A model generated the notes under the pieces. The model had not been told where the DNA came from and searched no databases. It saw nothing but the letters and a program-made list of their open reading frames with translations. Shown in pieces: positions 1 through 64,000 of a stretch of DNA of 64,000 nt. Source of the DNA: Brucella pseudintermedia. Lineage in GTDB: Bacteria > Pseudomonadota > Alphaproteobacteria > Rhizobiales > Rhizobiaceae. The stretch covers positions 149,884 to 213,883 of the forward strand of contig NZ_WBWE01000010.1 of NCBI RefSeq assembly GCF_008932435.1, in the 5' to 3' direction. The first letter of the stretch is position 1; the number at the start of each line of letters is the position of its first letter. The position numbers and the translations under genes were made by a program.

Positions 1-560
1 GCGGCATTTTAAAAGATTTCACCGAGGCGTTTGCTACGCGCATCGCTGCGCTAAAGGTCGGTAACGGGCTGGATCCGACATCGGATATAGGCCCTCTGAT
101 GCATAGTCGAGCGGTCGCTAAGGTCGAGGAGCATGTTCAGGATGCCAGCCAGCGGGGCGCCGCAATAGTTGTGGGCGGCAATCGGTGCGGAGAAGTTGGA
201 CTTTTCTTCGAGCCGACTTTGCTGGTCGACGTGCCGGACGATGCTGCGATCATGCAGGAAGAGACATTCGGACCGGTTGCCGCCGTCGCGGCATTTGACG
301 ATGAGGCCGAAGTCATTGAGCGCGCCAATTCCACACAATATGGTCTCGTTGCCTATGTGGTGACGGCAAATGGCGCACGACAACTCCGCATGAGCCGTGC
401 GCTCGAATACGGGATGGTCGCGGTTAACCGTGCGAAGATTACCGGCGCACCGATCCCGTTTGGCGGCTGGAAGCAATCCGGGCTTGGCCGCGAAGGCTCC
501 CATCAGGGCATCGAAGCCTTCACCGAACTCAAATATCTCTGCATCGATACCGCCGCGTGA
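1..560 (+). CDS. NAD(P)-dependent succinate-semialdehyde dehydrogenase, C-terminal part
   Basis: Open from the window edge in the frame that stops at 558-560, so the 5' end is missing. The visible ~185 residues are the C-terminal part of an aldehyde dehydrogenase: the region 'EETFGPVAAV' holds the conserved E-x-x-F-G-P of the superfamily, and 'PFGGWKQSGLGREG' is the typical GabD-type ending. The family oxidises succinic semialdehyde to succinate in GABA or polyamine degradation. A class III aminotransferase gene starts 30 bases downstream, which fits transamination followed by semialdehyde oxidation. The catalytic Cys lies outside the window. Confidence 0.85.
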   Translation, partial: GILKDFTEAFATRIAALKVGNGLDPTSDIGPLMHSRAVAKVEEHVQDASQRGAAIVVGGNRCGEVGLFFEPTLLVDVPDDAAIMQEETFGPVAAVAAFDDEAEVIERANSTQYGLVAYVVTANGARQLRMSRALEYGMVAVNRAKITGAPIPFGGWKQSGLGREGSHQGIEAFTELKYLCIDTAA

Positions 561-589
561 AAGCGTGGCGACAGGAAAGGAACATACCC

Positions 590-1963
590 ATGTTGAACAA
601 TAGCAATGAGCTGACCGCCTGGGATCGGGATCATTTCTTTCATCCCTCCACCCATATGGGGATGCATGCGCGAGGTGAAACGCCAACGCGCGTGCTGGAA
701 GGCGGGGAGGGCGTTTACATTGCAGATGTGAACGGTCGCAAAAGTCTGGATGCTTTCGCGGGTCTCTATTGCGTCAATGTTGGTTATGGTCGCACGGAAA
801 TAGCGGATGCGATTGCAGAACAGGCGCGCAAGCTTGCCTATTATCACGCCTATGTCGGTCATGGGACCGAAGTGTCCATCACGCTCGCCAAGATGATCAT
901 CGACCGCGCACCGGACCATATGAGCCGTGTCTATTTCGGTCTTTCGGGTTCGGATGCGAACGAAACCAACATCAAGCTCATCTGGTACTACAACAATATT
1001 CTGGGTCGCCCGGAAAAGAAGAAGATCATTTCCCGTTGGCGCGGCTATCACGGTTCCGGCGTGATGACGGGCAGCATGACTGGTCTTGCGACGTTCCACA
1101 ACGCATTCGATCTACCGCGCGCGCCGGTATTGCATACTGAATCGCCGTATTATTTCCGCCGTGCGGATCGCTCTATGAGCGAGGAGCAGTTCTCGCAACA
1201 TTGCGCCGACAAGCTCGAAGAAATGATTCTGGCGGAAGGCCCGGATACAATCGCCGCCTTCATCGGCGAACCTGTTCTGGGGACCGGTGGCATTGTTCCG
1301 CCGCCGTCTGGCTATTGGCAGAAGATCCAGGCCGTTCTTGATCGTTATGATATTCTGCTGGTTGCTGACGAAGTGGTCACTGGCTTCGGTCGTCTGGGCA
1401 GTATGTTCGGGTCCGACCACTATGGCATGAAGCCCGACCTGATCACTATCGCAAAGGGTTTGACCTCTGCCTATGCGCCCCTTTCCGGTTCGATTGTATC
1501 AGAGCGCATGTGGCAGGTATTGGTTCAGGGATCAGACAAGATGGGACCGATCGGCCATGGCTGGACTTATTCTGCCCATCCTATCTGCGCGGCGGCAGGC
1601 GTGGCCAATCTCAAACTCATTGACGAATTGAAGCTGGTCGAAAATGCCGGTTCCACAGGCGCTCATTTACGCAAGGCAATGAAGGATGCCCTCGGCGATC
1701 ACAAGCATGTCGGGGAAATTCGCGGCGAAGGCCTGATGGTCGCAATCGAATTTGTGGAAGATCGTGACGACCGCAGGTTCTTTGATCCGTCACTCAAAAT
1801 TGGCGCTCAGGTTTCAACAGCGCTCCTGGCCAATGGCGTTATCGGGCGAGCCATGCCGGAAGGCGATATTCTCGGGTTTGCGCCGCCGCTTTGCCTCACG
1901 CCTGAGGAAGCGGACAAGATTGTTGCAGCTACGAAAAAAGCTGTCGACACTGTCTTTGCGTGA
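590..1963 (+). CDS. PLP-dependent class III (omega) aminotransferase
   Basis: 457 residues from ATG 590, which has an AGGAAAGG ribosome site about 10 bases upstream; an in-frame GTG at 557 overlaps the previous stop and is less likely. Class III hallmarks are present: an 'LLVADEVVTGFGR' segment with the PLP-ring Asp, and the Schiff-base Lys in 'ITIAKGLTS' (Lys289). Enzymes of this group transfer amino groups from GABA, beta-alanine, putrescine or aromatic amines to pyruvate. The succinate-semialdehyde dehydrogenase just upstream points to a GABA- or putrescine-type substrate, but specificity cannot be read from sequence. Confidence 0.88.
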   Translation: MLNNSNELTAWDRDHFFHPSTHMGMHARGETPTRVLEGGEGVYIADVNGRKSLDAFAGLYCVNVGYGRTEIADAIAEQARKLAYYHAYVGHGTEVSITLAKMIIDRAPDHMSRVYFGLSGSDANETNIKLIWYYNNILGRPEKKKIISRWRGYHGSGVMTGSMTGLATFHNAFDLPRAPVLHTESPYYFRRADRSMSEEQFSQHCADKLEEMILAEGPDTIAAFIGEPVLGTGGIVPPPSGYWQKIQAVLDRYDILLVADEVVTGFGRLGSMFGSDHYGMKPDLITIAKGLTSAYAPLSGSIVSERMWQVLVQGSDKMGPIGHGWTYSAHPICAAAGVANLKLIDELKLVENAGSTGAHLRKAMKDALGDHKHVGEIRGEGLMVAIEFVEDRDDRRFFDPSLKIGAQVSTALLANGVIGRAMPEGDILGFAPPLCLTPEEADKIVAATKKAVDTVFA

Positions 1964-1972
1964 GTGATGGTA

Positions 1973-1993
1973 CCCGGAGGCAATGCTTCCGGG
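1973..1993. terminator. Hairpin between convergent genes
   Basis: CCCGGA and TCCGGG arms enclose a short loop right after the aminotransferase stop and directly at the stop of the convergent histidine kinase gene. There is no long T-run, so it may serve as a bidirectional or Rho-assisted end. Confidence 0.5.
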
Positions 1994-3409
1994 CTATCCC
2001 CGCCAGATGGGCAGGTGCAGTTCAGCGATCAATCCGCCTGATGGATCGTTTTTTAGAAGAATATCGCCTGCATTGGCACGCGCCACGTTGCGGGCGATAG
2101 TCAAGCCCAGACCGAAGCCGCCTGAGTCCCGATTTCGGGACTTTTCCGCCCGGTTGAAGGGTTTGAACATTTCTTCGATCTGGTCTGGGGGAATTCCCGG
2201 TCCATTGTCCTTCACGCTCATCACGAGCTCTTTATTGTCCTGGCGGAGCGCCAGTTTCGCTTTGCCGCCATAGGCAATGGCGTTGTCAATGAGGTTGGTG
2301 ATGCTGCGCTGAACAGAGACTGGCTGACAATAAGCTATGGCATCCAGCATGTCAGAATTTCTTTCATCCAGCGTTGCCTCCGGATAGTTATCTGCGATGG
2401 AAAGGAGAAGCGACCAGAGATCGACCTTTTCCTTTTGTTCATTGGCCAGTTCTGATGTCGCAAAATCAATGACCGAACGAGAAATCGCTTCTATATCGTT
2501 GATATCCTTAGCCAGCGACTTTGAGAGGGCTTCATCTTCAACAAGAGCCAGGCGAAGCCGGATTCGCGTGAGCGGGGTGCGCAGGTCATGCGCAAGGGCA
2601 GCGGCAAGTTGCTCGCGTTCAGCCACATAATCGAGAAGCTTCGATTGCATCGTATTCACGGCACGCGCAGCGGCTTTGTATTCCCTGCTTCCGTCTTCGG
2701 GCAACGGGGAGCTCTTCAAATCGCCTCCGATCCGGTGTACGGCGCGTTCGAGTACGCGATAAGGTGCTGTAAGACGGCGCGTTGCCCATATTGCGACAAG
2801 AATAACGCTGAGCACCACAAGCGCGAAAAGTGGGATGGTTTCGGTCGTGATGATTGGATCAGCCGGAGTGATCCGCGTGGTAAAATTGATCCAGCGCCCG
2901 TCGCCGAATTGCAGGGACGTCGTCAGGCTGGCACCCAGATTTGCTGTTGCCGCGAGATCGTTGATCTGCTTTTCGACATCGCCGATATCACTGCTGTCAG
3001 TGGTCTGCACAACGGCAGTGTGGGCTCCAAGCGCAAGTTTATCCCTGCGTATGCGGGCATCGACAACGCCAAAGCGTGCGAGACGTGCGACAAGAACATC
3101 TTCGAGCTCGGCAAGGTCTTCTTCACTCGCCAGAACGGTTGGAACGTCCGGCTGGGTGGTAATGGTGATGCCCTGGCCCGAACTAGCGAGGCGGGAAGCA
3201 AGATTGTTCCAGTCGCTGACCGGGGTGGTGTTGAGAAGCTTGACGAGCGATGTCGCTCTTTCGCTGAGCCGGAAGAGTTCCAACGCATTGTTGGCGTCCT
3301 TGCGGTCCTGCGAGACAATCCAGAGTGTTGCGATCTGAGTAATCAGGAGGCCGCTGATCAGAATAGTGAGCAGCCAGCTCGGTAAGGAGCGCGGAAACGG
3401 AAATCTCAT
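1994..3409 (-). CDS. Sensor histidine kinase, EnvZ/RstB-like
   Basis: 471 residues. An N-terminal membrane segment (about residues 13-33) is followed by a ~150-residue periplasmic part, a second membrane segment near 190-210, HAMP, a HisKA H-box 'LAHDLRTPLTRIR' and a HATPase domain with 'DNGPGIPPDQ' and 'GFGLGLTIA'. Its ATG overlaps the stop of the response regulator gene by 4 bases, so the two form one operon and surely one system. Signal unknown. The divergent genes beyond the regulator encode small secreted proteins, one Asr-like; in enterobacteria asr is controlled by RstA/RstB, so an envelope or acid-stress role is a reasonable inference. Confidence 0.88.
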   Translation of the reverse strand: MRFPFPRSLPSWLLTILISGLLITQIATLWIVSQDRKDANNALELFRLSERATSLVKLLNTTPVSDWNNLASRLASSGQGITITTQPDVPTVLASEEDLAELEDVLVARLARFGVVDARIRRDKLALGAHTAVVQTTDSSDIGDVEKQINDLAATANLGASLTTSLQFGDGRWINFTTRITPADPIITTETIPLFALVVLSVILVAIWATRRLTAPYRVLERAVHRIGGDLKSSPLPEDGSREYKAAARAVNTMQSKLLDYVAEREQLAAALAHDLRTPLTRIRLRLALVEDEALSKSLAKDINDIEAISRSVIDFATSELANEQKEKVDLWSLLLSIADNYPEATLDERNSDMLDAIAYCQPVSVQRSITNLIDNAIAYGGKAKLALRQDNKELVMSVKDNGPGIPPDQIEEMFKPFNRAEKSRNRDSGGFGLGLTIARNVARANAGDILLKNDPSGGLIAELHLPIWRG

Positions 3410-4122
3410 TCCATCTCGACCTCGTGGCCAAACTGATAGCCGCCACCACGAATAGTAAGGATCATTTTCGGGGAACGGGAATCGTCGTTCAGCTTGCGCC
3501 TCAACCGGCTGATGAGGATATCGACACTACGATCATAGCCATACACCGCCTGATTGCCGGCCATTTCCATCAACTGATCGCGGCTGAGTATGTGCTGCGA
3601 GCTTTTGACGAAGGCTTCGAGGAGATTGAACTCGGCAGTCGTAAGCTCGACACGCACGTCTGACGGCGACGTGAGCCGCCTGCGTGCGCAGTCGAGCGTC
3701 CAGCCCGCAAAGCGATAGCTATGCGTCACGGGGCGACTGGGAGCACGGTTGTTTTCCAGGCGCCTGAGCACGGCACGGATACGGGCCAGAAGCTCGCGCG
3801 GATCGAATGGTTTGGCCAGATAATCGTCGGCGCCGATTTCCAGGCCGAGTATCTTGTCGGCAGAATCGGCAATTGCCGTCAGCATAATGATCGGCACGCG
3901 CGAATGGCGGCGGATATCCTGGCAGATCTCAATGCCGCTTTTGCCGGGAAGCATAACATCGAGAATAAGCAGATCAACCGCCGTCCGGCTCATCACGTCC
4001 TGCATTTCTTCGCCGCTATGGGCAATTGAAACGCGCATGCCGCGCCGTTTGAGAAACTCATGCAGAAGGTCACATATGTCCTTATCGTCATCGACAATCA
4101 GAACGTGGGCGTCTTCTTTCAA
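3406..4122 (-). CDS. OmpR-family response regulator
   Basis: Receiver domain starts with 'VLIVDDDKDICDLL'; phospho-acceptor Asp is in 'LLILDVMLPGKSG'; conserved Lys is in 'YLAKPFDPREL'. The C-terminal winged helix ends in 'SRLRRKLNDD..TIRGGGYQFG'. The longer open frame starts at 4272, but its first 50 residues do not resemble the family, so I place the start at TTG 4122 (~238 aa, the usual length). No strong ribosome site is seen there, so the start is uncertain. First gene of the operon with the kinase. Confidence 0.85.
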   Translation of the reverse strand: MKEDAHVLIVDDDKDICDLLHEFLKRRGMRVSIAHSGEEMQDVMSRTAVDLLILDVMLPGKSGIEICQDIRRHSRVPIIMLTAIADSADKILGLEIGADDYLAKPFDPRELLARIRAVLRRLENNRAPSRPVTHSYRFAGWTLDCARRRLTSPSDVRVELTTAEFNLLEAFVKSSQHILSRDQLMEMAGNQAVYGYDRSVDILISRLRRKLNDDSRSPKMILTIRGGGYQFGHEVEME

Positions 4123-4329
4123 TTTGCAGTATCCGTAATTGCCTGTGGTTGCGAGATAGTAGCGCTGGAATTGCGTCGATAAAAAGCCGCGGCAATGGTT
4201 TTCAACCAGCAATTGGATGACGCTACAATTGAGAAACAAATTGCAACAGATGCGAAAAACAAGGGCAAACAAGCCGTGTCATAACGGTACCGCTGAAGAA
4301 ACTGAAGTCCAATGAAAGATTGAATTCGT
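4123..4329. promoter_or_regulatory. Divergent promoter region of the two-component operon and the secreted-protein genes
   Basis: AT-rich intergenic stretch between the response regulator start and the secreted-protein gene. Near 4292-4308 there is a short direct repeat, CTGAAG-aaa-CTGAAG. OmpR-family regulators bind direct repeats, but the 9-base period is shorter than the usual 10-11, so this is only a candidate site. Confidence 0.3.
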
Positions 4330-4710
4330 ATGTTCAGATCGGTTCTTATATCGAAAACAGCAGCGAAAGCGTTTCTTTCAACACTTTGTCTTGCGGGTCT
4401 GCTGTCCTTCCCGCTTCCCAACGGAGCAATGGCAGCTCAACTCGTAACACGCAGCGAACGGTGTGACAGGCTTCAGCATCAACTGCAAACCGCGCTTTCC
4501 GGCCGCCCCGAAACCCGGCAGGCCCGTCAGGCAGAGACCTTGCAGAAGAGAGGGATGAAATTCTGCGCAAGCAGAAGAGAGGCGCAAGGCTTGCGAGCTT
4601 ACGCCGAAGCCCTCAAGCTTCTAGGGGTCAAACCTGACATTGCCGATACAGGCGGACAGGAAAGGGCCTTACCTCCGGCGGGGAAGACCCCGAACGGAAA
4701 ACCCAATTGA
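4330..4710 (+). CDS. Small exported protein of unknown function
   Basis: 126 residues. The N-terminus has Arg/Lys, then a hydrophobic stretch ending 'NGAMAAQLV', consistent with signal peptidase cleavage after AMA near residue 35. The mature part is basic with two Cys (in 'SERCDRL' and 'MKFCASRREA') that could form a disulfide. No family recognised. It is divergent from the OmpR/EnvZ-type operon and followed after 11 bases by the Asr-like gene, so the two are probably cotranscribed and may be targets of that regulator. Confidence 0.6.
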   Translation: MFRSVLISKTAAKAFLSTLCLAGLLSFPLPNGAMAAQLVTRSERCDRLQHQLQTALSGRPETRQARQAETLQKRGMKFCASRREAQGLRAYAEALKLLGVKPDIADTGGQERALPPAGKTPNGKPN

Positions 4711-4721
4711 GGAACTGGAAA

Positions 4722-4928
4722 ATGAAGAAGTCCCTTATTTCTGCTCTTGGTGTGGCCGCTGTTCTGGGCCTGTCCGCTCCCGTCCTGACCGCAAGTGCTG
4801 CTAACGCAGCCCCGGCTGCTGCAACGCACACGACGGCGGCCAAGCATCATGCAAAGAAGACTGCTCACAAGAAGCATCACACCGCTAAGAAGTCGCACAA
4901 GAAGGCCGCTCCGGCCAAGAAGTACTAA
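4722..4928 (+). CDS. Acid-shock-protein (Asr)-like secreted His/Lys-rich peptide
   Basis: 68 residues from ATG 4722, with GAGGAA about 8 bases upstream. The signal peptide 'MKKSLISALGVAAVLGLSAP' is followed by a low-complexity tail made almost only of Ala, Thr, His and Lys ('AKHHAKKTAHKKHHTAKK'). Enterobacterial Asr has the same layout and is a periplasmic protein induced in acid under RstAB and PhoBR control. Resemblance is by composition and layout only. A strong terminator follows. Confidence 0.6.
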   Translation: MKKSLISALGVAAVLGLSAPVLTASAANAAPAAATHTTAAKHHAKKTAHKKHHTAKKSHKKAAPAKKY

Positions 4929-4982
4929 GCTTTCCGCTTTGTGCGATAATCGACGGCTCCCTCGCAGTCGGTTTTTGCCACC

Positions 4983-5037
4983 AAAGGCCGTTGCTTGTCG
5001 GACATGAAATGTCCGATTTGCAGCGGCCTTTTCTTTT
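4983..5037 (+). terminator. Long Rho-independent terminator after the Asr-like gene
   Basis: AAAGGCCG (4983-4990) pairs with CGGCCTTT (5024-5031). An inner stem TCGGACAT/ATGTCCGA continues the hairpin. A run TTTTCTTTT follows. Confidence 0.85.
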
Positions 5038-5111
5038 ATGCGCCGAGAGGGTGGGCTTGCCGAAACTGGCCCGACCACCATATTTCTGCTTGTGCATTGG
5101 GAGCTGTGGCT

Positions 5112-5468
5112 TTGACGACGATTGTTTTAAAGCGTATTTACGATGCTCCTTCGCCGGACGATGGCTATCGTGTCCTTGTGGATCGGGTTTGGCCGCGTGG
5201 CATGACGAAGGAAAAGGCAGATATAGATTTATGGGCCAAGGATATTGCTCCGTCAGCCGAACTTCGCAAATGGTTCTGCCACGATCCGGCGAAATGGAAC
5301 GATTTTCAGAAAAAGTATCGTGAAGAGCTTGAAAACAACAGGCCCGCACTGAAAGAGCTGATCGTCCGGGCTGGGGAGAAAGGCGGCCGTCTGACGCTGT
5401 TGTATGGAGCGAAAGACGAGGAGCACAATCAGGCTGTGGTTCTGCATGCGTTCATGCAGTCGTTGTAA
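5112..5468 (+). CDS. DUF488 family protein (YeaO-like)
   Basis: 118 residues from TTG 5112, with GGGAG about 8 bases upstream; the open frame runs further 5', but that part overlaps the terminator and is not family-like. 'YRVLVDRVWPRGMTKEKA', 'WFCHDPAKWNDF' and 'LTLLYGAKDEEHNQAVVL' are the conserved blocks of DUF488/YeaO. Biochemical role unknown. Single gene, convergent with the GST gene. Confidence 0.8.
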   Translation: MTTIVLKRIYDAPSPDDGYRVLVDRVWPRGMTKEKADIDLWAKDIAPSAELRKWFCHDPAKWNDFQKKYREELENNRPALKELIVRAGEKGGRLTLLYGAKDEEHNQAVVLHAFMQSL

Positions 5469-5489
5469 GCTGTCTGACGGAAATGCATG

Positions 5490-6143
5490 TCAATCTCGGC
5501 CATATTCTGGAGCTCCAAGCGGGAATAGATGGCGGAATGGCCGTGCTTCGTCCAGAGCGCGGGCATAGCTCGGACGCGCAAGCAGACGTCTGCGGTAGGC
5601 CCATACATTGGTGAATTCCTTGTCTATGGCATATGTCCAATCTGCGTAGAGCAGGGAAGGAGCCGCGGCACAGTCAGCCAGACTGAACGCATCACCGGAA
5701 ACCCACTCACGTCCCGCCATATGCCGATCAAGAAAGGCATAGGCCGTATCGAACATCGCTCGCCAGCGATCCCCGCCGTCGTCATGTTCTCGGCCGAGCG
5801 CAATATAGACAAGCCGCTGCTGTGGGTAATTTATGTAGTTATCGAAGAAGCGATCCCACATGCGCACATCGGCGCTGACAAGCGGGTCCGACGGGATCAA
5901 GCGTCTGGAATGGGGATAGGCCGCTTCGAGGTATTCAATTATTCCCGTTGCTTCGAAGACCAGTTTTCCATTGTGCGTCAGGATGGGAAACTTGCCAAAA
6001 GGCCAAAGCGCGGCGAACTCGCTTGCGATCGGTTCGGTGCCGTCCAGCGTTCGAGCTTCGAAGGCTATGTCCTTTTCATAGAAGGCCGCTATGGCCTTCT
6101 GACAATAAGACGAGAAAGGATGCATGTAGAGTTTTAGCGACAT
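5490..6143 (-). CDS. Glutathione S-transferase family protein
   Basis: 217 residues, usual for the family. The thioredoxin-like N-terminal domain starts 'MSLKLYMHPFSSYCQKA' and holds the glutathione-contact motif 'LVFEATGIIEYLE' (E-[ST/A]-x-x-I). The C-terminal helical domain has 'GDAFSLADCAAAPSL' with the N-capping box. Cytosolic; likely conjugates or reduces electrophiles. Substrate not predictable. Confidence 0.85.
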   Translation of the reverse strand: MSLKLYMHPFSSYCQKAIAAFYEKDIAFEARTLDGTEPIASEFAALWPFGKFPILTHNGKLVFEATGIIEYLEAAYPHSRRLIPSDPLVSADVRMWDRFFDNYINYPQQRLVYIALGREHDDGGDRWRAMFDTAYAFLDRHMAGREWVSGDAFSLADCAAAPSLLYADWTYAIDKEFTNVWAYRRRLLARPSYARALDEARPFRHLFPLGAPEYGRD

Positions 6144-6173
6144 CTTGGTCCTCCGTGCCGATGCAGATAAACC

Positions 6174-7526
6174 TCAATCGCCGTTGCTGCGATAATCCGC
6201 TCGATTGATGCCATGGCGCTGCATCTTATCGTAAAAAGTCTTTCTTGGAATACCAAGTGCCTCAATGGTTTCCTGTACATTGCCGTTATGCGCGGCAAGC
6301 GTTTCGCGAATTATCGTTTCTTCATAGCGCTCCAGCCGTTTGGGAAGCGGCTCCTGATCGCTGATCGCCGGAGCCAGAAAATGGTCCGGTTTTGCAACGC
6401 CAAGGGCTATGCGGTCGGCAAAATGGGCGAGTTCGCGGACGTTTCCCGGCCAGTCGTGGCTCATAAGATAGCGCTGCACAGATGCGTCGATTACAGGCAC
6501 ATCGCGGTTGAAGCGTTTTGCAGCGCGCGACAGGAAATGCGCGAACAGCAACGGAATATCCGGTCGCCTTTCCCTCAGCGGCGGAATGGAAAGGGTGACG
6601 ACATTCAACCTGTAATAAAGGTCTTCACGGAAGTCGCCTCTCTGGGCAGGGTCTGCCAGATCGATTTTTGCCGCCGCCACGACGCGAAGGTCGACCGGGC
6701 GAACTTCGTTTGTACCGAGAGGAGCGATTTCCCGCATCTCAAGGACACGCAGCATTTTTACCTGTGTTGCAGCAGGCATGCTTTCAATTTCATCCAGAAA
6801 CAGCGTGCCTCCGCTTGCATGTTCAATCCGTCCCAGCCGCTTTTTCTGCGCCCCGGTGAAGGCGCCCGCCTCATGGCCGAACAACTCGCTTTCAATCACC
6901 GTTTCGGGCAAGGCGCCGCAGTTGAGCGCAACGAAATTTCCTTTGCGGCGACGGCTCCAATTGTGCAGCAATTGTGCGACAACCTCCTTGCCGCTACCCG
7001 TTTCGCCAGCCACGAGCACATCCACATCGGTATCGGCTATATCTCGCAAGGTACGGCGCAAGTGTTCCATCGCGGGCGTCTGGCCGATCAGGGGCAAATC
7101 GCCTTCCACATTTTGCGCAGATTCGCGCAATGCGCGGTTTTCAAGGACCAACTGACGCTTTTCCCAAGCGCGGCGGATGCTGTGCACCAGCCTGTCAGTT
7201 GCGAACGGCTTGGCAATGAAATCATAAGCGCCTTCCTGGATGGCCTGCACGGCCATCGGAATATCACCGTGACCAGTGATCAGGATGACGGGCAGTTCGG
7301 CGTCAATCGCCTTTATCCGCGCGAAGAGCTGAAGACCATCGATTTGCGGCATGCGCACATCCGTGACGACGACGCCGTCGTAAGCAGACGTAACCCTATT
7401 CAGGGTTTCCAGTGCGTTCGGAAAATCTGCAACACCGAAACCGGCAAGCTCGAGCGTCTGCCGGGTGGCGCGCCGCAGCGCCCTGTCGTCATCGACCAGA
7501 ATAACGGAGGGGGATTTATCCATCAT
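6174..7526 (-). CDS. dctD: C4-dicarboxylate response regulator DctD (sigma-54 activator)
   Basis: 450 residues: receiver (Asp in '[12 protein letters not shown]'), AAA+ domain with Walker A '[10 protein letters not shown]', the sigma-54 contact loop '[10 protein letters not shown]' and Walker B '[11 protein letters not shown]', then a Fis-type HTH near '[19 protein letters not shown]'. It starts inside the 3' end of dctB (4-base overlap), and the pair is divergent from a dicarboxylate carrier gene with a textbook sigma-54 promoter, which supports the specific name. Confidence 0.93.
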
Positions 7527-9376
7527 GCTTTTCTCAATTCGATGCGGAAAATCGTGCCGGCTGGGCTGCTTTCGGCGGAAATCGCCCCGCCATAGTCGGT
7601 GACGATTTCCTTGACGATCACAAGGCCAAGGCCGAGTCCTTTTTCCTTCGAGGTATTAAAAGGGGAAAACAGATTGTCGCGAATGTGCTGCGGCATGCCT
7701 GATCCGTTATCGGAGACGGTGACGATGACTTTGTCGTTCTCCACAAAAGTTCGGACTTCTATTCGACCGTCATTTTCTTTTGTATCAACTGCTTCCAGTG
7801 CATTCTGAAACAGATTTATGAAGACCTGTTCGAGTCTGATGGAATGCCCGATGACGCGAAGTTCGGACGGCGGTAAAGCAACGTCGAGCTGGTCCATCCG
7901 TCCGGAAAAACGGCTGCGCAACAGTACAAGAGCTCCTGAAATAACCTTGCTGAGCGAGGTTGGCTCGGAAGGAGAGCGTCCCTTTCTCGCAAGCGCTTTT
8001 AGATCACCTGTAATTGTGCCGATGCGATCTGTCAGTGCCGCGATTTCGCTGAGGTTTTCAATCGCATCCGAAAGCCGCTGACGTTCAATGAAGGTTTTCG
8101 CGTTGTCTGCATAAGCGCGAATGGTTGCAACCGGTTGATTGATTTCATGCGCCACGCCTGCCGCGACCTGGCCCATGATAGCGAGGCGATTGGCATGAAC
8201 AAGATCTTGCTGCACGCCTTGCAGCATCGTTTCGGTGCGGCGGTGGTCGCTGATCTCGGCTTGCAGCCTGTCCCGCGCCAAACTGAGGTCGCGGGTGCGT
8301 TCCTTCACACGCTCTTCAAGTTCCATCCGTGTGCGTCGGGCGTCGACAATGCGGGCCGCGAGCTTCTGTCGGCGCCGCAGGAGCAGCCCGGCAAAGCTTG
8401 CGATCGCTGCCAGAACGATAAAGGCGAACAGCCGGGCTTCTCGGACCGAGGCAGGAATTTGCGGACGAATTGGTGCGAGACTGTACATTTGCCAGGGAGT
8501 GGAGGGCACGGTAGAGCGGATTGCGAGAAAATCGGTATTGCGGGCACGCCCCGGCAATAATGCGTCGATCAGCAGAAAATCGCCGCTTTCAAACGATGTG
8601 GCCGAGAGCGGCAACGGTTTCAACGGCGCGTCTCCAAACTGCAGGCTGTCGCGGATGGACTGAATCCGTTCCTGGTCCATCGACCCAATAGTCATGAACC
8701 GCCACGACGGCAGGCTCGTAATCAGCACTATGTTGCGTTCGTCCGTTACGAAGGTCGGACGGCCGGTATCGTTCCAGTCGCTTTCGAGACGGTCGAATTC
8801 CAGTTTCACGACGATGACGCCGAGCGGACCATTTGGGCCGTCAATGCGACGCGAAATGTAGAGGCCAGGGCGATTGCTGGTATTGCCCAGCGCGAAATAC
8901 TCGGTGTCCCTGTTTTTCAATGCGTCGTGAAAATAGGGGCGGAAATTATAGTCGTTGCCAACGAAGCTATCCGGCTCGCGCCAGTTGCTTGCGGCAACGG
9001 CGACGCCATCCATGCCAACAAGATAGATCACCGCTGCTTGTGTGCCACGCGCCAGCGTCTCCAGTTTTTCGTTCAGGGGACTGATCGTTGCCGCCGTTTT
9101 GTCTTGCAATGCGACTTCCAGAGCCTTGTCCTTTGACAGAACCAGAGGCAAGGCGCGCTGCTTTTCGAGAACTGCACGCAGCAATGCCGTATTGAGGTTG
9201 GCGTCGATCCGGGCCTGCTCGCTTAATGCCAGCATGGCTTTGTCGCGCGCCAGGTCGCCCACGATCCAGAAAGCGAGTGAGAAAATCACAGCCCAAAACA
9301 ATCCAAACAGCGCCCATGTACGGTTGGAGTTTGCGGGTTGTGACAAAATACCGGCGGACGAAGGGGGCGAGTTCAT
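7523..9376 (-). CDS. dctB: C4-dicarboxylate sensor histidine kinase DctB
   Basis: 617 residues from ATG 9376; a TTG at 9403 in the same frame is an alternative. Two membrane segments (about residues 20-45 and 310-330) enclose a ~270-residue periplasmic PAS-like sensor ('[13 protein letters not shown]', 'FRPYFHDAL') typical of DctB. A coiled coil, the H-box '[19 protein letters not shown]' and an HATPase domain ('[10 protein letters not shown]', '[12 protein letters not shown]') follow. Expected to sense succinate, fumarate or malate and phosphorylate DctD. Confidence 0.92.
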
Positions 9377-9418
9377 TATCGCAATGTGCAATATTTCAGA
9401 CAACTGATAAACAGAAAT

Positions 9419-9434
9419 GTGCGGATAATCGCAC
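9419..9434. promoter_or_regulatory. Putative DctD upstream activator site
   Basis: Palindrome GTGCG-GATAAT-CGCAC lies about 75 bases upstream of the sigma-54 promoter, the usual place for an enhancer-binding protein. A weaker related half-palindrome (CGCAATGTGCAAT) lies near 9379-9391. DctD of rhizobia binds similar G/C-flanked inverted repeats. Inferred from position and symmetry. Confidence 0.6.
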
Positions 9435-9507
9435 TTTTCATGCGGGCTATTTACTGAGTGGCATTTTTAGTCTCACTAAAACAAAGGGTTAGGGGCTGCC
9501 CGCAAAC

Positions 9508-9523
9508 TGGCACGGACATTGCA
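9508..9523 (+). promoter_or_regulatory. Sigma-54 (-24/-12) promoter of dctA
   Basis: TGGCAC-ggaca-TTGCA matches the consensus TGGCAC-N5-TTGCW exactly. It lies about 94 bases before the dctA start codon and downstream of the putative DctD site. Confidence 0.92.
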
Positions 9524-9616
9524 ATCAGCTCAGCAGCGGTTCTGATCGCTGAAACTTGAGACTGAATGGCTCGGGAGGTTGGACCTAGGTCCAGACTGGG
9601 CCGAACGGAGGACGTC

Positions 9617-10951
9617 ATGATTGCAGTACCGACGGGCACCGCGGCTTCGCCGCGCGGTCCCATCCCCTTTTACAAGCATCTTTATGTACAGGTTTTGGCG
9701 GCTATTGCTGCCGGTATTCTCCTTGGGCATTTTTATCCCGAACTGGGCACACAGCTGAAACCGCTTGGCGATGCGTTCATCAAGCTCGTGAAAATGATCA
9801 TCGCACCGGTTATCTTCCTAACCGTTGCAACCGGCATCGCCGGTATGACCGACATGAAGAAGGTCGGTCGTGTTGCCGGTAAGGCGATGATCTACTTCCT
9901 GACATTCTCGACATTCGCCCTGATTGTCGGGCTTGTCGTTGCCAACCTTGTGCAGCCGGGTTCGGGCATGCATATCGACCCGGCTTCGCTCGATCCAAAG
10001 GCCGTTGCCAATTATGCGGCCAAGGCGCACGAACAGACCATTACGGGCTTCCTGAGCAACATAATTCCGACGACAATTGTCGGCGCATTCGCTGATGGCG
10101 ACATTCTGCAAGTGCTGTTCTTCTCGGTTTTGTTCGGTATCGCATTGGCTCTGGTCGGAGACAAGGGCAAGCCGGTTACCGATTTCCTTCATGTCTTGAC
10201 CGCGCCGGTTTTCAAACTGGTTGCGATACTGATGAAGGCCGCGCCAATCGGTGCTTTTGGCGCAATGGCGTTCACCATAGGCAAATATGGCATCGGTTCG
10301 ATTGCTAATCTCGCGCTGTTGATCGGTACATTCTATCTCACGTCCGTCTTGTTCGTGCTTGTCGTTCTGGGAGCGGTCGCCCGCTACAATGGTTTCTCAA
10401 TCCTCGCGCTCATTCGCTACATCAAGGAAGAACTGCTTCTGGTTCTGGGCACTTCTTCATCTGAAGCGGCGCTCCCGGCGCTGATGGACAAGATGGAAAA
10501 GGCCGGCTGCAAGCGTTCGGTCGTGGGGCTGGTCATTCCGACCGGCTATTCGTTCAATCTGGATGGCACCAATATCTACATGACATTGGCGGCGCTTTTC
10601 ATTGCGCAGGCGACGGATATTCCACTGTCTCTGGGCGATCAGATTTTGCTGCTGCTGGTGGCCATGCTGAGCTCCAAGGGGGCGGCCGGTATTACAGGCG
10701 CGGGGTTCATTACACTGGCGGCGACTTTGTCCGTCGTTCCCGCGGTTCCCGTTGCAGGCATGGCCCTGATCCTCGGCATCGATCGCTTCATGTCGGAATG
10801 CCGGGCGCTGACAAACCTCGTCGGCAACGCAGTGGCAACCATTGTAGTGGCGCGTTGGGAAAATGAGCTCGATGCGGACAAGCTGGCCGCAGCGATGAAC
10901 GGAGCGCCTCTCGTCACAGACGTTGCTCCGCAGCTGGAACCCGCCGAATAA
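9617..10951 (+). CDS. dctA: C4-dicarboxylate:proton/sodium symporter DctA
   Basis: 444 residues from ATG 9617, with GGAGG 6 bases upstream. DAACS family: multiple hydrophobic segments, the serine-rich re-entrant loop '[16 protein letters not shown]', the '[14 protein letters not shown]' motif and '[14 protein letters not shown]' in the substrate-binding core. Imports succinate, fumarate and malate across the inner membrane. Divergent from dctBD and preceded by a sigma-54 promoter. Confidence 0.95.
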
Positions 10952-10973
10952 TAGTGATGACTTGAAAAGAAAC

Positions 10974-10992
10974 GGCCCGCTTGTCGCGGGCC
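10974..10992. terminator. Hairpin between dctA and NDH-2 genes
   Basis: GGCCCGC-ttgtc-GCGGGCC sits between the convergent stops and probably ends both transcripts. Confidence 0.7.
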
Positions 10993-11001
10993 ATTTCGTA
11001 T

Positions 11002-12270
11002 TCATCGTTCGACAGGTTTGCCCTGTGTGATCAGCCGGGCGCTATGCTGGCCGGAAATATAGGTCCACAGCCAGCTCCACGCGACGGCGGCACGACTTCT
11101 CGTGCCAATGAGAAAAAAGATGTGCGCGATGCCCCAGAACCACCAGGCGATGATGCCTTTCAGCTTGAAGCGGCCCATATCGACCACAGCAGCGCCTCTG
11201 CCAATGGTGGCGAGATTGCCCTGATGCTTGTAACGGAACGGCATGGGCGGCGTTTGTCCTTCGATACGGCTTTTTATGACTGTAGCAACATAGGCGCCTT
11301 GCTGTTTGGCGGCAGGCGCTATGCCAGGAACCGGCTTGCCGTCCGGTCCCTCAACCCAAGCCGTATCGCCGATGACGAAGATATCTTCATGGCCGGGAAC
11401 GTTAAGGTTGGACAGAACCTTCACGCGGCCTGCGCGATCGCTCTCAGCGCCAAGCCACGTCGCAGCTGGGGAAGCGGCGACGCCTGCCGCCCAGATTGCC
11501 GTACGACATGGAACGAACTCCTCGCCGACTGTAACGCCCTCGGCTGTTATATCCTTAACCGGAATCCCGAGCCGCACTTCCACCCCCAGTTTTTCCAGCG
11601 CCTTCAATGCATAATTGGACAGATCCTCAGGAAAGGCTGCCAGAATGCGCGGCCCCGCTTCAAGCAGCATGACGCGCGTTTGCCGCGTGTCGATATTACG
11701 GAATTCTGGCCATATAGTTTGCTTGGCAAGCTCTGCGATAATGCCTGCAAGTTCCACGCCGGTCGGCCCGCCACCAACGATTGCAAATGTCAGCAGCGCC
11801 TTCCGTTTTGCCTCATCGGATTCGCGTTCGGCCCGCTCAAAAGCTAAAAGCAGGCGGCGGCGAATGGTGGTTGCATCCTCAAGCGCCTTCAGTCCCGGTG
11901 CCAGCGCTTCCCATTGGTCATTGCCAAAATAGGCATGGCGCGCTCCTGTGGCGAGTACAAGCATGTCGTATGAAATTTCCGTGCCGTTTTCCAGCTGCAC
12001 CTGATGGCGTTCGGTATCAACATCCGTAACCGTTCCCAGCAACGTCGTCACTTCCTTGCGGTCGCGAAACAGGTGGCGGATCGGCCAGGCGATCTCTGAC
12101 GTAGCGAGGATAGTTGTTGCAACCTGATACAAAAGCGGCTGGAAAAGATGATGATTGCGCTGATCAATCAGCGTTATCCTGATATCGACGTTTTTGAGGT
12201 CGTGGATCAGTTGCAATCCGCCAAAACCGGCACCGACGACAATAAGATGGGGGACGCGCTTTTCGCTCAT
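11002..12270 (-). CDS. Type II NADH:quinone oxidoreductase (NDH-2)
   Basis: 422 residues. Two Rossmann motifs: FAD-binding 'IVVGAGFGGLQLIHDL' near residue 10 and NADH-binding 'FAIVGGGPTGVELAG' near 170. An NDH-2 segment 'GIAPAAKQQGAYVA' and a hydrophobic C-terminus ('IAWWFWGIAHIFFLIG') anchor it to the membrane. Oxidises NADH and passes electrons to quinone without proton pumping. Single gene with an AT-rich promoter region upstream. Confidence 0.88.
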   Translation of the reverse strand: MSEKRVPHLIVVGAGFGGLQLIHDLKNVDIRITLIDQRNHHLFQPLLYQVATTILATSEIAWPIRHLFRDRKEVTTLLGTVTDVDTERHQVQLENGTEISYDMLVLATGARHAYFGNDQWEALAPGLKALEDATTIRRRLLLAFERAERESDEAKRKALLTFAIVGGGPTGVELAGIIAELAKQTIWPEFRNIDTRQTRVMLLEAGPRILAAFPEDLSNYALKALEKLGVEVRLGIPVKDITAEGVTVGEEFVPCRTAIWAAGVAASPAATWLGAESDRAGRVKVLSNLNVPGHEDIFVIGDTAWVEGPDGKPVPGIAPAAKQQGAYVATVIKSRIEGQTPPMPFRYKHQGNLATIGRGAAVVDMGRFKLKGIIAWWFWGIAHIFFLIGTRSRAAVAWSWLWTYISGQHSARLITQGKPVER

Positions 12271-12421
12271 TATTTTGGCCTGCTTTCGTCTAAAAATGGA
12301 AAATGATAGTTACAACGCGGTTAAGATCTATTTAAATATATTTATGCCTGCGTCCCATGTGTTAAAGGCATTGCGTAATTAATTTTGCAGTCATTTCTTT
12401 GAAGGTTCGCGTTTTATACCA

Positions 12422-12874
12422 TCAGAATGATGAGAGCGCCAGCAACTCGCCCCGCACGTTATCGGCATTGCCGTTTTTAAGCTGCTTCTCAATTTCCGAA
12501 TGCGTTGCCTCCCATATTGGTACGGCTGCCGCAAGAGCAGCTTTTCCTTCCGCTGTAAGTTGCAACAACCGCTCACGCCTGTCGTCGGGGTTTACGACGA
12601 TTTCCACCCAGCCTTGCCGCCGCAACGGCTTCAGCGCTGCTGTCAGCGTTGTCTGATCCATCGCCAGAAGCTCCGCAACCGGCTTCATTGGCGGAGGCGC
12701 CGGACGATTGAGCGACATCATCAAGGAGAACTGACCGTTTGTTAGCCCCACTGGACGCAGGGCATCGTCAAAGCGGCGGGCGAGGGCGCGGGCGGCGCGC
12801 TGAACATGCAAGCAAAGGCAGGTATCTCGAACCAGAATCGTTGTTGCAAATGGTACATCGTGGCTATTTGACAT
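12422..12874 (-). CDS. MarR-family transcriptional regulator
   Basis: 150 residues. Winged-helix core 'PVAELLAMDQTTLTAALKPL' and wing 'NPDDRRERLLQLTAEG' match the MarR family. Cys residues near the start ('RDTCLCLH') could make it redox- or electrophile-sensitive. It is divergent from a DUF899 gene, whose promoter overlaps this gene's start codon and carries a perfect palindrome, so it probably represses that operon and itself. Confidence 0.85.
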   Translation of the reverse strand: MSNSHDVPFATTILVRDTCLCLHVQRAARALARRFDDALRPVGLTNGQFSLMMSLNRPAPPPMKPVAELLAMDQTTLTAALKPLRRQGWVEIVVNPDDRRERLLQLTAEGKAALAAAVPIWEATHSEIEKQLKNGNADNVRGELLALSSF

Positions 12875-12897
12875 GGCTTATTAATATTGATATCAAT
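12868..12897 (+). promoter_or_regulatory. Sigma-70-type promoter overlapped by a palindromic operator
   Basis: TTGACA (12868-12873), a 17-base spacer and TATCAA (12891-12896) form a near-consensus promoter facing the DUF899 gene. The 12-base perfect palindrome ATTGATATCAAT (12886-12897) covers the -10 box, a natural place for MarR to block polymerase. Confidence 0.65.
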
Positions 12898-12963
12898 GTA
12901 AATCGTCAAGCTAGAAGATTGAAATCGACGGGCGGGAGCAAAAGCCGGAGGAGGGCTTGCACC

Positions 12964-13689
12964 ATGAATGAGGTCGTATCCCGAGAAGTCTGGCTGGACG
13001 CGCGGCGCGCGCTTCTGGCAAGCGAGAAAGAAGCCACGCATCTGCGCGACAAGGTTAATCGAGAGCGGCAAGCCCTGCCGTGGGTGAAGGTCGACAAGGA
13101 TTACATGTTCGATACGCCTTCGGGGCGGAAAAACCTTTCCGATCTGTTCGATGGGCGCAGCCAGTTGCTGATCTACCATTTCATGTTCGGACCTGATTGG
13201 GATCAAGGCTGCACGGGATGCTCGTTCCTTGCGGACAATTTTGACGGCGCGGTGACGCATCTCAACAATCACGATGTCACGCTTGTTGCAGTTTCGCGCG
13301 GACCGCTGGCAAAACTTGAAGCCTACAAGAAGCGGATGGGATGGCATTTTCCGTGGGTTTCGTCTGAAGGCAGCGATTTCAATTTCGATTATCATGTTTC
13401 CTTCACGAAGGACGAACTCGAAAACAATCAGGTGTTCTATAATTTCGACAAGCTTCCTGCGAAAGATGCCTTCGATGAACTGCCCGGGATGAGCGCTTTC
13501 TACAAAGACGAAAACGGCACGATCTATCACACCTATTCCAGCTATGCCCGTGGCATCGAGGAGTGGATAGGCACTCTGATGATCCTCGACCGTGCCCCCA
13601 AGGGCCGCAACGAAAACGGGACCATGCATTTCGTCAAACGGCATGATGAATACGAAACAAAGGCCTCCAAACATAGCTGCTGCGGCTGA
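12964..13689 (+). CDS. DUF899 thioredoxin-like family protein
   Basis: 241 residues from ATG 12964, with GGAGGAGGG about 10 bases upstream. Conserved blocks 'LLIYHFMFGPDWDQGCTGCSFLAD', 'VAVSRGPLAKLEAYKKRMGW' and 'HTYSSYARGIEEW' identify DUF899. The C-x-x-C in 'GCTGCS' sits where thioredoxin-fold proteins carry the active site, and the protein ends in 'SCCG'. Probably a cytosolic redox protein; reaction unknown. First gene after the MarR-controlled promoter, followed 37 bases later by a VOC gene. Confidence 0.85.
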   Translation: MNEVVSREVWLDARRALLASEKEATHLRDKVNRERQALPWVKVDKDYMFDTPSGRKNLSDLFDGRSQLLIYHFMFGPDWDQGCTGCSFLADNFDGAVTHLNNHDVTLVAVSRGPLAKLEAYKKRMGWHFPWVSSEGSDFNFDYHVSFTKDELENNQVFYNFDKLPAKDAFDELPGMSAFYKDENGTIYHTYSSYARGIEEWIGTLMILDRAPKGRNENGTMHFVKRHDEYETKASKHSCCG

Positions 13690-13726
13690 TCGTCCGAACG
13701 CAAGATAATCCGAGGGAGTACATTCA

Positions 13727-14503
13727 ATGAAACAGGGCTCATCTCCGTTCGTCTGGTACGAACTTATGACGACCGATACGGACAATGCGCAGGATTTTTA
13801 TACAAAAGTCGTCGGCTGGGCCGCGAAGGACGCCGGCGTTCCCGGCATGAAATATACGTTGTTTGAGGTACCCGGATGCATGATCGCGGGCATGATGTCG
13901 ATTGCGGACATGCCGAAGGAGGATTGCGGAGGCCAACCGGGATGGCTCGGTTATGTCGGTGTTGGGAATGCCGACGACTACGCCCGAAAAGTTGAAGCGG
14001 AAGGCGGGAAGGTTCTCAGAGCACCGCAGGATATCCCGAATATCGGGCGGTTTGCTATCGTGTCCGACCCGCAAGGCGGTGTCTTTGCGCTTTTCGAGCC
14101 GATGGGCGACATGCCGGCTCCAGCTGACTTCGGTTCGCGCAAACCGGGACATCCAGGATGGCACGAACTCCATGCGAAGGACTGCGAGACGGTATTTCCT
14201 TTCTATGAGAAGGTGTTTGGCTGGAAACTCTCGCGCAATTTCGACATGGGGCCTATGGGCAATTACAAGATATTCAGCGTCGACGGCGCCGATCACGGCG
14301 GCATCATGACCGCACCTCCCGGCACACCGGTCGGCTGGGGTTTCTACTTCATGGTGGAAGGGATCAAGGATGCAGCCAGCAGGGTCAAGTCTCTTGGCGG
14401 AACCGTCCTGCAAGAACCGATGGAAGTGCCGAACGGCGAATGGGTTGTTCAATGCAGGGACCCGCAAGGCGTGAGCATCTCGCTCGTCGCGTCGAAACCG
14501 TAG
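13727..14503 (+). CDS. VOC (glyoxalase/bleomycin-resistance) superfamily protein, two domains
   Basis: 258 residues with two repeated betaalphabetabetabeta halves: 'SPFVWYELMTTDTDNAQDFY' begins the first and 'HPGWHELHAKDCETVFPFY' the second. 'VVQCRDPQGVSISLV' closes the second. This 'VOC family protein' type is often encoded beside DUF899 and DUF1428 genes. Substrate unknown. GAGGGA lies before the start; probably one operon with the DUF899 gene. Confidence 0.82.
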   Translation: MKQGSSPFVWYELMTTDTDNAQDFYTKVVGWAAKDAGVPGMKYTLFEVPGCMIAGMMSIADMPKEDCGGQPGWLGYVGVGNADDYARKVEAEGGKVLRAPQDIPNIGRFAIVSDPQGGVFALFEPMGDMPAPADFGSRKPGHPGWHELHAKDCETVFPFYEKVFGWKLSRNFDMGPMGNYKIFSVDGADHGGIMTAPPGTPVGWGFYFMVEGIKDAASRVKSLGGTVLQEPMEVPNGEWVVQCRDPQGVSISLVASKP

Positions 14504-14586
14504 AAATACTGCACTCCGCGATTGACTGCCGATACATTTACGATGATTGGATGCTACATCGAAACCTATCGGCGGAAGATCGACCC

Positions 14587-15537
14587 ATGCAGGAAAGAAG
14601 GGCGCGTCAGTCTCAAAGGTCTGGGACTGTTCTCTCGGCAGATGTCGGTGGGTCCTTCATTCGGCTTGCGCGCTCCACCCATCCGGGAAATATCGAGCTT
14701 CTCGAAAAATTGCCCACTCCAGCTGACAGCTGGGACGAATTTGGTCGCGCGCTGGAAACCGTACTGCGGACTCACGCGTCGAACGACGAGTGGCCACTTG
14801 CTCTCTCCATCGCCGGTTTGGTCGATCCGGACACGATGACTGCTCTGTCGGCAAATATTCCCTGCATTACAGGTCACAGGCTGAGCGTGGAACTTGGCGA
14901 GCGATTGCAACGTCGGGTCATCGCGGCCAATGATGCCGACTGTCTGGCGCTTGCCGAAGCGATCGAAGGGGCGGGTAAAGGACACGACATTGTTTTCTGT
15001 GCCGTACTTGGCACAGGCGTCGGCGGCGGGCTGGTTGTCGATGGTCGGTTGGTTCGAGGTAAGGGCGGACTGACAGGCGAATGGGGACACGGTCCGATCC
15101 TCAACACATCCGTAGAGATTAACGGACAGGCTGTAGCGGTCCCGCGCTTCAGTTGCGGCTGCGGGCAAAGCGGTTGTGTCGATACCATTGGCGGCGCGCG
15201 CGGGATCGAGAGACTGCATCGCTTTCTGAACGCTGCCGATGCAACGAGTCATGGGATTATACAGGACTGGCTCGCCGGCTGCGAGAAGGCTACGAGGACA
15301 GTCTCCGCCTATCTCCAGCTGGTTGCCGATCCGCTGGCTGCCGTTGTCAACATAACCGGCACATCGATCATTCCGGTAGGTGGCGGACTTGCCACGGCGT
15401 CCGAGCTGATTTCAGCGATTGACGAGGCGGTGAGAGCCCGAATCCTGCGCAAGACGGAGCAGCCTATAGTCGTTCCCGGAATATTCGGCAGCGACGGCAG
15501 TTTGGTCGGGGCAGCAATATTGGGGCATCAGGCGTGA
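14587..15537 (+). CDS. ROK-family sugar kinase
   Basis: 316 residues from ATG 14587 (GGCGGAAG upstream); a longer in-frame start at 14551 lacks a ribosome site. ATP-binding 'LSADVGGSFIRLA', the catalytic segment 'IAANDADCLALAEA' (base Asp in NDAD), glycine-rich 'LGTGVGGGLVVDGRL' and the zinc motif 'CGCGQSGCVDTIGG' are ROK hallmarks. Likely phosphorylates a hexose or N-acetyl-hexosamine (NagK/NanK-like); the exact sugar cannot be told. Overlaps cutC by 4 bases. Confidence 0.82.
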   Translation: MQERRARQSQRSGTVLSADVGGSFIRLARSTHPGNIELLEKLPTPADSWDEFGRALETVLRTHASNDEWPLALSIAGLVDPDTMTALSANIPCITGHRLSVELGERLQRRVIAANDADCLALAEAIEGAGKGHDIVFCAVLGTGVGGGLVVDGRLVRGKGGLTGEWGHGPILNTSVEINGQAVAVPRFSCGCGQSGCVDTIGGARGIERLHRFLNAADATSHGIIQDWLAGCEKATRTVSAYLQLVADPLAAVVNITGTSIIPVGGGLATASELISAIDEAVRARILRKTEQPIVVPGIFGSDGSLVGAAILGHQA

Positions 15538-16256
15538 GCGTGTTACTCGAAGTCTGCGTGGATAGCGCCGAAGGCCTACATTCGGCGATCGAAGGCGGCG
15601 CGGATCGCATCGAACTCTGTTCCGCCCTTGACCTGGGCGGCTTGACGCCCTCGCAGGCATTGATGGAGCTTGCTTCAAAAGTGCCGATTCCAGTCTACGC
15701 TATGATCCGGCCCCGTGCGGGCAGCTTTTGTTTCTCGGCTGAAGACGAAGCCATCATGGCGGCAGATATCAACAATGCCAGAAATGCCGGTTTGGCAGGC
15801 GTCGTCCTGGGCGCTTCGCTCGGGGACGGTTCCCTGGATGTTGCCTTGCTGGAAAGACTGATCGCGGAAGCAAAAGGTCTCGGAACCACGCTCCACCGCG
15901 CCTTTGATCTCGTGCCCGAAGCAGAAAGAGCGCTGGAGCAGGCAGTTGCGCTCGGCTTCGAACGCATCCTGACATCCGGTCTTTCGCGAACCGCGGAAGA
16001 CGGACTGGACAACTTGCGGCGGCTGGCGGGAATAGCCGACAAGCGCATCAGCATCATGCCAGGCAGCGGCGTCAGTCCGGGAAATATAGGTCGGATACTA
16101 GAAGTAACCGGCGCGACGGAAGTTCATGCTTCATGTCGCGTTTCAGTCGAAGAAAAGGATTCTCGTGCAATCGCCTTCGGTTTCGCTGCAGAACGATCCT
16201 TTCGAACGTCAGCCCGGCGCGTAAGGGAGCTAAAAGCCGCAATCGGCCATATATAA
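15534..16256 (+). CDS. cutC: CutC family TIM-barrel protein
   Basis: 240 residues. 'LEVCVDSAEGLHSAIEGGADRIELC' near the start, 'IPVYAMIRPRAGSF', 'TTLHRAFDLVPE' and 'ILTSGLSRTAEDGL' with 'IMPGSGVSPGNI' are the conserved CutC blocks. Historically called a copper homeostasis protein; that role is disputed in bacteria. The overlap with the ROK kinase suggests a sugar-related function here. Confidence 0.85.
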   Translation: MSVLLEVCVDSAEGLHSAIEGGADRIELCSALDLGGLTPSQALMELASKVPIPVYAMIRPRAGSFCFSAEDEAIMAADINNARNAGLAGVVLGASLGDGSLDVALLERLIAEAKGLGTTLHRAFDLVPEAERALEQAVALGFERILTSGLSRTAEDGLDNLRRLAGIADKRISIMPGSGVSPGNIGRILEVTGATEVHASCRVSVEEKDSRAIAFGFAAERSFRTSARRVRELKAAIGHI

Positions 16257-16398
16257 AGGTCGTTGATTCCAAATTCCGCGTCTGCGGCGGTGCTGCTTGT
16301 GCGCTCCGGCCAGTTCGTGGAAAAGGAAATTCCTATACACTTCGAGGTGACATCTAAACCCTATTGCTACTCCGAAAGAGTTTGAGTAGAAGTGACAT

Positions 16399-16508
16399 CA
16401 CATCAAGAGTTGGGGCGACGCCCAACGCCAACCTGCCTCTCCGGGCAAGGTGGTACTCTCTTTAAAGGGAGGATGTGGCCAAACCGGCAAATATACGGAT
16501 GAAGCCAC
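16399..16508 (+). promoter_or_regulatory. SAM-I-clan-like riboswitch upstream of metAA
   Basis: P1 CACATC (16399-16404) pairs with GATGTG (16472-16477); the strand then reads AAGAG as in the S-box. P2 is GTTGGG/CCCAAC (16409-16414/16421-16426). P3 is ACCTGCC/GGCAAGGT (16431-16437/16444-16451), with the family-like GCCAACC...AAGGTGGTA core. P4 is CTCTC/GGGAG (16456-16460/16467-16471). GTGGC (16475-16479) can instead pair with GCCAC (16504-16508), which would break P1: a plausible expression platform. The short P2 without a kink-turn recalls SAM-IV or SAM-I/IV variants. Fold drawn by hand. Confidence 0.6.
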
Positions 16509-16546
16509 TCGCGTCAGCTCCAACATAAACTAGGGACCGACGCGAC

Positions 16547-17467
16547 ATGCCGATTAAAATTCCTGACGATCTGCCAGCAACCAGTGTTCTCGAGGCCGAG
16601 GGCGTTATGGTGATGCGAGAAGCAGATGCCATTCGTCAGGATATTCGTCCGCTGAAGATCGGTCTTCTCAACCTGATGCCTAACAAGGTCACCACCGAGA
16701 CGCAGATTGCGCGCCTTCTCGGCGCGACGCCGTTGCAGGTGGAGCTGACCCTTGTTCGGATCACCAATCATGTGGCGCGCCACACGCCCGCCGATCACAT
16801 GCTGTCCTTCTATCAGCCATGGGAAGACGTGCAGGATCAACGCTTTGATGGCTTTGTCATCACGGGTGCTCCGGTCGAGCGTCTCGAATTCGAGGAAGTT
16901 ACCTATTGGGACGAAATGCAGCGTGTTTTCGACTGGACCCAGACCCATGTGCACCGGACGTTGAATATATGTTGGGCGGCGCAGGCCGCTGTGCATCATT
17001 TCCATGGCATGGGCAAGTATGAACTGCCGAACAAGGCGTCAGGTGTCTATAGCCAGCGCAACCTTGCGCCGTCTTCGCCATACCTCCGCGGATTTTCAGA
17101 CGATTTCAAAATCCCGGTTTCACGCTGGACCGAGGTACGCAAAAGCGACATTCCAGCGAATAGCGGGCTGAAGGTGCTGGTTGACAGTCCGGAGACGGGC
17201 CTCTGCCTGTTGGACGACCCGCTTCACCGCTCACTGCATATGTTCAATCATGTGGAGTATGACACCACATCGCTTGCCGATGAGTATTTCCGCGACATTC
17301 AGGTCCAGCCTGACACGAAGGTTCCGGCAAACTATTTCCCCGGAGACGACGCGACGCGCCAGCCGGAAAATCGCTGGCGCAGCCACGCGCATCTTCTGTT
17401 CGGAAACTGGATCAACGAGATGTACCAATCGACGCCATACGACCTTGAAAAGATCGGGAAGCGTTAA
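16547..17467 (+). CDS. metAA: Homoserine O-acetyltransferase MetAA
   Basis: 306 residues, MetA (not MetX) fold. Catalytic Cys142 ('LNICWAAQA'), His235 and Glu237 ('FNHVEYD') fall exactly at the family positions. Residue 111 is Glu ('[14 protein letters not shown]'); in this family Glu111 goes with acetyl-CoA use and Gly111 with succinyl-CoA, so the product should be O-acetyl-homoserine despite the common label 'succinyltransferase'. First step of methionine synthesis. A SAM-I-like leader precedes it. Confidence 0.92.
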
Positions 17468-18578
17468 GAGCGCATAGCAAGGACAGCGCGACCAGAACGG
17501 ACCCTGTCCAGGGCAGGGTCTGCAACGATATGTATTCTAACGCAAGCCCGCCTGTCGCCGTGCCCAAGGCCACGCCCAGATGCATGGCGGAGAGGTTGAT
17601 CCCGACACCGGCCTCTGCCGTTTCGGGATCGGTCGCAATGAGAAAACTTTGTACCACCGGTGATATCATCCAGCTCAAACAAGCCCAGATCATCAATACC
17701 GCACCGAAAGCAGTGCTGGAGCTGATCGCAAACGGTATCGCCATCAACGCCGTCAGGTAGAGGAACGGTGTCAGCACGACGGCCAGTCGCGGCGATAGCT
17801 TATCGGCGAGCAGACCGCCGAGATAGCCACCTGTCATGCCGGCCAGTCCAAAAGCCAGCATGGCCCATATAATTCTCTGCGAAGAGATATGCACTGCTTC
17901 CAGAAGGTAGGGTGCGAGATAAGCGAACAGCACGAAGTGGCCGCCAATCATGAGGATGGAAACCAGCTGCGCCGATACCAGCCGGAAGGACCTCAGGTGC
18001 GGCATATAGGGCGGCAAGCCGCGCTGGCTGCGCCCCGTGCTGGCCAATGCCCACATTGAAAGGAGCTGAACCAAGGCTGCTGCGGATGCGAGGCACAAGA
18101 AAACTGCGCGCCAGCCCAGCCACTCATTGACAATCATTCCTGTGGGGACACCTGCAACCATCGATCCGCTGATACCCATGAATATGATTCCGATGGCGCG
18201 CCCGCGCATTGCCGGATCGACCAATTCCGTCGCCAGCATCGTGGCAATCAGGCAAACGGCTGCGCTTGCCGCAGCCATCCCGATACGCGCGGCAAACAGG
18301 ACCCCGTAGTTGGGGCTCAAGCTCGCGGCGATATTGCTCGCGATGAAAACACCCAACGCAGAGACCAGAATAGCTTTCCGCTCAAGCCGCGTAGTGAGGA
18401 TGAGCAGCAGCGGAGCGGCAAGCGCAAAGGTAATCGAGAAAATAGACGTCAGTTGGCCAGCGGCGCTGACGGAAACGTCCAAGCCGCTGGCGATGCCTGG
18501 AAGAATACCTACAATGATATTCTCGGCGGTGCCGGTAACGAACGTCGCCAGCGCCAGCACAAATATCCGGATGTCCAT
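17412..18578 (-). CDS. MFS transporter, DHA1/AraJ-like exporter
   Basis: About 388 residues from ATG 18578, with AAAGGGA just upstream; an ATG six codons earlier lacks a ribosome site. Twelve hydrophobic segments, with the MFS signature '[22 protein letters not shown]' in the first half and '[14 protein letters not shown]' at the central loop. Resembles arabinose-efflux-type permeases; substrate unknown. Its 3' end overlaps the convergent metAA 3' end by 56 bases, so the last ~18 codons are shared DNA. Confidence 0.82.
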
Positions 18579-18726
18579 GTTTGTCGTCCCTTTCATGGTA
18601 ACACCATGCGGGCGACCAATGTCCCGGCATGGCGATGTTGCATGCCGGGTTTCGAGGCAAAGCTTCGGTTATCCCTGATATGATCTCATAACATTCAAAC
18701 GGGCGTCTTGCCAGCTTCGAGGGCCA

Positions 18727-19794
18727 TTAGCTGGCTGCACGCGCCAGCCATCTGTGCCAGTCGTCTTCCGAACCGTGGAAGACGTTGAGGTCGATCTTGC
18801 CGTTAACGCCCTGCGACAGGCCCGATCCAGAATACTGCCAGAAGGTCCATGGGCGCCCCGGATAGACCTTGGACGGATGCTGGGCAACTGCACGCAACCA
18901 GAAAGGATAATTGGTGAAAGCACCTTTCAAATTGTCGTCGTAGAAATCCGGGGCAGTATAGATGATCGGTCGCTTGCCATAATGCTGCTCCAGCTTGTCC
19001 ATGAAGACCTGCATCTTTTCCCGCACCTGTGCCGGAGATGGCCGTCTCTTGCAGGAAGAATCGCCGTTCCATTCCACATCGATGACTGGAGGAAGCGCAT
19101 CGGCTTCCTTGGGAACATTGCGGATGAACCAATCGGCCTGCTGGCTTGCTACACGGCACCAATAGAAGAAGTGATAGGCGCCACGCTTGATGCCTGCCGC
19201 CTTCGCCTCGCGCCAGTTCTTGCGGAACATGGGGTCGAGATGATCTCCGCCGTCGGTTGCCTTGATATAGGCGAAGTTTGCGCCCTGCGTGCGCAGTTTC
19301 GCCCAATCAATATCGCCCTGCCAGCGCGATACGTCCACGCCATGCACTGCCAGCTTGCGCGGCGACGAGCGCCCGAAATTGATGGGTTTCGCATCGCGAA
19401 AGCGATGGCTGTAAATTTTGGAGCGCTCCTGCGGTGCAAGGCGAACAGGCGGATAGGCTGCAACCTCCGGCGTGGGCACCGAAATCCGGGCCTGCGGACG
19501 TTCCTGTGGCTGTGGTCGCGGCGTAAGGGGAGCTGGCGGCTCCGCCTTGAACGGACCGGCATCTGGAATAGGGCCAGCCCATGCCAGCACTTCTTCCTGA
19601 CTTGCCGGAGGCATTGGCTGGGGCGTGCTCGCCATTTCGCTCAAGGGGGCGGGTGGAACCGGGCGGACCACCGAACTTGTGGTCTCGGCCGAGGTTTTCG
19701 ACTGGAGCATGATGCTGTCGACGCCCGAGCTTGACGTACAGCCCGTCAAAGCGGCGCAGGCAAGGGCAATGACTGATACAACCGAAGAACGCAT
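18727..19794 (-). CDS. GH25 muramidase-type lipoprotein
   Basis: 355 residues from ATG 19794. The signal peptide ends in lipobox 'LTGC', so it is probably a lipoprotein. A ~120-residue Pro-rich linker follows, then a GH25 domain: 'VHGVDVSRWQGDIDWAKL', 'FAYIKATDGGDHLDPMF', catalytic 'PPVIDVEWNGDSSC' and 'RPWTFWQYSGSG'. GH25 enzymes cleave the MurNAc-GlcNAc bond of peptidoglycan. Likely a cell-envelope remodelling enzyme; single gene. Confidence 0.87.
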   Translation of the reverse strand: MRSSVVSVIALACAALTGCTSSSGVDSIMLQSKTSAETTSSVVRPVPPAPLSEMASTPQPMPPASQEEVLAWAGPIPDAGPFKAEPPAPLTPRPQPQERPQARISVPTPEVAAYPPVRLAPQERSKIYSHRFRDAKPINFGRSSPRKLAVHGVDVSRWQGDIDWAKLRTQGANFAYIKATDGGDHLDPMFRKNWREAKAAGIKRGAYHFFYWCRVASQQADWFIRNVPKEADALPPVIDVEWNGDSSCKRRPSPAQVREKMQVFMDKLEQHYGKRPIIYTAPDFYDDNLKGAFTNYPFWLRAVAQHPSKVYPGRPWTFWQYSGSGLSQGVNGKIDLNVFHGSEDDWHRWLARAAS

Positions 19795-19909
19795 GAGCAC
19801 CCGTAACGCAAAACAAATGGGCTGCAACGCTCCTCCCGAGCTAATTGCTATTCAAAGCTTACGGGGAAAAGCTGAATCCAAAGTTTACGAAATTGCTAAT
19901 GCGAAGGCT

Positions 19910-21331
19910 CTAAATCGACTGTTTGAGAATTTTTATCAAGGCTGTTGCAGATTTCTCCAATGTGGTTTCATCAAAGCCTGAAAAACCGAGGATAAGCCCC
20001 TGACGCGGTGTCAGTTTCGTAAAAAGCGTCGATAGCGGATGAACCTCAATGTCAGCCTCTGCCAGAACGGATGCGAGATCTATGTCGCTTTGCCCGTCTG
20101 GCAAAGCTAGCAGCAAGGATAGTCCGGCAGGTGGGGCTTCAATTCGAAACAGGTCCGGTTCACCGGGTGCAAGTGCTGCTATGAGTTTACGGCGGCGCGA
20201 GGCATGGATGCGGCGCATACGTCTTATGTGCTGCGCAAAAGCTCCTGTTTCAATAAATGCGGCTAGAGCTGGCTGTGCCAGCGGCGAAGGCGCGGGAAAC
20301 AAAGTCTGCCGCAATTCTCGAAATTGGGCCACTTTATGCGACGGCACGATCAGAAAACCGAGCCGCAAGAGAGGCGAGAAGACCTTGGAGAAGCTCCCGA
20401 TATAAAGAATACGGTCAGGGTCCAGCGACAACAGTGCCGGGAGAGGCTGGCCTACATAACGATGCTCGCTATCGTAATCGTCCTCGATGATTATCGCGTC
20501 CCGTTCTCTTGCCCAGGCAATCAATTCCAGACGGCGCCCCAATGTCATGGTTACGCCTGTCGGGTGATGTCGCGCAGGTGTAACGAAAGCGCCGCGCGCA
20601 TCGTCAGCCTTGTCCCGGCCGGCGGAAACGTCGAGGCCTGCGCCATCAACCGGCACAGGAATGATGTCGAGGCCATTGACACCCAGGATTTTGCGCGCCG
20701 GTGGATATCCCGGTTCTTCCATCCACAGCCTGTCGCCAGGGGCGAACAATGCTTCCCGGACGAGTGAAAAGGCGTCTGCGCTGCCGCCGGTTATGATGAT
20801 CTGCTCCGGCGACACGATCATGCCGCGCCATTCGTGCAAATGCCGGGCCAACGATGAACGCAAAGGATAAAATCCAAATATATCGTCGCTGCTCAACAGG
20901 TCCGGGGAAGGCTTGCGCCAGATGCGCCCCAGTAGTTTTCCCCACTCATCGTGAGGGAAATGCTCGCTGTCGAACACGCCGAGGCGAAAGGGTTTCGGGT
21001 GCTCCTGATGAATCTGCGGCTGGCTTATTACGCGGACGGGCAGTTGATTTACGGTCAGGCTACTATCGGGAAGCTCCGCAGTGACATGGGTGCCCGACCC
21101 CAGCCGTCCCTCCAGATAGCCTTCGGCAATCAACTGATCGAATGCTGCGAGGACAGTTGTTCGCGACAAGCCCAGCTCCAAAGACAAGGCGCGGGTGGAC
21201 GGCAGCCGGGCATTGGGCTTTAGCCGTCCAGCCAGAACGGCTTGCCTGATCTGCTCTACCAATTGGGCGGTAAGCGGAATATCGCTGGTGCGATCTATAC
21301 CGAGTTCTGGAAGTGTATTGAAAATTGGCAT
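19910..21331 (-). CDS. MocR/PdxR-type GntR-aminotransferase regulator
   Basis: 473 residues: an N-terminal GntR winged helix ('LPSTRALSLELGLSRTTVLAAF') joined to a fold-I aminotransferase domain with PLP-binding Lys in 'YIGSFSKVFSPLLRLG'. MocR proteins act as PLP-sensing activators or repressors. The divergent neighbour encodes a pyridoxamine-phosphate-oxidase-fold protein, which supports a role in vitamin B6 or flavin-related control. Confidence 0.88.
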   Translation of the reverse strand: MPIFNTLPELGIDRTSDIPLTAQLVEQIRQAVLAGRLKPNARLPSTRALSLELGLSRTTVLAAFDQLIAEGYLEGRLGSGTHVTAELPDSSLTVNQLPVRVISQPQIHQEHPKPFRLGVFDSEHFPHDEWGKLLGRIWRKPSPDLLSSDDIFGFYPLRSSLARHLHEWRGMIVSPEQIIITGGSADAFSLVREALFAPGDRLWMEEPGYPPARKILGVNGLDIIPVPVDGAGLDVSAGRDKADDARGAFVTPARHHPTGVTMTLGRRLELIAWARERDAIIIEDDYDSEHRYVGQPLPALLSLDPDRILYIGSFSKVFSPLLRLGFLIVPSHKVAQFRELRQTLFPAPSPLAQPALAAFIETGAFAQHIRRMRRIHASRRRKLIAALAPGEPDLFRIEAPPAGLSLLLALPDGQSDIDLASVLAEADIEVHPLSTLFTKLTPRQGLILGFSGFDETTLEKSATALIKILKQSI

Positions 21332-21347
21332 CTTCGAAATCGCTTGA

Positions 21348-21371
21348 AGTGGCTATTTTATTAAGGCCACT
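21348..21371. promoter_or_regulatory. Putative MocR operator in the divergent promoter
   Basis: AGTGGC and GCCACT arms, 12 bases apart, lie between the MocR gene and the divergent flavin-binding gene. A third related half-site, TTGGCCGG, follows near 21383-21390. No other palindrome is seen in this short intergenic region. Confidence 0.5.
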
Positions 21372-21412
21372 ATGCAGGCAATTTGGCCGGACATAAAGGA
21401 GAAATATCGGCC

Positions 21413-22075
21413 ATGACGAAAGCCCCCACCGAACGCAGCCGCGTAAAGCGCCTGCACGAACGCGGCGCCTATGACGCAGCCACGGTTCATGCAATCATCG
21501 ATGCCCAGCCTTTGGCGCATGTCGCCTATGTGTTCAACGGAACGCCCTATGTCACGCCCACGCTTGTCTGGCGAGAAGGCAATTTCATCTACTGGCATGG
21601 GTCGTCCGCCAGCCGAATGCTGGAAAGCTGCGATGAAGCTGAAGTCTGCGTCAGCTTTACGCTGCTCGACGGGCTGGTGCTTGCCCGATCCGCGTTTCAT
21701 CATTCCTGCAATTATCGTTCGGTCATGGCTTTCGGGACAGCACGCAAGGTTTCGGAGGTCGCGATGAAGGAACATCACTTGCGCAGTTTCGTAAACGGCC
21801 TCTTTCCCGGCCGCTGGGAAGGACTGCGCCCGATAATGGCAAAGGAGTTGAAGGCCACCATGCTCCTCGAACTGGAACTGAACGAAGCCTCGGCGAAAGT
21901 CCGTTCGGGCCCGCCAAAGGATGACGAAGCCGATTATGCGCTACCGATCTGGGCAGGCGTCATTCCGATGACCACGCAGATGGGTGCGCCGATCGATGAT
22001 GGACGCGTTTTGCCCGGCGTCGCCGCGCCGCAAGGCGTTACGCAGTTCGGATATGTGGCGGAAGCCGCCGAATAA
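21413..22075 (+). CDS. Pyridoxamine 5'-phosphate oxidase-fold flavin-binding protein
   Basis: 220 residues from ATG 21413, with AAAGGAG upstream. The split-barrel PNPOx-like fold shows in 'QPLAHVAYVFNGTPYVTPTLVWREGNFIYWHGSSAS' and 'CVSFTLLDGLVLARSAFHHSCNYRSV'. Family members bind FMN or F420 and are often detoxifying reductases. Likely controlled by the divergent MocR regulator. Confidence 0.8.
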   Translation: MTKAPTERSRVKRLHERGAYDAATVHAIIDAQPLAHVAYVFNGTPYVTPTLVWREGNFIYWHGSSASRMLESCDEAEVCVSFTLLDGLVLARSAFHHSCNYRSVMAFGTARKVSEVAMKEHHLRSFVNGLFPGRWEGLRPIMAKELKATMLLELELNEASAKVRSGPPKDDEADYALPIWAGVIPMTTQMGAPIDDGRVLPGVAAPQGVTQFGYVAEAAE

Positions 22076-22087
22076 ACAGTCGGGATT

Positions 22088-22504
22088 TTAAGCAGGTCCG
22101 AGAAAGAGATGCGTCTCGGACTTTGCGATACCGTCCATCGCCCGGATACCTGTTACAAGCCGGTGAAATTCATTCATGTTGGGAACCTCGATCTCGGCGA
22201 TCAGATCCCACGTTCCGTTGGTGGTGTTCACTGCTGAAAATCCGGGATTTTTACGCAATGTCGCGATCACGCTTTTGATGTTTCGTCCGGTGAGTTCGAT
22301 CATCATGATGCCGCGGATCATGTCGGTCGAACCGTGGTCTTTCAGCCGGACCGTAAACCCTGCAATCACGCCTGAAGCGATCAGGCGTTCCATCCGGCTC
22401 TGAACCGTGCCCCGCGCCACCCCAAGAATGCTCGCAAGCGTCGGGATCGACGCGCGTGCGTTGATACGCAATTCCGAGATTAATCGCTGGTCCAGATCAT
22501 CCAT
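22088..22504 (-). CDS. Lrp/AsnC-family regulator
   Basis: 138 residues from ATG 22504. HTH 'DDLDQRLISELRINARASIPTLASILGVARGTVQSRMERL', then a RAM/ACT-like ligand domain ('IMMIELTGRNIKSVIATL'). Divergent from the amino-acid ABC transporter and RocB-like operon, so it is the probable local regulator, perhaps arginine- or ornithine-responsive. Confidence 0.87.
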   Translation of the reverse strand: MDDLDQRLISELRINARASIPTLASILGVARGTVQSRMERLIASGVIAGFTVRLKDHGSTDMIRGIMMIELTGRNIKSVIATLRKNPGFSAVNTTNGTWDLIAEIEVPNMNEFHRLVTGIRAMDGIAKSETHLFLGPA

Positions 22505-22677
22505 CGCCACATCGCCCTTTGACGATTTCGCCAATTTGATTGCGTTTATCGCAGATTACTGGACATTTCTATACAGAATTAGCGTTTTCGTTGATCCTTT
22601 GCTCCGTTAGCGTGCTTGAAAACAACAAGCCGGATAAGCAGCAACCCAACCGGCAAGGGGAATTCGGAGGTGGATCG

Positions 22678-22851
22678 ATGGAGCTTTCTTTCTCCCGCGC
22701 CCGGATAACCGGGGCGCGACGGTCTTGTCCGTTCCGAATCTGTTTTCCCGAGAGCTTTGCCGCCGCCTGTCAGGCGTCGGTGATCTGGAAAGATGCGCCC
22801 GACCGGGCGTTCGGAACGGGCATTGCCCGTGATCGCGTTAGGGTCACCTAG
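22678..22851 (+). CDS. Possible Arg-rich leader peptide of the transport operon
   Basis: 57 codons from ATG 22678, with a strong GGAGG 7 bases upstream, ending TAG at 22849-22851 inside the ribosome site of the next gene. Nine of 57 residues are Arg ('SFSRARITGARRSCPFR'). A RocB-like (arginine utilisation) hydrolase is encoded in the same operon, so translation here could report arginine supply. The same bases fold into an RNA structure, so this may be a non-coding leader instead. Confidence 0.35.
   Translation: MELSFSRARITGARRSCPFRICFPESFAAACQASVIWKDAPDRAFGTGIARDRVRVT
22729..22830 (+). promoter_or_regulatory. Structured leader RNA with mutually exclusive stems (candidate riboswitch or attenuator)
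   Basis: P1 CCGTTCCGAA (22729-22738) pairs with TTCGGAACGG (22810-22819). Inside are P2 CCG-c-CGCC/GGCG-t-CGG (22760-22780) and P3 CGCCC/GGGCG (22796-22809), joined by TGATCTGGAAAGATG. The 3' arm of P1 overlaps another hairpin, ACGGGC/GCCCGT (22816-22830), so the two cannot coexist. It matches no riboswitch class that I recognise. Fold drawn by hand. Confidence 0.5.
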
Positions 22852-22862
22852 GAGAAAACGAA

Positions 22863-23639
22863 ATGAAAACTCTTCTGTCTTCACTTATTGCCGCGGGCAT
22901 CGGTGCGTTGATGATGCTTGCACCTGCTCATGCTGACGATCTCGAAAAGGTCAAGCAAAGCGGCGAATTGCGTATCGGGATGAGCGGCGTTTTTCCGCCA
23001 TTCAGCTTTGTTGACGGCCAAAACCAGGTTGTCGGCTTTGACGTCGATATTGGCACGGAAATCGCCAAGCGCCTTGGTGTGAAGCCAATTGTCGTAACCA
23101 CTGCGTTCGATGGTATTATTGCGGGTCTGCGCGCGGGCAAGTTCGACGTGGTCGTCGGCAGCATGAGCATCACCCCGGAGCGTGAAAAGGCCGTCGATTT
23201 TGCTGGCCCATACTACCGCGGTGGCCGAGGAATCTTCGTGGCCGAAGCTTCGCCAGTCAAGACCATGGACGAACTGAAGCAGGGCAAAACCATCGCCGTT
23301 ACACTTGGCGAAACCAGCGACAAGTGGGCGCGCGAGCAGGGCGGCTGGACGGTTCGCACCTATAAGGGCATTCCGGAATTGCTGCTCGAGCTTCGCTCGG
23401 GCCGTGTAGACGCCATTGCTTCGGATGATATCCCGATCCTGATCGCCATCAAGGAAAGCGGCGAAAAGGTTCGCCAGCTCGACACCCCCGAGCTTCAGGG
23501 CACCGACAATGTCGGCATTGCTCTGCGCAAGGGGAATCCCGAACTGAAGGATGCGATCAACAAGGCCCTCGACGACATGAAGGCCGACGGCACCTACGAG
23601 AAAATCTCCATGAAGTGGATCGGTCGCGACATCCGCTAA
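22863..23639 (+). CDS. Amino-acid ABC transporter, periplasmic binding protein
   Basis: 258 residues. The signal peptide ends 'APAHADDL'. The mature protein has the SBP family 3 pattern: 'GELRIGMSGVFPPFSFVDG', 'VGFDVDIGTEIAKRLG', 'FDGIIAGLRAGKFDVVVGSMSITPEREKAVDFAGPYY'. Captures a polar amino acid in the periplasm. First structural gene of a five-gene operon with two permeases, an ATPase and a RocB-like hydrolase. Confidence 0.9.
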   Translation: MKTLLSSLIAAGIGALMMLAPAHADDLEKVKQSGELRIGMSGVFPPFSFVDGQNQVVGFDVDIGTEIAKRLGVKPIVVTTAFDGIIAGLRAGKFDVVVGSMSITPEREKAVDFAGPYYRGGRGIFVAEASPVKTMDELKQGKTIAVTLGETSDKWAREQGGWTVRTYKGIPELLLELRSGRVDAIASDDIPILIAIKESGEKVRQLDTPELQGTDNVGIALRKGNPELKDAINKALDDMKADGTYEKISMKWIGRDIR

Positions 23640-23652
23640 CCCTATGGAACCC

Positions 23653-23688
23653 TTGCCGGGGCGACAGTTAGAATGAACGTCCCGGCAA
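23653..23688 (+). other. Intra-operon hairpin after the binding-protein gene
   Basis: TTGCCGGG and CCCGGCAA arms lie between the binding-protein stop and the permease start. Such hairpins usually stabilise the upstream mRNA so that binding protein exceeds the membrane parts. Confidence 0.6.
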
Positions 23689-23728
23689 CATATCTTTCCG
23701 GCTTGGTTGTCCAGACAGGAAAGGGGAG

Positions 23729-24379
23729 ATGATGAATTTCTCTTTGATGGCGGAGGTCTTTCCATATTTTCTGGAGGCCGCCCTGATTACCGTCGAAATC
23801 TCGGTGCTCGCCATTCTTATCGGTTTGAGTGTCGGTGCACTTGCCACTGCCGCGAAACTGTCACGCTTCTGGCCATTGCGTTTCATCGGAACGGCTTACG
23901 TGAGCGTGTTTCGCGGCACACCGTGCCTGTTGCAACTTTTCGTTCTTTATTTCGGCGGACCGCAGATCGGCATCAACCTTGAGCCCTTCGCTGCCGGTGC
24001 CATCGGTCTCGGACTCAATATCGGCGCCTATTACGCCGAAGCCATGCGAGGCGCCATTCTGACGGTGGATGGCGGCCAGAACGAAGCTGCTCGCTCCATC
24101 GGCTTCAGCAGCGGGCAGTCCATGCGCTTTGTGGTGCTGCCGCAGGCAGCCCGCCTCATGATCCGCTCTCTGGGGGTCAACACGGTGATGCTGATCAAGG
24201 GTTCCGCCCTGGTTTCGGCGATTTCCGTCGTTGAATTGACCTATACGGCCCAACGTTTCATCGGCTCGACCTATCGTCCGTTTGAGATTTTCGGCATCGC
24301 CGCCGCCATTTACATGGTCCTCATCTATATCGTTGCACGCTTCGTCGATTTTCTCGAAGCCCGCTATGCGCTCAAATAG
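23729..24379 (+). CDS. Amino-acid ABC transporter permease (HisQ/M family)
   Basis: 216 residues, about five membrane segments. The EAA loop 'NEAARSIGFSSGQSMRFVVLPQA' docks the ATPase; 'YVSVFRGTPCLLQLFVLYFGG' is the typical HisM/GlnP block. GGGGAG is followed by ATGATG, so the start could be 23729 or 23732. Confidence 0.9.
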   Translation: MMNFSLMAEVFPYFLEAALITVEISVLAILIGLSVGALATAAKLSRFWPLRFIGTAYVSVFRGTPCLLQLFVLYFGGPQIGINLEPFAAGAIGLGLNIGAYYAEAMRGAILTVDGGQNEAARSIGFSSGQSMRFVVLPQAARLMIRSLGVNTVMLIKGSALVSAISVVELTYTAQRFIGSTYRPFEIFGIAAAIYMVLIYIVARFVDFLEARYALK

Positions 24380-24390
24380 GCGGTGATTTC

Positions 24391-25047
24391 ATGCAACTCG
24401 ATTTTTCCATCGTCCCGCCCTATACCGAACTCCTGATGACCGGCGTCTGGTGGACGCTTATCATTGCAGTGTCGTCATCGATCGTCAGCTTCTTCGGCGG
24501 CATCGCCTTTGCCTTGCTTGTTCTCTACGGACACTGGCTGGTGCGTTATCCTGTCCGCTTCTTCATCTGGCTTTTCATGGGAACCCCGCTGCTTTTGCAG
24601 CTCTTCCTGCTCTATTACGGCCTCTCGCAGATCGGCATCAACATTCCTGCCGTGTGGACCGGTATTATCGGCCTTGGCCTGCATTTTGCGGTCTATAATT
24701 CCGATCTGTTCCGCACGGCGATCCTGACTGTCGATCCGGGGCAGAATGAGGGCGCACGTTCGTTGGGTTTCGGCAGCGCCCAGACCTTGCGCTACATCAT
24801 CGTGCCACAAGCCGTTCGCAATGCGCTGCCGCAGGTGGGCAATAATCTGATTGCTCTTCTGAAAGACACGGCGCTTGTGTCGGTAATCGGCATTACCGAG
24901 CTGGTTCACGCATCGCAGCAGGCGATCAGCGAAACCTACAGCCCGTTTGAATTCTATATCACTGCCGCAGTGATCTTCTACGTACTCAATCTCATCCTGG
25001 AAGCCGGATTGCACTGGATGGAAAAGAAAGTCGAGGCTTACCGATGA
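24391..25047 (+). CDS. Amino-acid ABC transporter permease, second subunit
   Basis: 218 residues, the same family as the preceding permease. EAA loop '[23 protein letters not shown]', and '[25 protein letters not shown]'. Overlaps the ATPase gene by 4 bases, so translation is coupled. Confidence 0.9.
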
Positions 25048-25808
25048 GCAACAGCAAACCCATGGTGGAAGTGCGCGATGTCCACAAGGCTTATGGCGCA
25101 CTCGAGGTTCTCAAAGGCATCAACCTGTCGGTTGAACGCGGCCAGATCATCGCCATTATCGGTCCTTCCGGTTCCGGTAAAAGCACGCTGCTTCGCTCGA
25201 TCAATCATCTGGAAACAGTCAATTCAGGCCAGATACTGCTGGATGGTGTTCAGGTAAACCAGCCATTGAGCGGACGTGCCTTCGAGCGGCATATCAATGC
25301 CGTGCGCCAGCAAATGGGCATGGTTTTCCAGCACTTCAACCTGTTTCCGCATCTCAATGTGATGGAGAACATCACGCTTGGGCCTATCAAACTGAAGGGC
25401 AAGAGCAAGCAGGAAGCACAGGAACTGGCCGTTTCGCTTTTGAAGAAAGTCGGTCTGGCCGACAAGGCTTCAATGTATCCGTCGCGTCTGTCAGGCGGAC
25501 AGAAGCAGCGTGTGGCAATCGCCCGCGCGCTTGCCATGCAACCGAAGGTCATGCTGTTTGACGAAGCGACTTCAGCGCTCGATCCGGAGCTGGTCGAGGA
25601 GGTCAATCAGGTCATGAAACAGCTCGCGCAGGAGCATATGACCATGCTGATCGTGACCCATGAAATGCGCTTTGCCGCTGAAGTTTCCGACAAGGTGCTG
25701 TTCATGGACAAGGGCGTGGTGGTCGAGGAAGGCAAACCGGACGTGATCTTCACCAATCCGGAAAATGAAAGAACGAGAGCGTTCCTGAGAAAGCATCTCA
25801 ACCAGTAA
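25044..25808 (+). CDS. Amino-acid ABC transporter ATPase (HisP/GlnQ family)
   Basis: 254 residues: Walker A '[14 protein letters not shown]', signature '[17 protein letters not shown]', Walker B '[14 protein letters not shown]' and switch His '[10 protein letters not shown]'. Energises uptake with the two permeases just upstream. Confidence 0.93.
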
Positions 25809-25891
25809 ATCGACGCTAAACCAGATTGTGAAGATCCGTCTGTGCCTTGCCCAAGGTACGGAGACGGAGAACTATTGAGCGAGGAAAGACC

Positions 25892-27553
25892 GTGGCAAGC
25901 CCCAATGAATGGAATCCGACGGAACGGGTGCGAGAACTCTCCTATCGCATGGTGAAATGGCCAAGCGAAACCGGAACACCGGACGAGGCAGCGTTCGGCC
26001 CGAAGCTTGCCGAGCTCTTGCGCGAGATTCCCTATTTCCAGAAAAATCCCGACGATATTGCCGTCATCGACAGTCATGGTTTCCCGATGACCAAAAACGT
26101 CATCGCGGTCGTTCGCGGCAGGGGACGGCGGACTTTGGCGCTGGCTGGCCATTTCGACGTGGTGGAGACCGGCAATTATCGCGATTTGAAGCATTTGGCT
26201 TTTGAACCGGACGCCTTGCTGGAAGCGCTTCTGGCAGATCTTACCAGTCGACCTCTCGCACCGAACGAGGAAAAGGCTCTCGCCGATTTTCAGAGCGGAA
26301 ACTATGTCCCCGGACGCGGCATGCTCGACATGAAGAGCGGGGTTGCCGCCGGTATCGCTGTATTGGAACGTTTCTCGCAGCAGCCGGATCGGGAAGGCAA
26401 TCTGATCCTGTTCGCCACCCCTGACGAAGAGCGCGGGTCGCGCGGAATGCGCAGTCTGCGCGACGCCCTGCCGGAACTTGCCGAACGCTGGGGCCTCGAT
26501 ATCGTTGCCGGTATCAATCTGGATGCAACAAGCGATCAGGGTGACGGCGCAGAAGGCCGCGCCATCTATCGTGGTACCATCGGCAAACAGCTTCCCTTTG
26601 CTTTCGTGGTCGGGCAACCGTCCCATGCGAGCTATCCGTTCGAAGGTGTCAGCGCGCATCTCATCGCGTCGGAAATCATGCGAGCGGTCGAAGCCAATGC
26701 GGCTCTCTGCGACGCGGGTGACGGTGAGGTTTCGCCGCCTCCTATCTGCCTTGAAGCGCGGGATTTCCGTGGTGGTTATGAAGTGACCACGCCGGAACGG
26801 ACGTGGGTTGCATTCAACTGGCTGACCCATTCCGTCTCGCCCGACGCATTGTTCCAGCGGTTCAAGGCGGTTGTGGGCGAGGCTCTGGATCGTGCAATCA
26901 CCCATTTCAATGTCGAGGCGAGCCGGTTTGCAAAGCTGGTCGGCAGCGAGGCGAACGTCAATCACAAGGGCCGAATTCTGACCACAGCGGAGTTGCGCGA
27001 GGAGGTTCGGCGCGTCGGCGGCGATGCGGCGCTGGAACGGATCGCGGTGCTTGAGGCTGAACTTTCAAGCAGCGACAACCCGCTTCTCATTACGCGGGAA
27101 CTTGTGGACCGTATGGTCGCTGAGGCGCGTGTTACCGGCCCGACGGTGATTATCGGCTTTGGAAGTCTCGTCTATCCGCATGTTCGCATGGGAGATGAAA
27201 CGGCAGAGGAACAGCGTTTTGCTGAAGCTCTGGAAACCGCACGTTTGGAGGCGGAGCGTCAGTTCGATACGACAATCCGGTATCGTGAAATCTTTGCCGG
27301 TATTTCCGATATGAGTTTCTTCGGTCATATGCCGGATGCGGCGGATAGTGAAGTCATCGCGGCCAACACACCGGCAGCGCAGTTCATAGACCGCGCCAAT
27401 CCGAAGGCGCTTTCGTATCCTGTGGTGAACATCGGTCCATGGGGCCGCGAGTATCATCAGCGGCTGGAACGGGTCTACGCTCCCTATGCCTTCACGGTGC
27501 TGCCGCAGTTTCTTTATGACATAGCCGCACGCTTCCTAAAGGCCGGCGGATAA
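25892..27553 (+). CDS. RocB-like M20-family peptidase/deacylase (arginine-utilisation type)
   Basis: 553 residues from GTG 25892, with GAGGAAAG just upstream. M20 metal ligands are visible: His/Asp in 'LAGHFDVVETG', Asp in 'RGMLDMKSGVAAG', and the Glu pair in 'FATPDEERGSRG'. Length and the N-terminal 'RVRELSYRMVKWPSETGT' fit the RocB branch, named from Bacillus arginine catabolism; its reaction is not firmly known. Last gene of the ABC transporter operon, so it probably acts on the imported compound. Confidence 0.8.
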   Translation: MASPNEWNPTERVRELSYRMVKWPSETGTPDEAAFGPKLAELLREIPYFQKNPDDIAVIDSHGFPMTKNVIAVVRGRGRRTLALAGHFDVVETGNYRDLKHLAFEPDALLEALLADLTSRPLAPNEEKALADFQSGNYVPGRGMLDMKSGVAAGIAVLERFSQQPDREGNLILFATPDEERGSRGMRSLRDALPELAERWGLDIVAGINLDATSDQGDGAEGRAIYRGTIGKQLPFAFVVGQPSHASYPFEGVSAHLIASEIMRAVEANAALCDAGDGEVSPPPICLEARDFRGGYEVTTPERTWVAFNWLTHSVSPDALFQRFKAVVGEALDRAITHFNVEASRFAKLVGSEANVNHKGRILTTAELREEVRRVGGDAALERIAVLEAELSSSDNPLLITRELVDRMVAEARVTGPTVIIGFGSLVYPHVRMGDETAEEQRFAEALETARLEAERQFDTTIRYREIFAGISDMSFFGHMPDAADSEVIAANTPAAQFIDRANPKALSYPVVNIGPWGREYHQRLERVYAPYAFTVLPQFLYDIAARFLKAGG

Positions 27554-27611
27554 ACCAGTGTGGGGCTACCCGAAGGATATGGATTCCGACAAGCTCGTAT
27601 TGAGCTGCGTG

Positions 27612-27647
27612 AAACGGCGTGCTGATCGAGTCCGGCGCGCCGTTTTT
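27612..27647 (+). terminator. Terminator after the rocB-like gene
   Basis: AAACGGCG (27612-27619) and CGCCGTTT (27638-27645) arms with a trailing T-run. The rest of the 27554-27907 gap holds no other clear feature beyond the presumed promoter of the OmpA-family gene. Confidence 0.65.
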
Positions 27648-27907
27648 CTGAAGCGACGGCCGTCCATGCCGCCTGTTCCGCCCGCGTTGCGGAAGGTATA
27701 GAGCTGCTGGCCCGGCGAATGTGGCAAATCTTGTAATTTTCGGAACGCTTGGGTTCAGCCTGAGTTCATGTGGATTACGATAACGGATTTGTGAAGTCGC
27801 CGGAATTTGTCCCAATTCAGTGGGTACCGCTGGCGGCGTGCAGTGTCTTTGCCTGCGAATCCGGGGCAGACGCACATCAATTCTGCCTTCCAGAAGGAGA
27901 AGGATAT

Positions 27908-30058
27908 ATGTCTATTCGTTCGAAGCTTCTTGCCACGGTGGCGGTGCCGGTTCTCTCGGCCTCCATTCTCGCGCAGCCCGTGCTCGCGGATACCCTGACG
28001 GCTCCAATCCTGTTGGCACAGGAGAACGGAAACCAGCCGTCCGATGAGCAATTGCTGCAGCAACAGCGCGAGGCCGACGAACAGCAAAAGGCGGCGGAGG
28101 AAGAAGCGCGCCGGGCTGAGGAGCAACAGCGTGCTGCCGAGCAGGAAAACCGTCGGCAGGAGGAAGAACAACAGCAGAAAGCGGCTCAGGAAGAAGCCCA
28201 GCGTCAGGCGGAAGAGCAGAAGCGTGCTGAAGCAGAGGCTCAGCGCCAAGCAGAGGAACAACAGAAGGCAGCAGAGCGCGAGGCGCAGAAGCAGGCCGAA
28301 GAACAGGCCAGACAGGCTTCCGAGCAGAAAAAAGCCGAGGAAGAGGCGCAACGTCAGAGCGAACGGCAACAGAAGGCTGCGGAAGAAGAAGCGCGGCGGC
28401 GCGCCGAAGAACAGAAGAAGACCGAGGAAGAGCCTGCTCGCAAGGCCACTCAGTCTCAGGAACAGGCCGCGCCCGTCGAAAAGCCGGTGAAGGAAGCTCC
28501 AGCAGTTGAGCCGGAAGTGAACCCCGAACAGCCTGCACCCGAAAAGCCGAACAATGATACTCCGGCTCCGCAAGCGGAAAAGCCAGTCAAGCAACCGGCA
28601 GAAGCATCTCCGGCGGTGCCTCAGCAGAAAGAACCGGTAGAAGAATCCATCGTTGAACATCCCGAAGAAGTTCCCCCGCAGGAACCGCAAGCAACAGAGT
28701 CTCCGCAGAATGATGCTCGGCCCGCACAGCCGGTTGAACAGCCACAACCGGCCAAGGACCAGCAAAAGCCAGCGCCGGAAATAGTCGACCAGCGCTCGAC
28801 CGAAGAAAAGCAAGAGATTGCCAAGGATCCCACGAAAACCGACGACACGGTTGTCTTGCCGGTTGAAAACGGCGCCGCCATTCTCGACAGCGACAAGGAT
28901 GCCGACAATTCCGGGGGAAGCCAGTCGCGTGAAGAGCGCCGCAAGCAGCGCGAGCAGCAGCGCTCCGCTGAGGAAAACACACCGCCGCCCGCAAACGATG
29001 CGGCTGCGCAGGTCGCTATTCCGGAAGAGGTTAAGGCAGCGCTGCCGCAGAAGATCGAGGCAAATCTCAAGGAAGAGGGCACTCGTATCAAGGACGCGCC
29101 CGTCTTTGCCGTGCCGGAAACCACCAATATCGTCAACAACACCGTGGTCAACAATACGGTCGTCAACAATACGACAGTGAATAACGTGACGAATAATGTC
29201 ACGAATGTCAAAGTAATCGAGGAAGTGGATAATCGCGTTATCCTCGACGTGGGAGACCGCATTTTCGTGCGCGGCGATGATCGCCCGAGGCTGCGCCGCG
29301 ACGCCGAGCAAACCTATTATGATGAATTGCCCCGCGGACGCACCCGCGAAACCATAGTTCGCCCAGGCGGGAACCAGATCGTCACGATTTATGATCGTTA
29401 CGGCGATATTCTTCAGCGCTCCCGTATTGATCGCGACGGCAACGAATATTTGATGATCTATGCGCCTGAATATGATGAGAATCCGCGCGCTTCGATCATC
29501 GATGTTGGCTATGAACTGCCCCCGATGCGCCTGACCGTGCCGGTAAGAGATTATATCATTGACGTTGCGGACGATCCGGACCGCGATTTCTACGACTTTC
29601 TCGCCATGCCGCCGGTGGAGCGCGTGGAGCGGGTCTATACAATAGATGAAGTTCGTCACTCTGCCCGTTTGCGTGACAAGGTGCGCCGCATCGATCTGGA
29701 TACGATCCACTTCGCGACGGGCAGCGCCGAGGTTTCGATGTCGCAAGCCAAGACCTTGCGCAAGGTTGCGACTGCCATGCAAAAGGTACTGGCAAAGGAC
29801 CCGGGCGAGACCTTCTTTATCGAAGGACATACCGATGCGGTCGGGTCGGATCGCTCAAATCTGGTCCTGTCGGACAAGCGCGCTGAATCCGTCGCCAGCC
29901 TTCTGACGGAAGTTTATGATATCCCGGCCGAAAATCTCGTGACACAGGGCTACGGCGAACGCTTCCTCAAAATTCGCACGCAGGCAGCAGAACAGGAAAA
30001 CCGCCGCGTCACGATCCGTCGCGTGACGCCGCTTGTCCGCCCGGTTGCACAACGTTGA
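27908..30058 (+). CDS. OmpA-family protein with long coiled-coil and Pro/Glu-rich region
   Basis: 716 residues from ATG 27908, with AAGGAGAAGG upstream; the open frame extends 46 codons further 5' without a ribosome site. Signal peptide to about residue 27. Residues ~40-190 are a Gln/Glu/Ala/Arg heptad-rich segment ('EAQRQAEEQQKAAE' type), 190-330 Pro/Glu-rich. Next comes an Asn/Val/Thr repeat ('VNNTVVNNTVVNNTTVNN', ~405-430), then a C-terminal OmpA domain ('IHFATGSAEVS', 'FFIEGHTDAVGSDRSNLVLSDKRAESVASLL') that binds peptidoglycan. Probably spans or tethers the envelope. Its Gln/Glu repeats explain the very long antisense open frame. Confidence 0.85.
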   Translation: MSIRSKLLATVAVPVLSASILAQPVLADTLTAPILLAQENGNQPSDEQLLQQQREADEQQKAAEEEARRAEEQQRAAEQENRRQEEEQQQKAAQEEAQRQAEEQKRAEAEAQRQAEEQQKAAEREAQKQAEEQARQASEQKKAEEEAQRQSERQQKAAEEEARRRAEEQKKTEEEPARKATQSQEQAAPVEKPVKEAPAVEPEVNPEQPAPEKPNNDTPAPQAEKPVKQPAEASPAVPQQKEPVEESIVEHPEEVPPQEPQATESPQNDARPAQPVEQPQPAKDQQKPAPEIVDQRSTEEKQEIAKDPTKTDDTVVLPVENGAAILDSDKDADNSGGSQSREERRKQREQQRSAEENTPPPANDAAAQVAIPEEVKAALPQKIEANLKEEGTRIKDAPVFAVPETTNIVNNTVVNNTVVNNTTVNNVTNNVTNVKVIEEVDNRVILDVGDRIFVRGDDRPRLRRDAEQTYYDELPRGRTRETIVRPGGNQIVTIYDRYGDILQRSRIDRDGNEYLMIYAPEYDENPRASIIDVGYELPPMRLTVPVRDYIIDVADDPDRDFYDFLAMPPVERVERVYTIDEVRHSARLRDKVRRIDLDTIHFATGSAEVSMSQAKTLRKVATAMQKVLAKDPGETFFIEGHTDAVGSDRSNLVLSDKRAESVASLLTEVYDIPAENLVTQGYGERFLKIRTQAAEQENRRVTIRRVTPLVRPVAQR

Positions 30059-30063
30059 ACAAA

Positions 30064-30096
30064 AATACCCGGATGCAGTCCTCGCGTCCGGGTATT
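30064..30096 (+). terminator. Terminator after the OmpA-family gene
   Basis: AATACCCGGA and TCCGGGTATT arms. The A-run before and T-run after make it bidirectional with the small leftward gene. Confidence 0.8.
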
Positions 30097-30115
30097 TCCG
30101 TGGAATTGATGTGGG

Positions 30116-30397
30116 TCAGGCAGTCTTGGGCTGGGCCGCGCTTACTTGCGCGAGCAACAGTTCGCTCACCGGGCGCGGCTTGACTGCCTCAATCTGCACC
30201 ATGAGTTCCGCGATTTTCTCCGCTTCGCAGACACCGCACTCGTAAATCTGTATGATTTCTCGTGCCATCTCGTCTTTATGGGGAGAGGTGATGGGGCAGC
30301 GCGCCAACGCTTCGCACGATTTCACATAAGCCGCTTGCAGCTTTTCCAATTCGGCGGGTTTGAAGCGCCCCAAGTAGTAGTCTCTCGTAAATGGCAT
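30116..30397 (-). CDS. Small conserved protein, paralogue A
   Basis: 93 residues from the ATG of 'MPFTRDYYLGRFKPAEL'. Soluble, helical-looking, with Cys in 'KSCEALARCPI' and 'YECGVCEAEKI'. It aligns with the product of the next leftward gene: shared MPF start, 'LQAAY', 'RCP.T', 'IYE.G' to 'YEAGE', and 'EKIAE'. Family not recognised. The size and pattern suggest a cytosolic regulator or metal-linked protein, but this is a guess. Confidence 0.6.
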   Translation of the reverse strand: MPFTRDYYLGRFKPAELEKLQAAYVKSCEALARCPITSPHKDEMAREIIQIYECGVCEAEKIAELMVQIEAVKPRPVSELLLAQVSAAQPKTA

Positions 30398-30598
30398 GCT
30401 ATGCATTCCGCATGTGGCTGGCTGACAGATCACTCCACCCGCCGCCTATAATCCGCGCAATCAACTCTATTAAATATAGCCGATTGCAAAACTTTATATG
30501 CAAGAATTGTTTACTTTATGTAAAATATTGATCTGTGGCAAGTGCGTGGGAATTACATAGCTGTCCTTCGTCCGGTCGTTTCAGACCGCAGACTGACC

Positions 30599-30823
30599 TC
30601 AAGTACGTGTGAGTTCGAGCTGGGCTACGATTTCCGCAATTTTTTCCGGATCGTATTCACCGGCTTCATATGTACTTATGATCACACGCGCCAGTGTTTC
30701 CTTATCATCGTGGGTGGTGGGACACCGATCCAGAAAAGCGCAACAACGATTATAGGCGGCCTGAAGCACCTGAAGATCGCCGGGCGCATATGTTCCTTGA
30801 TATCTATTACCGCGAAATGGCAT
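30599..30823 (-). CDS. Small conserved protein, paralogue B
   Basis: 74 residues from ATG 30823, with GGGGAGG 7 bases upstream. 'MPFRGNRYQGTYAPGDLQVLQAAYNRCC' and 'RVIISTYEAGEYDPEKIAEIVAQLE' match the neighbouring paralogue, which lies 200 bases away on the same strand; clearly a tandem duplication that has diverged. The stretch between them is AT-rich and holds no other gene. Confidence 0.65.
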   Translation of the reverse strand: MPFRGNRYQGTYAPGDLQVLQAAYNRCCAFLDRCPTTHDDKETLARVIISTYEAGEYDPEKIAEIVAQLELTRT

Positions 30824-31044
30824 TGGGGGCCTCCCCGTTTTACTGATTGAACCGCTAATTTGAGGGGAAAGCAACCAATCGTTTTGTGACGGAGCTATCA
30901 GACGCATCACGATAGTTTTTTTTTGGCAAAGGCGCTTTTCCCGATACAAAGAACGATAAACACCGGTCCCCCTATCTCGGCTGGAAAAGCGCTGTAAGTT
31001 CGTTGAAAGCTGGTTGAAAGCTTGCCTGCGCTAACCATTCAACA

Positions 31045-31088
31045 CCGATTGAGGAATCGGGATCAGGAGGAGCCCGGCTTTGCCGGGT
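31045..31088 (+). promoter_or_regulatory. Leader hairpins before the NMT1-type transporter operon
   Basis: CCGATT-gagg-AATCGG (31045-31060) and GCCCGGC-ttt-GCCGGGT (31072-31088) lie in the 5' leader. Just upstream, GTTGAAAGCT is repeated directly (near 31000-31022). No known riboswitch core is recognised. The second hairpin lacks a T-run. Confidence 0.4.
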
Positions 31089-31114
31089 CGACAAGAGCTC
31101 TCGGAGGAGCATAA

Positions 31115-32152
31115 ATGAAAATCTCTATCAATTCATGCCGTCATCTGTTTGGCGCGGCCGTTATTGGTGGCGCGATGGTGTTTGGCGCAGGCGCGGCCCA
31201 TGCAGAAAAGCTGACCGTGATCGTGGGCGGCATGGAAAAGCAGATTTACCTTCCCGCAGTGCTGACGGAAAAGCTCGGCTATTTCAAGGATGAGGGTCTT
31301 GATGTCGAGCTGATCAACAGCCGCGCTGGCGTGGATGCGGAAAACGAGCTTTTGGCCGGTGCGGCCCAGGCCGTCGTCGGTTTTTACGATCACACGATCG
31401 ACCTCCAATCGAAAGGCAAGTTCATCCAGTCCATCGTCCAGTTCAGCCAGGCGCCGGGGGAGGTGGAGCTGGTATCCAGCAAATATGCCGACCAGATAAA
31501 GTCACCAGCCGATTTCAAAGGGCATACGCTTGGCGTCACCGGTCTCGGCTCTTCCACTGATTTCCTGACCCAGTATCTTGCCATGCGCAATGGCTTGAAG
31601 CAGGGCGATTACACGCTGCTGCCGGTCGGAGCGGGCAATACATTCATTGCTGCTTTCAAGCAGGATGCCGTGCAGGCCGGGATGACCACCGAGCCGACCG
31701 TCGCCAATATGCTCAAAAGCGGCGATGCCAAGGTGCTGGTCGATATGCGCACGCCGGACAAGACCATCGAGGCGCTCGGCGGCCCCTATCCGGCAGCATC
31801 GTTCTATGTGCAGAGCGCCTGGCTTGAAACGCACAAGGAAGATGCGCAGAAGCTTGCCAATGCTCTGGTCAAGACCATGCGCTACATCGCTTCGCACAGC
31901 GCCGAAGAAATCGCCGACCAGATGCCCAAGGATTATTATGTCGGCGACAAGGACCTTTATGTGAAGGGACTTGCCGAGGGCAAGGCGCAGTACACGCCGG
32001 ATGGCCGGATGCCGAAGGATGGCCCAGAAACCGTGCTCAAGGTTCTGGCAACTTTCAAGAAGCCGCTTCAGGAAAAGCAGATCGACCTGTCGAAGACCTT
32101 CACGACCGAGTTCGTGGACAAGGCCAACGCGACGCTCGACGCTGCGAAGTAA
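31115..32152 (+). CDS. ABC transporter substrate-binding protein, NMT1/SsuA type
   Basis: 345 residues. The signal peptide ends 'GAAHAEKL'. Family pattern: 'VIVGGMEKQIYLPAVLTEKLGYFKDEGLDVELI', 'GVTGLGSSTDFLTQYLA', 'AAFKQDAVQAGMTTEPTV'. Relatives bind nitrate, sulfonates, taurine or thiamin pyrimidine precursors; this one's ligand is open. Operon with the next ATPase and permease. Confidence 0.87.
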   Translation: MKISINSCRHLFGAAVIGGAMVFGAGAAHAEKLTVIVGGMEKQIYLPAVLTEKLGYFKDEGLDVELINSRAGVDAENELLAGAAQAVVGFYDHTIDLQSKGKFIQSIVQFSQAPGEVELVSSKYADQIKSPADFKGHTLGVTGLGSSTDFLTQYLAMRNGLKQGDYTLLPVGAGNTFIAAFKQDAVQAGMTTEPTVANMLKSGDAKVLVDMRTPDKTIEALGGPYPAASFYVQSAWLETHKEDAQKLANALVKTMRYIASHSAEEIADQMPKDYYVGDKDLYVKGLAEGKAQYTPDGRMPKDGPETVLKVLATFKKPLQEKQIDLSKTFTTEFVDKANATLDAAK

Positions 32153-32159
32153 GCCGCTC

Positions 32160-32185
32160 GACTGACGTTCGCATCAACGTCAGTC
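32160..32185 (+). other. Intra-operon hairpin after the binding-protein gene
   Basis: Perfect 10-base arms GACTGACGTT and AACGTCAGTC with a 6-base loop, no T-run. Probably stabilises the binding-protein mRNA or attenuates the downstream genes. Confidence 0.65.
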
Positions 32186-32272
32186 CCGCTGCCTTCAACA
32201 AATTCAACTGCATTGCAGGCGCGCAATAACAAATTATTGCGCGCGGGCGGTGCCACGTTCCGCGAGGACCCC

Positions 32273-33112
32273 ATGCTGATGGAAGCCCCTAAGACCATTG
32301 CGCGTGAGAAAGCTGCTGCAATCGCGCTCAACAATGTGACCCGCCGTTTCGTCACCCCCGATGGCAAGATGATGACGGCGTTGCGCGATTTCACGATGAA
32401 TGTCGCGCAAGGTGAATTTGCCTGTGTCGTCGGCCCGACCGGCTGCGGCAAGTCAACGACGCTCAATCTTGTAACTGGTCTCGCCAAGCCAAGCGCAGGC
32501 GAGGTTCGCCTGATGGGGAAGCCGATCGAAGGCATCAGCCGCGATATCGGTTTCGTGTTTCAGGCAGATGCACTTTTTCCCTGGCTCAATGTCATCGACA
32601 ATGTGAGCGCCGGTCCGCGCTATCGCGGCATGGGCAAGGAAGAGGCTTATGAAAAGGCACGCAGCTGGATCGCCCGCGTCGGCCTGGCCCGCTTTGAAAA
32701 GCACTATCCGCACCAATTGTCCGGCGGCATGCGCAAGCGCGTGGCGCTGGCGCAGACCTTTATCAACGAGCCGAAAATCCTGCTCATGGATGAACCGTTC
32801 AGCGCGCTCGACGTGCAGACGCGCACGCTGATGCAGGGTGAGTTGCTCGATCTCTGGCAGCAGTCTGGCGCATCTGTCATTTTCGTCACGCACGATCTTG
32901 AGGAAGCCATTGCGCTGGCTGACAAGGTCTATGTGCTGACCGCCGGTCCCGCCACGGTCAAGAGTGTCTATGACATCGATATTCCGCGCCCTCGCGTCAT
33001 GGAAGACATCCGCTACGACAGCCAGTTTGTCGATATCGCCAAGGTCATCTGGGACGATTTGCGCGAGGAGGTGCAGATCGGCCAGAAGCGCGTCCTGGCG
33101 AACGGAAACTAG
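32273..33112 (+). CDS. ABC transporter ATPase, SsuB/TauB type
   Basis: 279 residues from ATG 32273, with GAGGA upstream. Walker A 'GPTGCGKSTTLNLV', Q-loop 'GFVFQADALFPW', signature 'QLSGGMRKRVALAQTF', Walker B 'ILLMDEPFSALD', switch 'FVTHDLEEA'. Pairs with the permease 114 bases downstream. Confidence 0.92.
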   Translation: MLMEAPKTIAREKAAAIALNNVTRRFVTPDGKMMTALRDFTMNVAQGEFACVVGPTGCGKSTTLNLVTGLAKPSAGEVRLMGKPIEGISRDIGFVFQADALFPWLNVIDNVSAGPRYRGMGKEEAYEKARSWIARVGLARFEKHYPHQLSGGMRKRVALAQTFINEPKILLMDEPFSALDVQTRTLMQGELLDLWQQSGASVIFVTHDLEEAIALADKVYVLTAGPATVKSVYDIDIPRPRVMEDIRYDSQFVDIAKVIWDDLREEVQIGQKRVLANGN

Positions 33113-33210
33113 AGCGCATTTCGATCCGATAAATCAGATCGGCGCTCTAATGGTTTGTTTTTACGCGCATCTTGTCCGAAAACCGTTTCACACTTTTCGG
33201 GATGCGCTCT
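33111..33210. repeat. Bru-RS-like palindromic intergenic repeat
   Basis: About 100 bases bounded by AGAGCGCAT and ATGCGCTCT, with internal palindromic arms (GATCCGAT...AGATCGGCGCTCT) and the stretch TTTTTACGCGCATCTTGTCC, as recalled for the Bru-RS repeats of Brucella and RIME-type elements of rhizobia. It fills the gap between ATPase and permease inside one operon and starts at the ATPase stop codon. Confidence 0.75.
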
Positions 33211-33226
33211 CATCGGAGAATACGAT

Positions 33227-34114
33227 ATGACAACACAAACTCTCTCCGCGTCAGTAAACTTGCAGGCGAATGCAAGTGGTGAAGAGCTTGCACGCACCGA
33301 AGCAAAGTTTCGCGCCGATGTGCGCCGCCGCCGCACGGTGGTTATTCTCGTGCGCCTGGCCATTCTCGTCGCCGTTCTGGGCGGCTGGGAACTGGGTGCA
33401 CGCACCGGCCTGATCGATCCATTCTTCTTCGCAAGCCCCTCTGGCATTGCCGACCAGATATGGATATGGGTCACCGAAGGCACCTCACAGGGACCGCTTT
33501 CCGAACAGATCATCGTCACGCTTGAGGAAACAGCGCTCGGCTTCCTGATCGGCGCGGTGGGCGGCGTCATCTGCGGCATTCTGCTTGGCCGCAACAAGTT
33601 CCTTGCCGATGTGTTCTCGATCTATATCAAGATCGCCAATTCCATCCCGCGCGTCGTGCTGGGTTCAATCTTCATCATTGCGCTCGGTCTCGGCATGGCC
33701 TCCAAGGTGGCGCTCGCCGTCGTCATGGTGTTCTTTGTGGTCTTCGCCAATGCGTTTCAGGGCGTACGCGAAGCCGACCGTTCGCTGATCGCCAATGCGC
33801 AGATTTTGGGTGCATCGCGATCGCAGATCACGCGCACCGTCATCGTGCCGTCGGCCATGAGCTGGATTCTGGCAAGCCTTCATGTGAGTTTCGGTTTCGC
33901 GCTCGTCGGCGCGGTCGTCGGTGAGTTTCTCGGTGCCAAGAAGGGCGTCGGCCTGATGATTTCAACAGCACAGGGCACGTTCAATGCCAATGGTGTCTTT
34001 GCAGCCATGGTCATTCTGGCGGTCCTGGCGCTTGTGGTGGAATACATCATCACACTGGTCGAAAACCATCTGGTGAAATGGCGTCCGCAGGCGCTTTCCG
34101 AACAGGGAAGCTGA
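33227..34114 (+). CDS. ABC transporter permease, SsuC/TauC type
   Basis: 295 residues from ATG 33227 (CGGAGA upstream). About six membrane segments. The EAA loop region is 'IANAQILGASRSQITRTVIVPSAMSWI', with 'GAVVGEFLGAKKGVGLMI' near the end. Third gene of the NMT1-type uptake operon. Confidence 0.9.
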   Translation: MTTQTLSASVNLQANASGEELARTEAKFRADVRRRRTVVILVRLAILVAVLGGWELGARTGLIDPFFFASPSGIADQIWIWVTEGTSQGPLSEQIIVTLEETALGFLIGAVGGVICGILLGRNKFLADVFSIYIKIANSIPRVVLGSIFIIALGLGMASKVALAVVMVFFVVFANAFQGVREADRSLIANAQILGASRSQITRTVIVPSAMSWILASLHVSFGFALVGAVVGEFLGAKKGVGLMISTAQGTFNANGVFAAMVILAVLALVVEYIITLVENHLVKWRPQALSEQGS

Positions 34115-34136
34115 TAGCCGGATAAAGCCAATTGCG

Positions 34137-35525
34137 TCAGGCGGCGGGCAAGGTGACAGTCACCGTAAGCCCGCCGCCTTTCGTTTGCGAAAGCGCGACA
34201 TGGCCACCCGCTGCATCCGCGACCTCGCGCACGATGGCAAGGCCGAGCCCGCTTCCATCCGCGACCGTGCCTGGAACACGATAGAAACGTTCGAAAACAT
34301 GTTCATATTCGCTCGTCGGGATGCCGGGCCCGTTGTCTTCGACCCGGATATGGATTGTCTGCCCATCCTGATCGACCGCAAGTGTTACCCTGGCGCCTTC
34401 GGGCGTATAGGTGAGGGCGTTGTCCACCAGATTGACGATCATCTCGCGCAGCATCGTGCCATCGCCGGAAATGATCGGCTTGGTTCCCTTAAGCTCGAAC
34501 CCGAGATCGATCTTGCGGTCGAGTGCCTTGCCGGCGAGGCTTTCCAGAATTTGCGGTCCCGCTTTGGCAAGATCGACACGATCGGCGCGCGGGCGCCTGC
34601 TGCCGGGTTCCGCACGCGACAGCGTCAGCAATTGTCCGGCCAGCCTGGATAGCTGCATGGCCGTTTTCTTGATGCCCGCCAGAACCTCCTTGCGGTCATG
34701 TTCATCCGCTGCCCGTTCAGCAAAGCTGGCCTGTGTAGAGAGCGTCGCAAGCGGCGTGCGCAACTGATGGGCCGCATTCTGGATGAAACGGTGCTGTGCC
34801 GACATTTGCCTGCGCACTCGTTCCATATATTGGTTCAGCGCCGTGACGAGCGGTCGAAGTTCGGTCTGGACCGTCCGCGGATCAAAAGGCTCCAGTTCGG
34901 AAATGCGATTGCGGACTTCATTGCGAAGCCGGATCAGCGGACGCAACACAAAGCGCAAGCCCAACAGCGACAGGGCTCCGGCGACGACGATGAGCAGCGA
35001 TTGCTCCAGCACGGAGTTCAGCCACAGTTCCCGCTGCATGGCTGTATAGCCCGCAAGCGTCACGCCCACGACGACATCGACCGTCTGCGGCAGATCGGGC
35101 GGCGCTGCAACGGGATGGCGCAGAACGACCAGACGCAATGGATGATTGCGATAGGTGCCCTTATAATGAAGCGGATCGTAATTGGCGATCTCGGTCGGCT
35201 TCGGCAAATCGGGAAACCCCGCCAGCAGATGCCCATCGGACGTCTCGACACGATAATAGACCCGGTCGCCATATCCCGTTGAAAACATCTCCAGCGCCAC
35301 TGGCGGAATGACGGCATCGATGGCATTGTGTGAAGCGGCGGTTGCTTCGCCGATGGCGCGGGCAGAAGCCGTCAGCATCCGGTCGGACACGATGCCTGCC
35401 ATGTTTTCCGCGGCGCGCCATGCGGTCCACAGATTGATCCCGGCGACAACAAGCAGCGGGATCACGATCCATGAAACGAGTTGCGCGCGCAGGCTTTGGG
35501 AGAGGCGCGTGAACAGCTGTTTCAT
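34137..35525 (-). CDS. Sensor histidine kinase, TctE-like
   Basis: 462 residues. Membrane segment near 15-35, a periplasmic 2CSK_N-type domain ('PPVALEMFSTGYGDRVYYRVETSDGHLLAGFPDLP'), second membrane segment near 165-185, H-box 'AAHQLRTPLATLSTQ' and HATPase ('VEDNGPGIP', 'SGLGLAIVRE'). TctE kinases sense carboxylates and steer the neighbouring transporter. It ends just after the convergent ABC permease. Confidence 0.87.
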   Translation of the reverse strand: MKQLFTRLSQSLRAQLVSWIVIPLLVVAGINLWTAWRAAENMAGIVSDRMLTASARAIGEATAASHNAIDAVIPPVALEMFSTGYGDRVYYRVETSDGHLLAGFPDLPKPTEIANYDPLHYKGTYRNHPLRLVVLRHPVAAPPDLPQTVDVVVGVTLAGYTAMQRELWLNSVLEQSLLIVVAGALSLLGLRFVLRPLIRLRNEVRNRISELEPFDPRTVQTELRPLVTALNQYMERVRRQMSAQHRFIQNAAHQLRTPLATLSTQASFAERAADEHDRKEVLAGIKKTAMQLSRLAGQLLTLSRAEPGSRRPRADRVDLAKAGPQILESLAGKALDRKIDLGFELKGTKPIISGDGTMLREMIVNLVDNALTYTPEGARVTLAVDQDGQTIHIRVEDNGPGIPTSEYEHVFERFYRVPGTVADGSGLGLAIVREVADAAGGHVALSQTKGGGLTVTVTLPAA

Positions 35526-35526
35526 C

Positions 35527-36195
35527 TCAACTCGCTTCGCGCAAAAGATAGCCGAGTCCTCGCAAGGTTACGATTTCGGCTCGGCTACCCTCCAGCTTCT
35601 TGCGGAGCCGATGAATGTAAATCTCGATGGCGTTTTCGTCGGTCTCGCTGTCGAAATCGTAGATACCTTGAACAAGCGTTGTCTTGCTGACAGTGGTCCC
35701 GATGCGCCGCAAGAGCTGTTCCAGAACTGCATGTTCTTTAGGCGCAAGCGATAGCGGATCATCTCCAAGCGAGAACAGCCGGGTATTGGTGTCGAAACGT
35801 AAGAGGCCGCAGGTGACGACGGGCGCGGTTCGCTGGCTCGCGCGGCGAAGATGGGCACGGATACGCGCTTCGAGTTCGCTTAGCTCAAAGGGTTTCGCCA
35901 GATAGTCGTCAGCACCGGCATCCAAACCGCGGATACGACCGTCCAAACTGGCATTGGCCGTGAGGATGATGACAGGTACTTCGTTGCCCTTGCTGCGGAC
36001 TTGTTCCAGCACATCGAACCCGGTTTTGTCAGGCAGACCGAGATCGAGGATCACCAGATCGTACTGGGTGAAGGCGAGCGCCTGTTCCGCATCGGCCCCA
36101 TCGTGCACCGTATCGACGTTATAGTTCGACTGCTGCAGGCTTTTTGCCAGCCAGTTTGCGAGGGTGAGATTATCTTCGACGAGCAGGATGCGCAT
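35527..36195 (-). CDS. OmpR-family response regulator, TctD-like
   Basis: 222 residues. Receiver 'MRILLVEDNLTLANWLAKSL' with Asp in 'LVILDLGLPDKTG' and Lys in 'DDYLAKPFELSEL'. Winged helix ends 'YIHRLRKKLEGSRAEIVTLRGLGYLL'. Stop and kinase start are adjacent, so they form one operon. Confidence 0.9.
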   Translation of the reverse strand: MRILLVEDNLTLANWLAKSLQQSNYNVDTVHDGADAEQALAFTQYDLVILDLGLPDKTGFDVLEQVRSKGNEVPVIILTANASLDGRIRGLDAGADDYLAKPFELSELEARIRAHLRRASQRTAPVVTCGLLRFDTNTRLFSLGDDPLSLAPKEHAVLEQLLRRIGTTVSKTTLVQGIYDFDSETDENAIEIYIHRLRKKLEGSRAEIVTLRGLGYLLREAS

Positions 36196-36226
36196 GGCTG
36201 ACGATGATAGTGATTTCAGTCCCAGG

Positions 36227-36793
36227 TCAAGAAGCTTCGCCGTTGAATCGATGGATGAGGTGAATATCTTCCGGCTCGCGCTCGAAAAGCACAGGATCGG
36301 GCCTGGCTGCGATTTCCGCGCCCTGCTTCATATAGAAATCGATTGTCCGCCGCGTCGGCGTCGCAGAGATATAGAAACCTTTGGCACCTGCTTCCTTCGC
36401 TGCGGCCATGCTGTTCCGATAGAGTTCGCCCGCAAGGCCAAATCCACGGACTGCTTTGTCGACATGCATAAAACCGAGCTGATGGAATTCCGGATAGAGG
36501 CCGACGGGACGCACATCGGTAATCGCTATAGCAACCAAAGCACCATCCACTTCGGCACCCAGAAAAATGCCGTCGTGATCGTAGCAGTCGAGCAGGATCG
36601 GCGTGTAGATTTCCGCTTCGCCTTCCGGCCAACCGCGCACATCGTAGAACCTAGGCTCCAGCACAAGCTGACCGTCTTGCAGGCGATACATTTCCTCAAT
36701 GATCTCGCTGCGATCGATATGCCAAATGTCCATCACTTCGCTTCTTCCAAGCGGACGTATGATAAAATTTGCGAGCTTCTTTGTCTGCACCAT
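36227..36793 (-). CDS. GNAT-family N-acetyltransferase
   Basis: 188 residues. The acetyl-CoA loop region 'QLGFMHVDKAVRGFGLAGELYRNSMAAAKEAGAKGFYISATPTRRTIDFYMKQGAEI' is GNAT motif A/B, though the Q/RxxGxG/A loop is relaxed to 'RGFGLA'. Acceptor unknown. Divergent from the AbgB-like operon. Confidence 0.8.
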   Translation of the reverse strand: MVQTKKLANFIIRPLGRSEVMDIWHIDRSEIIEEMYRLQDGQLVLEPRFYDVRGWPEGEAEIYTPILLDCYDHDGIFLGAEVDGALVAIAITDVRPVGLYPEFHQLGFMHVDKAVRGFGLAGELYRNSMAAAKEAGAKGFYISATPTRRTIDFYMKQGAEIAARPDPVLFEREPEDIHLIHRFNGEAS

Positions 36794-37230
36794 GGACGCT
36801 GCCCCGAAAGTTCAATTCGCGCACGCACTATCGCTTCATTCATCAATACTCAAGGGAAGCGTGCAGCCAGGATCAGACTTTCCAATTTGCAGTATGAAAC
36901 ATGCCATATTGCAAAAACTGGCGATAATTTTGACCACTATCGGGGCTACTCCTCGCCATTCGTCTCGGGTACTGCTCAGTACAGGTGCGAGGAGTATTGA
37001 GGCGTGCGGGAGGCGGAAGCCAACTTCGATCGGGAAACTGGACCGGAACGGCAAATAGAGGGCGGCAAACCGCCTGAAAATGTGCAATTTTGCTTCAACT
37101 TTCCGATCTGCCCTTGCAGGAGCAAGGCCCGAGTTCTATCAGCATCATCAAAAATTGCAGCCCAAGGGAAGGATCGGCAACCTTGATGCCGAAACCTGCA
37201 GCCGGCCACCATCTGGTGCGGCCGCGGTAA
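36794..37230. promoter_or_regulatory. Long divergent intergenic region with two dyads
   Basis: No convincing gene. It contains TTTGCAGTAT and ATATTGCAAA (36886-36915; 9 of 10 symmetric, 10-base gap), which looks like an operator. A nested palindrome follows: outer arms TACTCCTCGC/GCGAGGAGTA (36947-36996) and inner GTACTG-ct-CAGTAC (36969-36982). The remaining ~230 bases to the AbgB-like start are probably 5' leader, with a GGCGG-caaa-CCGCC hairpin near 37062-37075. Confidence 0.55.
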
Positions 37231-38670
37231 ATGAGCGATGGAGCCAAATTGAAGAACCATCACGATATCTGGGATATCGTCGACGCCAAGAGCGCCGCAT
37301 ATTTTGAACTGAGCGATACGGTTTGGGATAATCCTGAAACAAACTACGAAGAATATAGATCGAGCGATGCCCACGCCGCAATGCTGGAAGCTGAAGGATT
37401 CCGCGTCGAACGCGGCATTGCAGGACTGCCAACGGCTGTCATGGGCGAAGCTGGTGAGGATGGGCCCGTCATCGCCATTCTGGGCGAATTCGATGCCCTG
37501 CCGGGAATGAGCCAGGTATCAGGGCTGACTGAGGAGAAACCTGTCGAGGCAGGCGGTCACGGACATGGCTGCGGCCACAATCTGCTTGGGGCGGGGTCGC
37601 TGCTCGCCGCATCAGCCGTGAAGGAATATCTCGCTGCACGGGGCATAAAGGGCCGCGTGCGTTATTATGGCTGCCCGGCGGAAGAGGGCGGTTCGGCAAA
37701 GGGTTTCATGGTTCGCGAGGGGCTGTTCGATGACGTCGATATCGCCTTCTGCTGGCACCCTGCACCATTCGCCGGCGTAAACGATCCGGTTTCGCTCGCC
37801 TGCAACGAGATCAATTTCCATTTCAGCGGCCGTGCAGCCCATGCCTCGGCATCGCCGCATCTTGGGCGCAGTGCGCTTGATGCGGTCGAGCTGATGAATG
37901 TCGGCGTGAACTATATGCGCGAGCATATGCCATCGACGGCTCGCATTCATTATGCCGTGACCGATACGGGCGGCTTTGCACCGAACGTCGTGCAGGCCAA
38001 GGCAACCGTGCGTTATCTCGTGCGCGCCCGCAGCCTGCCGGAAATGCAGACGCTTCTGGAGCGCGTCAAGAAGATCGCCGAGGGCGCCGCGCTGATGACC
38101 GAAACGACGGTCCGCAGCGAGATCGTTAGCGGCGATGCCGATCTGATCGGCAATACGCCGCTGGAGCAACTGATGCAGATGCAGCTTGAGCGTCTTGGCC
38201 CTCCGGACTTTGACGACCAGGACCGCGAAACGGCAAGCCGGTTCCAGAAAACGCTTTCAAAGGAAGACATTTCCGATGCCTTCCGCCGCTTCGGTGTCGA
38301 GCCCAAAGAGGGCCTTTCGCTTTGTGAAGATATCTATACGCCCTATAAGGGCGACAATACTCTCGTCGGCTCCACCGATGTGGGCAGTGTCAGTTGGGTT
38401 GTTCCGACAGTGCAGATGCGCGGTGCGACCTGCGCGATCGGCACGCCCCTTCATTCGTGGCAGATGGTGGCCCAGGGCAAGCTCCCGGCAGCGCACAAGG
38501 GCATGGCGCATGCCGCAAAGATCATGAGCAGCACGGCCATCGAACTGTTCCGAGATCCGGCGCAGATCGAGAAAGCAAAGCAGGATCACCAGAAACGGCT
38601 CGGCGGAACCGTTTTTGTCAATCCGATTCCAGACAGCGTTCAACCCGCTCTGCCCGAAAACGCGAAATAA
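37231..38670 (+). CDS. M20 amidohydrolase, AbgB-like
   Basis: 479 residues. Metal-binding 'GGHGHGCGHNLLG', 'GCPAEEGGSAK', 'WHPAPF' and 'STDVGSVSWVVPT' match the AbgB/AmhX branch of M20, which splits p-aminobenzoyl-glutamate or N-acyl amino acids. It precedes an octopine/arginine-type ABC transporter, so it may release an amino acid from an imported conjugate. No clear ribosome site at ATG 37231. Confidence 0.83.
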   Translation: MSDGAKLKNHHDIWDIVDAKSAAYFELSDTVWDNPETNYEEYRSSDAHAAMLEAEGFRVERGIAGLPTAVMGEAGEDGPVIAILGEFDALPGMSQVSGLTEEKPVEAGGHGHGCGHNLLGAGSLLAASAVKEYLAARGIKGRVRYYGCPAEEGGSAKGFMVREGLFDDVDIAFCWHPAPFAGVNDPVSLACNEINFHFSGRAAHASASPHLGRSALDAVELMNVGVNYMREHMPSTARIHYAVTDTGGFAPNVVQAKATVRYLVRARSLPEMQTLLERVKKIAEGAALMTETTVRSEIVSGDADLIGNTPLEQLMQMQLERLGPPDFDDQDRETASRFQKTLSKEDISDAFRRFGVEPKEGLSLCEDIYTPYKGDNTLVGSTDVGSVSWVVPTVQMRGATCAIGTPLHSWQMVAQGKLPAAHKGMAHAAKIMSSTAIELFRDPAQIEKAKQDHQKRLGGTVFVNPIPDSVQPALPENAK

Positions 38671-38743
38671 TGCAGACAGGCAGGCAGTTTTTGACATTCG
38701 AAATGACATTTAATCCCTCTATTCCCACAGGGCCTGACGCATC

Positions 38744-39466
38744 ATGAAGCAGATGGGCTTTCTCGATATTCTGAGTTTCGGTCCGGATGGCTGGGGCTAT
38801 GTGCTGATGATGGGCGCGCTTGTGAGCGTGGCGCTTGCGGTTCTGGGCTTTCTGCTCGGTGCCGCCATCGGCGTGTTTGCCGCCTGGGCGAAGATTTCCG
38901 GCGGGCGCGCTCTACGCGCGGTCGCTGACGGCTACACCACGATCATTCGCGGCATACCGGACCTTCTCGTCATCTATCTTTTCTATTTCGGCGGCAGCGC
39001 TGCCGTTACCGCTCTCGGCAAATATTTCGGCGCGGAAGGTTTTGTCGGCTTTCCCGGTTTTCTGGCGGGTGTGCTGGCCATCGGCATTTCCTGCGGTGCG
39101 CATCATACCGAGGTATTTCGCGGTGCATTCCGCGCCGTCTTCAAGGGCGAGATTGAGGCTGCAACAGCCTGCGGCATGGGCCGGATGCTGAAATTCCGCC
39201 GCATCATCGCGCCGCTTGCGCTGCGCCACGCATTGCCGGGGCTTGGGAATGTCTGGCAGGTTTCACTCAAGGAATCCGCTCTGGTGTCCGTTGCCGGAGT
39301 GGTAGAGCTTCTGCGCCAGGCGCAGATTGGCGCGGGCTCGACAGGCCTGCCCTTCAACTTCTTCCTCATTGCCGGGGCGCTCTACCTGCTGATTTCGTCG
39401 GTTTCCGGCGGGCTTCTGCAACTGGCCGAGCGCCACTTCTCGCGCGGTGTCAGGAGGGCAAAATGA
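38744..39466 (+). CDS. Octopine/arginine-type ABC permease (OccQ/HisQ-like)
   Basis: 240 residues, several membrane segments. 'DGYTTIIRGIPDLLVIYLFYFGGSAA' and EAA loop 'EAATACGMGRMLKFRRIIAPLA'. Overlaps the next permease by 4 bases. Confidence 0.9.
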   Translation: MKQMGFLDILSFGPDGWGYVLMMGALVSVALAVLGFLLGAAIGVFAAWAKISGGRALRAVADGYTTIIRGIPDLLVIYLFYFGGSAAVTALGKYFGAEGFVGFPGFLAGVLAIGISCGAHHTEVFRGAFRAVFKGEIEAATACGMGRMLKFRRIIAPLALRHALPGLGNVWQVSLKESALVSVAGVVELLRQAQIGAGSTGLPFNFFLIAGALYLLISSVSGGLLQLAERHFSRGVRRAK

Positions 39467-40182
39467 ACCTTGAATTCTATTCCGATGCGTTCTTCCAGAT
39501 GGTGGGCGGCGTGCCGCTAACGTTGAAGCTTGCGGCAACGTCCATCGTGCTGGGCGCCGTGCTGGCCCTGTTTTTTGCCCTGATGCGCCTGTCAGGCATC
39601 ACGGTGCTGGACTGGATCGCCCGCATCTACGTCTTCGTGTTTCGCGGAACACCGCTTCTGGTGCAAATATTCATCATCTACTACGGTCTCAGCCAGTTTC
39701 CGGCCATTCGCTATTCGTTCCTGTGGCCGATCCTGCGCGAACCCTACTGGTGCGCGATCATCGCGCTGACATTGAACAATGCGGCCTATGCGAGCGAGAT
39801 CATCCGCGGCGGCCTGCTGTCAGTGCCGCACGGCCAGATCGAAGCTGCAAAAGCCTGCGGCATGTCGTCCATCACCTGCTTCCGCCGCATCGTCATGCCG
39901 CTTGCGATCCGCCAGGCGCTGCCCGGTTACGGCAATGAGATGATCTCGATGATCAAGGCGACCTCGCTTGCGTCGATCATCACGCTCATGGAAGTGACCG
40001 GCATCGCGGCAAAGCTGATCGCTGAGAGCTATAGGGCCATAGAAATCTTCGTGATCGCCGGTGCGATCTACCTTGCCATCAACTTCGTACTGACGCGCTT
40101 GCTGATGTTCGCGGAATACAGGCTCACCCCTTATCTGCGCCAGCCAGTCGTCAAGGTCTCATCCGAAGGACAAACATCGTGA
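39463..40182 (+). CDS. Octopine/arginine-type ABC permease (OccM/HisM-like)
   Basis: 239 residues. '[26 protein letters not shown]' and EAA loop '[26 protein letters not shown]'. Overlaps the ATPase gene by 4 bases. Confidence 0.9.
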
Positions 40183-40973
40183 GCAAAAACGTTTCCCCCA
40201 ATGCACCGGTAGCGCTGAAAGTCGAAAACCTGCGTAAGAGCTTCGGTACGAATGAAGTGCTCAAGGGCATTTCGCTTGAAGCACGCGAAGGTGAGGTCAT
40301 TTCGATCCTCGGTTCTTCTGGTTCCGGCAAGTCGACTTTTCTGCGCTGCATCAATCTGCTGGAGACACCTTCGTCAGGCACGGTCACGGTTTCGGGCGAA
40401 ACCATCCGGATGGCGAAAAATGCGAAGGGCGAAGCCTATCCAACGGACAAGAAGCAGGTTTCGCGCATTCGTTCGGAACTGGGCATGGTGTTCCAGAGCT
40501 TCAATCTGTGGTCCCACAAGACCATTCTGGAAAACATCATCGAAGCGCCGATCTATGTGCAGGGTCGTCCGCGCGCGGAATGCGTGGCGGAAGCAGAAGC
40601 TCTGCTGGCGAAGGTTGGCATTGCAGACAAGCGTGATTTCTATCCGGCCCATCTTTCGGGCGGACAACAGCAGCGCGCCGCGATTGCCCGTGCGCTGGCG
40701 ATGAAGCCGAATGTCATGCTTTTCGATGAGCCGACTTCTGCGCTCGACCCGGAACTGGTCGGTGAAGTTTTGCGCGTCATGCGCGGTCTGGCCGAAGAAG
40801 GCCGCACCATGCTGGTGGTGACCCATGAAATGGGCTTCGCGCGCGATGTTTCCAACCGGGTCGTGTTTTTCCATCAGGGTCTGGTGGAGGAAGACGGCAA
40901 GCCCGAAGACGTGTTCGCCAACTCGAAGTCGGAACGCTTCCGCAAATTCATCAGCCACGAGAACGCTGCCTGA
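40179..40973 (+). CDS. Octopine/histidine-type ABC ATPase (OccP/HisP-like)
   Basis: 264 residues: Walker A '[14 protein letters not shown]', a HisP-type insertion before the Q-loop ('[21 protein letters not shown]'), signature '[17 protein letters not shown]', Walker B '[14 protein letters not shown]'. Confidence 0.92.
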
Positions 40974-41034
40974 TTACCGAAATTCTGCATTCCGGCACAA
41001 GCCGGACAGAAACACCCGCAATAGGATAAATGTC

Positions 41035-41886
41035 ATGAAGACCATCGGACTTTTCAAAGCCGTGTTCATTTCCGCCCTTGCTCTGACAAGCATTCCGGCT
41101 CATGCCGAGGAAAAGAAGTGGACGAAGATCACCATCGCCACCGAAGGCGCTTTCCGCCCTTACAACTTCACCAAGCCCGATGGGTCGCTGGATGGCTACG
41201 AAGTCGAACTCTACAAGGACCTCTGCGCCCGCATGAAGGTCGAGTGCACGATGGTTGCGCAGCCTTTCGACAGCATCATTCCCGCGCTCAATGCCGGCAA
41301 GTTCGATGCAATCATGGCTGGCCTCACGGCAACGCAGAAGCGCGAAGAGACCATCAGCTTCTCGGTATCCTACGGCCTGACGCCCCAGACCTTTGCAACG
41401 CTGAAGGACAGCCCTTACGCAAAGCTGCCGCATACCGGCGAAACCCTTTATCTCGCCAAGGATGAAGCTGCCGCGCAAAAGGCAATCGATGACGTATCGG
41501 CTGAAATCAAGGGCCGTACCGTCGGCGTTCAGACCGCTTCGCTGGGCCTGACGCTGCTCGACAAATACTTCAAGGACAATATCGACATCCGCGAATACAA
41601 GACCACCGAACAGCACGATCTCGACCTGAAGTCGGGCCGTGTCGATCTGGTTGTAGCTTCGCTCGCTTATCTCACCGACGCTGCCAAGAAGCCGGGCAAT
41701 GAAGACATCGTCATGACCGGTCCTTTCTTCAAGGGTGGCATTCTGGGTCGTGGCGTTGCCGTCGGCTTGCGCAAGGACGATGCCGAGCTGAAGAAGATGT
41801 TCGATGAAGCCATCGAAGCAGCAAAGGCTGACGGCACCATCAAGCGCCTGTCGGAAAAGTGGTTCGGCTTCGACGTTACGCCGTAA
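41035..41886 (+). CDS. Octopine/lysine-arginine-ornithine-type binding protein
   Basis: 283 residues from ATG 41035. The signal peptide ends 'SIPAHAEEKK'. SBP family 3: 'ITIATEGAFRPYNFTKPDGSLDGYEVELYKDLCARMK', 'FDSIIPALNAGKFDAIMAGLTATQKREETISFS'. The OccT/ArgT-like pattern suits a cationic amino acid or opine. A small hairpin (TCCGGC-acaa-GCCGGA) lies before it. Confidence 0.9.
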   Translation: MKTIGLFKAVFISALALTSIPAHAEEKKWTKITIATEGAFRPYNFTKPDGSLDGYEVELYKDLCARMKVECTMVAQPFDSIIPALNAGKFDAIMAGLTATQKREETISFSVSYGLTPQTFATLKDSPYAKLPHTGETLYLAKDEAAAQKAIDDVSAEIKGRTVGVQTASLGLTLLDKYFKDNIDIREYKTTEQHDLDLKSGRVDLVVASLAYLTDAAKKPGNEDIVMTGPFFKGGILGRGVAVGLRKDDAELKKMFDEAIEAAKADGTIKRLSEKWFGFDVTP

Positions 41887-41906
41887 TTTCTATACCATAT
41901 GCAAAG

Positions 41907-41928
41907 CGCCGCCCCCGGGCGGCGTTTT
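41907..41928 (+). terminator. Terminator of the octopine-type transporter operon
   Basis: CGCCGCC and GGCGGCG arms with a CCCG loop, followed by TTTT. Confidence 0.85.
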
Positions 41929-41997
41929 CATGCGTGCAAACCTTCACATCAAACCGGCGAGCGCTTATAAGTTCGCCAGAAATTTATAAGAGCCACA

Positions 41998-42537
41998 ATG
42001 AGCTGTGAGAATGTGATGGTAAAGATCGGTTTCGTGACTGTTTCCGACCGTGCAAGTCGCGGTGAATACGAAGATCTGAGCGGCCCAGCCATGGAAGCAT
42101 GGATAAAGAGCGCCGTCGTCACACCTTATGAAACAGTCCGCCGCGTCATTCCCGATGGCTTGGAATCGGTGCGCGACGCGCTTACCGATCTTTGCGACAA
42201 CGAAGCTTGCGATCTCATCCTGACCACAGGCGGCACGGGCCCAAGCCCGCGCGATGAAACGCCGGAAGCCATGCAGGCCGTCCTGCATAAGGAACTGCCC
42301 GGTTTTGGAGAACTGATGCGCCGCGTCAGCCTTGAACAGACCCCGACCGCGATCCTGTCCCGCCAGACGGCAGGCAGTCGCGGCAAGAGCTTCATTCTCA
42401 ATCTACCCGGCAAACCGGCATCTATCGCCATGACCTTGCAAGCGATTTTTCCGGCGGTGCCTTATTGTCTCGACCTTATTGGAGCGGGGCGTATCGATAC
42501 CGATCCGGCGGTCGTAAAGGCTCATCGGCCGGGTTGA
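41998..42537 (+). CDS. mog: Molybdopterin adenylyltransferase (MogA-like)
   Basis: 179 residues from ATG 41998; ATG 42016 ('MVKIGFVTVSDRASRG') is an equally possible start. 'LILTTGGTGPSPRDETPEAM' is the MoCF/MogA signature that binds molybdopterin, and 'ILNLPGKPASIAMTLQAI' the C-terminal block. Adenylates molybdopterin before molybdate insertion. Single gene. Confidence 0.88.
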   Translation: MSCENVMVKIGFVTVSDRASRGEYEDLSGPAMEAWIKSAVVTPYETVRRVIPDGLESVRDALTDLCDNEACDLILTTGGTGPSPRDETPEAMQAVLHKELPGFGELMRRVSLEQTPTAILSRQTAGSRGKSFILNLPGKPASIAMTLQAIFPAVPYCLDLIGAGRIDTDPAVVKAHRPG

Positions 42538-42604
42538 GACACCACCCGCAGCCATTTTGCGCCGCTATTAGAATACATCATATTCCTGCTGTCGCGACGA
42601 AAAT

Positions 42605-42627
42605 GCGCAACCCAGCTTTGCGCTTTT
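42605..42627 (+). terminator. Terminator after mog
   Basis: GCGCAA and TTGCGC arms with a CCCAGCT loop, followed by TTTT. Confidence 0.6.
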
Positions 42628-42694
42628 GCATGATTTCCTGACTTGCTTTTCCCTCAGCCCGGACTGAATAATAGGGAAAAAGAAGGGGAATTCA

Positions 42695-44107
42695 GTGAAG
42701 CCATTCGACGAGATGCTCAACCATGGCGGGAATATCCGCCAGCCTTATGAATTTCTCAAGCAATGGCTCGACCAACAGGACCCGCACAAACTTCTGCAGA
42801 AAAGCGATGATGCCGAAAGCGTTTTCCGCAAGACGGGCATAACCTTTGCCGTCTATGGCGATCAGGAAGCGGGTGAGCGCCTTATTCCATTCGACATCAT
42901 CCCGCGCATCATTTCAGGGCAGGAATGGCGGCGTCTGTCGCAGGGCATCGAGCAGCGAGTGATGGCGCTCAATGCGTTTCTCGATGACATCTACCATCGT
43001 CAGGAGATCGTCAGGGCAGGGCGCATTCCTAAAGAGCTGATTTCCAAGAATGAAGCCTTCCTTCCGGAAATGATCGGCTTCCGCCCGCCGGGTAACGTCT
43101 ACACCCATATTATCGGCGTCGATATCGTGCGCACAGCCGAAAACCAGTTTTATGTGCTGGAAGACAATGCCCGCACGCCATCCGGTGTTTCCTATATGCT
43201 CGAAAACCGCGAGACGATGATGCAGCTCTTTCCGGAGCTGTTTCAGAACGTCAAGGTTCGCCCGGTCGAGAATTATCCGCAATTGCTGCGCCAGTCACTG
43301 GCAAGCGTTGCCCCTCCCGGCACGCAGGATGTTCCGACCGTCGCGGTGCTGACGCCGGGCATCTACAACTCCGCCTATTTTGAACATGCATTTCTTGCCG
43401 ACCAGATGGGTGTCGAGTTGGTCGAGGGAAGCGATCTGCGTGTCGTGGATGGGCGCGTTGCTATGCGCACGACCCAAGGTTATCGCGCTATCGACGTGCT
43501 TTATCGGCGAGTGGATGATGCGTTTCTCGACCCGCTGACATTCAGACCGGATTCCACACTCGGCGTTGCCGGTATCATGGATGTCTACCGGGCAGGGAAT
43601 ATCACGATTGCCAACGCACCGGGAACCGGCATCGCCGACGACAAGGCGATTTATTCCTACATGCCGGAGATCGTGGAGTTCTATACCGGTCGCAAGGCCA
43701 TTCTCGAAAACGTTCCGACATGGCGTTGTTCCGAGCCGGACAGCCTCGCTTATGTGCTCGACAATCTTGCCGAGCTTGTGGTCAAGGAAGTTCACGGCTC
43801 CGGCGGCTATGGTATGCTGGTCGGACCGGCTTCGACGAAGGCCGAACGCGATATATTTGCTGAAAAACTGAAGGCAAAGCCGCGCAATTACATCGCGCAG
43901 CCAACTCTGGCGCTTTCGACGACGCCCATCTTCACCAAAAGCGGGCTCGCGCCGCGCCATGTCGATCTGCGCCCCTTCGTTCTGGTCTCCGACCGCATCC
44001 GCATCACGCCGGGCGGGCTGACGCGCGTGGCATTGAAGGAAGGATCGCTTGTCGTGAATTCCAGTCAGGGTGGTGGCACAAAGGATACGTGGGTACTCGA
44101 CGACTGA
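42695..44107 (+). CDS. Circularly permuted ATP-grasp protein (Anbu operon)
   Basis: 470 residues from GTG 42695, with AGAAGGGG upstream. 'FYVLEDNARTPSGVSYMLENR', 'VVKEVHGSGGYGMLVGP' and 'DLRPFVLVSDRIRITPGGLTRVA' identify the circularly permuted ATP-grasp family type 2. ATP-grasp enzymes form amide bonds; with the alpha-E, transglutaminase-like and Anbu genes downstream, this one is predicted to make or ligate a peptide. Substrate unknown. Confidence 0.9.
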   Translation: MKPFDEMLNHGGNIRQPYEFLKQWLDQQDPHKLLQKSDDAESVFRKTGITFAVYGDQEAGERLIPFDIIPRIISGQEWRRLSQGIEQRVMALNAFLDDIYHRQEIVRAGRIPKELISKNEAFLPEMIGFRPPGNVYTHIIGVDIVRTAENQFYVLEDNARTPSGVSYMLENRETMMQLFPELFQNVKVRPVENYPQLLRQSLASVAPPGTQDVPTVAVLTPGIYNSAYFEHAFLADQMGVELVEGSDLRVVDGRVAMRTTQGYRAIDVLYRRVDDAFLDPLTFRPDSTLGVAGIMDVYRAGNITIANAPGTGIADDKAIYSYMPEIVEFYTGRKAILENVPTWRCSEPDSLAYVLDNLAELVVKEVHGSGGYGMLVGPASTKAERDIFAEKLKAKPRNYIAQPTLALSTTPIFTKSGLAPRHVDLRPFVLVSDRIRITPGGLTRVALKEGSLVVNSSQGGGTKDTWVLDD

Positions 44108-44169
44108 AACAATTGGATTGACGTGCTGCAACTGACGGCAAGATCAGGGCGCGCAAAGGGGAATGATTT

Positions 44170-45111
44170 ATGCTTCTTGGCCGTACGGCAAACGGACTTT
44201 ACTGGATGTTCCGCTATATAGAGCGGGCCGAAAACATGGCGCGCCTTGTCGATGCGGGGCTTCGCATGGCACTAACCAAAACCTCCGATGCGCCTGAGGA
44301 ATGGTCATCAGTGGCGGTCTCTGCGGGTGCAAGCCAGGGGTTTTCCGCAAAATACGATGTTTATAACGCTGCCAATGTCGCCGATTTCCTGTTGCGCGAT
44401 ACGGATAATCCATCAAGCGTGATGACATGTTTTGAAACCGCCCGCTCCAATGCCCGCATGGTGCGCACGGCACTGACACGCGAAGCGTGGGAAAGTGTCA
44501 ATGAAGCATGGATGTCGCTGAAAAAATCCTTGTGCAAGCCATTGAAGGAAAGCGATCTTCCGCAACTTCTGGATCAAATAAAGCGCGAAACGGCGCTTAT
44601 TCGCGGCTCTTTTCACGGCACGATGCTGCGCAATGAAATCTTCGATTTTGCAAGCCTCGGTACTTTCATCGAACGCGCCGACAACACGGCCCGCATTCTC
44701 GATGTGAAATATTATGTTCTGCTGCCTGCGATTTCCTATGTCGGCACGACGCTCGACAATTACCAATGGGAGTCCATTCTCCGCTCTGTGTCCGCGCATC
44801 GTTCCTACCGTTGGGTCTATGATGGCGACTATCGTCCGGCACAGGTCGCGGACTATCTGATCTTGAACGGCCGCATGCCGCGTTCGCTTCATTATTGCTA
44901 TCGCAGCATCGCGGAGCATCTGGATTACCTGTCGAAAGATTATGACAATCGCGCTGCCTGTCACGAGACAGCGGACAAAATCTATGCAAGCCTGCAAAAT
45001 CAGGACATATCTGTAATCTTCGATATGGGCCTGCATGAATTCCTGACCGAATTCATCACGCGCAACAACAGGCTCGGCAACGAGATCGCTGAAACCTATA
45101 ATTTCTATTGA
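44170..45111 (+). CDS. Alpha-E domain protein (Anbu operon)
   Basis: 313 residues. 'LLGRTANGLYWMFRYIERAENMARLVDAGLR' opens the all-helical alpha-E domain; 'RLGNEIAETYNFY' closes it. Always linked to permuted ATP-grasp proteins in bacterial genomes and thought to act with them; activity unknown. Confidence 0.9.
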   Translation: MLLGRTANGLYWMFRYIERAENMARLVDAGLRMALTKTSDAPEEWSSVAVSAGASQGFSAKYDVYNAANVADFLLRDTDNPSSVMTCFETARSNARMVRTALTREAWESVNEAWMSLKKSLCKPLKESDLPQLLDQIKRETALIRGSFHGTMLRNEIFDFASLGTFIERADNTARILDVKYYVLLPAISYVGTTLDNYQWESILRSVSAHRSYRWVYDGDYRPAQVADYLILNGRMPRSLHYCYRSIAEHLDYLSKDYDNRAACHETADKIYASLQNQDISVIFDMGLHEFLTEFITRNNRLGNEIAETYNFY

Positions 45112-45120
45112 GGTCTTCGC

Positions 45121-45918
45121 TTGCTGCTCAATATCCGGCACGTTTCGCATTATCGCTATGAACATCCCGTCCCCTATGCGGTGCAAAGGTTGCGGCTGCG
45201 TCCTCAGACGGTGCCGGGACAGGTTGTGAAACACTGGGAGCTGAAAATCGAAGGCGGCGAGCCGGAGGTTTCCTATGTGGACGGATTTGGCAACAAGACC
45301 GATCTGGTCCAACACGCCCGCAATGTCAGCGAGATTGTCATAACGGCAAGCGGCAGCATCGATGTGGAAGACAGGGTCGGTGTGCTCGGGCCCGTCTATG
45401 GTTTTGCGCCGCTGTGGCTTTTCGAGCGCGAGACACCGCTGACGATGCCTGGCGAGCGGATCAAGACACTGGCTGGCGATCTCCCCACAGGGCAAGAACG
45501 GCTTGCCCTGATGCACGATCTGATGAATGTCATACACAAGGCTGTTGCCTATATGCCGGGAACGACGAGCGTTTCCACGGATGCAGAACATGCGCTGAAC
45601 GACGGGCAAGGCGTCTGTCAGGACCACACCCATATTTTCCTGTCTGCAGCGCGGCTCATCGGGGTTCCAGCCCGGTACGTATCGGGCTACCTGATGATGG
45701 AAGGTGTCGATGAGCAGACCGCGAGCCATGCATGGGCTGAAGCTCATATTGACGGTCTTGGATGGGTCGGGTTCGATGCCGCCAATAATATCTGCCCGAA
45801 CGACCGCTATGTCCGGATTGCAACGGGGCTCGACTATCGCGACGCGGCGCCGATCTCGGGCGTCCGGCTCGGTGGCGCTGCGGAAAGTCTTGCGGTTCAC
45901 ATCAATGTAGGGCAGTGA
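45121..45918 (+). CDS. Transglutaminase-like cysteine protease family protein (Anbu operon)
   Basis: 265 residues from TTG 45121, with GAGG 8 bases upstream. The N-terminal 'YRYEHPVPYAVQRLRLRPQT' is typical of the bacterial transglutaminase N domain. The catalytic triad region is visible: Cys in 'GVCQDHTHIFLSAARLIG', His in 'ASHAWAEAHIDGLGWVGFD', Asp in the same block. Likely cleaves or joins peptide bonds made by the ATP-grasp partner. Confidence 0.9.
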   Translation: MLLNIRHVSHYRYEHPVPYAVQRLRLRPQTVPGQVVKHWELKIEGGEPEVSYVDGFGNKTDLVQHARNVSEIVITASGSIDVEDRVGVLGPVYGFAPLWLFERETPLTMPGERIKTLAGDLPTGQERLALMHDLMNVIHKAVAYMPGTTSVSTDAEHALNDGQGVCQDHTHIFLSAARLIGVPARYVSGYLMMEGVDEQTASHAWAEAHIDGLGWVGFDAANNICPNDRYVRIATGLDYRDAAPISGVRLGGAAESLAVHINVGQ

Positions 45919-45956
45919 TCCTTTCTGGATAGTGCGTTGCCTGCCGGATATTGCTT

Positions 45957-46697
45957 ATGACCTATTGCGTTGGAATGAAAATCGATCGCGGCCTTGTGTT
46001 CATGTCCGATACGCGGACGAATGCCGGGCTCGACAATATCTCTGTTTTCCCGAAGATGCGAAGCTGGTCGGAGCCCGGTGAACGCGTGATTGTTCTGCTC
46101 TCGGCGGGAAACCTCGCGACAACCCAGGCCGTGGCAAGTCTTCTGGAAGAACGCATGAAGGCTCCGGCTGAGCGGCATCCGTCCATCTTTGATGCGCCCT
46201 CCATGTTCCAGGTCGCGCGTCTTGTCGGCGATACGGTCAAGGAAGTCATCCAGAATTCCGCTACCGGAGGGCAGAACGCCGATGCATTTGGCGCCTCGTT
46301 CATTCTTGGCGGGCAGATCAAGGGCGGCCAGCCGCGCCTTTTCTATATCTACCCGGAAGGTAATTTTATCGAGAGTTCAGCCGACACGCCTTTCTTCCAG
46401 ATCGGCGAGAACAAGTACGGCAAACCCATCCTTGTGCGCGCCTATCAAAAGGAGATGAGTTTCGAGGAAGCGGTGAAGCTGCTGCTCGTCTCGTTCGACT
46501 CCACGCTAAAAGCCAATCTTTCGGTAGGACTTCCGCTCGACATGCATATCTATGAGTCTGACAGTTTCGAGCCTGGAACACGCAAGCGGTTCGAGGCTAC
46601 CGATCCTTATTATCAGACCGTATCGGAAAGCTGGTCAGAGGCGCTGAAATCGGCGCTGGAGCAATTGCCACCTTTCAGCTTCGAAGATGGAAAGTGA
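45957..46697 (+). CDS. Anbu (bacterial proteasome-related) peptidase
   Basis: 246 residues from ATG 45957, so the protein begins Met-Thr ('MTYCVGMKIDRGLVFMSDTRTNAG') and Thr2 would be the N-terminal nucleophile after Met removal. 'LLSAGNLATTQAVASLLEER' is the Ntn-hydrolase core. Anbu assembles into helical or open-ring particles rather than closed 20S cylinders. Last gene of the four-gene cluster. Confidence 0.9.
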   Translation: MTYCVGMKIDRGLVFMSDTRTNAGLDNISVFPKMRSWSEPGERVIVLLSAGNLATTQAVASLLEERMKAPAERHPSIFDAPSMFQVARLVGDTVKEVIQNSATGGQNADAFGASFILGGQIKGGQPRLFYIYPEGNFIESSADTPFFQIGENKYGKPILVRAYQKEMSFEEAVKLLLVSFDSTLKANLSVGLPLDMHIYESDSFEPGTRKRFEATDPYYQTVSESWSEALKSALEQLPPFSFEDGK

Positions 46698-46699
46698 GA

Positions 46700-47304
46700 A
46701 GGCCGGGCGCTTTTCCCCAAGCTGCAAGACAGTGGCGTCAGTGCGTTCGCAAGTATCCTGCCAGACATGCCGGGTGATGGTGTGGAGAGCCTTGGCGTTG
46801 GAGGTGCAGGATGCACACAGCGGTCGTGGCATGGGTGACCAATTGACCCTCGGGGGCGGCATCATGCCGTCCCGGAGCGGCATCGGGGTGCGGTAACCGG
46901 TGACACCTAATCGCCTGTCCGATGATGTGGTTGAAATGCCCTGGGCGACCGATGTGTCGTTAAAGCCCACCACCGGTTCTGCTCAGTGTCGAATCGTCGA
47001 ACACACCATCGGTCAGCTTCATCCTCAGAAACCAGCGATAGGCGACATTGACCTTGATCTCGCGCACCAGCTGACGTTCCGAGCGGATGCCGAACAGGTA
47101 ACCAATGAACAAAGCCTTGAACATCAAGGTTGGATCGAGCGCCGGGGGGCGGTTGTCGGCGCAGTAAAGTCCGGCAACGCGGTCGTGGATGAAGGAGAAG
47201 TCGATCACAGCATCGATCTTGCGAAGCAGGTGATCCTTCGGAACCAGACTGTCGAGCGTCACCATCTCGAGAGCCGTCTGCGACGGAGCGGGTTTCTTCA
47301 ACAT
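46700..47304 (-). pseudogene. Remnant of an IS1182-family transposase
   Basis: The N-terminal segment ('MLKKPAPSQTALEMVTLDSL', 'IGYLFGIRSERQLVREIKVNVAYRWFLRMKL') reads to about 46960 and then breaks at 'DDSTLSRTGGGL'. A second segment in another frame (46700-46930) still shows the C-terminal block 'GYRTPMPLR...ITRHVWQDTCERTDA'. The middle of the gene, with the catalytic core, is missing and the end is cut. Dead element; its outer inverted repeats are not clear. Confidence 0.75.
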
Positions 47305-47399
47305 GACTCCATGAATCACAAACCCCTGAACAAGGCCAGGGTTTTGTCAGCAGTCTGAAGTCCGGCAGCAAGCCGGACCTGTTCGTTCGCACCCCGGCG

Positions 47400-47858
47400 C
47401 TAAGCCACCTGCTCTTGTTCCATCTCATCAAGACCAAGCAGGTGCCGCACATTCGGGCGCGCCTTGACGAGGTCAGCGATGCTGTATTTCATCAGCACGC
47501 CAAAGAAGGCATTGAGCGCTTCGCGCAGCGCCGAATTCAGCGCACAGCTATCGACCAGCGGGCATTCCGTGGCGTCATTTTCGAAGCACTCCGCCATGGC
47601 GAAATTTTCTTCCGTCACCCGCACGACGTCGAACAGCGAAATGTCCTGTGCCGCGCGACCGAGGCGAACGCCGCCATTACGGCCGCGCACCGTCTCCACC
47701 AGCCCATGCTCGACGAGAGGCTGAAGAATCTTGAACAAAAACAGTTCAGAAACGCCGTAGGCACGCGCAATTTCCGGAATGCGGCTAAGCCTGCCATCAT
47801 TGGCGGCGCAGTACATGAGCATACGAACGGCATAATTCGTCTGGCGGGTAAGACGCAT
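47400..47858 (-). CDS. rirA: Rhizobial iron regulator RirA (Rrf2 family)
   Basis: 152 residues from the ATG of 'MRLTRQTNYAVRMLMYCAAN'. The N-terminal HTH ('IPEIARAYGVSELFLFKILQPLVEHGLVETVRGRNGGVRL') and three Cys ('AMAECFENDATECPLVDSCALN') for an iron-sulfur cluster match RirA closely. Represses iron uptake genes when its cluster is intact. A candidate Irr box lies in its upstream region. Confidence 0.9.
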   Translation of the reverse strand: MRLTRQTNYAVRMLMYCAANDGRLSRIPEIARAYGVSELFLFKILQPLVEHGLVETVRGRNGGVRLGRAAQDISLFDVVRVTEENFAMAECFENDATECPLVDSCALNSALREALNAFFGVLMKYSIADLVKARPNVRHLLGLDEMEQEQVA

Positions 47859-48067
47859 CACTGTTCCTTTCAATACGTCTCGGAGCAATACACCTCCATG
47901 CAGAGGTTGATGGTGCTCCAATCCTTCGGTTCGCAGTTCCAACCGAAAACGGTTCATCCCTGTTCAGGAACTGCTTCGAAATTCTGGTCTTGTCGCATTG
48001 GCAATCCGGAAGGTTCAAGACTCAATCGGATCATGCGCTAAAGAAGGGTATTCGTTTCTTAACCCAC

Positions 48068-48084
48068 TTTAGAATCATTCTTAA
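48068..48084. promoter_or_regulatory. Candidate Irr box (iron control element) upstream of rirA
   Basis: TTTAGAA-TCA-TTCTTAA matches the ICE consensus TTTAGAA-N3-TTCTAAA in 13 of 14 defined positions. It lies about 210 bases before rirA, in the AT-rich part of the 47859-48184 gap. That gap holds no gene. Confidence 0.55.
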
Positions 48085-48184
48085 AATATATGAAGTCTTT
48101 TCTCACCTTTAAAGTGGAAAAGTTGTTGCCTGTATCAATTAACTGCGAGTTCCCTCCAGGAGCCGCTGCAAAAGCCCATCGCTT

Positions 48185-48643
48185 TCACTGACAGACATCT
48201 ATCCATTCGGCGCTGACCAGCTCAGCCATCCTGTCCGGTGCGATGCGCACCGCGCTGTTGGTAGCCCCGGCGGCGGGCACAACTTCCTCGAAGCTTTTCA
48301 GCGACACATCGCAAAAGACGGGCAGGGCGCTTGGCAGGCCAAAGGGGCACACGCCTCCGACCGGATGGCTGGTTTCTGCAAGGACAGTCTCGGCATCCAG
48401 CATGCGCGGCTTGGTTCCGAACTGATCCTTGAACTTGCGATTATCGATACGCGCATCGCCGCGGGTAACGATGAGAATGGTCTGGTCCTTGGCCGAAAAG
48501 GAAAGCGTCTTGGCAATCTGGCCCGGTTCGACGCCGTGCGCTTCGGCGGCGAGAACAACGGTAGCGGTGCTGGTCGGCAGTTCGATCACTTCGATTTCAG
48601 GCGCTTTGGCCGCAAAAAAGGCTTTTACGGAATCCAGACTCAT
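48185..48643 (-). CDS. YbaK/EbsC-type aminoacyl-tRNA deacylase
   Basis: 152 residues from ATG 48643, with AGAAGGGAA upstream. 'IAKTLSFSAKDQTILIVTRGDARIDNRKFKDQFG', the family 'GGVCPFGLP' and 'VDVSLKSFEEV'-like blocks mark the YbaK/ProX superfamily, which hydrolyses misacylated tRNAs (Cys- or Ala-tRNAPro). Confidence 0.83.
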   Translation of the reverse strand: MSLDSVKAFFAAKAPEIEVIELPTSTATVVLAAEAHGVEPGQIAKTLSFSAKDQTILIVTRGDARIDNRKFKDQFGTKPRMLDAETVLAETSHPVGGVCPFGLPSALPVFCDVSLKSFEEVVPAAGATNSAVRIAPDRMAELVSAEWIDVCQ

Positions 48644-48798
48644 CGCTTCCCTTCTTCTTATTTTGAATTTTCCACTCAAGTTTAGGCCGCAACACGGGAA
48701 AGGACAAGGCCGATTACCTGATTGCGGCATTTTTGCATGGAATCTTTATCAGATCGCCGTCCAAATCTGCAACGATTGAAGGGAGAGACCGGCGCGCC

Positions 48799-48832
48799 TC
48801 ATAACACGGCAGCCAGCGGCTCCGTGTTATGA
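48799..48832. terminator. Hairpin after the DUF2171 gene
   Basis: Perfect 11-base arms TCATAACACGG and CCGTGTTATGA. It lies between two leftward genes, downstream of the DUF2171 gene. No strong T-run. Confidence 0.55.
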
Positions 48833-48851
48833 ATTGGCGTTTAGGTGCGTT

Positions 48852-49106
48852 TCACAGATCGACCGGCCGGCCGGAAGCTTCTTCTTCCAGTGTCACCGCC
48901 ACATTCGCGTTGGCGGATAGTCTTACCTTGTCGCCTTCCACGTCGGCAACGAAGCCAAGTTCGATGTAATGATGATGGTCGCTGTGCTGGCCGGAATTAT
49001 CGGTCTTTTTGAGCTTGATGCGATTATCTTCTATGCGGTCGACTGTGCCGACATGCACGCCATCGGCACCGATGACTTCCATATTTTCTCGGATTTCGTG
49101 CTGCAT
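48852..49106 (-). CDS. DUF2171 family protein
   Basis: 84 residues from ATG 49106 (CGGAGAAA upstream). 'IRENMEVIGADGVHVGTVDRIEDNRIKLKKTD' followed by 'HHHYIELGFVADVEGDKVRLS' is the PRC-barrel-like DUF2171 pattern. Small soluble protein, often stress-linked; function unknown. The following 49107-49425 gap holds no gene that I can support. Confidence 0.8.
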   Translation of the reverse strand: MQHEIRENMEVIGADGVHVGTVDRIEDNRIKLKKTDNSGQHSDHHHYIELGFVADVEGDKVRLSANANVAVTLEEEASGRPVDL

Positions 49107-49425
49107 GGGATTTCTCCGTGTTGAATTCGGCCGAAAACAATGGCGATCTGTGATAGGGACTGCTTGCAAGAACCTAGCGCGCATTCGATCGCCGGCCATG
49201 GCAATGACCTCGAAAGTTGCATTTGGAGCGCCGGATCGCGCTTTTGTCACCGGCGTTGCGCCGTTTTCCCTGATATCCAGAATGCTGACAAATGAAACAG
49301 GGCACGTTGACGTGAAAAGAAAAGCTGCTAAGAAGTCACTCGCTGAGCGATTGGTCGCAAATCGGTAGCTCGTTCCGGTTTGCTACTTTTCCTGAACCGG
49401 GAAAAGCACAATAATTCAATTGCGT

Positions 49426-49515
49426 GGAGGGGTGGCCGAGCGGTTTAAGGCACCGGTCTTGAAAACCGGCGTGCAGGAGACTGTACCGTGGGTTCGAATC
49501 CCACCCCCTCCGCCA
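49426..49515 (+). tRNA. tRNA-Ser (anticodon UGA)
   Basis: Acceptor stem GGAGGGG (49426-49432) pairs with CCCCTCC (49505-49511), then G and encoded CCA. The anticodon stem CCGGT/ACCGG carries loop CTTGAAA, so the anticodon is TGA. A long variable arm and 'GGTTCGAATCC' T-arm confirm a class II serine tRNA. Its last 14 bases are duplicated at the far end of the integrated element; the copy here stays intact. Confidence 0.95.
49502..49515 (+). repeat. attL core (end of tRNA-Ser)
   Basis: CACCCCCTCCGCCA, identical to the copy at 63762-63775. Flanks differ on both sides, so the identity ends exactly there. Confidence 0.85.
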
Positions 49516-49638
49516 ACTGGCTGTTTTTCTCTGTTTCACGATGCTCCTTGAAGTCCTCGGAAACCCTTGCCTTTTAAGGCTTTTTCGCTCTTAATCGTCA
49601 CATCCTGTATCACACCGTCTCCTCAAAGCGCGCTTCCG

Positions 49639-49662
49639 CAATTAGGGAAGGAATTAGGGAAC
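49639..49662 (+). repeat. Left integrase arm-type repeats
   Basis: Two tandem copies of AATTAGGGA separated by 3 bases, between attL and the integrase gene. The same pair occurs in the same orientation near attR (63678-63703). Typical of arm-binding sites of tyrosine recombinases. Confidence 0.6.
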
Positions 49663-49693
49663 GGCTTAAGGATGAACGAAGAAAGGGGCGAAT

Positions 49694-50965
49694 ATGGCGC
49701 GGCAAATGAACCGCCTCACTGCGCGAGCGGTATCAGCAATCACAAAGACCGGAATGCACGCCGACGGCGGCGGTCTATATCTGAACGTGACCGGGACGGG
49801 TCGGTCGTGGGTCTTTGTGTGGATCAAAAATAAGAAAAGGCGCGAGCTTGGCCTCGGAAGCGTGACGGCTGTAAGCCTCGCCGAAGCTCGGAAAAAGGCA
49901 GATGAAGCCCGCCGCTTAGTGGCGGCAGGTGGCGACCCCATTGAGGAAAAGAAGGCAGAAGCACGCGACGCCCGCATCCCGACCTTTGGTGACATGGCTG
50001 ATCGTTATATCGAAGCGATGGGGCCAAGCTGGAAGAACTCGAAGCATCGTGACCAGTGGCGAATGACACTTGGTCGCACACGGGATGCCGAGGGCAAGTT
50101 GACCCGGACAGGCTATTGCCTCGGTCTGGCGGCAAAGCGGGTAGACGAAATCTCGACCGAGGACGTGCTTGCAGTCCTCAAGCCGATCTGGTCGAAGAAG
50201 CCAGAGACGGCGAACCGCATCCGGGGGCGTATCGAGATGGTCCTCGATGCCGCGAAGGTCGCCGGGCACCGGACGGGAGAGAACCCCGCAGCTTGGCGCG
50301 GCCATTTGGCTTTGATCTTGCCGAAGCGGAGCAAATTGAGCCGAGGCAATCATGCGGCGATGCCCTATTCGGACCTTCCTACGTTCATGGAGCGCCTGCG
50401 CGACGCCAAGGGCGTCGGCGCGGCGGCTCTGGAATTTACGATCCTGACCGCCGCCAGAAGCGGCGAAGTGCGCGGCGCGGTGTGGTCGGAGATCAACCGC
50501 GACGAAAAGCTCTGGACGATCCCTGCGGCCCGCATGAAGGCCGGGCGTGAGCATCGCGTCCCTCTTTGCGACCGGGCAATCGAAATTCTGAATATGATCG
50601 AACTCGTCCGCCGTCCCGTGGAGGGCGACGACGAACAAGCGCTCGTCTTTCCGAGCACGAAGGTAAGACGGCCGCTTTCGGATATGACGCTAAGCGCGGT
50701 CCTCCGTCGAATGGACCTCGGCCACTTTACGGTGCACGGCTTCCGGTCGAGCTTTCGAGATTGGGCAGGGGATGAAACCCATTTTCCCCGCGATGTGATC
50801 GAGCAAGCGCTCGCCCACACGCTGGAAAGCAAAACGGAGGCAGCGTATCGGCGGAGCGATGCCCTTGAGAAGCGTAAGAAGCTAATGGAAGCATGGGCGC
50901 GCTATTGTGAGGGAATGCAGGCCGATAACGTGACCGATCTCGCTTCCCACAGAGAGGCTGGCTGA
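49694..50965 (+). CDS. int: P4-type tyrosine integrase
   Basis: 423 residues (AAAGGGG upstream of ATG 49694). The N-terminal DUF4102 arm-binding domain ('GMHADGGGLYLNVTGTGRSWVF', 'LGLGSVTAVSLAEARKKAD') is followed by SAM-like and catalytic domains. Active-site residues are complete: Arg255 ('TAARSGEVR'), His348 and Arg351 ('HGFRSSFRDWA'), His375 ('ALAHTL') and Tyr385 ('EAAYRRSD'). Integrates the element into tRNA-Ser. Its stop overlaps the next start as TGATG. Confidence 0.95.
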   Translation: MARQMNRLTARAVSAITKTGMHADGGGLYLNVTGTGRSWVFVWIKNKKRRELGLGSVTAVSLAEARKKADEARRLVAAGGDPIEEKKAEARDARIPTFGDMADRYIEAMGPSWKNSKHRDQWRMTLGRTRDAEGKLTRTGYCLGLAAKRVDEISTEDVLAVLKPIWSKKPETANRIRGRIEMVLDAAKVAGHRTGENPAAWRGHLALILPKRSKLSRGNHAAMPYSDLPTFMERLRDAKGVGAAALEFTILTAARSGEVRGAVWSEINRDEKLWTIPAARMKAGREHRVPLCDRAIEILNMIELVRRPVEGDDEQALVFPSTKVRRPLSDMTLSAVLRRMDLGHFTVHGFRSSFRDWAGDETHFPRDVIEQALAHTLESKTEAAYRRSDALEKRKKLMEAWARYCEGMQADNVTDLASHREAG

Positions 50966-51696
50966 TGACAAAGAAGCCGATCAAGCAAACACGCGCCGAG
51001 GAGTTCCGGGCGAAAGAGGAAGCCCGCCGCGCGCCGATCCGAACGCCTCTCGGCGTCATTTTTGAAGATCGGACGCCCCGGCCTGCGGCTCGGCTCCTCG
51101 CCGACGAACCGTGCGCCGTTGACGTGCCGCTCGCCGAAGCGCTCCAGAAGCGCTTCCTCGTAGGCAGTGTCGCGACCCTGCGTCTTGACCTGACCGTGGT
51201 TGCCTCGAATGCGTGGGCCGAGGCAGCATCCGCTTATAGCGAGCATCTGGCTGCGCCTGCGGCGCGGGAACGACGGGAGAAAGCCGAACGGCTGGCCGCA
51301 ATGCTCCGGGCGTTCGTAGACGACGCCGAGGATGAAGCCGATGCGATGGAACGGCTCGCCGATAAGGGCGAGGACGAAACGCTCCGCCCGGCCATAGCGA
51401 CCCGGCAAGCGATTGCGGCGGCAGGCGGAGTGCTCCTGACGCACATCGGCCACTTGCTCGCCGAACCGCTTCACGTCGGTGGGGATGCGACCAATCAGGA
51501 GGAGCGAGCGTTTTTCACCGAGCTTGCCGAATGGTGGCAGCGATCCGCAACTGATCCGATCCGGCGCGGCGCTCCCGCTGTTCGTAACAGGATCGCCGTC
51601 GCACTCTGGCAGGACATTGGCGGGACCGCGCCTGACGGCATTGCGGAAAGTCGCGAGGAATGGGCGAAACGCAAGTTTCGAGAGCATGCCCGCTAA
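50965..51696 (+). CDS. Element protein of unknown function (243 aa)
   Basis: Translationally coupled to int by a one-base overlap. Charged, Ala/Glu/Arg-rich and mostly helical ('ASAYSEHLAAPAARERREKAERLAAMLRAFVDD'), with no membrane segment and no recognised domain. Being coupled to int, it may help recombination or its control; this is only inferred from position. Confidence 0.7.
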   Translation: MTKKPIKQTRAEEFRAKEEARRAPIRTPLGVIFEDRTPRPAARLLADEPCAVDVPLAEALQKRFLVGSVATLRLDLTVVASNAWAEAASAYSEHLAAPAARERREKAERLAAMLRAFVDDAEDEADAMERLADKGEDETLRPAIATRQAIAAAGGVLLTHIGHLLAEPLHVGGDATNQEERAFFTELAEWWQRSATDPIRRGAPAVRNRIAVALWQDIGGTAPDGIAESREEWAKRKFREHAR

Positions 51697-51810
51697 TTGG
51701 TAGAAGTTGCCGCTCAAAATTTTCCGACAATCCTTCCTATTTCCACCATCCCGAAATCCGTAGCGTCCGATTGCGCCACACAGAAACGCAAACGAACAGG
51801 AAGCAATCGA

Positions 51811-52011
51811 ATGTCACGTACCGAAAACACCGTCCAACCGCGAGCCTTTGGCGTCGCCGATGCCGCGAGATACCTAAGCGTTCACCGGTCCACGATTTAT
51901 CGCCTCGCCAACAGCGGCGAGCTTGCTATCAGAAAGATCGCGGGCCGGGCTGTCGTCTTGAAAGAAGACCTCGACAAGTTTCTCGACCGCCTCCCGCCTG
52001 CCATCGGCTGA
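51811..52011 (+). CDS. Excisionase-like HTH protein
   Basis: 66 residues from ATG 51811 (AGGAAG upstream). 'FGVADAARYLSVHRSTIYRLANSGELAIRKIAGRAVVLKEDLDKFLDRL' is the MerR-like HTH-17 of excisionases. Candidate directionality factor for the nearby integrase, or a transcription regulator. Followed by a strong terminator. Confidence 0.8.
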   Translation: MSRTENTVQPRAFGVADAARYLSVHRSTIYRLANSGELAIRKIAGRAVVLKEDLDKFLDRLPPAIG

Positions 52012-52033
52012 CCTCTGCAAGTGAGACTTTCCT

Positions 52034-52065
52034 ACACGCCCGCCTTTTGGCGGGCGGTGTTTTTG
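52034..52065 (+). terminator. Terminator after the excisionase-like gene
   Basis: ACACGCCCGCC and GGCGGGCGGTGT arms around TTTT, followed by a T-run. Confidence 0.9.
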
Positions 52066-52072
52066 AAGTACA

Positions 52073-52102
52073 GATTTCCAAATTTCTATAGTTTCCAAAT
52101 AA
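52073..52102. promoter_or_regulatory. Repeated operator-like motif, site A
   Basis: GATTTCCAAATT (52073-52084), followed 17 bases later by a second TTTCCAAAT. It lies in the AT-rich promoter region before the HTH and replication genes. The 12-base core recurs at 57482-57493 and, inverted, at 59534-59545. Confidence 0.55.
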
Positions 52103-52301
52103 TCGAACGCCGCTTTGGGCCGATTATCAACATATCGACAGGGCATTACGCTAAAAATCCTCCCGTTTGTTTTGATTTGTATTGACGTGTCCGGCATTTT
52201 TTGCTTCTATCCATGCACGGCCCAGAAAAATAGCCGCGAAGAAAGCATGGATCGAAATCGTTCTGGCGATTTCATGTTGACAATCTTCGCGGAGTACAAA
52301 A

Positions 52302-52532
52302 ATGGCCGACAAGCCAGAAGTCCAAACCATTGCGGAAGCCTTGCGCCTTCCGGTTATCAACGTCCCGGATGCCGGTCGGCTTTTCCTCGGCCTTAATCGG
52401 ACAGCCGCCTATCAGGCAGCAAAGCGCGGCGACCTTCCCACAGTCAAAATCGGTGGCCTGATCCTCGTCCCGGTCGCTCGACTGGCGGCAATGGTCGGTC
52501 TTGAGCATCACATCGTGGAGGCCGCCCAATGA
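52302..52532 (+). CDS. Small HTH DNA-binding protein (76 aa)
   Basis: 'INVPDAGRLFLGLNRTAAYQAAKRGDLPTVKIGGLILVPVARLAAMVG' is an excisionase/AlpA-like HTH-17 domain. First gene of the long rightward operon after site A, preceded by GCGGAG. Overlaps the next gene by 4 bases. Could be the element's activator. Confidence 0.75.
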   Translation: MADKPEVQTIAEALRLPVINVPDAGRLFLGLNRTAAYQAAKRGDLPTVKIGGLILVPVARLAAMVGLEHHIVEAAQ

Positions 52533-52804
52533 CCTCCCGCACCGAACTCGCCGCCGTTTGGCCCGTCACCCCTACCGCAGCGGCAGAAGCCGGACACGCG
52601 CCCATGAGCGCGGTCCAAGCAATCCGCCAAAAGTGCCGGGACTGCTCGGCAGGCAATGACGCCGAAATCCGCCGCTGCGAAGCCGTCTCATGCGCGTTGT
52701 GGCCGTTCCGGGTAGGTAAGTCCCCTTGGCACGCTCGACGCTCGTTTTCCGAGGGTAATACCCCGCTTCCAGAGGAAACGGAGGCGTTCGATGGCGAAGC
52801 GTGA
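52529..52804 (+). CDS. Small Cys-containing element protein (91 aa)
   Basis: Four Cys in 'QKCRDCSAGNDAEIRRCEAVSCALWPFRVGKSPW' form a likely zinc-binding knuckle; similar proteins are common in alphaproteobacterial prophages. Function unknown. Overlaps both neighbours. Confidence 0.7.
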   Translation: MTSRTELAAVWPVTPTAAAEAGHAPMSAVQAIRQKCRDCSAGNDAEIRRCEAVSCALWPFRVGKSPWHARRSFSEGNTPLPEETEAFDGEA

Positions 52805-53027
52805 CTTCTCCCGCTCCAATGCCCGCAGTCTCATGCGCCAGCGCGGCATCGATAATATCGCTGACATGGCAATTCCGGGTGGCCTTAGCCGCCCGAAGGT
52901 CCAGCAGTCGAAGGCGGCCATGCGCGCAGAGCTTGAACGCCTCCTCGCCGAACACGCTGCAAAAGAAAAACCCGCCGCATCTGGCAATGCGACGGGCTTC
53001 AAAAAACCAAGCAACCAGCAAAGCTGA
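52791..53027 (+). CDS. Small basic element protein (78 aa)
   Basis: 'AKRDFSRSNARSLMRQRGIDNIADM' then Lys/Gln-rich helix; GGAGGCG precedes ATG 52791. Overlaps the upstream gene by 14 bases. No recognised domain. Confidence 0.6.
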   Translation: MAKRDFSRSNARSLMRQRGIDNIADMAIPGGLSRPKVQQSKAAMRAELERLLAEHAAKEKPAASGNATGFKKPSNQQS

Positions 53028-53039
53028 AAGGTTCGAGCC

Positions 53040-53150
53040 ATGAACGCCAAGTTATTCGCAAATGTCAAGGCACTTCCCGCGTTCCCGATCATCTTCGCAG
53101 CGATGGTCGGTCTCAACATCGGCCTCGCGCTCGCACAGTTCGCGGGCTGA
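53040..53150 (+). CDS. Very small single-span membrane protein (36 aa)
   Basis: ATG 53040 to TGA 53148-53150 with GAAAGG upstream. The product is 'MNAKLFANVKALPAFPIIFA' plus 16 more residues, mostly hydrophobic, so one membrane helix. It sits in the operon with short flanking gaps, which supports it being real. Function unknown. Confidence 0.5.
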   Translation: MNAKLFANVKALPAFPIIFAAMVGLNIGLALAQFAG

Positions 53151-53206
53151 TCCTCAAACGAAAAGGCCGGGCTGACGGCAATCAGACCGGCCTGAAAGGA
53201 AAGAAA

Positions 53207-54355
53207 ATGACGAACCTGAATATGGCAGAGCCGCAGGAAAAAAGCAAACGCATCCGGCTAAACCTCAACCACATCGAGCGGAGCCGGTGGCGTCGAGGTA
53301 TGGCGGCCGACCCGAATATTTCCTCCTCCGCGTTCCGCTTGGCTTCGGTAATCGAAGACTTGATGAACCACACCTCCGGCGAAGCGTTCGCCGGGCAGGA
53401 TGAGCTTGCCGCCCTGTCCGCCGTATCGGCGAGGCAGGTTCGCCAGCACCTCGAAGCTTTGGCAGCGGCAGGTTGGATCATCGTTCTGTCGGGCAGGGAT
53501 CGGACCCGGCCACGATCAAAGCGCGGGCTTCACTACCGTCCAGCGTGGCCGGACGAGGAGACCAAAGCACGCTGCATGGCCCGTGAATACGTCTCGGCGG
53601 CGGAAGTTAAAAGCGGCGGAAAACCGCCGGTTTTGAGTGAGCGTAAAACCGGCGATCCAGCGTCGCAAAACCGGAAATCCAGCGTATCAAAAGCGGCGGA
53701 AAACCGCCGGTTTCATAGTAACGACAGAATACCGACCAATACGGGCGGAGGCCGCTTGGGCGGCTCCGCCCAAGGAGATATCATCTCATCCGTTGATATC
53801 GGTGGCCGATATAAATCCTCTCCTCGCCGGGCCTTTGCTTACGCAGGCCCGGAGGAAAATGATGAAGAAATCATCCTTCCGTCGGAAGCCGGTGAGATCA
53901 ATATCGAGGACATGCCCCCTCTCGATAGCCCGGACCATGAATTCTACAATGGACCAGAACGAGGCGATCTAGTCGGGATCGGATGCGGCGCTTCCATTCC
54001 TCTGTTGGCGGAAGCGGAAATCGACGCGGGGACACCCCGCGACCCCGACGCCCTGACGGGCGACCGGCGAGAGGACGAACCGGAGATCGCGACGCCTGAT
54101 CCGGTCGCCGCATGGCTTCGTGAAAATGCTCACCTGATCGCGAACGCCCGAAAGCAGTCTCCGATAGCAGTTGCCAGAGCGTGGGCGATGACGGCGGCGA
54201 GAGAAATCGGCTTCGACGCTGAAACCGCGCGCACGATGCTTTCGGCAGCGCTCCAACAGGCAATCGGCAACTGCGATGACGACGATGCCGACTTCATCCA
54301 CCTCCGCGACGACGCGCTCGACGCGGACCAGCACCACGCTTCCATCGGATTTTGA
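53207..54355 (+). CDS. Replication-initiator-like winged-helix protein
   Basis: 382 residues, AAAGGAAAG before ATG 53207. The N-terminal ~100 residues form a winged helix ('QDELAALSAVSARQVRQHLEALAAAGWIIVLSGRDRTRPRSKRGLHYR'), as in initiators of the phage O/RepA type. The middle is low-complexity and holds repeated DNA (53609-53713). The acidic C-terminal part has a helical block 'PIAVARAWAMTAAREIGFDAETARTML'. I infer replication initiation from the layout; a transcription factor is the alternative. Confidence 0.6.
   Translation: MTNLNMAEPQEKSKRIRLNLNHIERSRWRRGMAADPNISSSAFRLASVIEDLMNHTSGEAFAGQDELAALSAVSARQVRQHLEALAAAGWIIVLSGRDRTRPRSKRGLHYRPAWPDEETKARCMAREYVSAAEVKSGGKPPVLSERKTGDPASQNRKSSVSKAAENRRFHSNDRIPTNTGGGRLGGSAQGDIISSVDIGGRYKSSPRRAFAYAGPEENDEEIILPSEAGEINIEDMPPLDSPDHEFYNGPERGDLVGIGCGASIPLLAEAEIDAGTPRDPDALTGDRREDEPEIATPDPVAAWLRENAHLIANARKQSPIAVARAWAMTAAREIGFDAETARTMLSAALQQAIGNCDDDDADFIHLRDDALDADQHHASIGF
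53609..53713 (+). repeat. Iteron-like repeats inside the initiator-like gene (candidate origin)
   Basis: A 25-base sequence starting AAAAGCGGCGGAAAACCGCC occurs at 53609-53633 and again at 53689-53713, 80 bases apart. Each copy contains the palindrome CGGCGG-aaaa-CCGCCG. Between them AAAACCGG repeats at 53645 and 53667, in step with 53689, giving a 22-base period with conserved ATCCAGCG. Phage lambda has its origin as iterons within gene O in the same way. Confidence 0.6.
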
Positions 54356-54366
54356 AGGAAAAAACG

Positions 54367-54759
54367 ATGACGCAACTCGATTTCTTTGACAGCCTCGACC
54401 AGCCGGTCCCGGCTCCGGTCGCACATCAGCCGGAGCCGATGGCGGGGCCAGAGCCTCGCGGGCAAATAATCGCCTTTCCGATGACGCACCATGTCCTCGT
54501 GCAACAGACCGCAGCGGTGATGCGCTCGCTTCGCGACGATGATCTGCGGGAGGCGTATTTCAAACGGCGGATGGTCGAACTTTTCCGCGCCCGCCAGATG
54601 GACGGCCTCTCACGCGAGGAGGCCCGCGATGACGTGCAAGCGGCATGGCGAGCGATCCGCGCCGAATACCGCCGACCGAGCCCGCCGCCCGCGCGCTGGC
54701 GCGATCACAATTCCCTCGTTTCATTCCCGGAGAGAAGCCATGACCGACAAACAGCCTAA
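54367..54759 (+). CDS. DUF6074-like small element protein (130 aa)
   Basis: From ATG 54367 (GAAGGAAAA upstream). The N-terminal 'MTQLDFFD' and 'GQIIAFPMTHHVLVQQTAAVMRSL' followed by 'RMVELFRARQMDGLSREEARDDVQAAWRAIRAEY' resemble DUF6074 proteins of Rhizobiales phages, as I recall them. Function unknown. Confidence 0.6.
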   Translation: MTQLDFFDSLDQPVPAPVAHQPEPMAGPEPRGQIIAFPMTHHVLVQQTAAVMRSLRDDDLREAYFKRRMVELFRARQMDGLSREEARDDVQAAWRAIRAEYRRPSPPPARWRDHNSLVSFPERSHDRQTA

Positions 54760-55144
54760 CGCCGCGACAGCGACAATCTTTGATTTTGCGGCTGACGCCT
54801 TCCAGCCACTTCCGAGTGACGATTGGATTTGGTCAACGGCCACGATTTGCCGAGGCCGCGATCCGACGCCGGAATTTTTGCAAGGCTTCATTGCAGCCGT
54901 GCGATCCCGACCCGGCCAGACGGAAACCGAGCTTTGGAATGACCGGCAGACGCTGGCAGCATTCGCGACAGGTTATGAACGAGCTGTGCTCGACGGATAC
55001 GAGACACTTCGTATCGCTGTTGAAGAGCGAACGGAACAGGCGCTTGCAGCGATTGAAGCCCATGCGAAGGCGATCATTGACGCTCACGTCGAGAAGATCG
55101 AAGGCGGAACGCCCGCGACCTCAAACAAACCCACACTGAATTAA
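54740..55144 (+). CDS. Element protein of unknown function (134 aa)
   Basis: Starts inside the previous gene (20-base overlap), with GGAGAGAA before the ATG. 'TIFDFAADAFQPLPSDDWIWSTATICRGRDPTPEFLQGFIAAV' then a long helix. No recognised family. Confidence 0.6.
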   Translation: MTDKQPNAATATIFDFAADAFQPLPSDDWIWSTATICRGRDPTPEFLQGFIAAVRSRPGQTETELWNDRQTLAAFATGYERAVLDGYETLRIAVEERTEQALAAIEAHAKAIIDAHVEKIEGGTPATSNKPTLN

Positions 55145-55176
55145 GCGGCCCGGCCGCAACCGAGAGGATTTTGACC

Positions 55177-55857
55177 ATGAAACGACCAAAACTCACCGCC
55201 GCCGATGTTCTGGCGCGGCTTGCGCCGACCGACATCCACCTTGCAGACGACGACGACCTGCTCGCTGGCGTCGAGCGTGCAATCGAGAACATCACCGACC
55301 CACAAGCTGCGCTCGCCTACGCGATTGCCTTCCGTTCCGGCCTCCGCTCCGGGCCATCGGCGAACGCCGCCGAGCCTGTCCCGGCACCGGCACCCGTCGC
55401 CCAGGCATCACCCGATCTCGGCGCGGTGCGCGCCGAGGCCGCGCAGGCCGGGGCCGCTGCAGAGCGCAACCGCATCAAATCGATCTTGACCGATCCGATC
55501 GCCCGCGAGCGCTTCCAAGCTGCAAAACATCTGGCCTTCGAGACCAGCATGACGCCATCCGAAGCCCTCGCGCTGCTGTTCACCGTTAAGCCCGGCAGCG
55601 CCGCCGAGGCGCTGCGCCGTAGCCTCCCGGCGAACGTCGCCCGCGCCTGTAACGCGGAAGGCGGCCTCGTTCGCTTCGATGCAAGCGCCGGAACTATCGC
55701 GACGGTCGAAGCCGGAGGCGCACCGGCAGGCGCGACACTCGGCTTTTGTCCGGCTCCCGATCCGTTCGTCAAGGCGGACCCGGCAGCGCAAAGCCGCGAG
55801 CGGTGGAAGAAAGTCACGGACGATCTGAACGCCGGGAAATCGGCGATCCACGTATGA
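55177..55857 (+). CDS. Scaffold-like protein related to head-protease C-termini (226 aa)
   Basis: From ATG 55177 (GAGAGGA upstream). The middle 'RAEAAQAGAAAERNRIKSILTDPIARERFQAAKHLAFETSMTPSEALALL' strongly recalls the C-terminal assembly region of phage S49/ClpP head-maturation proteases, but no protease domain is present. It could act as a scaffold or capsid-size factor on a helper phage. Similarity is recalled, not computed. Confidence 0.45.
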   Translation: MKRPKLTAADVLARLAPTDIHLADDDDLLAGVERAIENITDPQAALAYAIAFRSGLRSGPSANAAEPVPAPAPVAQASPDLGAVRAEAAQAGAAAERNRIKSILTDPIARERFQAAKHLAFETSMTPSEALALLFTVKPGSAAEALRRSLPANVARACNAEGGLVRFDASAGTIATVEAGGAPAGATLGFCPAPDPFVKADPAAQSRERWKKVTDDLNAGKSAIHV

Positions 55858-55912
55858 CGACGGCGCGGCGGCCCGCAACGGCCGCCACTGCCACAGACAA
55901 GAGGTGCGGACC

Positions 55913-56122
55913 ATGCAACTTTTTGATGCGACCGACGAAAAATGGCCTGTTGATCCTGCCACCGTGGACCTTTCCACGGGCGAGTGGGTCACGGTCGGAC
56001 AAGCCGCCAATCTTGCCCGCGTCGATGAACGGACCATTGCACGATGGATCAAGCAACGCGACATCTCGATTGTCGTTTTCGGGCGACGGTGGATCAACCG
56101 GCGGAGACTTTTCGGCCAATAA
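55913..56122 (+). CDS. Small HTH DNA-binding protein (69 aa)
   Basis: From ATG 55913. 'WVTVGQAANLARVDERTIARWIKQRDISIVVFGRRWINRRRLFG' is a MerR/excisionase-like HTH. Last gene before a strong terminator; probable late regulator. Confidence 0.7.
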   Translation: MQLFDATDEKWPVDPATVDLSTGEWVTVGQAANLARVDERTIARWIKQRDISIVVFGRRWINRRRLFGQ

Positions 56123-56125
56123 AGG

Positions 56126-56148
56126 GGCGGCCCGAAAGGCCGCCTTTT
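56126..56148 (+). terminator. Terminator closing the replication operon
   Basis: GGCGGCC-cgaaa-GGCCGCC followed by TTTT, starting 4 bases after the stop. Confidence 0.9.
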
Positions 56149-56247
56149 CGTTTTGTGTCATAGATTGCCTGTCTTTGTCGGGCGCGACGGCCACCCGGCG
56201 TTGCTATCATCCGAGCAGAAAACAAACCACCTTGCCGGAGCCGCCAC

Positions 56248-57180
56248 ATGCTCGACCTTCTGCCAGCAATTCTTGACACATTGCCCGCCACCTCCCGCCT
56301 CAAACTGGAACGGCTCGCATCCGACCGCGCCGCCGCCTATGCCGCATATCGCGCGGCAAGTGACCTCGAGCAGGCGGCGCGCATCGAGTTCGGCCAAGTT
56401 TCGGGGCTGGCGCAGCGGCAGGCGGAGGCCGGACAGGGCCTTTCATTTCAAGGCGACGGGCAGAAGGAAGACGCAGCGGCCGCAGAGGCGCGGCTTGACG
56501 CTCCGGTCGAGGCCGCGAAGCGTGCGCTGCAAGTCGCTGTCGATGCACGCGAACGAGCAGCGGAGCGACAGAATGCTTTCGGCTTTCTCGAAAACGTCGA
56601 GACGTGGCTTCGCCGGACGGCGACGCCGGGCGCATCATTCCGGGAAGCGAAGATCGATCCCGCTCTAGTGAAAGTCCGTGGCGATATTGCCACCGAGATC
56701 GCCAAGGTCCGCGCTCGCATTGAGCGGATCGAAGCCGACTTTGCGAAGGTTGAGGGCGCACCGACACCGGCTGTGGACCTCAAGGCACGCGCATTTGCGG
56801 AGATTGACCGGATCGCGGACGCAGGCGCTTTGAAGGTCCACCCAGCATCGCGCAGTGCCGAACCGCTCGGCCTCGCTCGGAAGCTTGCGCTTGGAACTGG
56901 AAGCGGCGGCTCGATAGTCGGAACAGGCGGCACCGATATTTTTGTCTGGTTGCTCCGCGACCAGATGAAGGCCGCTATAGCCTCGCAGATCGATCAGTTT
57001 CCGGCGAGCGGAGCGCTATCCGACGACGAGCGCGAGGCGGCTTTCCGCCAGATCGCAGAGCAGCGCCTTGAGCTTGAGCGGATCGAGGAACACCTGATCG
57101 CAACGGCAGCGGTGGACGGTCGACACATCGCCCGCCGCGCCGACGCCGATCCGCGAGCGGTCCTCGGCATCGAAGCTTGA
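56248..57180 (+). CDS. Coiled-coil element protein of unknown function (310 aa)
   Basis: Ala/Arg/Glu-rich helices throughout ('AVDARERAAERQNAFGFLENVETWLRR', 'IATEIAKVRARIERIEADFAKVEG'), with a Gly/Ser-rich turn near residue 220 and 'GTDIFVWLLRDQMKAAIASQI' after it. No recognised domain. It lies between two terminators and before the TerS-like operon, so it may be a structural or packaging accessory. Confidence 0.6.
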   Translation: MLDLLPAILDTLPATSRLKLERLASDRAAAYAAYRAASDLEQAARIEFGQVSGLAQRQAEAGQGLSFQGDGQKEDAAAAEARLDAPVEAAKRALQVAVDARERAAERQNAFGFLENVETWLRRTATPGASFREAKIDPALVKVRGDIATEIAKVRARIERIEADFAKVEGAPTPAVDLKARAFAEIDRIADAGALKVHPASRSAEPLGLARKLALGTGSGGSIVGTGGTDIFVWLLRDQMKAAIASQIDQFPASGALSDDEREAAFRQIAEQRLELERIEEHLIATAAVDGRHIARRADADPRAVLGIEA

Positions 57181-57546
57181 CCTAATCGTCCGGACCAAGG
57201 GTTCTTTCCATACCCTGTCCTTCCCCGGACGAAACCGGGAGGGGCGAGACCGCGCCCTCGTCCCTCCCAATCAACGCTAAGGGTGGCTCGACGTCTCACC
57301 CTCAAAACAGGCTATGCACGCGCTTGAGCGAAAGACGTACCCGACCAAGGCGAAGACGCTGAACGCGCGCCACAGGGCAAATGCAGGGCGAACAGGGGCG
57401 ATCCCCAGCAACCGTGTAGGGACCGTATCCATAGGCCAAGGCCTGCGGGCACGCGGCCGCCCCGGATTTGGATGTTTTTTGGATTTCCAAATTCGCAGTT
57501 GGCTTTGCCGAAACTCCCTGAAAATTCAAAGAAACGAGGTTCCAAA
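57181..57546. other. Non-coding stretch before the TerS-like gene (possible packaging site)
   Basis: No gene seen. The hairpin GGGAGGGGCGAG/CTCGTCCCTCCC (57237-57268; one G-T pair) probably terminates the upstream gene. GGGG-cgat-CCCC lies near 57401-57412. Small-terminase genes usually lie next to their cos or pac site, so this gap is the natural candidate. The right end holds operator-like site B. Confidence 0.4.
57479..57493. promoter_or_regulatory. Repeated operator-like motif, site B
   Basis: TTGGATTTCCAAATT, the exact reverse complement of site C at 59534-59548, and sharing its 12-base core with site A. A related half, GGATTTGGA, lies 17 bases upstream (57464-57472). Lies 54 bases before the TerS-like start. 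Confidence 0.6.
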
Positions 57547-58035
57547 ATGCAAAAAGCGAAGGAAACCCAAATCAGCTTCATTCCAGCCCGGAGCCTCGGA
57601 GCGCTTCTCGGCCTATCACTCGAAAGACTTCGCCAGCTTGCGCGTCAGGGCGTGATCCCGACGGCCAACGGCGGGGCATATCCGCTTGTCGCGTCGGTCC
57701 AAGGCTACATCCGCTTTCTCCGGGACAGTCCCGGTCGCACGGACGGCGCGGGCGCGGCCCTAGCCGACGCCAAGCGCAGAGAAACCGAACTGCGGAACAG
57801 TCGAACGGCGGCCACGCTGATTGAGACTTCCGCCGTCGAACATTTTTTTGTTGACACGCTCTCAACGCTTCGGGCGGAGACTGTTGCTTCGATACAGTGT
57901 CTTGACAAACGAATTGCGCCACTCGCTCTTGCGGCTGCAAATCGGGCCTTCAATCGAGCAGAAGAAAAGGTCGCCGAGGCCATCGACAATCTGCGCAATG
58001 GGCGCGACCCGCTGGACGATCACGATGAAAATTAG
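57547..58035 (+). CDS. Small-terminase-like protein (Nu1 type)
   Basis: 162 residues from ATG 57547 (GAGGT upstream). N-terminal HTH 'PARSLGALLGLSLERLRQLARQGVIPTANGGAYPLVASVQGYIRFLRD', then a charged linker ('DAKRRETELRNSRTAATLIETSAVEHFFVDTLSTLRAETV') as in Nu1 subunits, which recognise phage DNA for packaging. No large terminase is found in the element. Satellites such as PICIs often carry TerS alone to redirect helper packaging. Another HTH regulator is possible. Confidence 0.5.
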   Translation: MQKAKETQISFIPARSLGALLGLSLERLRQLARQGVIPTANGGAYPLVASVQGYIRFLRDSPGRTDGAGAALADAKRRETELRNSRTAATLIETSAVEHFFVDTLSTLRAETVASIQCLDKRIAPLALAAANRAFNRAEEKVAEAIDNLRNGRDPLDDHDEN

Positions 58036-58531
58036 AATTGTTCTCCTCGCCGCGCTGGCGATCTCGACCACTGCTTCCGCAGGCGATCTTGCGGACCTAA
58101 CCGGGCGGGCTTCCGTCATCGATGGCGACACAATTGAAATTAAGGGTCAGCGGATCAGGCTCAACGGGATTGACGCGCCGGAAAGCTGGCAGACATGCAT
58201 AAACGCCACCGGCAGAGTGTACGGCTGCGGGAAGGACGCTGCTTTCGCTCTTGCCGATTTCCTCAATGCATCGCAGCCCGTTACCTGCCTCGCTGTCAGC
58301 CGGGATCGTTACAAAAGAACGGTCGCTGACTGCTTTCGAGCAGATCATGAGCCGGTCAACGGCTGGCTTGTCCGGCAGGGATGGGCAGTGGATTGGGTTC
58401 GCTACTCGAAGGGCGAATACGCAAGCGAGCAGGCCGAGGCTCGCAGCGCCCGGCGCGGTATTTGGCAGGGCGATTTTCAGAAGCCTTGCGAGGCGCGGGC
58501 GGCGCGCTCGAAGCGCTCGCCCTCTTGCTGA
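58025..58531 (+). CDS. Exported thermonuclease-like protein (SNase family)
   Basis: 168 residues from ATG 58025, overlapping the TerS-like gene by 11 bases. The signal peptide ends 'STTASAGDL'. Catalytic pattern: 'VIDGDTIEIKGQRIRLNGIDAPE' (Arg and Asp ligands), 'SRDRYKRTVADCF' and 'VRQGWAVDWVRYSKGEY'. Degrades DNA or RNA outside the cytoplasm. Odd cargo to be coupled to a packaging-type gene. Confidence 0.8.
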   Translation: MKIRIVLLAALAISTTASAGDLADLTGRASVIDGDTIEIKGQRIRLNGIDAPESWQTCINATGRVYGCGKDAAFALADFLNASQPVTCLAVSRDRYKRTVADCFRADHEPVNGWLVRQGWAVDWVRYSKGEYASEQAEARSARRGIWQGDFQKPCEARAARSKRSPSC

Positions 58532-58620
58532 CCCCGGAAGGGATTGCAATCGAGGCCAAATGCCACCATATTGCAAGTAGCGCTCGCGTGACCACGGATG
58601 TACTGGCACGTTTGAGCAAG

Positions 58621-58640
58621 AGGCCCGGTTTCCGGGCCTT
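58621..58640 (+). terminator. Terminator of the TerS-nuclease operon
   Basis: AGGCCCGG-ttt-CCGGGCCTT followed by a T-rich run. Confidence 0.8.
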
Positions 58641-58675
58641 ACTCTTTTCAGCCTGCATTGCTTCAACTACGAAAA

Positions 58676-58695
58676 GCCCGGCGCGAAGGCCGGGC
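58676..58695 (-). terminator. Terminator of the leftward regulatory pair
   Basis: GCCCGGC and GCCGGGC arms; read leftward, a TTTT run follows. With the rightward terminator it forms a face-to-face pair. Confidence 0.75.
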
Positions 58696-58747
58696 GTGAC
58701 ATGATTTCGGCGTGTCGTGACACTCAAGCCATTGAACGCGACGCGGA

Positions 58748-59275
58748 TTAACCGATTGTGTCGAGATCAGCGACAAGGGCGTCTATCGCCTTGTCGCCGC
58801 CTTCCATGACCTTCCGAACGATCAGCGCGGCCAGTTCCGCCGGGTCGCGCTCGCGCTTCGCCGCGTGCCTGTCGAGCAATTCGCGATCCGCCGTCTTCCA
58901 TTTCATCATGAGAAAGCTGGCATTCCCGCCCCGTCGCAGCATCGGAATATCATGCTCATGCAGCATCGCTGTAACGCGGGCGGCCGTCGTGCCTCCGATG
59001 ATCTTCGCGATCTCGTCGCCCGTCTTACCCTGTCCCGCGAGGAATGCGACGCGCAGCTTATCCGGCCCGTACCACACCCGCCGTCCCGCTGCCCCGGAGG
59101 CTCGCTTCTCGGCTTGCTTTATCCGCTTTTGAGCCTTTCGCTCGATCTCGGCGGTTCGCTTTGCGACCGCCTGCTCGATGGCGGCGCTGATGGCGTCGTC
59201 CGGTACCCCCGCGATGTTGTATCGCGGTTTCGGTGGCCGTCCTCGTCTGACAGGCTCATTCGGTTCCGGCTGCAT
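58748..59275 (-). CDS. GcrA-like HTH protein, leftward operon (175 aa)
   Basis: From ATG 59275, with GGAGG 8 bases upstream; the longer open frame is not supported. 'RRGRPPKPRYNIAG' is an AT-hook-like basic start, then a coiled coil, then 'LRVAFLAGQGKTGDEIAKIIGGTTAARVTAMLHEHDI', an HTH reminiscent of GcrA. Transcribed against the rest, so a candidate master regulator or repressor. Confidence 0.6.
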   Translation of the reverse strand: MQPEPNEPVRRGRPPKPRYNIAGVPDDAISAAIEQAVAKRTAEIERKAQKRIKQAEKRASGAAGRRVWYGPDKLRVAFLAGQGKTGDEIAKIIGGTTAARVTAMLHEHDIPMLRRGGNASFLMMKWKTADRELLDRHAAKRERDPAELAALIVRKVMEGGDKAIDALVADLDTIG

Positions 59276-59480
59276 TCTCGACCTCCATCGACAATTGTTT
59301 TTTGATCCGCTCCGTTTCGCCCAAGGGATCGAAAGCCATAAGCATGACCCGGTGCCGGTCGCCCCTTCGCCATGCTCGCCAGATGCCCGGTGCAATCCCT
59401 GATGCACGGGCCGCCTTAAAGGCGAGCCGTGCAATATCGTGACGCCGATCGGCAGAAAGTGGAGCGGATGAAATGAGCAT
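59256..59480 (-). CDS. Small basic protein, leftward operon (74 aa)
   Basis: From ATG 59480 (GGGAAG upstream), overlapping the HTH gene by 20 bases. 'SADRRHDIARLAFKAARASGIAPGIWRAWRRGDRHRVMLMAF' is basic and helical. No recognised family; partner of the HTH protein by position. Confidence 0.55.
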   Translation of the reverse strand: MLISSAPLSADRRHDIARLAFKAARASGIAPGIWRAWRRGDRHRVMLMAFDPLGETERIKKQLSMEVENAAGTE

Positions 59481-59533
59481 ATTATCTTCCCATTGAATGA
59501 GAAAGAAGAAATGCACGTTTTTGCGAAAGAATA

Positions 59534-59548
59534 AATTTGGAAATCCAA
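59534..59548. promoter_or_regulatory. Repeated operator-like motif, site C
   Basis: AATTTGGAAATCCAA, exact reverse complement of site B. Placed between the leftward regulatory pair and the tail genes, so it could control both. Confidence 0.6.
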
Positions 59549-59674
59549 GTTGGAAGGCCAATTTCACGACCCGGCTTCTCTGTCAGTTCTTGTCAATCGA
59601 CCGCGCCGCGCCGTCGTCTATACTTCCAATAATGCTTCTTGCATTTAACTTCATCGATGACAGGACGAATACCT

Positions 59675-59983
59675 ATGACTTGGAAAACCAAAGCCGTTCC
59701 GTTGCAGCATCCTATCGCCGTCGGCGAGAAAACGGTCGCCGCAATCACGCTTCGCGAGCCGGACTTGAACGCATTGGAAGTCATCGAGGGGCTTGGCCTC
59801 GCCGATGGCGTCGCGCCGAAGCTCTCGCAGATTAGAGGGATTATCGCCGCGCTCGGCGACCAGCCGGACGAAGTTCTCGGCAAGCTCCACCGCGACGACG
59901 TAGCGACACTGACCGAGGCGCTTCTACCTTTTTTGTCCGGCGAGGAGACGACGGCGGCGGAAGCGACGACCGTTGTCTCCTGA
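59675..59983 (+). CDS. Tail assembly chaperone, zero-frame product (gpE-like)
   Basis: 102 residues from ATG 59675 (AGGACG upstream). 'IAVGEKTVAAITLREPDLNALEVIEGLGLADGVAPKLSQIRGIIAAL' matches the 'phage tail assembly protein' family found before tape measures in P2- and Mu-like phages. It contains a -1 slip site near its end, and the usual gene order (chaperone then tape measure) is kept. Confidence 0.8.
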   Translation: MTWKTKAVPLQHPIAVGEKTVAAITLREPDLNALEVIEGLGLADGVAPKLSQIRGIIAALGDQPDEVLGKLHRDDVATLTEALLPFLSGEETTAAEATTVVS

Positions 59984-60144
59984 TCGAACTGATCGACTGG
60001 AAGCGCGGCCACGGCGACGAAATGGCCGCGCTTGTCGCTCACTTCCTTTCCACACCACTTCCCGCCGTCATGGCGATGCCGATCAGCCTATTCCTTCGGA
60101 TGGTCGAGCAAGTACCGAAGATCGCGCGGATGAGGCAGCTATAG
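59675..60144 (+). CDS. Tail assembly chaperone, -1 frameshift fusion (gpE-E' type)
   Basis: Heptamer T TTT TTG at 59929-59935 lies in phase with zero-frame codons TTT TTG. After a -1 slip the frame stays open from 59935 to TAG 60142-60144, adding 69 residues including 'LLIELIDWKRGHGDEMAALV' and 'LFLRMVEQVPKIARMRQL'. The second part has no start codon of its own with a ribosome site. Tail phages conserve this frameshift to make a fixed ratio of G- and GT-type chaperones around the tape measure. Confidence 0.8.
59929..59935 (+). promoter_or_regulatory. -1 programmed ribosomal frameshift site
   Basis: T TTT TTG, a strong X-XXY-YYZ heptamer in the correct phase. GC-rich sequence follows (GGCGAGGAGACGACGGCGGC) that could form a stimulating structure. 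Confidence 0.8.
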
Positions 60145-60154
60145 GAGAAAAGCC

Positions 60155-62389
60155 GTGTCTGCCATGGTTTCCACACTAACCGTCCGTCTTCTCGATCAGG
60201 TGACGGGTCCGGCGCAGAAGGTCGCCCGCTCGCTGCTCGGCATATCGTCCGCTTTCGAGTTAGGCGGCAAACGCGTGGGCTTCGGGGCGAGGCTGAACGC
60301 GGCGATCAGCAAGAACAATGCTGCGCTCGACCGCACGCGGGGGCGTCTCGTTGATGCCGCCGCAGGCTTTTACCTTCTCAAGTCCGCGCTCACGGCTCCG
60401 CTCTCCAATGCGGCGGAGTTTGAAAGCATCTTGCTCGATATCGCGCAGAAAGCCGACTTGAGCGATAGCGCAATGGCCTCTCTCGGAAAGCGGGTTTCGG
60501 GTCTGTCAAAAGACCTCGGCCGCTCGCAGGCCGAAATCGCCGGGGTTATGGATGACCTCATGGGTAAGGGCATGGACGAGAAGATCGCCGAGGCGGCCGT
60601 CCATCCCATCGTAAAGACCGCCGCCGCTTACCGCGCGGCGGCTGATGATGTGGCCTCCGCAGGCTTTTCGGTTGTTGACAACCTCAAGGTGCCGGTGAAG
60701 GAGCTTCCCAAGGCTCTCGACATTATGGCTCAAGCAGGCAAGGAGGGCGCATTCGAGCTAAGGGACATGGCGGCCGAGTTTCCCGCGCTCACGGCGCGGG
60801 CGCAGGCTCTCGGTATGACCGGGACGAAGGGCGTCGCGCAGCTTTCCGCAGCCTTGCAGATCGCCCGCAAGGGTGCCGGTACGTCAGCCGAAGCGGCGAC
60901 GAACACCGCGAACCTCATGCAAAAAATCATCAGCCCGGAGACGACGAAGAAATTCAAAAAGGCCGGGATTGATATCCGCAAGGAACTGAAACAGGTTCAG
61001 AGGGAAGGCGGTGACGTTTTCGAGTTCATTGCCGGCAAGGTCATGCAGGCGACGGGAGGCGATCTCGCGAAGATCGGCGATTTCTTCGAGGATGCGCAGG
61101 TTCAAGCTTTCCTCTTGCCGCTGATCCAGAACATCGAGGAATATCGACGCATCCGGGACAAATCGGCCAAGGCGGATAAGGTCGTAGACGAGGACTTCGC
61201 CCGTCGCCAAAAGACCATGGCCGCGCAGAGCGCAAGGTTTTCCGCTTCTATGGAACGCCTCGCAAGCGCCGTGGGAACGGCGCTGCTCCCGGCCCTGAAT
61301 GCAATCCTCGACAAGATCGTCCCCGTTGTGGATATGATCGGCCAGTGGACGGCGGCTAACCCCCGCCTCACAACCGCCATAGTCGGCGTTACAGCCGCCC
61401 TGATCGGCCTCAAGGTTGCGGCTATCGGCCTCCGCTTCATCGGCCTGCTCGGGCGCGGTGGCGCTCTTTCCCTCCTCGCTTCCGGGTTGAAGGCGGTAGG
61501 AGCGGGCGCAGCCGGTGCGAGGCTCGCGGGGAGCGCCCTTCGTGCCCTTGCTGGTATCAAGATCGCTCGCGGCCTGACCGACTGGCTCTCCGGCCTCGGA
61601 CGCGCCTCGGACGGCATTGCAAAGACGGCGGCCTCATTGGAACGGGTTAATACGGCGGCGACGAAGGCCGGGGCCATTAAGGCCCCCGGCCTCTGGCGGG
61701 TATTGCCCGGCGTGGCGTTCGGAGCCAACGCCATGCTGAATGCTCCGCAGACGCCGGAGGAAAGCGCCGCCAATGGCGAACGGCTCGAAAAGTTCTTCAA
61801 GGAAAATCTCGGCACTCCGATGGACTGGCTCGGCATGAAAGAGCCGCTGATTGATACGATCATGCGGAAGGTCGGGCCAAGCGAACGGACCGGGCCGGAG
61901 GCGACGCCAGATCAGGCACGCGCCGCCGATCTTGCGGACATTCGGGCACGGCAGGCAGAAATCGACCGCCAGCTTGCCGAGATTGAAGCGCGAAAGCATC
62001 CGGCAATGCGGGATGCCCCCGACCCGCAGCGCGATCATTTGCAGATGCAGCGGGCCATACTGGACGCCGATGCGCGGCGCTTGGAGGCGCAGGCCCCGAA
62101 AGGGCCGGAAGTCGCTCTATCCGCGCCCACAGCGCCAGTTCCGGGCGATAAGCCCGCGAACGTCCCGATCCCGGAGCCGAAGCCGACGGAAGCCAGAGCC
62201 GCCGCAGACGAAACGATGGGCGCTTTCAATGCCGGTATTGATGCAGGATTAAACGCCGCAGAGGCACGGATGACAGCTTGGATGCAGCGTATGGTTTCCC
62301 TCATGGCAACCAGCTTGACGCCGACAATCCGGCCAAAGCTGGATATGTCCGGTATATCCGGCGTTCATGCCGACGTAGGCGTCGAGTGA
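60155..62389 (+). CDS. Phage tail tape-measure protein (P2-like)
   Basis: 744 residues from GTG 60155, with AGGAG 8 bases upstream. N-terminal TIGR01760-type core ('SNAAEFESILLDIAQKADLSD', 'AAEFPALTARAQALGMTG', 'TANLMQKIISPETTKKFKKAGIDI'), hydrophobic stretch near residues 400-435 ('LTTAIVGVTAALIGLKVAAI'), Ala/Pro-rich C-terminus. Sets tail length and enters the cell envelope at infection. At ~1.5 angstrom per residue a ~110 nm tail is expected. Intact, with no other tail gene around. Confidence 0.9.
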   Translation: MSAMVSTLTVRLLDQVTGPAQKVARSLLGISSAFELGGKRVGFGARLNAAISKNNAALDRTRGRLVDAAAGFYLLKSALTAPLSNAAEFESILLDIAQKADLSDSAMASLGKRVSGLSKDLGRSQAEIAGVMDDLMGKGMDEKIAEAAVHPIVKTAAAYRAAADDVASAGFSVVDNLKVPVKELPKALDIMAQAGKEGAFELRDMAAEFPALTARAQALGMTGTKGVAQLSAALQIARKGAGTSAEAATNTANLMQKIISPETTKKFKKAGIDIRKELKQVQREGGDVFEFIAGKVMQATGGDLAKIGDFFEDAQVQAFLLPLIQNIEEYRRIRDKSAKADKVVDEDFARRQKTMAAQSARFSASMERLASAVGTALLPALNAILDKIVPVVDMIGQWTAANPRLTTAIVGVTAALIGLKVAAIGLRFIGLLGRGGALSLLASGLKAVGAGAAGARLAGSALRALAGIKIARGLTDWLSGLGRASDGIAKTAASLERVNTAATKAGAIKAPGLWRVLPGVAFGANAMLNAPQTPEESAANGERLEKFFKENLGTPMDWLGMKEPLIDTIMRKVGPSERTGPEATPDQARAADLADIRARQAEIDRQLAEIEARKHPAMRDAPDPQRDHLQMQRAILDADARRLEAQAPKGPEVALSAPTAPVPGDKPANVPIPEPKPTEARAAADETMGAFNAGIDAGLNAAEARMTAWMQRMVSLMATSLTPTIRPKLDMSGISGVHADVGVE

Positions 62390-62428
62390 CGATCCGGGCG
62401 GCGGGCAAACGGCCGCCATAACTTGCGT

Positions 62429-63406
62429 TCAAATGAGAGTTCGTAGCGGAATATCTGAAATTACAACGCGGTTGGCGGCGTTTGCCACCCCCACTTTTTC
62501 AAGTGTATCCACTACGGCATCCCTTATCACGCCCGGGTAATTTGATGGACCAATGATCACACGTTTGACAATCGAGTTCGGCGATATATCGAACGCTCCT
62601 CGCTCGGAAGTATAATCTCTAAAGGCGATTTTATACACGCGTTGAGGGATACCAGATACAGTTACCGTAGCGCGCTCTAATGAAGACACAGAAACGCTTG
62701 GTGTATGAATAACGCGCCATTCCTTTTCTTCCTCGAAGCCTTTATGTTTCAAGCATATAATGCCAAACTTAAGCATGTTGAATACTTGTGACATTACCAA
62801 GAATTCAGGTAATGATGAAAGCCATTCTCTGTTCAATTCTATGTTGGAAATTATAGTCTCCAGATCGTCACCTAGTTCCCGGTCACCTATATAAGCAACC
62901 GGACTACTGACAGCCTCCAAGTAGTTTGTTTCTGAAAGGAAAGGCAATTTGTTCAAAACGACCGCTATACCGATGGAACCTTGTCCATACGCTCTCCACA
63001 TTGAAAGTCTGCCAATATCGTCCTCTTTGGCTGCATCATGCTCTGATACGCAGGTAATATATGTATCCCTTAAGAACCCATGTACATGGTGCTGAAAGTA
63101 GCCAATCGAATTCTCGCCCAATCGATCATGGCACCCATTCAATGCTTCTTTTAGCCGACCAAGACGATTATTTTTGCTTAAAGCTAGGCTAATTCTACTA
63201 AGGCCGTGCTCAATTTCCGATACATCGTTCATACACTTCGCATTCCGCATCCAAATACTGGGAGCCGCAGCGTTAAAAATATTCATGAAATTTTCGGCGG
63301 ATGTATAGTGGACAAAGTCCGGTCCATCCGGCCCCGCAAACCGATTGAGTTCTTTAATCGCTCGCGGCATGAAAATCGAAGCGAGCCGCAGATTATTTAT
63401 AGTCAT
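62429..63406 (-). CDS. DUF2971 family protein (accessory cargo)
   Basis: 325 residues. 'FVHYTSAENFMNIFNAAAPSIWMRNAKCMNDVSEIEHGL', 'CVSEHDAAKEDDIGRLSMWRAYGQGSIGIAV' and 'KHKGFEEEKEWRVIH' are the DUF2971 blocks. Visibly more AT-rich than the other element genes, leftward and next to attR, which is the usual place for acquired cargo. Family function is unknown; some members lie in defence-rich loci. Confidence 0.8.
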   Translation of the reverse strand: MTINNLRLASIFMPRAIKELNRFAGPDGPDFVHYTSAENFMNIFNAAAPSIWMRNAKCMNDVSEIEHGLSRISLALSKNNRLGRLKEALNGCHDRLGENSIGYFQHHVHGFLRDTYITCVSEHDAAKEDDIGRLSMWRAYGQGSIGIAVVLNKLPFLSETNYLEAVSSPVAYIGDRELGDDLETIISNIELNREWLSSLPEFLVMSQVFNMLKFGIICLKHKGFEEEKEWRVIHTPSVSVSSLERATVTVSGIPQRVYKIAFRDYTSERGAFDISPNSIVKRVIIGPSNYPGVIRDAVVDTLEKVGVANAANRVVISDIPLRTLI

Positions 63407-63761
63407 TATCCCCCCGATATAACGCGAGCGCGGTTACAATATTGGGACGCATTTTAAAGCGTTAAACCAGCCGATTGGCGACGCATAAAGTAGCTTATCC
63501 GCAACAATGTTGGTCAGGGGCACCGACTACAGCGATCTCGGCCATCTCTGCGAGAGCGCTATTGTCGGTGCTCGCGTCCGTCTGCGGGATTTCGACCGCC
63601 TCGCCGTGATCAGTAGCGCTGCCCCCGCCGCACGCCGAAAAAGTGGGGATAATTGGGAACGGGTGCGCCTGCGATCCGAATTAGGGACGGAATTAGGGAA
63701 TGGAAATTAAGGCTGAAAAAATGATTGTATATTCAAGTCGATAGGCAAAAAATAATATAGA
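63407..63761. other. Right end of the element, no supported gene
   Basis: Holds the promoter of the DUF2971 gene and the right arm repeats. A 67-codon open frame at 63507-63710 has no ribosome site and runs through the arm repeats, so I do not call it. Confidence 0.5.
63678..63703 (+). repeat. Right integrase arm-type repeats
   Basis: Two tandem copies of GAATTAGGGA separated by 3 bases, same orientation and spacing as at 49639-49662. Confidence 0.6.
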
Positions 63762-63775
63762 CACCCCCTCCGCCA
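63762..63775 (+). repeat. attR core
   Basis: CACCCCCTCCGCCA, identical to the tRNA-Ser end at 49502-49515, without the rest of the tRNA. Confidence 0.85.
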
Positions 63776-63888
63776 TAAGGTTCTGAAAACATCATGTAAA
63801 ATTTGTCGACGGATATGGATGGCTCCAATCGGTGCCTCAGAGACAGAACAACATGTCTCGCCGCTGCTTAAAAGTAACCGCCCGATTG

Positions 63889-64000
63889 TTACCGTGGAGA
63901 ATATGTCTTGACGCGGGCGACGATTTCTTCGTCATCGACAAAGCATTCGAGGAATTCTTGCCATTTTTCGGCTGATTGACGCGCGTCGACCAGCATCTGT
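63889..64000 (-). CDS. C-terminal end of a leftward gene, cut by the window edge
   Basis: Open from the right edge to TAA at 63889-63891, giving ~36 residues ending 'EEIVARVKTYSPR'. Bases 63776-63888 to its left hold nothing clear. Family not recognisable from this piece. Confidence 0.4.
   Translation of the reverse strand, partial: QMLVDARQSAEKWQEFLECFVDDEEIVARVKTYSPR

What the first reader, a model, noticed from the sequence alone, without database searches (positions are those of the whole stretch)
49502..63775. A satellite-like island that keeps only tail-length genes and TerS-like packaging functions
Seen: intact integrase, att repeats, replication-type module, TerS-like gene, tail chaperone with frameshift and a full 744-residue tape measure, all open and tightly packed. 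I find no portal, capsid, large terminase, tube, baseplate or lysis gene in 14 kb. Known satellites (P4, PICI, cf-PICI) redirect packaging or build capsids. One carrying its own chaperone and tape measure would instead set the tail length of particles built from helper proteins. Alternative: a prophage in decay that happens to keep this part.
Basis: partly seen in the sequence, partly recalled or inferred. Interest (0 to 1): 0.88.

Follow-up and report, generated by a model that had tools for sequence, protein, structure and literature searches.

The report
Phage satellite with its own tape-measure
A 14-kilobase island beside a tRNA gene, with relatives in other alphaproteobacteria, carries a virus tail-ruler gene but no portal, large-terminase, capsid or baseplate gene that we could find, so it likely travels in a helper virus's particles whose tails would be built on the island's own ruler.

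Summary
In detail: an att-bounded 14.26-kb island in tRNA-Ser(tga) with integrase, TerS, P2-type frameshifting tail chaperone, a 744-aa tape measure (TMP), and no portal, large terminase, sheath, tube, baseplate or lysis gene found. It is not a lone prophage remnant: a helical hallmark gene (56248-57180) marks 29 further loci; 17 of the 30 have measured att repeats, 16 of them 11-15 kb apart. TMPs: 13 of the 21 loci scanned with Pfam, plus 3 of the other 9 by BLAST. The island mirrors one P2-like prophage type of its genus at each interface: TerS (39%), a 14-bp site plus matching flank upstream of TerS (likely cos), the tail of the head protease without the protease domain, and the TMP C-terminus. 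In a sister island the whole TMP is 79% identical to that prophage's, 757 codons each, no gap, dN/dS 0.11. Best reading: a satellite predicted to be cos-packaged and to make chimeric tails on its own TMP, as shown in 2026 for Vibrio PLEs, with a different gene set. Tail-length change is not favoured. Packaging and helper use are untested, and the window's genome holds no prophage of the matching type.

The parts
49426..49515 (+). tRNA-Ser(tga), integration target
   Evidence: ARAGORN
49502..49515 (+). attL, CACCCCCTCCGCCA
   Evidence: 14-bp direct repeat
63762..63775 (+). attR, CACCCCCTCCGCCA
   Evidence: 14-bp direct repeat
49694..50965 (+). tyrosine integrase
   Evidence: PF13356, PF22022, PF00589
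50965..51696 (+). conserved island gene, function unknown (31% to the sister island)
51697..52011 (+). HTH_17 protein, excisionase/AlpA-like
   Evidence: PF12728 E 6.8e-13; phrog_66
52302..52532 (+). second small HTH protein
   Evidence: PF12728 E 9e-5, below Pfam's cut-off
52529..52804 (+). small ORF, function unknown
   Evidence: ORF only
52791..53027 (+). small conserved island gene, 56% to the sister island
53207..54355 (+). HTH_36 replication-initiation-like protein
   Evidence: PF13730; phrog_270
54352..54759 (+). small conserved island gene, function unknown (36% to the sister island)
54740..55144 (+). small ORF, function unknown
   Evidence: ORF only
55171..55857 (+). scaffold-like protein: aa 92-170 match aa 327-403 of the helper-type prophage's 431-aa head protease (42%); no Pfam protease domain here; predicted capsid-size factor
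   Evidence: phrog_53 and phrog_6382; no Pfam family; BLAST E 1e-9
55904..56122 (+). small HTH protein, 66% to the sister island
56248..57180 (+). hallmark helical protein of the island family, no fold match at E<=0.001
57417..57430 (+). TAGGGACCGTATCC, likely core of the cos/packaging site
   Evidence: only match in the window at up to 1 mismatch; 6 exact matches in 35 genus genomes, each at a packaging locus
57472..58035 (+). small terminase TerS (likely ATG at 57547)
   Evidence: phrog_57; 39% to prophage G018 TerS
58025..58531 (+). staphylococcal-nuclease-like protein
   Evidence: PF00565 in 2 members of the pooled scan; PHROG nucleases
58748..59380 (-). conserved island gene, 62% to the sister island, function unknown
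59639..59983 (+). tail assembly chaperone gpE (likely ATG at 59675)
   Evidence: PF10109
59929..59935 (+). T TTT TTG slippery heptamer; -1 frame (E') open to about 60144
60155..62389 (+). tape measure protein, 744 aa
   Evidence: PF10145, phrog_794
62429..63406 (-). DUF2971 protein, likely cargo
   Evidence: PF11185

Best explanation
The locus is a 14.26-kb tRNA-Ser-integrated island with its own TerS, scaffold-like gene, tail chaperone and tape measure but no portal, large-terminase or baseplate gene found, and it likely works as a phage satellite that is cos-packaged by a P2-like helper and would build that helper's tails around its own tape measure. Shown: gene content, att sites, related islands, TerS and packaging-site similarity to the G018/G016-type prophages of the genus, and length conservation with an excess of silent change in a sister island's TMP against that prophage type. 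Inferred steps: (1) helper infection or induction leads to excision and replication; (2) island TerS, with helper TerL, cuts the shared cos site; (3) the protease-less scaffold makes a small head; (4) island gpE/gpE' loads helper tube subunits on the island TMP, whose C-terminus docks on the helper's baseplate hub, giving a chimeric tail of about normal length. A satellite-owned TMP would make the tail independent of the helper's TMP (for example when that is blocked or mismatched).
For: Sister island at a different tRNA with the same gene order and 47-bp att. Hallmark gene: 2 of 35 genus genomes, 12 of 394 in the family search, 14 of 397 in the order search, each count including the window's genome. 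TMP domain in 13 of 21 loci scanned with Pfam, and TMPs in 3 of the 9 unscanned loci by BLAST; all but the window and the G034/L061 island were found through the hallmark gene, not through a TMP. Positive control: the same scan of prophage G018 finds portal, large terminase, MCP, protease, U, I, J, W and V. TerS 39%, 37% and 63% to prophage G018 TerS for window, L061 and L075. The 14-mer occurs 6 times in 35 genus genomes, at 2 islands and 4 prophages, each time upstream of the terminase genes. The 100 bp after it match G018 for window, L061 and L075 (0 of 500 shuffles reach the score) and not the resident prophage; island L069 matches the resident type instead. TMP of L061: 757 codons each, no gap, dN 0.144, dS 1.34, no homology 500 bp either side. 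Mechanistic precedent: PLE11.
Against: No excision, packaging or transfer was observed. The window's genome has no G018-type prophage: the full-length helper-type TMP is in 2 prophages of 35 genomes plus the G034 island; the resident 53.5-kb prophage shares only the 14-bp core, with a different TerS and TerL. 14 of the 30 loci show no clear TMP (some are cut by contig ends, 6 of the 14 were not scanned with Pfam). The island-prophage dN/dS (0.11) is higher than that between the two prophages (0.03), mixes both lineages and rests on a near-saturated dS. With even base composition about 2-3 chance matches of the 14-mer would be expected in 35 genomes (own arithmetic); its weight lies in where it falls. 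The exact 14-mer is in only 1 of 20 genomes with more distant relatives. Viral-contig scans for TerS and TMP found nothing. Island L061 shows no chaperone gene.
Confidence: 0.68

Rival explanations
1. Interference: the island's TMP and chaperone serve mainly as decoys that poison the helper's tail assembly and protect the host, while the island's own particles use helper tails.
For: Sister island L061 carries SMODS and Abi_C genes, i.e. defence-type cargo. PLE11 Rta shows that a satellite can attack helper tails.
Against: The L061 TMP keeps full length and sequence against a prophage TMP (dN/dS 0.11, no gap), as expected of a working ruler. In PLEs the satellite TMP is built into virions and needed for full transfer.
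Confidence: 0.14
2. One reading: the TMP resizes the helper's tail (for example shorter tails for small heads).
For: A TMP sets tail length (stated in PMC12987554); island L067's TMP is 711 aa against 766 in the prophage TMP it matches at 47%, and two partial matches of the window TMP are 783 and 838 aa.
Against: L061 757 against 757, no gap; window 744 against 750, 753 and 757 aa in three prophage TMPs it partly matches.
Confidence: 0.08
3. Remnant of a decaying P2-like prophage that happens to keep this part.
For: All virion genes it has are also prophage genes; TMP relatives are common (29 of 150 relatives, the window's genome included), and four of the five nearest lie in prophages with other tail genes.
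Against: Conserved gene order in islands at different tRNAs; both att sites kept; assigned genes open; the hallmark gene has no match in the prophage loci and no PHROG family; att repeats 11-15 kb apart in 16 of 17 islands measured.
Confidence: 0.05
4. Immobile genomic island whose phage genes were recruited for a cell function such as a tailocin part.
For: No helper of the matching type in this genome.
Against: Integrase and att intact; TerS and a packaging-site motif would be useless in a tailocin.
Confidence: 0.05

Closest known systems
PLE satellites of Vibrio cholerae (PLE1, PLE4, PLE11), chimeric tails
   Same: Satellite carries its own tail assembly chaperone and TMP and takes other tail parts from a contractile-tailed helper (PMC12987554, section 8 read).
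   Different: PLEs depend on the virulent phage ICP1; PLE11 also brings a baseplate hub, and its TMP differs from the helper's by 95 aa with tails about 10 nm shorter. Here: tyrosine integrase in a tRNA gene, temperate P2-like helper type, own TerS, scaffold-like gene without protease, no hub gene found. No sequence comparison with PLE genes was made.
cf-PICIs
   Same: Average 14 kb (PMC10803314, passages read); some relatives here carry a capsid gene or a head protease; some cf-PICIs are reported with putative tmp genes (legend of Ext. Data Fig. 10).
   Different: cf-PICIs encode full capsid and packaging sets with portal and TerL (PMC10690885, passages); no portal or TerL was found in the 21 loci scanned here.
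PICIs / SaPIs
   Same: tRNA integration, AlpA-like HTH, TerS and cos redirection, small genome (partly recalled).
   Different: No TMP or chaperone in classical PICIs (recalled); PICIs are described from many Firmicutes and Gammaproteobacteria.
P2/P4 system
   Same: P2-like helper, gpE/gpE'-type frameshift chaperone, shared cos (P2/P4 details recalled).
   Different: P4 brings Sid and no tail genes (recalled); no P4 gene was found here.

Membership tests
phage satellite (general) | integrase, att sites, about 7-20 kb, replication/regulation genes, no full virion gene set | tested here: met
phage satellite (general) | mobilised in particles of a helper phage | not testable with these tools
   only sequence signs: TerS and shared packaging motif
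cf-PICI | own portal, MCP, protease, connectors, TerS and TerL | tested here: not met
   no portal, TerL, MCP or complete protease in the window island
PLE-type chimeric-tail satellite | own TAC and TMP | tested here: met
PLE-type chimeric-tail satellite | own baseplate hub (PLE11; not all PLEs) | tested here: not met
   none
PLE-type chimeric-tail satellite | sequence homology to PLE genes | not tested
   no PLE sequence was fetched
P4-like satellite | Sid, Psu, Delta and the alpha helicase-primase (recalled) | tested here: not met
   no such family among window ORFs in Pfam or PHROGs
prophage (complete or remnant) | TerL, portal, MCP, tail tube, sheath and baseplate genes | tested here: not met
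   control prophage (Pfam did not list sheath or tube even there; for the window their absence rests on PHROGs)
PICI | AlpA-like regulator, integrase, TerS/cos redirection | tested here: inconclusive
   HTH_17 and TerS present; no primase family found; not run through a satellite classifier

The most novel reading that the evidence does not exclude
An order-wide alphaproteobacterial family of satellites that rewrites the helper particle at every interface at once: helper-matched cos with own TerS, a protease-stripped scaffold for the head, and its own chaperone plus tape measure for the tail. What is swapped is the ruler's identity, not its length, and chimeric tails are the rule in TMP-bearing members rather than a Vibrio oddity.
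Probability: 0.45. Interest if true: 0.85.

Novelty: new variant of a known kind. Interest (0 to 1): 0.7.

Why it matters
Satellite-encoded tape measures were shown to work only in 2026, in one Vibrio family, with the benefit left open by the authors. A second, differently built family with a recognisable helper type gives an independent case. It separates tail length from TMP identity: one TMP matches its prophage counterpart codon for codon in length while half of its third positions have changed. It also yields a packaging motif whose flanks may let satellites be paired with helpers from sequence alone, and a harmless host, likely Methylocystis sp. ATCC 49242 with five related islands, in which the idea can be tested.

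Tried and rejected
TMP back-translated pattern scans confirmed no relatives in genome contigs or viral contigs; TerS none in viral contigs or in 50,697 phage records; the whole island has no near match in plasmids. Exact 14-mer scans of viral contigs gave 74 and 66 stretches; I take these as mostly chance, did not follow them up and use no count from them. The fold model of the hallmark protein (mean pLDDT 89.7) has no hit at E<=0.001 in PDB or BFVD. Empty-site test: the 664-bp left flank with the tRNA has a match in 35 of 35 genus genomes, many to little more than a tRNA; of 8 loci compared, the right flank continues after the tRNA over 50 bp in L078 (84%) and 49 bp in L080 (78%); too little to claim an empty site. 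Ends of prophage G018 were not found. No convincing att repeat was found for L067, nor for L107, L108, L115, L116, L119. The resident prophage as helper was ranked lower (different cos flank, TerS and TerL). One reference in the BLAST set (ORF near 54735-55144) was taken in the wrong frame, so its lack of hits means nothing. ORFs for the pooled Pfam scans (90 aa and longer) were picked greedily within island bounds that were partly guessed; L109's integrase was dropped that way, so other genes may have been missed too.

Literature searches behind 'not in print' (listings read); one search listed 15 of 23 and 16 of 17. Open-licence PMC papers only, no bioRxiv collection; a large satellite survey (PMC10085698) was not held.
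Full report
1. The observation. The island lies between two copies of CACCCCCTCCGCCA, the last 14 bases of tRNA-Ser(tga); the contig ends 225 bases beyond the right copy, so the island is complete. It has an intact tyrosine integrase, AlpA-like HTH proteins, a replication-initiator-like protein, TerS, a nuclease of the SNase family, a gpE-type chaperone with a T TTT TTG slip site in frame and an open -1 extension, and a 744-aa tape measure. No portal, large terminase, capsid, sheath, tube, baseplate or lysis gene was found among its 18 ORFs.

2. It is one of a family. A relative genome (G034) holds a second island with the same gene order, identical in the proteins compared to one in the named record of Brucella grignonensis OgA9a (L061; one protein, from a misframed reference, 96%). 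The window is therefore inferred to come from the Brucella/Ochrobactrum group. The shared gene 56248-57180 has 39 protein relatives in the search, none with a Pfam domain, and its model has no fold match. Used as a probe it marks 2 of 35 genomes of the genus, 12 of 394 of the family, 14 of 397 of the order and 2 of 385 of the class, each count including the window's own genome. I read 30 loci with it: the window, L061, L075, L062-L074 and L107-L120. The window and the G034/L061 island were first seen through the TMP; the other 28 came through this gene. One genome (G650) has five.

3. What the relatives carry. For 17 of the 30 loci I measured att repeats: window 14,260 bp; L061 14,342; L066 13,024; L068 12,988 (imperfect repeat); L069 11,757; L071 13,029; L072 14,114; L074 13,626; L109 13,921; L110 14,407; L111 14,888; L112 14,877; L113 14,794; L114 12,438; L117 11,260; L118 11,657; L120 7,063. 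All but L111 (17 bp, no tRNA found) lie at a tRNA gene. Pfam was run on ORFs of 21 loci and finds the TMP domain in 13 members: 2, 3, 3, 4, 1. The pooled outputs do not name the members; I assign them to loci by BLAST. Of the 9 loci not scanned, L062, L063 and L108 have TMPs by BLAST. L114 (scanned) has only a weak BLAST match. The other 13 show none. Some relatives add a major capsid protein (L067, L068, L116), a head-decoration protein (L066) or a ClpP-type head protease (L071, L115); one member of the pool L107, L075, L109-L111 is an S49 peptidase, and one member of the pool L069, L071, L072, L074 matches minor tail protein Z. No portal or large terminase appears in the 21 loci (with complete lists; complete at E<=1e-10 for L112-L118, since one search showed 25 of 33 families). 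The same scan of 25 ORFs of prophage G018 shows portal, GpA terminase, capsid, protease and P2-type tail and baseplate families. It lists neither sheath nor tube, so absence of those two in the islands rests on BLAST and, for the window, on PHROGs.

4. The helper type. Two prophages of the genus (G018:C81 and G016:C52) with terminase, portal, capsid, sheath, tube, TMP and baseplate genes fit. TerS: 39% (window), 37% (L061), 63% (L075). Packaging site: TAGGGACCGTAYCC occurs once in the window (57417-57430; none in 100 shuffles) and 6 times in 35 genus genomes, at 2 islands and 4 prophages, one of them resident in the window's own genome, each time upstream of the terminase genes; the reversed control pattern matches once. 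TerS of the resident and G029 prophages is inferred from position. About 2-3 matches would be expected by chance in 35 genomes (own arithmetic), so the places carry the weight. The 100 bp following the site match G018 for window, L061 and L075 (scores 59, 29, 106; no letter shuffle of 500 reaches them) and not the resident prophage (135, 324 and 128 of 500 shuffles reach the score). L069, whose core has one mismatch and which shows no TerS by BLAST, matches the resident type instead; L074 leans weakly that way (1 of 500). Head: island protein 55171-55857 matches aa 327-403 of the prophage's 431-aa head protease and has no protease domain by Pfam; the sister island's version runs to within two residues of that protease's end. 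Tail: the L061 TMP is 79% identical to the G018 TMP over all 757 residues with no gap; dN 0.144, dS 1.34; no homology 500 bp either side. The two prophages compared with each other give dN/dS 0.03; the island ratio is higher, mixes both lineages and rests on a near-saturated dS. The window TMP is a mosaic: its first 520-580 residues resemble other TMPs (44% to an orphan TMP in G016, 40-41% to prophages G029 and G020), and its last stretches are 51-52% identical to the G018 TMP, against 26% over the whole length.

5. Mechanism. Shown are the parts and their similarities. Inferred: helper-dependent induction, cos packaging with own TerS, small heads through the protease-less scaffold, and tails assembled on the island's TMP with its chaperone. 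The closest tested case is PLE11: its TMP is in the virions, helper TMP is absent, and deleting tmp cuts transfer by about 99.9%, partly restored when the anti-TMP gene rta is also removed (PMC12987554, section 8 read in full). [quoted passage not shown] Tail-length change is not favoured: L061 757 against 757; window 744 against 750, 753 and 757 aa in three prophage TMPs it partly matches, but 783 and 838 aa in two others. I think the gain is a tail that does not depend on the helper's own TMP; that is a guess.

6. Results against. The window's genome lacks the matching helper type; the full-length helper-type TMP is found in 2 prophages of 35 genomes, plus the G034 island. The resident prophage (53.5 kb between 52-bp repeats at tRNA-Val; a 17-bp pair 40.4 kb apart was also listed) shares only the 14-bp core. 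Fourteen of the 30 loci show no clear TMP. The exact 14-mer is found in 1 of 20 genomes with more distant relatives. The sister island L061 shows no chaperone gene. Nothing here shows movement.

7. Known or new. By tested features it is neither cf-PICI, P4-like nor prophage; it works like a PLE in its tail strategy but has a different gene set. None of nine literature searches (listings read) showed a paper on such satellites in Rhizobiales or Brucella/Ochrobactrum. Papers seen as passages: PMC10690885, PMC10803314, PMC4936722 (its satellite carries a lambda tail-assembly-protein-I homologue), PMC12846349.

Noticed in passing
L109-L113 (genome G650): Five related islands in one genome, at tRNA-Ser, two tRNA-Val, tRNA-Asn and one further site; three carry a TMP.
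   Followed up: partly
L061:12261-13768 and 17259-18020: Sister island carries a SMODS nucleotidyltransferase with a neighbouring 184-aa gene (SLATT-like by eye) and an Abi_C gene: defence-type cargo; after the TMP the window island has a DUF2971 gene instead.
   Followed up: partly
L024:1795-5979 (minus strand): Orphan 783-aa TMP beside a 378-aa gene that looks capsid-like by eye, with no sheath, tube, U or D match in the same 20 kb and no hallmark gene; possibly another kind of TMP-bearing element.
   Followed up: no
L075 (IMG/VR UViG_2579778678_000005): Island next to the same tRNA-Ser(tga): hallmark protein 80% identical to the window's, while TerS (37% to L061's) and TMP (28%) differ, so backbone and interface genes evolve apart.
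   Followed up: partly
window 62321-62417: The 3' end of the TMP gene and up to 28 bp after it are 86-92% identical in DNA to L061 and L038, well above the other matching stretch of the gene with L061 (66%); could be a recombination handle for TMP exchange.
   Followed up: no
L038:242-1289 (G051): Remnant with a TMP C-terminus and a broken gene resembling the sister island's Abi_C by eye, in another genus of the family.
   Followed up: no
L037:175-1362 (G000:C21, contig start): A further TMP piece in the window's own genome, near tRNA-Asn, cut by the contig end.
   Followed up: no
window 46960-47452 (minus strand): ORFs that look like a truncated IS transposase upstream of the island.
   Followed up: no
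L067:16335-17893 and L074:5244-6814: What looks by eye like the same two-gene cassette (315 + about 204 aa) inside two otherwise different islands; function unknown, likely cargo.
   Followed up: no
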